In this document: in pieces, positions 1-23,359 of the stretch
How the letters are laid out: each line of letters starts with the position of its first letter
How positions within the stretch are numbered: position 1 is the stretch's first letter
Virus record (IMG/VR): IMGVR_UViG_3300005337_000049
Span: 1 to 23,359 of that record
Origin: a virus
Direction: 5' to 3' (one strand)
DNA: 23,359 bases
Made by a program: the position numbers and the translations under genes
The notes under the pieces: model-generated
Told to the model about the DNA's origin: nothing
The model's database searches: none
The model's input: the letters and a program-made list of their open reading frames with translations, nothing else

Positions 1-408
1 GTCGGCCCGCTGTACAAGCTCCACCGCGAGGACATCAACGCGGAAGGCCCGGCGCGCGAGCTGACGGCGAAGCTGGACACGTTGCGCGAGCGGTACGGCG
101 TCTCGATCATCACGGAGGCGCACGCGGGCAACGCGAAGGACACCGAGGGCAACCGGTTGATGCGCCCCCGCGGGTCCTCACTCTTCCTGGGCTGGCCCGA
201 GTTCGGGTTCGGGCTCCGGCGGGACAAGTCCGACCCCGAGCGCAAGGCAGACGTGGTGAGCTGGCGCGGTGCCCGTGAGGAGCGGAGTTGGCCGGTGGAC
301 CTGATCAAGACGCACGGCCAGGGCCTGCTTCCGTGGGGATGCGGCGAGCTGACCCTTCAGCAGTACCACGATGCTCCGGTCGACTGGGACCCCATCGGCG
401 GCCGGTAG
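1..408 (+). CDS. RecA-like/RepA-type replication ATPase, C-terminal part (5' truncated by window)
   Basis: The reading frame is open from base 1 and ends at TAG 406-408, giving 135 residues of a protein whose start lies outside the window. The segment carries the second half of a RecA-fold ATPase: a strand ending in IITEAHAGN, then RPRGSSLFLGWPEFGFGLRR. That arginine/serine-rich stretch followed by a hydrophobic strand is typical of AAA_25/RepA-like helicases and of the RecA-like ATPases fused to primases in phages. From family knowledge it would unwind or load at the phage replication fork. The Walker A motif should lie upstream and cannot be seen. It is the last gene of its unit; a new promoter/operator begins 10 bases after the stop. 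Confidence 0.6.
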   Translation, partial: VGPLYKLHREDINAEGPARELTAKLDTLRERYGVSIITEAHAGNAKDTEGNRLMRPRGSSLFLGWPEFGFGLRRDKSDPERKADVVSWRGAREERSWPVDLIKTHGQGLLPWGCGELTLQQYHDAPVDWDPIGGR

Positions 409-417
409 ACGCGCGGT

Positions 418-444
418 ACTCACCCCCCGCGGTGGGGGGTGAGT
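418..444. promoter_or_regulatory. Operator palindrome 1, perfect 27-bp dyad before the lysis/tail unit
   Basis: Arms ACTCACCCCCC and GGGGGGTGAGT match perfectly over 11 bp around the spacer GCGGT. This is the longest perfect copy of the repeated C-run/G-run palindrome. A convincing -10 directly after the G-run is missing; TACGCT at 449-454 is the best candidate. The site lies 29 bases upstream of the ATG at 474 and starts the unit of peptidase, endolysin, holin and tail genes. Confidence 0.75.
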
Positions 445-473
445 CGCGTACGCTACCTGCGGAGGTAGCCACC

Positions 474-1268
474 ATGGCAAAGCACTTCGACGAAGACGGC
501 GACGGCGTGGCCGACCAGCCGCGCGGCCGGCCAGACGATGGGGACTTCGACCTGGGAGTCCCATCGGTCACCGGTCAGTATTTCCACCGGCTGGAGCAGG
601 CGCGCGGGCTCGGGCGCCACGTGCTCCACGACACCCGCTCTCTGGAGTACGACGCGGCCGACCTGGTAGCCCAGGTGACCACCGAGCGGACCACCTACCA
701 CCAGCGGTACGGCGAGATCTTCGACCAGGGCGACGTGGGCGCGTGCACCGGCATGGCCGCGCTGGGGCTGATGAACACGGAGCCCTTCGTGGGCTCGAAG
801 CTGTTCACCACGGAGGACGCGCTGGCGTTCTACTCGCGGGAGACCGTGCTGGACGACCGCCAGATCCCGGGCCGCTACCCGCCCGAAGACACGGGCAGCA
901 CCGGTCTGTGGAGCATGAAGCAGCTCCGCGCCGACGGCCTGATCCCGGGTTACCGCTGGGCCTTCTCGCTGGCCACCGTGAAGCGGCTGCTCCAGGTCTC
1001 TCCGGTCTCGCTGGGGATTCCCTGGTTCAACTCCATGTTCGCCTCGGTGGACCGGCACGGCTTCCTGTCCGTGAACGCGGAGAGCGGCCTGGCCGGCGGC
1101 CACCAGATCGAGGCCACCGGCGTGGACTTCGAGCGCCAGGCCGTGGAGATCACGAACAGCTGGGGCGAAGGCTGGGGCGTGCGCGGCCGGGCGTACGTGC
1201 GCTTCTCGGACCTGGAGCAACTGCTGAAGCTCCACGGCGACGTGTCCGTGCCGACGGGGAGGAGCTGA
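474..1268 (+). CDS. Papain-like (C1A family) cysteine peptidase
   Basis: This 264-residue protein starts at ATG 474, with GGAGGT seven bases upstream. The papain signature is complete: oxyanion Gln85 and nucleophile Cys91 in QGDVGACTG, His210 in GGHQIEATG, and Asn228 in NSWGEGWG. It would hydrolyse peptide bonds. No signal peptide is visible, so it acts in the cytoplasm, in the virion, or after lysis. Residues 6-14 (DEDGDGVAD) fit the calcium-loop pattern DxDxDGxxD, which is unusual for such a peptidase. It is the first gene behind operator 1 and lies two bases before the endolysin gene, so a role in lysis, host-wall penetration or virion maturation is inferred. The family call is strong; the role is open. 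Confidence 0.85.
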   Translation: MAKHFDEDGDGVADQPRGRPDDGDFDLGVPSVTGQYFHRLEQARGLGRHVLHDTRSLEYDAADLVAQVTTERTTYHQRYGEIFDQGDVGACTGMAALGLMNTEPFVGSKLFTTEDALAFYSRETVLDDRQIPGRYPPEDTGSTGLWSMKQLRADGLIPGYRWAFSLATVKRLLQVSPVSLGIPWFNSMFASVDRHGFLSVNAESGLAGGHQIEATGVDFERQAVEITNSWGEGWGVRGRAYVRFSDLEQLLKLHGDVSVPTGRS

Positions 1269-1270
1269 TC

Positions 1271-2242
1271 GTGCCCGAAGGCATCGATGTCTACAGCAAG
1301 TACCAGAATGTCACCGACTGGGGCGCCGTTCGTCGGAGCGGCCGGCTGTTCGTCTACATGAAGATGACGGACGCCATGACCACCCGCGACACCGGCAACT
1401 GGGTGCAGCAGGCGCGTGCGGCCGGCCTCGCGGTGGGCGCCTACGGCTACGCCCAGCCGGGCTCCGCGCGTGACCAGTACGACTTCCTTCGCCGGACGGC
1501 GCGCAACCGCGGTGCCGTCGACTTGAGCCCGGCGCTGGACCTCGAAGACCCCTTCGTCCCCGGCGCCACCGCGGTGCAGTTCGCCGTGGCATGGCTTCGG
1601 CGCGCGATCGAGGTCGGGGAGATCCCGGTCTGGTACGCGAACGACAGCTTCATGAGCTACTGCCTCCCGGCCGTCCGCGCCCAGGTGCCCAGCGTGTGGC
1701 CCTGGATCGCCCGGTACGGTGCCCACCCGAAGAACACCTTCCGGACATGGCAGTACAGCAGCTCGGGCGTGGTCCCCGGTATCAAGGCCGCGGGCGTCGA
1801 CCTGAGCACCGGCGAGGCCCCCATCGTCCGGCCGAACCCCACCCCGGGGCCGACCCCCATCCCTATCCCGGAGGAGATCATGCAGAACGCCGAACCGCAC
1901 ACCCTGGAGCCCTCCCCGCAGTGGCAGAGCCGCACCTTCTCCGTGGAGGCCGGGAAGCTGGGTGAGGGCGGCAACAGCACGGTGGTGGAGACGATGTGGT
2001 TCAACCTCACGTCGGCGGACTACGGTGACCCGTCGGGCAGCACCGAGTACGGCTTGTGGGTCGGCAACGATCGCGGCGAGTACATCGGCTTCGGCGACGG
2101 GTCGGCGGAGCCCCAGGGCGTGATCACCGGCAACGGCTTCCGGCAGTTCGTGTTCAAGCCGGGTTCCCGGGTGTTCACGCTGTCGTGGCGGAACAACGGT
2201 GCAGCGAAGGCGGGGTACAGCTTCCCTCAGCGCGCCCAGTGA
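1271..2242 (+). CDS. GH25-family endolysin (lysozyme) with C-terminal beta domain
   Basis: Start GTG 1271 follows GGGGAGGAG at six bases, giving 323 residues. Residues 1-195 match GH25 muramidases: GIDVYSKYQNV near the N-terminus with Asp6, LDLED with Asp90/Glu92 as the likely catalytic pair, WQYSSSG, and AGVDLS with Asp177. GH25 enzymes cut the MurNAc-GlcNAc beta-1,4 bond of peptidoglycan. A Pro-rich linker (about 185-202) leads to a beta-rich C-terminal domain of about 115 residues with alternating aromatic and glycine motifs, probably for wall binding; I do not recognise its family. No signal peptide is seen, in keeping with release through the holin-like protein encoded next. Confidence 0.85.
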   Translation: MPEGIDVYSKYQNVTDWGAVRRSGRLFVYMKMTDAMTTRDTGNWVQQARAAGLAVGAYGYAQPGSARDQYDFLRRTARNRGAVDLSPALDLEDPFVPGATAVQFAVAWLRRAIEVGEIPVWYANDSFMSYCLPAVRAQVPSVWPWIARYGAHPKNTFRTWQYSSSGVVPGIKAAGVDLSTGEAPIVRPNPTPGPTPIPIPEEIMQNAEPHTLEPSPQWQSRTFSVEAGKLGEGGNSTVVETMWFNLTSADYGDPSGSTEYGLWVGNDRGEYIGFGDGSAEPQGVITGNGFRQFVFKPGSRVFTLSWRNNGAAKAGYSFPQRAQ

Positions 2243-2286
2243 TCCTCCCGGGCGGCTGGCTCGGGTGACATCGAGAGGAAACGATC

Positions 2287-2649
2287 ATGAAGATTTTCGG
2301 CCGGGACCCCCTGGCGTGGACCACCGCGATCGCGGCCCTGGTCCAGTTCTTCTGCGCCTTCGTCTTCCACGTGACGGTGGAGCAGGAAGGCGTCATCGCT
2401 GCGCTTGCCCTCGCGGTGTTCGGCCTGATCGGTGCCGCCGCGCTTCACGACGGCACGTGGGCGGCCGCGCTGATCTCGCTGGTGAAGGCGGGCATCGCGC
2501 TGGGTCTGGCGTTCGGTCTGGCGTGGGCGCCGGAGCAGCAGGCCACGGTGATGTTCGCCGTCCAGGCCGTTCTGACGCTGATCGTCCGTAACCAGGTCGT
2601 GGCCCCGGTGACGGCGTCCGGCCAGCGACTCCCGGCGCGGGCGCTCTGA
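2287..2649 (+). CDS. Holin-like small membrane protein
   Basis: This 120-residue protein starts at ATG 2287 behind GAGAGGAAA. It has about three to four hydrophobic segments: residues ~10-30, 36-54, 58-79 and a weaker one at 84-98. A polar, basic tail follows. It lies directly downstream of the endolysin gene and its TGA overlaps the next ATG (TGATG). Size, topology and position are those of an actinophage holin, which would form lesions in the cytoplasmic membrane to release the endolysin. No holin family can be assigned from sequence alone. Confidence 0.65.
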   Translation: MKIFGRDPLAWTTAIAALVQFFCAFVFHVTVEQEGVIAALALAVFGLIGAAALHDGTWAAALISLVKAGIALGLAFGLAWAPEQQATVMFAVQAVLTLIVRNQVVAPVTASGQRLPARAL

Positions 2650-3236
2650 TGGCCGGCGGACAGGTGTGGTCTTTCGTACTCCCGTACGTCCGGCCGCCCC
2701 TGTCCGCCAACCGCCGGAAGCACTGGTCACCAGCACACAAGGAGTACAAAGAGACCAGGAAAGACCTCTTCTACCTGGGGAAGTACTGGCAGCAGCAGTA
2801 CGGCCTCCACCTCCAGCCCGGCGGCCGGGTCGACGTGATGCTGATCTGGTACCCCGGCTCCGACCGCGTGGCGGACAGCGACAACCAGACCGACTCCCTG
2901 AAGCCCATGCTGGACGGGCTCACCCTGGCCGGCGTGTGGCCCGATGACCGCGCGAAGTACGTGCGCACCGCGGCCGCCCGCGTCGTCCCGCGTTCGTACG
3001 ACCCCGAGCAGCGGACCACCCCTACAGTGATCCTGGAGATCCGGGAGGTGATTGCTGATGGCGGTGATCGGGACCGTCCGGAACACGCTCACGGCGGTCG
3101 ACGGCCGGGCGCTCCAGAACGTGCCGGTGTCGATCAAGCTGATCGCCCCGCTGAACCCGTTCCTGCTCAACGGCATCGGCGAGGTGCTCCAGGTGGTCAC
3201 CGTGGACACCGGCACGTCCGGCACGTGGTCCGCTGA
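2649..3236 (+). CDS. RusA-like Holliday junction resolvase with anomalous 3' overlap
   Basis: The ATG at 2649 overlaps the holin stop. Residues 1-135 match the RusA family: an N-terminal PPLSANRRKHW segment, then ADSDNQTDSLKPMLDGL and WPDDRAKYV. The acidic residues Asp76, Asp78, Asp89 and Asp99/Asp100 sit in the usual metal-binding pattern. RusA enzymes cleave four-way DNA junctions as dimers, which helps resolve concatemers before packaging. The family is normally about 120-140 residues. This frame runs on to 195 residues because no in-frame stop occurs before 3236, so its last ~59 codons lie inside the next gene. That tail is rich in R, G, H and P, as expected of out-of-phase translation. 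A lost stop or a sequence error near 3050 is likely. Its place among lysis and tail genes is unusual. Confidence 0.75.
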   Translation: MAGGQVWSFVLPYVRPPLSANRRKHWSPAHKEYKETRKDLFYLGKYWQQQYGLHLQPGGRVDVMLIWYPGSDRVADSDNQTDSLKPMLDGLTLAGVWPDDRAKYVRTAAARVVPRSYDPEQRTTPTVILEIREVIADGGDRDRPEHAHGGRRPGAPERAGVDQADRPAEPVPAQRHRRGAPGGHRGHRHVRHVVR

Positions 3237-3627
3237 ACTGCTCGCCAACACCGAGTACGAGCAGGAGGGCACCTACTACCTGGTAGACGAGACCTGCGCG
3301 CCCGGCGGCGGGAAGTGGTCCATCCGGATGCCGGACGGCGCGAGCTACCTGCTTCGCGATCTGCTGGTTTACATCCCCCCTGACGAGAACCCGGGCGGCC
3401 CGGTTGTCGTCGGCGGCGGCCACTACGTGCACACCCAGACCGCGCCGGACGACACCTGGACGATCAACCACCGGCTCGGCTACCCGCCGAACATCGAAGC
3501 CCTGGGGAACCTTGACCCGTTCACGCCGGCTGACTTCCTCGGCTGGGACAGCCGGACGGATCCCACGCCGGACCAGACCATCCTCAAATACCTGAGTCCG
3601 GTGCCTGGCCGGGCCGTCTGCTCGTAG
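3058..3627 (+). CDS. Minor tail protein
   Basis: The protein has 189 residues. ATG 3058 has GGGAGGTG eight bases upstream, which decides the start over the TTG at 3052. The N-terminal ~105 residues look like a beta-sandwich (alternating hydrophobic strands, GTSGTWSAELLANTEY). The C-terminal part contains YVHTQTAPDDTWTINHRLG, a pattern common in phage tail fibres and receptor-contact proteins. It probably forms part of the tail tip or fibre; no enzymatic motif is seen. It is followed after 11 bases by a second fibre gene and overlaps the out-of-frame end of the RusA frame. Confidence 0.6.
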   Translation: MAVIGTVRNTLTAVDGRALQNVPVSIKLIAPLNPFLLNGIGEVLQVVTVDTGTSGTWSAELLANTEYEQEGTYYLVDETCAPGGGKWSIRMPDGASYLLRDLLVYIPPDENPGGPVVVGGGHYVHTQTAPDDTWTINHRLGYPPNIEALGNLDPFTPADFLGWDSRTDPTPDQTILKYLSPVPGRAVCS

Positions 3628-3638
3628 AAGGGACCGCC

Positions 3639-4781
3639 ATGCCTCGCCGCCTCGAATCCACCCAGGACTTCGCGAACCACCCGGTGCTCAACCTGGTGCT
3701 GGAGCTGATCGCCGGGAACCCGGGCAGCACGCCGCCGGACGGCCGGATCTGGTACGACTCGACCGCCCAGACCGTGAAGGTCGAGATCGGCGGGGTGGTT
3801 ACCGACCTGCGCAACCGGGCGACGATGACCGGCAGCCAGACGGCCAGCACGATCTCCGACTTCACCGCGGCGGTCCAGGCGATCCGGTGGGCTTCGATGC
3901 AGCCCCCGAACGCCGCCGTGCCGATGGGCGGCCAGCAGTTCTCCAGCCTGGCGACCGCCACCACCGGCGGCCAGGCTGTCGAGTACGCCCAGTTCCAGGC
4001 GGCCCTGGCCAACATCCAGGTTGGGATGGACTTCAAGGAGCACGCGGACATCGTGGCGACGGCCAACGTCACGATCGCGTCCCCGGGCGCCACCATCAAC
4101 GGCCGGGCCATGCAGGTCGGTGACCGCGTCCTGGCGACCGCCCAGACCACCACCAGCCAGCGCGGCCTGTGGGTGTGGAACGGCGCGGCCACCCCGATGA
4201 CCCGGCCTGCGGACTCGCCGACAGGCAACACGGGCGCGATCGTGGCCGGCACGATCGTGGAGGCGTACGACGGCACGACGCGCACGCTCTACATGCAGAC
4301 GGCGACCGGCACCGGCACGAACGGTGCGATCATCGTCGACACCGACGCCCAGACCTGGACCGTGCCGTTCTCCATGACGCTGCTCGCCGGCTACGGCATC
4401 GCGATCACGGGCGGGAACAAGATCGCGTTCAAGCCCGGCGTGGGCATGGCGGCGGCCGGCGCGGACGGGGCGAGCGCGGACATCGATGTGACCATCGTCG
4501 GCCGCAAGGTCGGCGGCGTGGTGCCCACGGCGACGGGCGGGGTGTTCACGGTCGGCGCGACCGACTCGGGCGGGACAGGCTTCCAGGCGGTGACGATCAA
4601 CCACGCGCTGAACAACCTCTGCCCCGCGTTCGTCCTGCGCTACGGCTCCACGGGTGCCGACCCCGGCCAGCAGGTCGAGACCGATAACAAGCCGGTCGGC
4701 GGCACCGACGCGAACAACCTGGTGTTCAACCTGCCCAACGGCTTCGTCACCAACCAGTACCGCGTCCAGGTGATCGGGTGA
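3639..4781 (+). CDS. Tail fibre protein
   Basis: The protein has 380 residues; ATG 3639 follows GAAGGGA. The N-terminal part has a beta-rich segment (RIWYDSTAQTVKVEIGG) of the kind that attaches fibres. Residues ~130-190 hold a module widespread in tail fibres (VATANVTIASPG, then MQVGDRVLATAQTT and GLWVWNG). The C-terminal third ends with a strand-rich domain containing VTINHALN, echoing TINHRLG in the preceding gene. It is Ala/Thr/Gly-rich, as expected of a trimeric fibre. Function is inferred to be host recognition. Its stop overlaps the next GTG by four bases (GTGA). Confidence 0.7.
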   Translation: MPRRLESTQDFANHPVLNLVLELIAGNPGSTPPDGRIWYDSTAQTVKVEIGGVVTDLRNRATMTGSQTASTISDFTAAVQAIRWASMQPPNAAVPMGGQQFSSLATATTGGQAVEYAQFQAALANIQVGMDFKEHADIVATANVTIASPGATINGRAMQVGDRVLATAQTTTSQRGLWVWNGAATPMTRPADSPTGNTGAIVAGTIVEAYDGTTRTLYMQTATGTGTNGAIIVDTDAQTWTVPFSMTLLAGYGIAITGGNKIAFKPGVGMAAAGADGASADIDVTIVGRKVGGVVPTATGGVFTVGATDSGGTGFQAVTINHALNNLCPAFVLRYGSTGADPGQQVETDNKPVGGTDANNLVFNLPNGFVTNQYRVQVIG

Positions 4782-6025
4782 GCCGCCGCTTCCTGGGCCC
4801 CGCGGCCCTCCAGGTGCCGAACCTGGGAGACCCGCTGTACCGCTGGCGCCGCGACTACGCGAAGCGAAAGATGCGGGTGATCAACGTCGGGCTCATGGGC
4901 GACTCGATCCCGTACGGCCAGGGTGCGACCGTCGGCACCATCCCCGACCGGACGAACTACCCAGACACGATGACCGTCCAGCTCCAGCGCTACCTGAACG
5001 AGGTCCCCACCTTCGGCCAGCGGAACTGGATCGACGACGCGCTGGGCACGGCGACCACCTACCCGCGGCCGACCGGCGGCGGTCAAGCCGTCCGGGCCTC
5101 CTACTGCCAGAGCGGCGGCTTCGCCGACCCCTGGCAGCTGGTCTCTGGCACGGTCTCCAAAGTCTCGCGTGGGATCGGCCAGCAGTCGCTCCAGCTGAAC
5201 GCCGGTGCGCGCGTGGGCTACACCGCGGAGGACTGTGACGGCTTCCTGTTCTGGTACGAGAACGGCGCCAGCCAGACGGGCGCGCTGGCGGCCACGGTCT
5301 ACGCGGGCGACTACAGCGCAAATCCCACCGCCTACTACACGAACGCGGGCGGGGCGCCGGTGAATACCGGCCTGGCCCAGTACACCCGATCGTTCGTTGC
5401 CTGGGAGCTGCCCCGGGGGAAGTGGACCATCGAGTTCACGCCGGCCAGCGGCACGCCGGTGCTGGACATGCTCTACGCCCTCTCGGGGGATCTCGCCCGC
5501 GGCGTGCGCGTCTGGAACATCGCCTGGGGCGGCACCGGATCCAGCGACTGGTCCGCCAACACCACTGCGGCGAACACCGCGGCTTCGTCGGCGAACAAGC
5601 TGGAGGGCTTCGAGACGAACCGCGGCCTGGACCTCATGATCTACTACATCGGCGCCGGGGACTACTCTGGTGGCGTCTCCGGCGCCACGTTCCAGGCCAA
5701 CCTCGAAGCCGCGATCGACAAGTACCGGGCGGCCCAGACCCGGACCACCCTGCCCTTCCTGCTGGTGAGCCACTTCGCCCGGTACGACAACGTCTCGCCC
5801 ACCGTGCCGTGGAGCACGTACAAGAACGCCATGCGGACCGTGACCACCACGCGGACCGGCGTCGACTATCTCGACCTGGAGCCCTGGTTCCCCGCCTCAC
5901 AGGCCGCCGACACCGATGACGACCTGGTTGACAGCTCGGGTGTGCACCTCACCAGCCAGGGCCAGGCGGTCGCCGCCCAGCAGATCGCTTACAAGCTGAT
6001 GGCGCCCTTCGGCATGGCCGCGTAA
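4778..6025 (+). CDS. SGNH/GDSL-family hydrolase, tail-associated
   Basis: Start GTG 4778 overlaps the preceding stop; 415 residues. Block I is GLMGDSIPYG with nucleophile Ser43, a block III-like stretch is IYYIGAGDYSG, and the C-terminal block V is SSGVHLTSQGQ with His390. SGNH hydrolases deacetylate or de-esterify carbohydrates and lipids, so on a phage tail this would modify a surface glycan. The usual catalytic Asp three residues before the His is Ser387 here; Asp385 is the nearest acid, so the triad may be shifted. Between blocks I and III lies a beta-rich insert of about 150 residues, probably a carbohydrate-binding domain. It sits in the tail-fibre cluster. Confidence 0.75.
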   Translation: MSRRFLGPAALQVPNLGDPLYRWRRDYAKRKMRVINVGLMGDSIPYGQGATVGTIPDRTNYPDTMTVQLQRYLNEVPTFGQRNWIDDALGTATTYPRPTGGGQAVRASYCQSGGFADPWQLVSGTVSKVSRGIGQQSLQLNAGARVGYTAEDCDGFLFWYENGASQTGALAATVYAGDYSANPTAYYTNAGGAPVNTGLAQYTRSFVAWELPRGKWTIEFTPASGTPVLDMLYALSGDLARGVRVWNIAWGGTGSSDWSANTTAANTAASSANKLEGFETNRGLDLMIYYIGAGDYSGGVSGATFQANLEAAIDKYRAAQTRTTLPFLLVSHFARYDNVSPTVPWSTYKNAMRTVTTTRTGVDYLDLEPWFPASQAADTDDDLVDSSGVHLTSQGQAVAAQQIAYKLMAPFGMAA

Positions 6026-6037
6026 GGAGACCTGATC

Positions 6038-6460
6038 ATGGTTCTGGCCGTCGCGCGCTTCGTGAACACGACCACCACCCGGTCCAACGGATCCGCCTAC
6101 ACCGCGGCCACGATCCAGGGTTACTACGACGCTGCCCGTGACCCCTCCCCGCTGGTCGTGAAGACCGATTCCGGCACGCCGCTGGTGTCGAACTTCCAGG
6201 TGAAGGGCGCCGGCTGGTGGCTGATCGTCGCCAACGGTGAATGGTCCGGCTCCGCCTCGATCGCCATCTGCCGTGGCGGCATCGCCCAGGCGAACCGCAT
6301 CGCCAAGTCCGGCGCCGTGGCCAACCCGAACGTCACGGCCATGCGCGAGCTCAACTACAACGACAACATCCAGATCGCCTGGACGACGCCCGCGGCTGCG
6401 ATGGTCCAGGCATCCGAAGATCAGAACTTCGTCAGCTTCGCCTACCTCGGTCCGCTGTAG
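6038..6460 (+). CDS. Small tail/virion protein, unknown fold
   Basis: The protein has 140 residues; ATG 6038 follows AAGGAG in the recurrent context TGATCATG. The sequence is strand-rich with few charged residues (VARFVNTTTTRSNGSAY, GAGWWLIVANGEWSG, SFAYLGPL). It resembles beta-sandwich head domains of fibres and shows no catalytic motif. As last gene of the tail unit it is probably a fibre tip or accessory structural protein. I do not recognise a named family. The 28 bases after its stop hold no clear terminator before operator 2. Confidence 0.5.
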   Translation: MVLAVARFVNTTTTRSNGSAYTAATIQGYYDAARDPSPLVVKTDSGTPLVSNFQVKGAGWWLIVANGEWSGSASIAICRGGIAQANRIAKSGAVANPNVTAMRELNYNDNIQIAWTTPAAAMVQASEDQNFVSFAYLGPL

Positions 6461-6487
6461 CGAGGCGGTCCCGCGAGCGTCTCGGAT

Positions 6488-6517
6488 GTCTCACCCCCCG
6501 CTTTGGGGGGTTATGAT
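6488..6517 (+). promoter_or_regulatory. Promoter with operator palindrome 2 (packaging unit)
   Basis: GTCTCA at 6488-6493 precedes CCCCCC, GCTTT, GGGGGG (6494-6510). The consensus -10 TATGAT is at 6512-6517, an 18-bp spacing. The palindrome fills the spacer. Transcription would begin near 6524 and cover the P-loop NTPase, both terminase genes and the gene at 9578. Confidence 0.8.
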
Positions 6518-6554
6518 CGCTCCGTCGGGTGATCAGTGACGCCGGGGAGTTCTC

Positions 6555-7154
6555 GTGAGCAAGATCCTGTTCGTGGTCGGGGAGCCGGGGGTTGGAAAGT
6601 CCACGCTGGTGACGGAGGCGTTCGGCCGCTTCGAGCGGGCCGCCGTGGACCACCGCAGGGCCGGCGGACCCATGCGTGAGCTGCTGTGGCGCGGCGCCGA
6701 CCTGATCGGGTGCGAGCTGGGCCGCCGCATCGGCTCCCCGGCCCCGGTCTTCCCCGGCACTGACGCGATGAGCCAGACGGCGATCGTCGGCGTGGATGAG
6801 TGGCTGTGCGCCGGTGCCGATGGGCTGGGCCTGATCGTGCTCGAAGGCACGCGGCTGGCGAACAAGCGCTTCGTGCTCGCGGCCGCGGCCGGCGGCCATG
6901 ACCTCCAGCTCTTCTACCTCTACGGTCCGCCGGAGGCCAGTCAGCGGCGCAAAGAGCGCGGCACGGAGCAGGACGCCCGCTGGGTGAAGGGCCGCCAGAC
7001 TGCGGCGCGCAACTTCTACGACCTGTGTGACCGGATGCGCAACGACCTCCCCGACCAGATCGCCACGCACGTCTTGCCGGCGAGGCGGCCGGTGGAGGAC
7101 AACGCACGGTACCTGCTGGCCATGGCCGGTCTCGCCGCGCCCGTCTCCCGCTGA
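6555..7154 (+). CDS. P-loop NTPase, nucleotide kinase-like
   Basis: Start GTG 6555 lies behind CGGGGAG; 199 residues. The N-terminus is a clear Walker A, GEPGVGKST (Lys15, Ser16), right after a buried strand (ILFVVG). A later strand LGLIVLEGTRLAN may be the Walker B region. QLFYLYGPPEASQRRKERG has the arginines of a kinase lid, and ARWVKGRQTAARNF resembles tails of phage nucleotide or polynucleotide kinases. It probably phosphorylates a nucleotide or nucleic-acid end, but the substrate cannot be read from sequence. It opens the packaging unit, 34 bases before the small terminase gene. Confidence 0.65.
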   Translation: MSKILFVVGEPGVGKSTLVTEAFGRFERAAVDHRRAGGPMRELLWRGADLIGCELGRRIGSPAPVFPGTDAMSQTAIVGVDEWLCAGADGLGLIVLEGTRLANKRFVLAAAAGGHDLQLFYLYGPPEASQRRKERGTEQDARWVKGRQTAARNFYDLCDRMRNDLPDQIATHVLPARRPVEDNARYLLAMAGLAAPVSR

Positions 7155-7188
7155 TCCGGCCCAGTCGCGCGCCAGGAAGGAGACACCG

Positions 7189-7755
7189 GTGCCTCCCCGA
7201 AAGCTTCGATCGGTCACCAGTAGCCAGAAGTCCGCGCCTCGTGCGTCCGCCGCCCAGCTGCTTTACCAGGGTGACGAGATCTTCCGGATGGTGGCCCAGG
7301 GCTACACGATCACCGAGGCTGGGAAGAGCTTCGAGCCGCCGCTGTCTCAGCAGAAGGCGAGCCGGCTCTACAACGAAGCTCTGGCCCGGGTGCTGGAGTC
7401 GGACACCTCGCTCCGTCAGGCCATGCTGGAGCGCGAGCTGGAGACGTTGCGCCAGCTGAAGAAGCACTGGATGGACAAGGCACTTCGCGGCGACGACAAG
7501 GCCGCGAACATCGTCCTGAAGGTGGTCGATCGGGTGGCAAACCTGGCCGGCCTGAACCAGTCCCTGAAGATCCAGATCAGCAACCAGCGCGTGGACGCCA
7601 CCGTGGCGGAGCTGGTGGACCTCCTCGAAGGCAGCGCGGAGGACCAGGTGCCCCGCCTGCTGGAGTCTGGCGTCCTGGTCATCGAAGCCCCCGTGGTCGA
7701 GTCCGAGGAAGACGACGACGAAGAGGACCCGGAAGACGAGACGGCGGCGGTATGA
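7189..7755 (+). CDS. terS: Small terminase subunit
   Basis: Start GTG 7189 follows AGGAAGGAG, giving 188 residues. Residues ~15-60 form a helix-turn-helix-like unit (AAQLLYQGDEIFRMVAQGYT, then LSQQKASRLYNEAL). Helices at ~65-125 follow, suited to ring assembly, and the C-terminus is very acidic (EEDDDEEDPEDE). Small terminases recognise the packaging site and hand DNA to the motor. The assignment rests on this architecture and on the ATGA overlap with the large terminase gene. A pac or cos site may lie nearby but I could not identify one. Confidence 0.7.
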   Translation: MPPRKLRSVTSSQKSAPRASAAQLLYQGDEIFRMVAQGYTITEAGKSFEPPLSQQKASRLYNEALARVLESDTSLRQAMLERELETLRQLKKHWMDKALRGDDKAANIVLKVVDRVANLAGLNQSLKIQISNQRVDATVAELVDLLEGSAEDQVPRLLESGVLVIEAPVVESEEDDDEEDPEDETAAV

Positions 7756-9581
7756 ATGACGATGACCTGGTTGCCCAGATTCGGGCCAAGCTCGACCAGC
7801 TGAACCCCGGCGAGCGGCGCTTGGCCCAGCTCCGGATCGACCGGATCCTGCGCCGGAAGCGTGCGCTCGCGCAGTATCCGAGCCCCGGCCACCTCGCCCA
7901 GCTGATCCAGCCGGACACGGTCCAGACGAAGATGATGACCGCGCTCGACCAGATCGCGATCGCGGCGGACGCTGGCTTCCAGCGCCGGTGGATCATCAGC
8001 ACCCCTCCGCAGGAGGGCAAGACGATGCGGATGGGGACCGCGGTCCCGCTGTGGCTGCTCATGCGCAACCCGACGCGTCGGATCGTCATCGCGTCCTACG
8101 AGCAGACGCTGGCGGCCCGCTCCACGCTGGCCGTCCGCCAGGCGATCGAGACCTTCGGCGCTGGGTACAAGGGGGACCGGAACTACGCCGGCCAGGAAGA
8201 TCACCTGGGCCTGATCCTGGACCCGGACCAGGCGAAGCAGGCGAACTGGAACCTGATTGACGGGCCGGGGCGGCGGAACGGCGGCATGGTCGCGGTCGGT
8301 GTGGGCGGCTCGCTCACGGGCCGGTCGGCGGACGTGATGATCATTGACGACGCCATCAAGAACTCCAAGCAGGCGGACAACCCGACCCAGCGGCAGCTGA
8401 TCTGGGAGTGGTACCAGGCCGTGGCCACCACCCGTCTGAGCCCGTCCGCCATCGTGATCGTGATCGGGACCCGGTGGCACGAAGACGACCTGATCGGCCG
8501 GATCATCAAGCAGGACAAGGAGGGCGTGGCGGAGTTCCGCCAGCTGGTCATTCCGGCGATCGCCAAGGGCAAGGATCCGCTGGGCCGCCGGCCAGGCCAG
8601 TATCTCAAGTCCACCCGCGGCCGGAGCGTGGCGGAGTGGAAGCGGATCCGCAAGCGTGTCGGTGAGCGGTTCTGGTCCGCGCTCTACATGGGTGAGCCGC
8701 ATCCCCCAGCCGGGGGAATTTTCCAGCTGGAGTGGATCGAGAACCACCGGCGACCAGTGGCCCCGGAGCTGTCGGTGGTGGAGGTCTTCGTGGACCCCGC
8801 CGACAACGAAGGCGAGGGCGACGAAGCGGGCATCATCACGATGGGCCGGGGCGCGGAGGACCAGCACCTGTACGTGCTCGCCGACGACTCCGGACACATG
8901 ACCTCGGGCCGTTGGTTCCGGGTCGCCTTCATCGCGGCGCTTCGGCACGACGCTTCCGCGGTGCGCTACGAGAAGTCGCTGTCCGGGCTCCGGCGGATCG
9001 GCCGCAAGGCGTGGAAGGACTTGCTGCGCGAGGCTCGGAAGCTCCACGAAATGGATCCGTACAAGGGCTCGGAGTTCCTCCGCCGGCCAGAGCAGCCCGA
9101 CGGCGAACTGATCTTCCAGGCGGCCCAGGAGCTGGCGCGCGACGACGCGGAGCCGGAAGAGATCGTGCGTCTCCAGCGCGATCTCACCGAGCTGTGGCCC
9201 TACGTCCCGAAGGTCATGGAGCTGCCCGCCACCGGCATCCCCGTCCAGGCGTTCCCGGCCAAGGGCACGAAGACCTACCGGGCCAAGATGACCGGCCCGA
9301 TGCACGAGTGGGGACACGTGCACTGGGTCGGCGACTTCGTTGAGCTGAAGTACCAGCTGGTGGCCTGGCAGGAGAGCCAGGACAGCCCCGACCGCATGGA
9401 CGCCTACGTCCACGGCGTCACCAAGCTGGGCCAGACCGGTGATGCGCTGATGGAGCCACCCCAGCCACCCGTCTCCGGGCGGTCCCTGCCGAAGCGCCCG
9501 AGCGTGGAGCAGGACACCCTCCAGCGCCAGGGCGTCACCCGCTCCGGGCTCGGGGTGGCCGCCGGAAGGTTCGGGCCGTGA
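7752..9581 (+). CDS. terL: Large terminase subunit (packaging ATPase/nuclease)
   Basis: ATG 7752 overlaps the small-subunit stop; 609 residues, a usual length. The ATPase domain has a variant Walker A STPPQEGKT (Lys90) and Walker B DVMIIDDAIK with Asp199/Asp200. IVIVIGTRWHEDD is the coupling-type motif, and PPAGGIFQLEW matches the linker of actinophage large terminases. The RNase H-like nuclease domain begins with VEVFVDPADN (Asp348). The enzyme pumps DNA into proheads and cuts concatemers. It starts on a strongly charged coiled segment (residues 8-45). Its TGA overlaps the GTG of the next gene. The long reverse frame across this gene is a shadow. Confidence 0.9.
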   Translation: MNDDDLVAQIRAKLDQLNPGERRLAQLRIDRILRRKRALAQYPSPGHLAQLIQPDTVQTKMMTALDQIAIAADAGFQRRWIISTPPQEGKTMRMGTAVPLWLLMRNPTRRIVIASYEQTLAARSTLAVRQAIETFGAGYKGDRNYAGQEDHLGLILDPDQAKQANWNLIDGPGRRNGGMVAVGVGGSLTGRSADVMIIDDAIKNSKQADNPTQRQLIWEWYQAVATTRLSPSAIVIVIGTRWHEDDLIGRIIKQDKEGVAEFRQLVIPAIAKGKDPLGRRPGQYLKSTRGRSVAEWKRIRKRVGERFWSALYMGEPHPPAGGIFQLEWIENHRRPVAPELSVVEVFVDPADNEGEGDEAGIITMGRGAEDQHLYVLADDSGHMTSGRWFRVAFIAALRHDASAVRYEKSLSGLRRIGRKAWKDLLREARKLHEMDPYKGSEFLRRPEQPDGELIFQAAQELARDDAEPEEIVRLQRDLTELWPYVPKVMELPATGIPVQAFPAKGTKTYRAKMTGPMHEWGHVHWVGDFVELKYQLVAWQESQDSPDRMDAYVHGVTKLGQTGDALMEPPQPPVSGRSLPKRPSVEQDTLQRQGVTRSGLGVAAGRFGP

Positions 9582-10069
9582 CGGGGCCGCTCCGGCGCCA
9601 AGGCGAGACCCACGTGCCGGGCGGGCTCGGAATGTCCCGCGCCGGCCACCAGGTTCGCGCGGTCAACCTGGTGGTGGAGACACTGCCGGACGGGGCGGTC
9701 CGGGTATCGAGTCCCCAGGCGCGCGGCTGGGCAGGCGTAGCGCGCAACCCCGGCGAGCTGGCGCGTGTCGTGGCGAGTGCCTTCACGGAGGCGCAGGTGG
9801 CCGCGTACGCCGCCTGGAAGGGCGAGCTGTACGACCTGGATGAACTGACCGACGTGGACCCGGGGGATCCCACCACTTCGCTCCCGTCGCCGCCGAAGCG
9901 CCGCAACCGGATGGTGCGCTCGGACGCGCAGCACCCCGCGGACTGGAAGCGCACCGAGGACGGACGCTGGCGCTCGCCGGGCGGTCGGTACTACCGCGAG
10001 GAAACTCAGCTGGTGCAACGGGTCATGGCGAATCGGCGCGCGCTGGGCATCGCGGACCCACCCACATAG
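9578..10069 (+). CDS. Unknown protein coupled to the large terminase
   Basis: GTG 9578 overlaps the terminase stop (GTGA); 163 residues. A beta hairpin (VVETLPDGAVRVSSPQARGW) is followed by GVARNPGELARVVASAFTEAQ and AAYAAWKGELYDLDEL. A basic Pro-rich middle then leads to a second short segment (DWKRTEDGRWRSPGGRYYRE). The first part resembles small single-domain proteins found near actinophage terminases whose function I do not know. Coupling to the terminase suggests a packaging or early-morphogenesis role. Confidence 0.6.
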   Translation: MTGPLRRQGETHVPGGLGMSRAGHQVRAVNLVVETLPDGAVRVSSPQARGWAGVARNPGELARVVASAFTEAQVAAYAAWKGELYDLDELTDVDPGDPTTSLPSPPKRRNRMVRSDAQHPADWKRTEDGRWRSPGGRYYREETQLVQRVMANRRALGIADPPT

Positions 10070-10073
10070 AGGC

Positions 10074-10103
10074 TTGTCTCACCCCCAAAATAGGGGGTAG
10101 CAT
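10074..10103 (+). promoter_or_regulatory. Promoter with operator palindrome 3
   Basis: TTGTCT at 10074-10079, CCCCC, AAAATA, GGGGG (10082-10097), then -10 TAGCAT at 10098-10103. Only eight bases separate the -10 from the ATG at 10112, so the transcript probably starts at or next to the start codon (leaderless). It drives the seven-gene unit ending at the terminator near 12740. Confidence 0.8.
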
Positions 10104-10111
10104 CCGGTCCC

Positions 10112-10324
10112 ATGACCACCACGACACCGAGCAGCGACGTGGAAACCTCCGTCGCACAGCTGACCGATCGAGCCGCCGCCATCTCTGAAGCGGTGGGGTA
10201 CGCACTCCGCGCGGAGCCCGGCTCCACCAGCCGCGACAACTTCGCGGTGGACGCGCTGGCCAACATCGAAGAGCTGGAGAACATCCTGCGCGAGCTGCGC
10301 TCCGGCGTGGAGGCCCTGCCGTGA
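10112..10324 (+). CDS. Small acidic helical protein, unknown
   Basis: The protein has 70 residues, starting with ATG 10112 (MTTTTPSSDVETSVAQ). No Shine-Dalgarno sequence precedes it and the promoter -10 ends eight bases upstream, so it is probably translated from a leaderless message. The body is predicted helical with an acidic C-terminal helix (IEELENILRELRSG). It is the first gene of an operon of short coupled genes and overlaps the next GTG. No family is recognised. Confidence 0.65.
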   Translation: MTTTTPSSDVETSVAQLTDRAAAISEAVGYALRAEPGSTSRDNFAVDALANIEELENILRELRSGVEALP

Positions 10325-10479
10325 CCCCCGAGCAGCTGAACCAGCTCCAGGACGCCATGAACGCGCTGGATGATGCGTACTGGAACCACCGAGACACCGA
10401 CTTCGCGGAGGCCCTGGCGACCATCGTGGAGGTCTCGACCGCGGCCCAGGAGAAGCTGATCAAGGACACCCGCCGATGA
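10321..10479 (+). CDS. 52-residue helical protein, unknown
   Basis: GTG 10321 overlaps the preceding stop (GTGA), and its own TGA at 10477-10479 overlaps the next ATG (ATGA). The product begins VTPEQLNQLQDAMNALDD and ends QEKLIKDTRR; it appears to be two amphipathic helices. It looks like the partner of the preceding 70-residue protein, since both are short and helical and are coupled, but no function can be assigned. The four-base overlaps on both sides are the main evidence that it is translated. Confidence 0.6.
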   Translation: MTPEQLNQLQDAMNALDDAYWNHRDTDFAEALATIVEVSTAAQEKLIKDTRR

Positions 10480-11144
10480 TGGCCCGGGGGCACTTCCTCT
10501 CCGGCGTGACGGCTGGCCTGCTCTCCTCGCCGCTGGCCGTCGTTCTGGCCCCCGGCGGGGTGGAGACACCTGCTCGCGCCCTCGCCGTCTCTGCGGCCTT
10601 CTCAGCGGCTGTCGGCGTCGGCGCGCTCTGGCCGGACATCGATCACAAGCCCGCGTTCATCTCCCGGTGCCTGTGGATCGTCTCGCGCTTCGTGTGCTGG
10701 GTCATGCGGACGCTGAGCCTGGCCGTCTTCGAGTCGACGTGCACGGAGAAAGACAAGCGAGGGTTGGGGCACCCTCACCGAACCTTCACGCACACCCTGC
10801 CGTTCGTGCTCCTCACCGGCGCCGGGATCGCCGCGGTCCTGCTCGCCACCCCGGCGGCACCGTGGGCCGCTTTCATCGGCGTGTCCCTCGGGCTCGGGAC
10901 GCTGGTGCACATCCTGGGCGACGCCATGACGCTGTCCGGCGTGCCGGTGCGCTGGCCGCTGCTCGACAAGAAGGGCCGCCGGTGGGGCACCTGGGGCTTC
11001 CGCTGGTTCCGCGCGGGCGGCCCCATCGGCGAGCGCATCGCCACCCTGATCTTCTCCGGTCTCGCGCTGGGCCTGGGGAGTCTCGTTCTTCTCGCGGGCG
11101 GGGCGCCCTGGTGGACTCCCGTTCTCGCCCTGATTGGAGGTTGA
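10476..11144 (+). CDS. YdjM/DUF457-type membrane-bound metal-dependent hydrolase
   Basis: ATG 10476 overlaps the preceding stop; 222 residues. The family motifs are present in order: GHFLSG with His6, LWPDIDH with Asp54/Asp56/His57, HPHRTFTHTLPF with Arg102/His106, and HILGDAMT with His145/Asp149. Several hydrophobic segments (~11-25, 36-52, 64-84, 108-124, 131-148, 188-206) place it in the membrane. DUF457 proteins are predicted metal-dependent hydrolases, related in layout to phosphatases that act on lipids. In a phage it could alter membrane lipids, but this is inference. Two bases separate it from the next gene. Confidence 0.75.
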   Translation: MMARGHFLSGVTAGLLSSPLAVVLAPGGVETPARALAVSAAFSAAVGVGALWPDIDHKPAFISRCLWIVSRFVCWVMRTLSLAVFESTCTEKDKRGLGHPHRTFTHTLPFVLLTGAGIAAVLLATPAAPWAAFIGVSLGLGTLVHILGDAMTLSGVPVRWPLLDKKGRRWGTWGFRWFRAGGPIGERIATLIFSGLALGLGSLVLLAGGAPWWTPVLALIGG

Positions 11145-11146
11145 TC

Positions 11147-11473
11147 ATGCCCCGAGCAAACCGCCGCCAGATCCCGAAGGGTGCACGTCTGCGCTCGAAG
11201 CGCTCGCCAGGCTCACACATCGGCAAGGCCGACTCCGTGGAGGCGATGCAACTCCAGTCGATCGCCCGCCGATTCGCCCGGTGCGACCGGCAGCAGCGCC
11301 CGATCCACTGCCAGACCCAGGGCAAGCTCATGTACGACTCCGAGGAGATCGCCACGTCCACGGGCCAGGCTCTCCAGCGGATCAAGGGCGAGCAGTACTA
11401 CGTCTACAACTGCCCGCACTCGAACCACTGGCACCTCACGACCCACGGGCACGGCAAGGCGGTGGCGTCATGA
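11147..11473 (+). CDS. Small basic protein with CPHxxHWHLT motif
   Basis: ATG 11147 is preceded by GGAGG in the context TGATCATG; 108 residues. The N-terminus is strongly basic (RANRRQIPKGARLRSKR). The C-terminal half has a helix with a Tyr-rich strand and NCPHSNHWHLTT. Together with Cys residues at about 46 and 55, it may bind a metal. The layout (Cys/Lys start, central helix, closing CxxxxHWHLT-type motif) recurs in many small actinophage proteins and in the gene at 19211 of this window. Function unknown; nucleic-acid contact is plausible because of the charge. Confidence 0.6.
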   Translation: MPRANRRQIPKGARLRSKRSPGSHIGKADSVEAMQLQSIARRFARCDRQQRPIHCQTQGKLMYDSEEIATSTGQALQRIKGEQYYVYNCPHSNHWHLTTHGHGKAVAS

Positions 11474-11886
11474 AGCATCAGCCGAACCCCGAGGAGCCGG
11501 AGCGCTGCCTGGCCTCCGATCTACTGGTCACCGATTGCTCCGGTTGCCGGGGCTCCGATGAGTCCTTCGTGGATGCGCTGCTGGAGTCCGAGAAGGAGCC
11601 GCCCGGCCGAAAGGCGGAGGTCGAGCTGCCGCTGGGCTTCGTCGAACCCGACCCCCGCGAAGAGGAGGAGGCCCGCCCCGGCCCGCCGCGCGAGCGCTAC
11701 AAGGGTGAGCGCTGGTGGCTCAACACCGGCAAGCCCACCCAGGTCGTCCCGGACAGCCGGGCCTTCACGTCCAGCTACTCGGGCAGCTTCTGCCGCTGCT
11801 GTGACCACGAGATCAAGGAACGCCAGCTGATCCAGCACGTGAACATCGGCGGGTACGCCCACGTCCGTTGCCTGGAGGCGCAGTGA
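11470..11886 (+). CDS. Putative zinc-binding protein, unknown
   Basis: ATG 11470 overlaps the preceding stop (ATGA); 138 residues. The N-terminal third has CLASDLLVTDCSGCRG. The centre is acidic and proline-rich with low complexity (DPREEEEARPGPPRE). The C-terminal ~50 residues carry FCRCCDHEIKERQLIQH and YAHVRCLEA, a plausible zinc knuckle (CxxC, then His and Cys). It overlaps the next GTG by four bases. It is probably an adaptor or nucleic-acid-binding protein; no named family is recognised. Confidence 0.6.
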   Translation: MKHQPNPEEPERCLASDLLVTDCSGCRGSDESFVDALLESEKEPPGRKAEVELPLGFVEPDPREEEEARPGPPRERYKGERWWLNTGKPTQVVPDSRAFTSSYSGSFCRCCDHEIKERQLIQHVNIGGYAHVRCLEAQ

Positions 11887-12401
11887 CCAGCCGGCGAGGA
11901 ACCTCGAACACCGCGATCCGCGGAAACGCGGCCCAGCGCCGCGCCTCGAAGCGAGCCCTGCTCGCGCGTGACGGCGACGGCGAGAAGGCGCCGTGCTGGG
12001 AGTGCGGCACGCTGGTGACCTTCGAGACCATGATCCGGGACAAGATCAAGGCTGGACGCGACGGCGGCCGCTACGTGCTGTCGAACCTGCGGGTCCACTG
12101 CCAGTCCTGCTCCCAGCTCCAGGGCCACCGGATGGGCCTGGAGACGCGGCGCTGGCGCGCGTGGAAGAAGGCAGGGCTTCGCCGTTCGCGGTTCGCTCCG
12201 GACGGTCAGCTGACACCGCACTGGAACGTCTACCTGGGCGACGCCTGGGTCGGATACGTCACCATGACGGCCTGCGGCACCTGGATGTGCGCGAGCCCGC
12301 GCCTTGCCTGTCCGCGCGCTGGCCACCAAACCATGCGAGTTGCGCTGTACGCGCTGCTCGTGGAGTGCACCACCAACACCGAGAGAAAGGCAGCAGCATG
12401 A
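11883..12401 (+). CDS. HNH-like zinc protein lacking the canonical first histidine
   Basis: GTG 11883 overlaps the preceding stop; 172 residues. Residues ~25-82 follow the HNH pattern: PCWECG (Cys38, Cys41), then IRDKIKAGRDGGRYVLSNL, then VHCQSCSQLQG (Cys73, Cys76). Where active HNH nucleases have Asp-His (DHI) this protein has Asp53-Lys54. Asn68 and His72 are kept. The cut may therefore be weak or absent, though some actinophage relatives also deviate here. The remaining ~90 residues (LTPHWNVYLGDAWVGYVTM) are a strand-rich domain that I do not recognise. It precedes the last gene of the operon by ATGA overlap. Confidence 0.6.
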   Translation: MTSRRGTSNTAIRGNAAQRRASKRALLARDGDGEKAPCWECGTLVTFETMIRDKIKAGRDGGRYVLSNLRVHCQSCSQLQGHRMGLETRRWRAWKKAGLRRSRFAPDGQLTPHWNVYLGDAWVGYVTMTACGTWMCASPRLACPRAGHQTMRVALYALLVECTTNTERKAAA

Positions 12402-12685
12402 GCGAACTCACCACGGAGACCCTGGTCATCGAGTGCCGCCGGATCGCGGAGGAGAAGGCCGTGGCCATGGGCAACGCGGGGGTGAAGGACAAGGCGGAGA
12501 AGTACGCGAACCTGGAGTTCGAGCCGATGAGCACCAGCCGCTTCACCGCCTACGACCCGAACAGCGGCGGCATGATCGACCTCCTGAACATGGTCCTGGA
12601 CACCGTGGAGGAGCAGAACCCGGTCGTGTTCACCGAGCACCACGACGGCGGCGGCCGGCAGACCATCTACTGGCAGGCCGCCTGA
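12398..12685 (+). CDS. Small acidic protein, unknown; last gene of operon 3
   Basis: ATG 12398 overlaps the preceding stop (ATGA) and has GAGAGAAAGG upstream; 95 residues. An N-terminal helix (ETLVIECRRIAEEKAVAMG) is followed by an acidic central part and a closing strand (RQTIYWQAA). There are no cysteine clusters and no hydrophobic segments. The strong terminator starts nine bases after the TGA. No family is recognised. Confidence 0.6.
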   Translation: MSELTTETLVIECRRIAEEKAVAMGNAGVKDKAEKYANLEFEPMSTSRFTAYDPNSGGMIDLLNMVLDTVEEQNPVVFTEHHDGGGRQTIYWQAA

Positions 12686-12693
12686 TTTCGTAG

Positions 12694-12740
12694 AAAAGGC
12701 CCCTGGTGAGCGAGACTTCCGCTCTGGCCGGGGGCCTTTT
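12694..12740 (+). terminator. Rho-independent terminator, probably bidirectional
   Basis: AAAAGGCCCC (12694-12703) pairs with GGGGCCTTTT (12731-12740), and the stem continues with a T-G wobble and two G-C pairs. Inside, GAGCG (12708-12712) pairs with CGCTC (12720-12724). A-run and T-run flanks would allow termination from either direction, ending the 10112-12685 operon. Confidence 0.85.
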
Positions 12741-12756
12741 CGGTGCCCTGGAGGGC

Positions 12757-12784
12757 TTGTGTCCCCCCTGGTGGGGGGTGACTT
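12757..12784 (+). promoter_or_regulatory. Orphan operator palindrome 4 in the convergent gap
   Basis: TTGTGT (12757-12762), CCCCCC, TGGT, GGGGGG (12763-12778), then TGACTT (12779-12784) as a weak -10. No plus-strand gene follows; the next gene is the 3' end of the minus-strand translocase. It may drive a short or antisense RNA, or act only as a binding site. Confidence 0.6.
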
Positions 12785-12785
12785 T

Positions 12786-12874
12786 GTCTCAAGTCTCGCG
12801 AGTCTCACGCCTGCGCACGTTACGGGCGACGCGCGCCGGACGAGATCATGAGACGCGCGTACCCGTAACGCGTG
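12786..12874. repeat. GTCTC triplet and 59-bp imperfect dyad
   Basis: GTCTC occurs at 12786, 12793 and 12802. CACGTTACGGG (12816-12826) then faces CCCGTAACGCGTG (12862-12874), an inverted repeat interrupted by one extra CG. GACGCGCG is repeated in its interior. The dyad touches the stop codon of the minus-strand translocase gene. It may terminate that message or be a protein-binding or transfer site; no U-run is present. Confidence 0.6.
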
Positions 12875-14818
12875 CTACGCGTCCACTCGCTCGCCCGCGG
12901 ACTCGCTCACGGGCACCCGCGTGTCGCCCACGCGCGCGAACCGGCGCCGACCGAGCGCGCGCACCTTGCCAGCCTCGCCCAGGCCCTTGAGCCGCTTGTA
13001 CGTCTGGGCCCGGGACAGCCCTACGATCTCCATCAGCTCGGGCACCGTGAGGATGCCGGTAGCCGAGTCGTCGAAGGCCCGCAGGACGGTGTCCCGCTCG
13101 CGCGCCGGGACGACCTCGCCCGGGACGATGACGACGGCGCCGTAGGTGGTGCCCATGAGCGCGTCCCACGCCTCCTTCTCCGCCATCTTGGCCAGCTTGG
13201 AGGCTTCGATGGCGGCCAGCTTGCGGTCCGCCTTCGGGACCCACCAGCCCTTCGCGATGCGGGGCGTCTGGTGGTGCGGGTCGCGGAGCCGGAATTCGCC
13301 CTGGCCCAGGCCGATCGAGGTCCAGCCCATCCGGACTTCGGTGCCCCACAGGTTCTTGTTCTGCTGCTCGGACAGCAGCAGGCCCACGGTGGTAACCAGC
13401 TGGCCGCGGAACTCCGTCTTGCCCAGGTCCTCCTTCGTCGCGTTCTGGGACCCGATGATGATCCGCACGCCGCACTTGCGGGCCTTCTTCGCGATGCGCC
13501 CCAGCAGGGTGTTCACGTACTTCTCCCAGCTCAGCTGGGGCTCCTTCTCGCCCATGTCCCGGGCGGCCGCGATCAGGTCGGGGAACTCGTCGATCACCAG
13601 GAAGAGCCACGGCGTGGCGTCGCTGGGCTCGAACTCGTCCGCGTCGTCGTCGTCCATCGCGTCCGAGCCCAGGAACTGCTCGCGAGACTCCACGAAGCGC
13701 ATGACGGCCTGGAGGTTGACGATCGCGCTGTCGAAGTCCTTGGCCAGGGGCAGCGCGAAGGCGGCCTTCCACGGGTTCATGGTCGCCCCGCCGGCCATAT
13801 CGATGCCCACCACCAGGGCGTCTGTCGCGCCGACCAGCCAGCGGAGGATGTTGTGGAGGAAGCCCGACTTCCCGCCGCCGGACTGGCCGAACACGCCCGC
13901 GTGGGCGATGTTCCAGTCGAGCACCTCGCCGTCGCTGTAGATCCCCAGTTCCAGCTTCTTGCCCAGGCTCCGGATCGAGTACGTCCCGACGGCCGGCGCG
14001 CTGTGCTCCAGCAGGCCCTCCCACGGGTTCTTCGGCTGGAAGGTGATGTACGCCTGGTTTGAGTGGTTCAGGTCTCGGTGGGGGAAGATCGAGTCCGGCC
14101 GGGCCTTGTAGTAGCTGTGCAGCGCGTCCATGGACCGCTGGAGGATCGCAAAGGTGGCCGCTTCCGGGAGACGCACGTGGAGTTCCGCCGCGCGGCCGCG
14201 AGACCGCGAGGACAGGACCTTGGTACCGGCGATCGCCTTCAGGTTGTCCGGGCACCGGTCCCGGTCCGTGATGCGGTTCCACTTCCGGGCGATCCGCTCG
14301 GACCGCCCGGCGGACCGGACCCGGCGGTGGTACCACCACAGGCCGCCCAGGACCAGTACCGCGATGCGCCACCACCACAGCGTGAAGTCGGACCCACCGA
14401 AGGCGGACCGGACCGCAACGTACCCGCCGATCGCGGTACCGAACCCGGCGAGGTAGATCCGCTCCGCGGGCCGGTCCAGCACGCCGTCCTTGCCGCGGTC
14501 CAGTCCCGCCGGTACCACTCGCGTGACGACCTGGGACCACCGCTCGTTCAGGACCGGTCCGAAGTACGCCAGGACCCCGGTACCGACCGGGAGCAGCAGC
14601 GCCAGCAGGGACCACCAACCCGGGTCGAACGCGGACCAGATCGCCGAGACCATCCAGACCAGGAAGCCCACCACCAGCGGGGTGAGGGCCCGGCGCCAGC
14701 GGAAGGCCAGGATCCGGAGGCGGCGGCTGATCTTGCCGAGCGCCCACAGAGTGAACTTCGCCAGGAGGGCGCCGGCCGCGATGTCCAGGGCGCCCCCCTG
14801 CTGCTTCGTCTTGCTCAC
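12875..14818 (-). CDS. FtsK/SpoIIIE-type DNA translocase, TraB-like
   Basis: Start GTG 14818 has GGAGGTCTC directly upstream; 647 residues. The N-terminal ~165 residues hold about four membrane segments (around 44-62, 68-86, 122-140 and 148-165). The ATPase domain has Walker A FGQSGGGKSG (Lys317), Walker B FLVIDEFPDL (Asp410/Glu411) and IIIGSQNA. The C-terminal ~70 residues form a winged helix (LTVPELMEIVGLSRAQTYKR), the counterpart of the FtsK gamma or TraB DNA-recognition domain. Such proteins move double-stranded DNA through a membrane pore, in Streptomyces plasmids as conjugation motor. It overlaps the stop of the DUF2637 gene upstream. GGWCC is dense in its first third and normal in the rest. 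Confidence 0.85.
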   Translation of the reverse strand: MSKTKQQGGALDIAAGALLAKFTLWALGKISRRLRILAFRWRRALTPLVVGFLVWMVSAIWSAFDPGWWSLLALLLPVGTGVLAYFGPVLNERWSQVVTRVVPAGLDRGKDGVLDRPAERIYLAGFGTAIGGYVAVRSAFGGSDFTLWWWRIAVLVLGGLWWYHRRVRSAGRSERIARKWNRITDRDRCPDNLKAIAGTKVLSSRSRGRAAELHVRLPEAATFAILQRSMDALHSYYKARPDSIFPHRDLNHSNQAYITFQPKNPWEGLLEHSAPAVGTYSIRSLGKKLELGIYSDGEVLDWNIAHAGVFGQSGGGKSGFLHNILRWLVGATDALVVGIDMAGGATMNPWKAAFALPLAKDFDSAIVNLQAVMRFVESREQFLGSDAMDDDDADEFEPSDATPWLFLVIDEFPDLIAAARDMGEKEPQLSWEKYVNTLLGRIAKKARKCGVRIIIGSQNATKEDLGKTEFRGQLVTTVGLLLSEQQNKNLWGTEVRMGWTSIGLGQGEFRLRDPHHQTPRIAKGWWVPKADRKLAAIEASKLAKMAEKEAWDALMGTTYGAVVIVPGEVVPARERDTVLRAFDDSATGILTVPELMEIVGLSRAQTYKRLKGLGEAGKVRALGRRRFARVGDTRVPVSESAGERVDA

Positions 14819-15651
14819 GAGACCTCCGTCTCCTCGGTGAAGATGCCCAGGCCCTTGCGAACCTCGGTGCCCAGGCGTCCATCCCTCGCCAGGGCCAGGA
14901 GACGGAGTGCCCGCCCCGAGCCCACCTTGTGCTCATCCATGACGGCTCGCTTCGACTGCCAGGCGCCGTTCGGGTCCGCGTCGTGGGCCGCGCGGATCGC
15001 CTTCACGATCACGTCATCGCCCGGACCGGCGGACCGGGGACCGCGCGGGGCGGGGACCACCTTCATGCTGGCCATGCGGACCGGCTTCTGGACCGGGGCC
15101 AGCTTCGCCAGCTCTGCGGACCGGACCGCTGGGTCCGAGGACCACAGCCGGACCGGGACCCGGTACGTGGCGGGACCGGCCCCCCAGGTCCGGCCCTTCG
15201 GGGCTTGCCCGAGCGAGGACCAGACCGCGTCCCGGACCGCCTTGTCCGGACCGGACCGATGAGCAGCGGTACCGGCGCCGTGCCGGTGCAGTACCGCGAG
15301 CAGCGCGGCGAGCATCGCGGGCGGTACTGCACCCAGGACCGCCGGGAGGATGGTCCCCTGGCTGATCCAGTGGTCCGCGATGTTGCCGACCAGGGACCCG
15401 AAGATGGCCGCCAGCGCGAGGGCCTTCGCCTGCTTCCAGGCGGGGGACCGGGTCACCCACAGGTCCATGCCGAGCGCGGCCACCGCGTCCAGGGTGAGCG
15501 GGAATAGGAACGAGAAGTGCCCGAACCCGGCGTACTCCGCGAGGTGCTTCAAGGACTCGAAGGAGATCACGGCGGCGGAGACGATCGTGGCCGCCGCGAA
15601 CAGCCGGAGACGCGGTCCGGGAGAGAGGAGCTTGGGCAGGTGCATGGGCAT
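14815..15651 (-). CDS. DUF2637 membrane protein, SpdB-like
   Basis: ATG 15651 is chosen, with AAGGA upstream; a second ATG at 15645 is possible. It has 278 residues. Four membrane segments fall at ~15-34, 43-63, 73-92 and 97-118. A loop with Pro/Arg-rich sequence leads to a C-terminal winged-helix-like part (SKRAVMDEHKVGSGRALRLLALARDGR). This is the DUF2637 layout seen in plasmid spread proteins (Spd) and AICEs of Streptomyces. Those proteins are thought to help spread transferred DNA between hyphal compartments. It is followed by the translocase gene with a GTGA overlap. GGWCC pentamers are extremely frequent along its coding DNA in all three frames. Confidence 0.75.
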   Translation of the reverse strand: MPMHLPKLLSPGPRLRLFAAATIVSAAVISFESLKHLAEYAGFGHFSFLFPLTLDAVAALGMDLWVTRSPAWKQAKALALAAIFGSLVGNIADHWISQGTILPAVLGAVPPAMLAALLAVLHRHGAGTAAHRSGPDKAVRDAVWSSLGQAPKGRTWGAGPATYRVPVRLWSSDPAVRSAELAKLAPVQKPVRMASMKVVPAPRGPRSAGPGDDVIVKAIRAAHDADPNGAWQSKRAVMDEHKVGSGRALRLLALARDGRLGTEVRKGLGIFTEETEVS

Positions 15652-15668
15652 GGTGGTGGTCCTTCAGG

Positions 15669-15839
15669 TCAGCCGCGGTACCAGCCCCTGGGACTGGTCC
15701 AGCGGGTGGTCCGGTCCGAGACGACGGACCAGGCCAGGGTTGCGATGAGGGCTCCGACGACCAGCCACCAGAAGCCGGCCGAAATCCCGACGGCGAAAGC
15801 GACGAAGACCGCGAGCCCGGTACCAGTTATCAGCCTCAT
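15669..15839 (-). CDS. Small membrane protein, Spd-like position
   Basis: This 56-residue protein starts at ATG 15839 (MRLITGTGLAVFVAF) and ends 17 bases before the DUF2637 gene. Two adjoining hydrophobic segments (residues ~6-22 and 24-41) are followed by a basic tail (DRTTRWTSPRGWYRG). No Shine-Dalgarno sequence is visible, and the operator/promoter 5 region ends close to the start, so the message may be leaderless. Short membrane proteins of this size accompany Spd and Tra genes in Streptomyces plasmids; the similarity is in layout only. Confidence 0.6.
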   Translation of the reverse strand: MRLITGTGLAVFVAFAVGISAGFWWLVVGALIATLAWSVVSDRTTRWTSPRGWYRG

Positions 15840-15845
15840 GGGACC

Positions 15846-15880
15846 AGGGTAGTACCGGACCCCCAAAATGGGGGAGAGAC
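15846..15880 (-). promoter_or_regulatory. Promoter/operator palindrome 5 (transfer-like unit)
   Basis: Read on the minus strand: GTCTCT (15880-15875), CCCCC, ATTTT, GGGGG (15874-15860), then TACTAC or TACCCT (about 15854-15846) as candidate -10. The -10 is less clear than in other copies. It lies back to back with operator 6 and would start transcription near the ATG at 15839. Confidence 0.65.
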
Positions 15881-15930
15881 TGGCCGCTGAGACCTTGCTG
15901 AGAATCGGGGACCGGTCCGGACCGGTCCGA

Positions 15931-15959
15931 TTGACACCCCCCATTTTGGGGGGTACGAT
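15931..15959 (+). promoter_or_regulatory. Consensus promoter with operator palindrome 6
   Basis: TTGACA (15931-15936), CCCCCC, ATTTT, GGGGGG (15937-15953), TACGAT (15954-15959). The palindrome is exactly the 17-bp spacer. Just upstream, ACCGGTCCGG is followed by ACCGGTCCGA, a tandem palindromic pair (15911-15930). Transcription would start near 15966, ahead of the gene at 16006. Confidence 0.9.
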
Positions 15960-16005
15960 CGGTGAAGTCAAGCAGTACCGGACCACCAACCCGGAGGACC
16001 AGACC

Positions 16006-16506
16006 ATGACCGACGGCGGACCGCGCAGGCCCGACGAGAGCGAGCGGGACTACATGAAGCGACTCGCGGAGCACCTGGCGGAAATCGAGAAGAACCGCAG
16101 GCGAATCAAGCGCGGAGATCCGAGGGCGGATCTGTCCGGCGATATCGCGGCGGTGCACGCGGATGACCAGCTCCTGGACAACCTCGGGGCTGGCGGCAAG
16201 GGCAAGGGTGACGACCTCTCCCAGCTGCTGGGTGCGTGGAACAAGGACATCAACTCCGAGCCGCTGGCACCGTTCCTGGACAAGGACTCAGCGGCCGACC
16301 TGGTGAAGTTCCAGGCGTCCAAGAACCCGAAGCTGCGCAAGAAGCTGGCCAAGAAGAACAAGACGAAGTGGAAGGAGGCGGCCAAGAAGAACAAGAAGAG
16401 CAAGGGGTGCGCCGTGATCGCGGTCGCGCTGCTCGGGGCTGGCGGGGGCGCGCTCTACGGCCTGTTCGAGGCGGGCCGGACGATCGTCTCCGCACTCGGC
16501 TACTGA
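16006..16506 (+). CDS. Basic membrane-anchored protein, unknown
   Basis: ATG 16006 has GGAGG ten bases upstream; 166 residues. An N-terminal charged coiled segment (SERDYMKRLAEHLAEIEKN) is followed by a Gly/Lys linker, a middle helix and a very lysine-rich stretch (KKLAKKNKTKWKEAAKKNKK, residues ~113-132). One membrane segment at ~134-152 (AVIAVALLGAGGGALYG) closes the protein. The positive patch next to the membrane suggests DNA or phospholipid contact on the inner face. It is transcribed divergently from the transfer-like genes, so it may belong with them. Family not recognised. Confidence 0.6.
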   Translation: MTDGGPRRPDESERDYMKRLAEHLAEIEKNRRRIKRGDPRADLSGDIAAVHADDQLLDNLGAGGKGKGDDLSQLLGAWNKDINSEPLAPFLDKDSAADLVKFQASKNPKLRKKLAKKNKTKWKEAAKKNKKSKGCAVIAVALLGAGGGALYGLFEAGRTIVSALGY

Positions 16507-16508
16507 TC

Positions 16509-16546
16509 ACCAGCGGGCCGCCTGCCTCCCTGGGCGGCCCGCTGGT
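16509..16546 (+). terminator. Hairpin terminator after the 16006 gene
   Basis: ACCAGCGGGCCGCC (16509-16522) pairs perfectly with GGCGGCCCGCTGGT (16533-16546) around a 10-base loop, a 14-bp stem directly after the TGA. A T-run (CTTTTTG) follows only 16 bases later, so it is a strong hairpin with a displaced U-tract. Confidence 0.8.
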
Positions 16547-16577
16547 CCACGTTTCGTCCACTTTTTGTCCACGTCCC
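16545..16577. repeat. Three 11-bp phased direct repeats starting GTCCAC
   Basis: GTCCACGTTTC, GTCCACTTTTT and GTCCACGTCCC follow each other at 16545, 16556 and 16567 with an exact 11-base period, one helical turn. They overlap the end of the terminator stem and lie about 80 bases upstream of promoter 7. Iteron-like protein binding is possible. No gene lies between 16507 and 16713. Confidence 0.6.
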
Positions 16578-16648
16578 GCGCCGACTGGAGCCGCGCCGGT
16601 GCTGCCTGACCCATCCGGGTGAGTTTCCACCGGTGACAGGTAGAACCA

Positions 16649-16677
16649 TTGACACCCCCCAAAATGGGGGGCATGAT
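16649..16677 (+). promoter_or_regulatory. Consensus promoter with operator palindrome 7
   Basis: TTGACA (16649-16654), CCCCCC, AAAAT, GGGGGG (16655-16671), CATGAT (16672-16677). As in copy 6, the palindrome is exactly the 17-bp spacer. It drives the genes at 16714, 16988 and 18031. Confidence 0.9.
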
Positions 16678-16713
16678 GGTCCTATCACCAACCGAGCAGC
16701 CCCGGAGGACCAG

Positions 16714-16899
16714 ATGCTCAGCCGACGCGAAACCCTCATCCTGACCGCCGCCACCTGTGACGAACAGGATGCCTGGGCTGACCTGACCGTCGCCTTCGGC
16801 TGGCTGGTCCCGACCGCGGAAATCGCCCAGAACGTGCTCTGCTACCGCGAGATTAACGCGGGCGACGCGGACGGAACGGTCGGCTACGTCCTTCACTGA
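16714..16899 (+). CDS. 61-residue protein, unknown
   Basis: ATG 16714 follows CGGAGGACCAG; a longer frame upstream would overlap the promoter and is not used. The product (MLSRRETLILTAATCDEQDA, then GWLVPTAEIAQNVLCYREIN) seems to be two helices and a short strand. It is the first gene of the unit with the DUF932 protein, 88 bases ahead of it. That gap holds three small hairpins. No family recognised. Confidence 0.55.
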   Translation: MLSRRETLILTAATCDEQDAWADLTVAFGWLVPTAEIAQNVLCYREINAGDADGTVGYVLH

Positions 16900-16909
16900 C
16901 TGGGTCGAA

Positions 16910-16960
16910 ACGCCGAGAGGCGTCCGGGGGATCGAGACCCCGCTGAGGATGGCCCCATCC
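16910..16960 (+). promoter_or_regulatory. Three consecutive hairpins in the leader of the DUF932 gene
   Basis: ACGCC (16910-16914) and GGCGT (16919-16923) enclose the GNRA-type tetraloop GAGA. CGGGG (16925-16929) pairs with CCCCG (16938-16942). GGATG (16947-16951) pairs with CATCC (16956-16960). The Shine-Dalgarno CGGAGG follows at about 16976. The array may stabilise or regulate the message; it does not resemble a tRNA. Confidence 0.45.
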
Positions 16961-16987
16961 ACTGATCACCGAGCACGGAGGATCACC

Positions 16988-18028
16988 ATGCACGAGTTCG
17001 AGTCCGGTTTCGCGGTCCGTGAGCCGAGCTGGCACGGTCTGGAGAAGCTGGTCGCCGAAGAGGACCGGCCGATGAACTGGGAGGACGCCCGCAAGGTGGC
17101 CGGCTTGACCTGGGACTGGATCGAGCAGCCGCTGTATCAGCAGATGATCACCGTGGGCGAGGATGGCGAGCCCGTCGTCTCCTACCGCGAGGTCCCGAAC
17201 CATCGCATCGTGGCCCGCACTGACACTGGCGCCGTTGTCCACACCCAGCGCGAGACCCGCACGATCATCACGATCAAGGACATGGGCGAGATCGCCCACG
17301 CGATCACCGAGCAGACTCGCCTCCCGATCGAGACCATGGGCTCCGTCCGCGAGGGCCGCTCGATCTACGGCCTGGCCGTCCTGGGCGAGGATCGGCACAT
17401 CGGCAACGATCCGTCGGCGACGCGCCCGTACCTCGGGGTCGTGTGCCACGCGGACGGTAAGGGCGGAGCGCGGGCCTACCCGACCTCGATCCGGATCGTC
17501 TGCTGGAACACTCTTTCCGCCGCCGACGCCCGCGCGGACCAGGAGAACACCGTGGCCACCTTCGCCCATCGGGGCGACTGGAAGGACCGCATCGAGGAGG
17601 CCCGGAAGGCGATCTTCGGCGCCCGCCGCGCCTTCGACAAGTGGACCCGGATCGGCGAGGAACTCCAGAAGGTCCTGGTGGACGATGTCCAGGCGGAGGA
17701 CTTCGTGCGCGAGCTGATCCCGGCGCCGAAGAACAAGGAGTTCGTCTCGGAGCGCGTCATGCGCAACATCGAGGGCGAGCGCTCGAAGGTCCGCGGTGCG
17801 TTGTCCAGCCGGACCAGCGAGGGGATCGAGGGCTCCGCGTACTGGCTGGTTCAGGGGGCGGCGGAGTACTTCGACCACCTGCGCAAGTTCAAGAACCAGG
17901 AGACCTACGTGGCCCGGACCCTGGTGGACGTGAACGTGGCCAAGGGCCTGGCAACGAAGATCGCCCTGGACATTGCCGGCGCGGACGACCTCTTCGGCCG
18001 GATCTCCGCCGACCTGGTGGACGCCTGA
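16988..18028 (+). CDS. DUF932 family protein
   Basis: ATG 16988 follows CGGAGGATCACC; 346 residues. The N-terminus MHEFESGFAVREPSWHGLEK is the hallmark of the DUF932 / plasmid-like protein family, followed by DRPMNWEDARKVAGL, PNHRIVARTDTG and IVCWNTL at about 175. These proteins are common on plasmids and large phages; a DNA-maintenance or recombination-related role has been suggested but not settled. The C-terminal half is helical with charged segments. It is the main gene of the unit driven by operator 7 and is followed after two bases by a 59-residue gene. Confidence 0.8.
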   Translation: MHEFESGFAVREPSWHGLEKLVAEEDRPMNWEDARKVAGLTWDWIEQPLYQQMITVGEDGEPVVSYREVPNHRIVARTDTGAVVHTQRETRTIITIKDMGEIAHAITEQTRLPIETMGSVREGRSIYGLAVLGEDRHIGNDPSATRPYLGVVCHADGKGGARAYPTSIRIVCWNTLSAADARADQENTVATFAHRGDWKDRIEEARKAIFGARRAFDKWTRIGEELQKVLVDDVQAEDFVRELIPAPKNKEFVSERVMRNIEGERSKVRGALSSRTSEGIEGSAYWLVQGAAEYFDHLRKFKNQETYVARTLVDVNVAKGLATKIALDIAGADDLFGRISADLVDA

Positions 18029-18030
18029 TC

Positions 18031-18210
18031 ATGTACGCCGTGATCGGTACGGCACCGACCGTCGACACCACGACGGCGGTCGGTCCGTACCGGACCGTAG
18101 AGAAGGCCCTGGCGGTGAGCAGCGACCTGGAGGCGTTGGGCTACAACGCGGAGATCGTGCCACTGCTGAAGCTGTCCGACCTGGAGCCTGTGGCCACCTG
18201 GGAGGACTGA
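18031..18210 (+). CDS. 59-residue single-domain protein (VGP..T..A family)
   Basis: ATG 18031 sits two bases after the DUF932 stop in the context TGATCATG with a weak ribosome site, so it is probably coupled. The product has an opening strand MYAVIGTAP, VGPYRTVEKALAVSSDLEAL as helix, then a strand IVPLLKLS. The same pattern (VGPF, T, helix, PL.SP) forms the N-terminus of the protein at 22344. It resembles small proteins in which strand-helix-strand folds form a ferredoxin-like half. Function unknown. The terminator begins three bases after its TGA. Confidence 0.6.
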   Translation: MYAVIGTAPTVDTTTAVGPYRTVEKALAVSSDLEALGYNAEIVPLLKLSDLEPVATWED

Positions 18211-18212
18211 CC

Positions 18213-18251
18213 GGAAGGTCCGAGCCTGCTCCCGTGGGGCTCGGACCTTCC
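18213..18251 (+). terminator. Hairpin terminator after the DUF932 unit
   Basis: GGAAGGTCCGAGCC (18213-18226) pairs perfectly with GGCTCGGACCTTCC (18238-18251), a 14-bp stem with an 11-base loop. The T-tract after it is short (CCCCTTTCTC). It separates this unit from promoter 8, which begins five bases on. Confidence 0.85.
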
Positions 18252-18254
18252 CCC

Positions 18255-18283
18255 TTTCTCTCCCCCCATCTTGGGGGTAAGAT
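18255..18283 (+). promoter_or_regulatory. Promoter with operator palindrome 8
   Basis: TTTCTC (18255-18260), CCCCCC, ATCTT, GGGGG (18262-18277), -10 TAAGAT (18278-18283). Transcription would start near 18290, 30 bases ahead of the GTG at 18320. It drives the string of genes up to 21078. Confidence 0.8.
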
Positions 18284-18319
18284 CGAGGGTACCAACCACC
18301 ACCGAATGGGGAGCCCATC

Positions 18320-18763
18320 GTGGCCAAACCCAAGCATCGCAAGGTAAAGCCCCCGAAGAAGGCGAAGCGTCGGGGCTGGTTCTGGCGAGCCTTCTTCCGT
18401 CACTACTGGCGCCGCACGAAGGCTCGCGTGAAGGGCGCCCTCATCCGGACCGCGGGGCCCAAGGAGATCGCCCGCGCGAGCCAGGACTACGACAAGGACG
18501 GGGCCTACATCCGGCCCGTCATCCAGCCCTACCCGTGGCGGCACTACGTGGCCCCGGATGACCTGGAGCGCTACGCCGCGAGCATCGGCGGCTGGGAGTT
18601 CGAGTTCGAGCTAATGCCCGAGTCCAACGTGGAACTCACGAAGGCGGCCTACGACGCGGCGGCGGAACACTTCGGCCCCTACGTCGATTCCCAGCCGCTG
18701 GACTGGATCGAAGCGATCAACGACCGCGCGGGCGCGGTCCTGCCCAAGAAGATCACCAACTAG
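18320..18763 (+). CDS. Protein with basic N-terminus, unknown
   Basis: GTG 18320 (VAKPKHRKVKPPKKAKRRGW) is preceded by GGGGAG; 147 residues. The first ~40 residues are extremely basic with Trp/Phe (WFWRAFFRHYWRRTKARVKG), suited to nucleic-acid or membrane-surface binding. The rest is mixed alpha/beta with acidic character (LERYAASIGGWEFEFELMPE). No known domain recognised. It is the first gene of the longest small-gene operon; the strong ribosome site AGGAGG for the next cistron starts in its stop region. Confidence 0.6.
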   Translation: MAKPKHRKVKPPKKAKRRGWFWRAFFRHYWRRTKARVKGALIRTAGPKEIARASQDYDKDGAYIRPVIQPYPWRHYVAPDDLERYAASIGGWEFEFELMPESNVELTKAAYDAAAEHFGPYVDSQPLDWIEAINDRAGAVLPKKITN

Positions 18764-18771
18764 GAGGAGCT

Positions 18772-18804
18772 GTGCCCGAGGAGAACGAAAGCGGCGGGCA
18801 ATGA
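18772..18804 (+). CDS. Ten-codon coupled cistron before the WhiB-like gene
   Basis: GTG 18772 follows the best Shine-Dalgarno sequence of the area, AGGAGGAG. It encodes only VPEENESGGQ, and its TGA at 18802-18804 overlaps the ATG at 18801. The WhiB-like gene has no comparable ribosome site of its own at 18801. The likely function is to load ribosomes for coupled translation; a functional peptide is not implied. Confidence 0.4.
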   Translation: MPEENESGGQ

Positions 18805-19214
18805 TCAGGCCCCGGTGGTCCGCTCGATCCGGACGCGGCGGACCGGTGAACTACGAGCAGGCCCAGCGCAAGCGCCCGGACCTGCTCCACGAGATCATGG
18901 CCGGACCGAACCTGCCGGGCGCCGCGTGCGCGACGACGGACCCGGAGATCTGGTTCCCCGAGAAGGGCGGCTCCACGAAGCTCGCCCGAACGATCTGTCG
19001 GGGCGGCGAGTACCACGGTAGGTACATTCCGCCGTGCCCCGTCCGCGCGGCCTGCCTGACTGGCGCCCTGGACCTCCCGAGCACGATCACCCATTACGGC
19101 ACGTGGGCGGGGCACACGGCGCCCCGCCTTCGCCGGATGCGCGAGCTTCGGGACGCCCTGCGCCGGATCGTCTGCCCGCCGGCCGAATCCGAGGGCAAAG
19201 GCGAAGCGGCATGA
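18801..19214 (+). CDS. WhiB-like protein with widened cysteine spacing
   Basis: The frame starts at ATG 18801 (137 residues); GTG 18846 is an alternative start. The WhiB signature is visible: AACATTDPEIWFPEKGGS with Cys43, then Cys66, Cys79-PVRAA-Cys85, and THYGTWAGHTAPRLRRM in place of the usual GVWGG turn and basic helix. WhiB proteins bind a [4Fe-4S] cluster and act with the principal sigma factor at promoters. The usual second-to-third cysteine spacing is CxxC. Here it is Cys66 and Cys79, an insertion of ten residues (GGEYHGRYIP area). Cluster binding may therefore differ. Translation is probably coupled to the ten-codon cistron. A regulatory role on phage or host promoters is inferred. 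Confidence 0.75.
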   Translation: MIRPRWSARSGRGGPVNYEQAQRKRPDLLHEIMAGPNLPGAACATTDPEIWFPEKGGSTKLARTICRGGEYHGRYIPPCPVRAACLTGALDLPSTITHYGTWAGHTAPRLRRMRELRDALRRIVCPPAESEGKGEAA

Positions 19215-19459
19215 GCTGCAAGAAGACCGGACGGTACGGCAGTGAGAAGGCGGCCATGGACGCCGTGGAGCGACTGTGGGCCGCGATCCGGGACGGACGT
19301 TCGGAGTACCGGATGTACACCCCGACCGCCGCCGTCTGGTGCTACGCGCACAAGTGCTGGCACACCACCAGCCGCGACACGAAGCCCAAGGGCCGCGGAA
19401 AGCGCGGCACGCACAAGGGAATGCGCACCAACGACCGTCGATTTAGGAGCAAGCGATGA
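19211..19459 (+). CDS. Small basic Cys/His protein, paralogue-like to 11147
   Basis: ATG 19211 overlaps the WhiB stop (ATGA); 82 residues. It opens MSCKKTGRYGSEKAA, has a helix (MDAVERLWAAIRDG) and closes with WCYAHKCWHTTS, then a basic tail (KGRGKRGTHKGMRTNDRRFR). The Cys-Lys start, helix and closing C-x3-4-(C/H)WHxT motif match the arrangement of the 108-residue protein at 11147. Metal and nucleic-acid binding are plausible. Function unknown. Confidence 0.6.
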   Translation: MSCKKTGRYGSEKAAMDAVERLWAAIRDGRSEYRMYTPTAAVWCYAHKCWHTTSRDTKPKGRGKRGTHKGMRTNDRRFRSKR

Positions 19460-19635
19460 TCAAATGGCTGGCGAGCATGTTCGAGCGCATCCGCACCTAC
19501 GGAGACCGGCGGGTGGCCCGCGCCGTGGAGTGCCCGTCGTGCCGCCACTCCACGGCTGATGCGTCGTCCGACTGCTCTTGCTGGTATCCGGGCTGCCTGT
19601 GCGTCGAGCTTTACGAGACGCGGTACCACTCGTGA
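19456..19635 (+). CDS. 59-residue cysteine-rich protein
   Basis: ATG 19456 overlaps the preceding stop (ATGA), with TTAGGAGCAAG upstream as ribosome site. The first 20 residues are an amphipathic helix (MIKWLASMFERIRTYGDRR). Cysteines follow at 26, 29, 40, 42, 47 and 49 (CPSC, CSC, CLC), a pattern able to bind one or two zinc ions. Its TGA overlaps the GTG of the next gene. No family recognised; overlaps on both sides support translation. Confidence 0.6.
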   Translation: MIKWLASMFERIRTYGDRRVARAVECPSCRHSTADASSDCSCWYPGCLCVELYETRYHS

Positions 19636-19961
19636 GCGGGGTCTGGCTGGACTCCGCTCCCGAGGAGCACCGGTGCCGTCTGCCGTTCCTGGTCCCCTTC
19701 CGTGTTCGGACTGGTGACCGCTGGAAGTGCCGGTGTGGCCGGGTCTGGCGAGTCACCGAGAGCGCGACCGGTCGTGAGTGGAGATGGGAGAACCCGCCGG
19801 GCGAGCTGGAAGGCATGAAGGTCTTCCGACCGGTGACCGATGAGCAGTTGTGGTGCTGGATCAGCCAGGAACTGGATCTTCAGACCCGAGACCAGGACGT
19901 GTGTGCGGAGACCCTGGTGGAGATCATCCGGAAGCACTTCGAGATAGGGAGCAGGCAGTGA
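19632..19961 (+). CDS. Small zinc-ribbon-like protein, unknown
   Basis: GTG 19632 overlaps the preceding stop (GTGA); 109 residues. The N-terminal half has RWKCRCGRVWRVTESATG, one short CxC ribbon-like strand pair, with an earlier Cys in EEHRCRLP. The C-terminal half is helical and acidic (DEQLWCWISQELDLQTRD, ETLVEIIRKHFEIG). It resembles many short actinophage zinc-ribbon proteins. Its TGA overlaps the ATG at 19961. Confidence 0.55.
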   Translation: MSGVWLDSAPEEHRCRLPFLVPFRVRTGDRWKCRCGRVWRVTESATGREWRWENPPGELEGMKVFRPVTDEQLWCWISQELDLQTRDQDVCAETLVEIIRKHFEIGSRQ

Positions 19962-20755
19962 TGGGCGAACGTCCGAAGAGGATCAAGGCACCGGCGCCGG
20001 ACGGCTGGGCGCAGGTGGCCGCCGCCGTGCGCGAGGTGCGGGACCAGATCCGCGAGTCCTTCGGGCCCCGGCTGGAGTACAAGCTGGATGTGTCGGACGC
20101 TGTGAGGGCGCTGGATAAAGTCCGGCCCCTGGTGGTGGAGGCGACACCCGAGGAGATGGCCGACCCGCTCGCGGTGCGCGGTCTGACGAAGGAGGCGCTG
20201 GGGCGCCGGATCCGAGACGACGTGCTGACCTACTGCGGTTTCGTGGACGGCGGCGAGGTGACCGCCGATGGGAGCGCGGACAACGACCTGGCGCACGAAC
20301 GCGCCGACGCCGTGATGGACATGCTTGCGAAGGTGGACGGCCACAGCTACCCGGCCGCGGTCGTCCCGCCTGCCGAAGGCGCCTCGCTTCATGAGCTGCT
20401 GAGCGCCCTCCGGCCGCTGGTCTACCGTGTCGTGAACGCCACCGCCGCCCCAGGCCAGGAGCTGACGGAGAACGTGGACGTGATCATGGCCTTCCTCAAC
20501 CTTGCCCGCGAGCACTCGGACCCGAAGCGGTTGCTACCGCGCGGCGACCGGCTCGGGGGGTGGCTCCCGCCGGGCACGCCCGTAACTCTGCATCTCGGCA
20601 AGGAGGGCGAGAGCGAGTACTCCGGCGTGGTAGAACCGAGCCGGGACATGGTCACTGTCCGGCTGGACGGTTCCGGCGTGGTGACCGACTTCCCTCGGAA
20701 CCGGATCTCGAAGGAGGGCGAGCCGTGGATGCCGCCGAAGCCCACCGACAGCTGA
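19961..20755 (+). CDS. 264-residue helical protein, unknown
   Basis: ATG 19961 overlaps the preceding stop (TGATG) with AGGGAGCAGG upstream. The N-terminal ~190 residues are mostly helical and charged (WAQVAAAVREVRDQIRESFG, LTKEALGRRIRDDVL). The last ~60 residues are a small beta domain (PVTLHLGKEGESEYSGVVEP, VTVRLDGSGVVTDFPRNRI) that resembles an SH3-like or KOW-like barrel. I do not recognise a family. Its 3' end overlaps the next gene by 31 bases. Confidence 0.55.
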   Translation: MGERPKRIKAPAPDGWAQVAAAVREVRDQIRESFGPRLEYKLDVSDAVRALDKVRPLVVEATPEEMADPLAVRGLTKEALGRRIRDDVLTYCGFVDGGEVTADGSADNDLAHERADAVMDMLAKVDGHSYPAAVVPPAEGASLHELLSALRPLVYRVVNATAAPGQELTENVDVIMAFLNLAREHSDPKRLLPRGDRLGGWLPPGTPVTLHLGKEGESEYSGVVEPSRDMVTVRLDGSGVVTDFPRNRISKEGEPWMPPKPTDS

Positions 20756-21078
20756 GCCGAGCGACGGGCGCACCGCCGCGTCCGGACGAACTCGCCCGCC
20801 GGCCAGTGGAGGAGCGCCTGGCCGAACTTCCGGTAGCGAGCCGGGCCACGCATCTCCGGCGGGGCGTCAACGCCATCGCGAGCGCGATGGGCGTGGCCCA
20901 CGACGCACTGGAGGAGTTCGTGGCCGCGGTACGGAAGCTGGCGGATGCCGCCGAAGAGGTCACCAACGACGACGGCCGGGAGATCTGGATGACGGCCGGC
21001 GAGGTCGAGTTGGACCAGTGGACCCAGCGCCTGACCGATGCGACGGCCGCCGTCCGTCGCCAGCTCGGGTCCGGGTAG
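20725..21078 (+). CDS. 117-residue helical protein, unknown
   Basis: GTG 20725 is chosen because AAGGAGG lies seven bases upstream. The longer frame starting at 20560 is rejected, since its first part is a shadow of the previous gene. The product is nearly all helix (ERLAELPVASRATHLRRGVN, HDALEEFVAAVRKLADAAEE) and may form a coiled coil. It closes the operon; the TAG lies directly against operator 9. Confidence 0.55.
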   Translation: MDAAEAHRQLSRATGAPPRPDELARRPVEERLAELPVASRATHLRRGVNAIASAMGVAHDALEEFVAAVRKLADAAEEVTNDDGREIWMTAGEVELDQWTQRLTDATAAVRRQLGSG

Positions 21079-21101
21079 CCCCCACTGTGGGGGGTGTGAT
21101 A
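21079..21101 (+). promoter_or_regulatory. Promoter with operator palindrome 9
   Basis: CCCCC (21079-21083), ACTGT, GGGGGG (21089-21094), then TGTGAT (21095-21100) as -10. The -35 region GGGTAG is poor, so activator dependence is possible. It starts the leader of the endonuclease VII-like gene. Confidence 0.7.
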
Positions 21102-21107
21102 CCTTCG

Positions 21108-21149
21108 ATGTTGTCGGGTCCGGACGCCAACCAGGTGGGCAGCGATTAG
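21108..21149 (+). CDS. Possible 13-residue leaderless leader peptide
   Basis: ATG 21108 lies seven bases after the -10 box and is followed by 13 codons (MLSGPDANQVGSD) and TAG. No Shine-Dalgarno sequence is present, so it would be read from the very start of the transcript. Its last codons run into the first hairpin (5' arm 21131-21138). Whether it is translated is unknown; position is the only evidence. Confidence 0.3.
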   Translation: MLSGPDANQVGSD

Positions 21150-21233
21150 CTACCGTCAGCCACCTGGAGCAACGTCTTATCCCTGACACACGATGGCCCT
21201 TACGTCGCTTCCTTGAAGATGACGTGGAGGGCC
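21131..21233 (+). promoter_or_regulatory. Structured leader RNA with two hairpins
   Basis: Hairpin 1: CCAGGTGG (21131-21138) with CCACCTGG (21160-21167). Hairpin 2: GGCCCT (21195-21200) with AGGGCC (21228-21233), ACGTC (21202-21206) with GACGT (21221-21225), and CTTC with GAAG inside (21208-21218), a nearly continuous 15-bp stem. CACCT of hairpin 1 is also complementary to AGGTG of the ribosome site (21248-21252), which would allow an alternative, closed state. Confidence 0.5.
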
Positions 21234-21255
21234 TTCGTTGTATCTGGAGGTGATC

Positions 21256-21687
21256 ATGGGCAAGTGGAAGCACCGGCTGCTGTCGGCCGACATGGTGAGT
21301 GGTCGCGGCGTGTGCGAGCACTGCGGAGAAGTTGACCTTGCCATTCGGGATGGGAGGCCACGCTGCTCAGTGGCCCGTCGCCAGCAGAAGGGTGCCGTCA
21401 CCCTGGAGCAGTCGCGCGAGTACAGCCGCCGCGCGCGTGAGCGCCACCCGGACCGCTGGAGGACCTCCACGCGGAAGGCTCACGGGCTCACCTGGCAGGA
21501 AGCTTACGACTTCCGCGCAGGCAAGGTGTGCGCCATCTGCGGTTCTGATGAGGGCCTCGCGGTCGATCACGATCATGAGACAGGTCGAGTGCGGGGCGTT
21601 CTTTGTCGATCGTGCAACACCGGCCTGGGCTTCTTCGGCGACGACGTGGCGCGACTCGCTCGGGCGATCGAGTACCTGACCGAGTAA
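21256..21687 (+). CDS. Endonuclease VII-like (HNH) nuclease
   Basis: ATG 21256 is set by TGGAGGTG five bases upstream; 143 residues. The catalytic domain is clear: VCAICG (Cys92, Cys95), LAVDHDHETGRVRG (Asp104-His105-Asp106-His107) and LCRSCNTGLG (Cys117, Cys120, Asn121), the recombination endonuclease VII pattern. An additional N-terminal VCEHCG (Cys20, Cys23) with Cys37 may form a second zinc site. Endonuclease VII cleaves branched DNA and clears junctions before packaging; in smaller phages it may also act like an HNH nuclease in cos cleavage. It has its own operator and structured leader. The phage thus also encodes a RusA-like resolvase (2649). Confidence 0.85.
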   Translation: MGKWKHRLLSADMVSGRGVCEHCGEVDLAIRDGRPRCSVARRQQKGAVTLEQSREYSRRARERHPDRWRTSTRKAHGLTWQEAYDFRAGKVCAICGSDEGLAVDHDHETGRVRGVLCRSCNTGLGFFGDDVARLARAIEYLTE

Positions 21688-21696
21688 TCGGTGTTT

Positions 21697-21724
21697 CGGG
21701 TTCCCCCAGAATGGGGGGTGAGAT
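21697..21724 (+). promoter_or_regulatory. Promoter with operator palindrome 10
   Basis: CCCCC (21703-21707), AGAAT, GGGGGG (21713-21718), TGAGAT (21719-21724) as -10; the -35 (CGGGTT, 21697-21702) is weak. The ATG at 21737 follows after 12 bases without a Shine-Dalgarno sequence, so the first gene has a very short or no leader. Confidence 0.7.
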
Positions 21725-21736
21725 AGACTCGCGAGT

Positions 21737-22132
21737 ATGACCGCACCGACCACCCAAATCGAGCGCCCGTCCCGCGTCTTCGCGGAGTACTGGCCGGCGA
21801 ACGTGCTCATGCCGGACGGCACGATCCGCCGCCGCGTCCGCGTGTATCTGACCGACACCGGGGCGCACTTGTTCTTCACGAAGCCCGTGGACGAACTCGC
21901 GCCCGGCTTCACCGCCCAGATCGACTTCGCGGCCACCGAGCCGCCGAACCTCCATGCGTTCAACGTCGGCGTGGACATCGCGCTGGCGAACCAGAAGCAC
22001 GTCCAGGTGGACGCGCTCCAGGTGACCCCGCTGATGGTGATCACTCCCACCGGCGGGTGCGGGTGCGGGACCACGCTCAAGACGTGGAAGCCCAGCTGGG
22101 CCACCAGCGTCGATCCCTGGCCCGAGTCGTGA
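21737..22132 (+). CDS. 131-residue protein, unknown
   Basis: ATG 21737 lies directly behind promoter 10 and is probably leaderless. The sequence is strand-rich (RVFAEYWPANVLMPDGTIRR, VRVYLTDTGAHLFFTKP), followed by a polar middle and a glycine/cysteine motif TGGCGCGTTLKTW that might bind a metal with little else to support it. The family is not recognised. Its TGA overlaps the next ATG (TGATG). Confidence 0.6.
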   Translation: MTAPTTQIERPSRVFAEYWPANVLMPDGTIRRRVRVYLTDTGAHLFFTKPVDELAPGFTAQIDFAATEPPNLHAFNVGVDIALANQKHVQVDALQVTPLMVITPTGGCGCGTTLKTWKPSWATSVDPWPES

Positions 22133-22344
22133 TGAGCACGACGATGGCGAAGAAGCTGGTTCAGCTCGGGTTCGCGATCATCCTGGAGACGATCTTCTTC
22201 ATGATCGTGCCGGTGCCGGTCGTGCTCCGGATGCTGACCGGCGCCGTGGTGGCCGCGCTGCTCATCCGTCACTGGCGACGGATGGATCAGCCGAAGCCCA
22301 AGGTGCCGGATCGTCCCGGACCGCCGGTGGAGTGGATCGACTGA
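22132..22344 (+). CDS. Small membrane protein, 70 residues
   Basis: ATG 22132 overlaps the preceding stop; GTG 22129 just before it is an equally possible start. Two hydrophobic segments (residues ~9-28 and 29-46) are separated by a short proline-containing turn (MIVPVPVVLRM). A basic tail IRHWRRMDQPKPKVPDRPG remains in the cytoplasm. It overlaps the next ATG. In context it could be a second holin-type or an assembly protein; sequence does not decide. Confidence 0.55.
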   Translation: MSTTMAKKLVQLGFAIILETIFFMIVPVPVVLRMLTGAVVAALLIRHWRRMDQPKPKVPDRPGPPVEWID

Positions 22345-23348
22345 TGACACAACATGTTCTGATGATCCTGCCGTCCACAGAGGACGAAGCGCCTCGTCTG
22401 GTTGGCCCCTTCCTCACGGAGGCGACCGCGACCGCATGGGCGGATAAGAAGGAGATCGACCCGATCCGCCGGGTGATCCGTCCGCTGGAGTCGCCCACCT
22501 CGATCTATGGCTACGGCCGTCACGCGCTGATCCCGAGCCCATCACCTCGCCGCGTTGTCGCGGGGGCACTGGACGCCTGGGAGGCGAAGAAGGAGGAGGC
22601 CCGCCAGGCGCCGAAGCCCCCGTCATTCCCGGACATGCCCACGCGGCTGATCGCGGAGGACGAAGGCGTGATCTACCACCGCGAGCCCGGCGGCCCGTGG
22701 AAGGTGGCCGTTGATCCGGGCGTGCCGCCCGAGGGCCTGGGCCCAGCTCTCCCGAACCCGACGCTCCGGATTGAGTACGAACGCGAGAAGGAGTCCCCCG
22801 GCGCTCCATCGCTCACCGGTGGAATCCAGCGCTGGATCACCGGCGAGGCGATGGAGTCCGCGCCCCGCAACCTCATGGCGCACGCGGAGGCCATCGGCCA
22901 CTGGTCCGGCCCCGTCGCTCGGTTCAACCACCCGACGACGGACGGACGCGTGCTGGAGCTGTCCGGCACCGACGTGGCGGAGTGGCTTCCGCACTTCGTC
23001 CGCGTGCCCGTGGGCGTCTGGGTGATCATGCCGGACTTCGGCCCGCTGCCCATCGGCCTGTGCGAGCGCGTCCGGGTGGAGGGCGGCTGGCTGCTCGCCG
23101 AAGGCCGCGTCTCGCTCGCGCACTTCGAGAAGGCCGCGCCCGAGCTGTACCGCGGCGCCACCACGCCGCTGATGGAGTCCATCCCGGCGGCAATCGACGT
23201 GACGAATGGCCGGCGGGACTCGCATCCGCAGGGCGTGCACATCGGCGGCCAGTGGGAGCTGGAGCGCGTGGTCTTCGGCCCGGACCCCGCCTGGCCTGGA
23301 TGCCGCGTCCAGCTGGACGGCATGGAGATGGGAGCGATCCGTGGCTGA
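22344..23348 (+). CDS. Fusion protein: small VGP..T..A domain plus prohead-protease-like domain
   Basis: ATG 22344 overlaps the preceding stop (TGATG); 334 residues. Residues 1-60 (PRLVGPFLTEATATAWADKK, then VIRPLESPTS) show the same pattern as the standalone 59-residue protein at 18031. After a Pro-rich linker (~75-165), residues ~185-330 run as VARFNHPTTDGRVLEL, VRVPVGVWVIMPDFGPLPIG, GGWLLAEGRVSL and LMESIPAAIDV. This order of strands resembles HK97-type (S78) prohead proteases, but the histidine expected just before the piG strand and a clear serine motif are not seen. It may be a degenerate protease or a scaffold-like relative. The next gene (23341) should then be a head gene. Confidence 0.4.
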   Translation: MTQHVLMILPSTEDEAPRLVGPFLTEATATAWADKKEIDPIRRVIRPLESPTSIYGYGRHALIPSPSPRRVVAGALDAWEAKKEEARQAPKPPSFPDMPTRLIAEDEGVIYHREPGGPWKVAVDPGVPPEGLGPALPNPTLRIEYEREKESPGAPSLTGGIQRWITGEAMESAPRNLMAHAEAIGHWSGPVARFNHPTTDGRVLELSGTDVAEWLPHFVRVPVGVWVIMPDFGPLPIGLCERVRVEGGWLLAEGRVSLAHFEKAAPELYRGATTPLMESIPAAIDVTNGRRDSHPQGVHIGGQWELERVVFGPDPAWPGCRVQLDGMEMGAIRG

Positions 23349-23359
23349 TCTTCCTCCCC
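23341..23359 (+). CDS. Start of next gene (truncated by window end)
   Basis: GTG 23341 lies behind GGGAG with six bases spacing and overlaps the stop of the preceding gene by eight bases. Only VADLPP can be read. In phages of this layout a head gene such as portal or capsid would be expected; there is no evidence from sequence. Confidence 0.35.

Follow-up and report, generated by a model that had tools for sequence, protein, structure and literature searches.

Arc of bacteriophage P22 is a phage repressor of the ribbon-helix-helix (RHH) fold whose two sheets are separated by about one turn of the helix, and it differs from the system described below in being a homotetramer of single RHH chains that acts at a single operator region of P22. 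A complete RHH dimer fold can also be contained in one monomer chain, as in TraY of the F plasmid (PMC12117103), and the single-chain tandem RHH protein AvtR of Acidianus filamentous virus 6, one of the archaeal lipothrixviruses, is reported to bind several conserved sites of the viral genome and to repress its own gene (PMC5569661). In the cluster A mycobacteriophages L5 and TipsytheTRex, an HTH-containing monomer, the immunity repressor, recognizes stoperators, asymmetric 13-mers whose function is orientation dependent and many of which lie in elongation regions (PMC9283540). The repeated intergenic element SPBRE of phage SPbeta corresponds to the sites of one master repressor, MrpR (PMC10516654), and in IncP plasmids a small repressor set including KorA and KorB shuts most promoters of the element (PMC4889941, PMC11790492).

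Here, we describe symmetric sites in a phage family encountered in IMG/VR only (uncultured, with high-GC bacteria as hosts), starting from a stretch of 23,359 nt of viral DNA, hereafter the window. As in cluster A, more than 20 sites across an actinobacterial phage genome would answer to a single phage repressor; however, the sequence-only reading had rightly separated the two, the stoperators being asymmetric 13-mers (PMC9283540) and the present sites symmetric. Furthermore, the sites described here lie in promoter spacers, no HTH_3 protein was found (PF01381, zero matches in 8 contigs, two of which are complete genomes), and the integrase and ParABS functions of prophage maintenance had no match in the related phage contigs (PF00589, PF00239, PF02195, PF13614). 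MrpR, unlike the regulator proposed here, is a recombinase-fold protein with fewer sites in an integrated prophage, whereas KorA/KorB are non-RHH proteins of a plasmid and part of several co-operating repressors. No paper on an operator of this kind was found in the open-licence PMC literature.

Palindromes of the window

The ten C5-6N4-6G5-6 palindromes reported from the letters alone were all located at their positions (Table 1). The pattern C5N6G5 gives 13 overlapping matches in nine places, against 0.13 expected from 100 dinucleotide shuffles, none of which attained 13; the tenth place, copy 5, is a C5N5G5 palindrome of 15 bp. The control pattern G5..C5 has no occurrence in the window, and an Rfam search of the window gave no matches. 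All ten palindromes are intergenic. The only further C5..G5 of the window, at 8703-8716 (CCCCCAGCCGGGGG, 14 bp), lies inside the terminase gene, where it is conserved as codons, and was not counted.

Table 1. Operator copies and neighboring genes of the window.
Feature	Position	Strand	Details
Operator copy 1 (CCCCCCGCGGTGGGGGG)	423..439	+	Between DnaB-like gene end and lysis cassette; -10-like TACGCT 449-454; ATG 474
C1-like peptidase, lysis cassette gene 1	474..1268	+	Pfam PF00112, weak
GH25 endolysin	1271..2242	+	PF01183, E 4.8e-22
Operator copy 2	6494..6510	+	-10 TATGAT 6512-6517; gene GTG 6555
P-loop kinase, packaging operon gene 1	6555..7154	+	PF18751, E 1.1e-21
Terminase large subunit	7752..9581	+	PF03237, E 2e-12
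Operator copy 3 (palindrome 10082-10097)	10074..10103	+	Promoter TTGTCT-18-TAGCAT; ATG 10112, leaderless spacing
Operator copy 4 (12763-12778)	12757..12784	+	TTGTGT upstream; -10 degenerate in window; conserved in 9 contigs
FtsK/SpoIIIE-like translocase	12875..14818	-	PF01580 below cut-off; phrog_31069, E 1.5e-12
DUF2637 protein	14815..15651	-	PF10935, E 7.8e-7
Operator copy 5	15860..15874	-	For DUF2637/FtsK operon; orthologous sites in G001, G005, G009, G012
Promoter with operator copy 6 as entire spacer: TTGACA-[CCCCCCATTTTGGGGGG]-TACGAT	15931..15959	+	Palindrome 15937-15953
Protein with RsdA-type sigma-factor-binding region and C-terminal hydrophobic segment	16006..16506	+	PF16751, 28.2 bits, cut-off 26.7
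Promoter with operator copy 7 as entire spacer: TTGACA-[CCCCCCAAAATGGGGGG]-CATGAT	16649..16677	+	Palindrome 16655-16671; ATG 16714
Operator copy 8 (18262-18277)	18262..18283	+	-10 TAAGAT; GTG 18320
WhiB-family protein, rival regulator	18801..19214	+	PF02467, E 3.5e-9; own start without adjoining operator
Operator copy 9 (21079-21094)	21079..21100	+	-10 TGTGAT; heads structured non-coding stretch ahead of endonuclease VII gene
Operator copy 10 (21703-21718)	21703..21729	+	-10 TGAGAT or TAGACT; ATG 21737, leaderless spacing

Nine of the ten had been assigned to unit starts, and this was borne out for copies 1, 2, 3, 6, 7, 8, 9 and 10 on the plus strand and for copy 5 ahead of the minus-strand DUF2637/FtsK operon. 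The exception is copy 4, located between convergent operons right after a terminator; relatives carry TATGTC or TATGTT as -10, and its promoter would run antisense into the FtsK-like gene. Also as claimed, the 17-bp palindromes of copies 6 and 7 are exactly the spacers between TTGACA and TACGAT or CATGAT. The -10 boxes proposed for the other copies are present, directly or after 1 bp, at copies 2, 3, 8, 9 and 10 (TATGAT, TAGCAT, TAAGAT, TGTGAT and TGAGAT, respectively), copy 10 being ambiguous as TAGACT (21724-21729) suits the leaderless ATG equally well; copy 1, for which TACGCT is the best candidate, and copy 5 on its minus strand have no -10 at the palindrome edge. The TCAC/GTGA flanks are clear in some copies and unclear in the rest.

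With regard to a possible phage-plasmid nature, FtsK-like and DUF2637 genes are present, the latter from a family with SpdB-type plasmid spread proteins among its members, and the Pfam models of ParA and ParB had no match. In tblastn against phages and plasmids, the FtsK-like protein gave zero matches, and megablast and tblastn of the window sequence against cultured phages returned only distant terminases (best matches about 34% identity).

Distribution across the phage family

Related contigs were found through the terminase large subunit, and palindromes of at least 15 bp were counted in 20 of them (671 kb). In this set 181 of 184 palindromes are intergenic, versus 8.6% of the DNA; an equal frequency inside genes, named beforehand as the result that would speak against operators, was not observed, only 3 of the 184 being in genes. 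C5..G5 matches in genes are mostly one 14-bp sequence, CCCCC(G/A)GCCGGGGG, which arises in the terminase gene as a coincidence of coding, and contigs with a single CCCCCCAAAATGGGGGG (e.g., G020, G016 and G021) have no site set and were attributed to chance. The exact motif recurs in IMG/VR in a related set of contigs; from cultured phages, plasmids and GTDB genomes only stray matches were retrieved.

The placement of the palindrome in promoter spacers recurs across at least five divergent clades. Among 98 non-redundant sites, a TTGACA-like -35 stands at exactly -6 in 36, with 0-4 at other offsets, and a -10 is found at the right edge in 53, so that the -35 peak exactly abuts the left edge of the palindrome and the -10 peak the right one. 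Downstream ATG codons cluster at 12-13 nt (leaderless) or at 33-48 nt. When the related contigs were scanned for promoters first (TTGnnn-(16-18)-TAnnAT/TAGATT), the palindrome proved to be the spacer in 73 of 76 intergenic promoters (58 of 61 distinct sequences), and no match inside genes lacked the palindrome. In the complete genomes G006 and G019 (about 61 kb, with 127-bp end repeats; 105 and 97 genes, respectively), every gene belongs to a co-directional run headed by a palindrome-bearing region. Of the intergenic gaps measuring 60 bp or more, about half are without operator, and other promoters may therefore exist. The proposal that one regulator and one operator serve lysis, tail/packaging, transfer-like and accessory units together is thus supported by the intergenic counts, the promoter scan and the gene runs of the two complete genomes.

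A candidate regulator and the alternatives

One operator stands at most recognizable promoters, including that of a candidate regulator, c35 (about 143-187 aa), encoded outside the window as gene 1 of the recombination/replication operon. The protein is present in 12 of 12 motif-rich contigs extending to this operon, each time behind its own palindrome (including G017, where the start had been called too far downstream), and in the nearest long relative of the window, G005, it lies upstream of the copy 1 orthologous site, at a distance of about 8.4 kb. By sequence, c35 was not found in cultured phages, plasmids or about 790 actinobacterial genomes; borderline matches in three of the latter (E about 6e-4 to 9e-4) are little above chance expectation. 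No RHH model of Pfam was matched, the c35 profile retrieved no RHH match among PDB sequences, and the best RHH match in Pfam and PHROGs, the Arc-like phrog_6506, is very weak (E 0.077).

AlphaFold models of c35 from two clades predict a tandem RHH fold in a single chain, in which beta-alpha-alpha occurs twice (E17-25 H26-38 H43-58 E77-85 H86-98 H103-117; pLDDT about 80-92 in the RHH parts). The top PDB structure match is F TraY, a single-chain RHH pseudo-dimer (9f0y_G, Z 10.5, 97 residues aligned at 2.8 A; Z 8.7-10.5 among TraY structures), and AvtR (4hv0) follows with Z 7.0; Foldseek E-values against the PDB are weak (0.04), and many condensation-domain matches (Z 3-4) were set aside as unspecific. 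Unlike the putative regulator, TraY acts mainly at oriT in the relaxosome and has no genome-wide operator set, and a sequence relation to c35 is not established; AvtR works at archaeal promoters through about eight imperfect AT-rich sites that are not built into most promoters, and its sequence relation to c35 is undetectable. The most conserved block of c35 is the second ribbon, PRxYGxxRxRIRFxVP, with Arg at alternating positions predicted to face the DNA.

We consider it probable that the palindromes are operators of one phage-encoded, autoregulated regulator of the whole genome, most likely a repressor with c35 as the best candidate; both the binding of the sites by c35 and the repression are what we infer. 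Each protomer would be a complete RHH fold inserting its two-stranded sheet into one major groove, and two protomers would read the C-tract and the G-tract, with centres 11 bp apart on one DNA face. With the 17-bp site as promoter spacer, bound c35 would block the host sigma-70/HrdB-type RNA polymerase at near-consensus -35 and -10 boxes. By repressing its own leaderless promoter, c35 would set its own level, so that all units may be damped or silenced together, in a dormant state or for timing in lytic growth. The absence of a detectable lysogeny module counts against a whole-genome repressor, as do, for this explanation in general, the location of c35 outside the window, its weak family and Foldseek matches and the operator-free intergenic gaps. 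We regard as plausible, if tentative, that practically all promoters, whether early, late or lysis, are built round one spacer operator read by a single-chain RHH protein and that, with no integrase, partition genes or detected HTH repressor, this protein may be the governor of a non-integrating phage and not a lambda-type lysogeny switch.

An activator, either the phage WhiB-family protein with the sigma factor of the host or c35 in a positive role, could also explain copies 1 and 5 and the lysis sites generally, in which the -10 is shifted and no -35 is present, and copy 10 similarly has a displaced -10 and no -35 adjoining the palindrome. Members of the WhiB-containing family are encoded by 11 contigs, and AvtR, the nearest viral analogue, activates as well as represses (PMC5569661). 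We nevertheless judge activation unlikely: most sites occupy the 17 bp that separate near-consensus TTGACA and TAnGAT boxes, and such promoters should need no activator, which favors repression; a protein bound in the spacer would obstruct the polymerase; and the palindrome stands directly at the start of no WhiB gene, but always at that of c35. Real operators bound by another conserved phage protein are a still less probable explanation. The winged-helix family 26 (phrog_1123-like) and family 20 (about 100 aa) are both conserved in near-complete genomes, and the latter shares a divergent promoter with a palindrome that always lies ahead of its gene; however, family 26 starts are always without a site, a DNA-binding domain is undetectable in family 20, and c35 combines the predicted fold, the Arg ribbon and the autoregulatory placement that make it the best candidate reader.

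RNA hairpins acting as terminators, processing or attenuation sites are very improbable, even if the C6/G6 arms would form stable stems and if, in the lysis cassette, the flanks of copy 1 (orthologous site in 9 contigs) lengthen the inverted repeat and differ on either side from clade to clade, from ACTCA/TGAGT to the compensatory CGTGCTCT/AGAGCACG of clade B. In fact, over all sites the flanks lengthen the stem no more than by chance, 113 of 184 having no flanking pair; among the copies in 12000-23359 a terminator (GC stem plus T run) is called for copy 4 only; and the constant position relative to -35 and -10, with no sites at operon ends, points to DNA. Operators of the CsoR/RcnR family are G/C-tract inverted repeats, and on this ground the sites might be bound by a regulator of the host, for instance a G-tract repressor of the CsoR type, the phage borrowing host control. 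We judge this very improbable as well: TTGACA-C6N5G6 has 7 scattered single matches in the GTDB species set, lone sites attributed to chance, that of Streptomyces monashensis having no further site nearby; the phages do not encode a CsoR-family protein (PF02583, zero matches in 8 contigs); and a site set of regulon size is seen in phages only.

Meaning for the phage family

Repressors acting at multiple operators have precedents in a handful of phages and plasmids; here, nearly all recognizable promoters across a whole phage family have the operator as an architectural part, and the candidate reader is of a type, the single-chain RHH protein, described chiefly for F TraY and in archaeal viruses. 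If the proposed control by c35 is true, the promoters of an uncultured phage family could be identified by sequence alone, high-GC hosts would gain a compact orthogonal repressor-operator pair, and one could test for what reason a phage in which no lysogeny module is visible should hold back all its genes together.

Palindromes in the window and its relatives

All ten palindromes (C5-6 N4-6 G5-6) proposed as operators by the sequence-only reading were found in the window. C5N6G5 gives 13 overlapping matches at nine places, against a mean of 0.13 in dinucleotide shuffles, the tenth palindrome being a C5N5G5 copy outside this count (copy 5), and the reversed control, G5..C5, has zero occurrences in the window. 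As had been claimed, nine of the ten lie at the start of a unit, the exception, copy 4, lying between convergent operons behind a terminator, and copies 6 and 7 coincide exactly with the 17 bp that separate TTGACA from TACGAT (copy 6) or CATGAT (copy 7). No near relative of the window, a virus fragment of 23,359 bp, was found among cultured phages, and its terminase is ~34% identical to their best terminases.

Related metagenomic contigs were gathered from IMG/VR by terminase and motif searches, and 20, window included (671 kb), were analysed; their genes were called with a home-made codon-usage script trained on the window, the start codons being approximate. Of 184 palindromes of at least 15 bp, 181 lie outside genes, intergenic DNA representing 8.6%; the equal frequency inside genes that would speak against operators was not seen. 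Each site was oriented according to its adjacent gene, with promoter boxes left out of account, and 98 sites remained once redundant ones had been removed. A TTGACA-like box begins exactly at -6 in 36 of them (neighbouring offsets, 0-4), and the -10 starts at the right palindrome edge in 53 and 1 bp later in 14 more. Start codons follow 12-13 nt or 33-48 nt past the palindrome, the shorter spacing being compatible with leaderless mRNA. The symmetrised 17-mer is C5-[C/T]-[A/G]-NNN-[T/C]-[G/A]-G5, with an A/T-rich centre and with C5 and G5 arms given by the search seed.

This seed bias was avoided by searching TTGnnn-(16-18)-TAnnAT or TAGATT irrespective of spacer content: the palindrome is the spacer in 73 of 76 intergenic matches (58 of 61 distinct sequences), one of the three others, TTGACCACCCCTGAATAGGGGGATAGATT, has a shortened version, and no such promoter lacking the palindrome occurs within genes. 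In the two complete genomes, which have 127-bp end repeats, all genes (105/105 and 97/97) fall into co-directional runs that start behind an operator region; gaps of 60 bp or more lack an operator site in about half of the cases, and further promoters may exist, compatibly with these counts. Elsewhere, exact TTGACA-C6N5G6 has seven matches in the GTDB species set, each alone, and the copy 6 30-mer only partially matches cultured phages and plasmids.

Features of the window and related contigs
Feature	Position	Observation
Copy 1	423-439	Lysis cassette; flanks lengthen the inverted repeat, only here and in orthologues (G002, G004, G005, G015, G018, G030)
Terminase palindrome	8703-8716	14-bp C5N4G5 within the gene; kept in relatives as codons
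Copy 4	12763-12778	Would drive transcription antisense to the FtsK-like gene
Copy 4 surroundings	12696-12900	Terminator upstream, at the convergent junction; GTCTCA-rich non-coding stretch downstream, conserved in nine contigs
GGACCGG and related words	14000-16000	Clustered in and around FtsK-like/DUF2637 genes; also in G001, G005, G006, G009, G017, G019
Copy 5	15860-15874	Minus-strand DUF2637/FtsK operon
Copy 6	15937-15953	
Protein with RsdA-type sigma-factor-binding region and C-terminal hydrophobic segment	16006-16506	Directly behind copy 6
Copy 7	16655-16671	
Copy 9	21079-21094	
Structured non-coding stretch, ~140 nt	21095-21240	Behind copy 9; strong hairpin at end, then endonuclease VII gene
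Copy 10	21703-21718	
c35 linker	L105:9995-10507	Small extra alpha-beta insert between ribbon-helix-helix units; also in G004, G018, G006, G017, G019; missing in the window's clade

Features beside the proposed operators

The terminase palindrome is ruled out as an operator by its position. The lysis-site flanks differ by clade, ACTCA/TGAGT versus CGTGCTCT/AGAGCACG, both complementary, suggesting an additional hairpin or an extended operator. The gap behind copy 9 recurs in eight contigs; its RNA fold z is -3.1 in the window and -3.2 in the G001 counterpart, and not significant in G005 and G019. Rfam gave no match for this stretch, possibly a phage small RNA. The product encoded behind copy 6 is a predicted phage anti-sigma-like protein. 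The GGACCGG words are reminiscent of the recognition repeats of plasmid TraB-type translocases.

A candidate operator-binding protein

The candidate reader, c35, is encoded outside the window and belongs to the families conserved in near-complete genomes. Its gene is the first of an operon continuing, as read from sequence, with an ERF-type protein, a nuclease-like protein, SSB and a DnaB-like helicase, and the palindrome is present in its own promoter in 12 of the 12 contigs reaching it (in G017 the start is miscalled, the true one likely lying directly after the palindrome). Pfam and PHROGs searches recognised almost nothing. AlphaFold models, from shallow alignments (nine rows), have two beta-alpha-alpha units in each of two clades, and the best structural matches are F TraY (Z 10.5), described as a monomer containing an entire ribbon-helix-helix dimer fold (PMC12117103), and then AvtR (Z 7.0). 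The predicted fold agrees with tandem ribbon-helix-helix proteins, and c35 is a putative DNA-binding protein. The block PRxYGxxRxRIRFxVP is nearly invariant between clades, with Arg at alternating positions and hydrophobic residues opposite; the ribbon arginines would read guanines and, with 11 bp between the centres of the two tracts, two protomers would fit on one DNA face. c35 was not found in cultured phages or plasmids, and ~790 actinobacterial genomes gave no convincing match.

Probable repression, possible activation and phage lifestyle

Near-consensus boxes at 17 bp would be active without a helper and a bound protein filling the spacer would block the polymerase; therefore, an autoregulated repressor acting on the whole genome is favoured. 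In a second architecture (lysis cassette, copy 5, perhaps copy 10) the -10 is shifted by 5-9 bp with no visible -35, and the operator would overlie the -35 region; here the regulator may act as an activator, AvtR being a precedent for activation as well as repression (PMC5569661).

The proposed control resembles that of cluster A stoperators, SPbeta MrpR/SPBRE and the IncP Kor network, where many sites serve one regulator or a small set. These phages differ from cluster A in both site symmetry and prophage-maintenance genes, and theirs is not a cluster A system. HTH_3, CsoR-type, integrase, resolvase, ParB and ParA models had no match in the motif-bearing contigs searched. The FtsK-like and DUF2637 proteins recall actinobacterial plasmid transfer. 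The probable host was assigned indirectly, from GC content, WhiB, DUF2637 and the RsdA-like region. The candidate regulator may serve the upkeep of a dormant episome or the timing of lytic growth.
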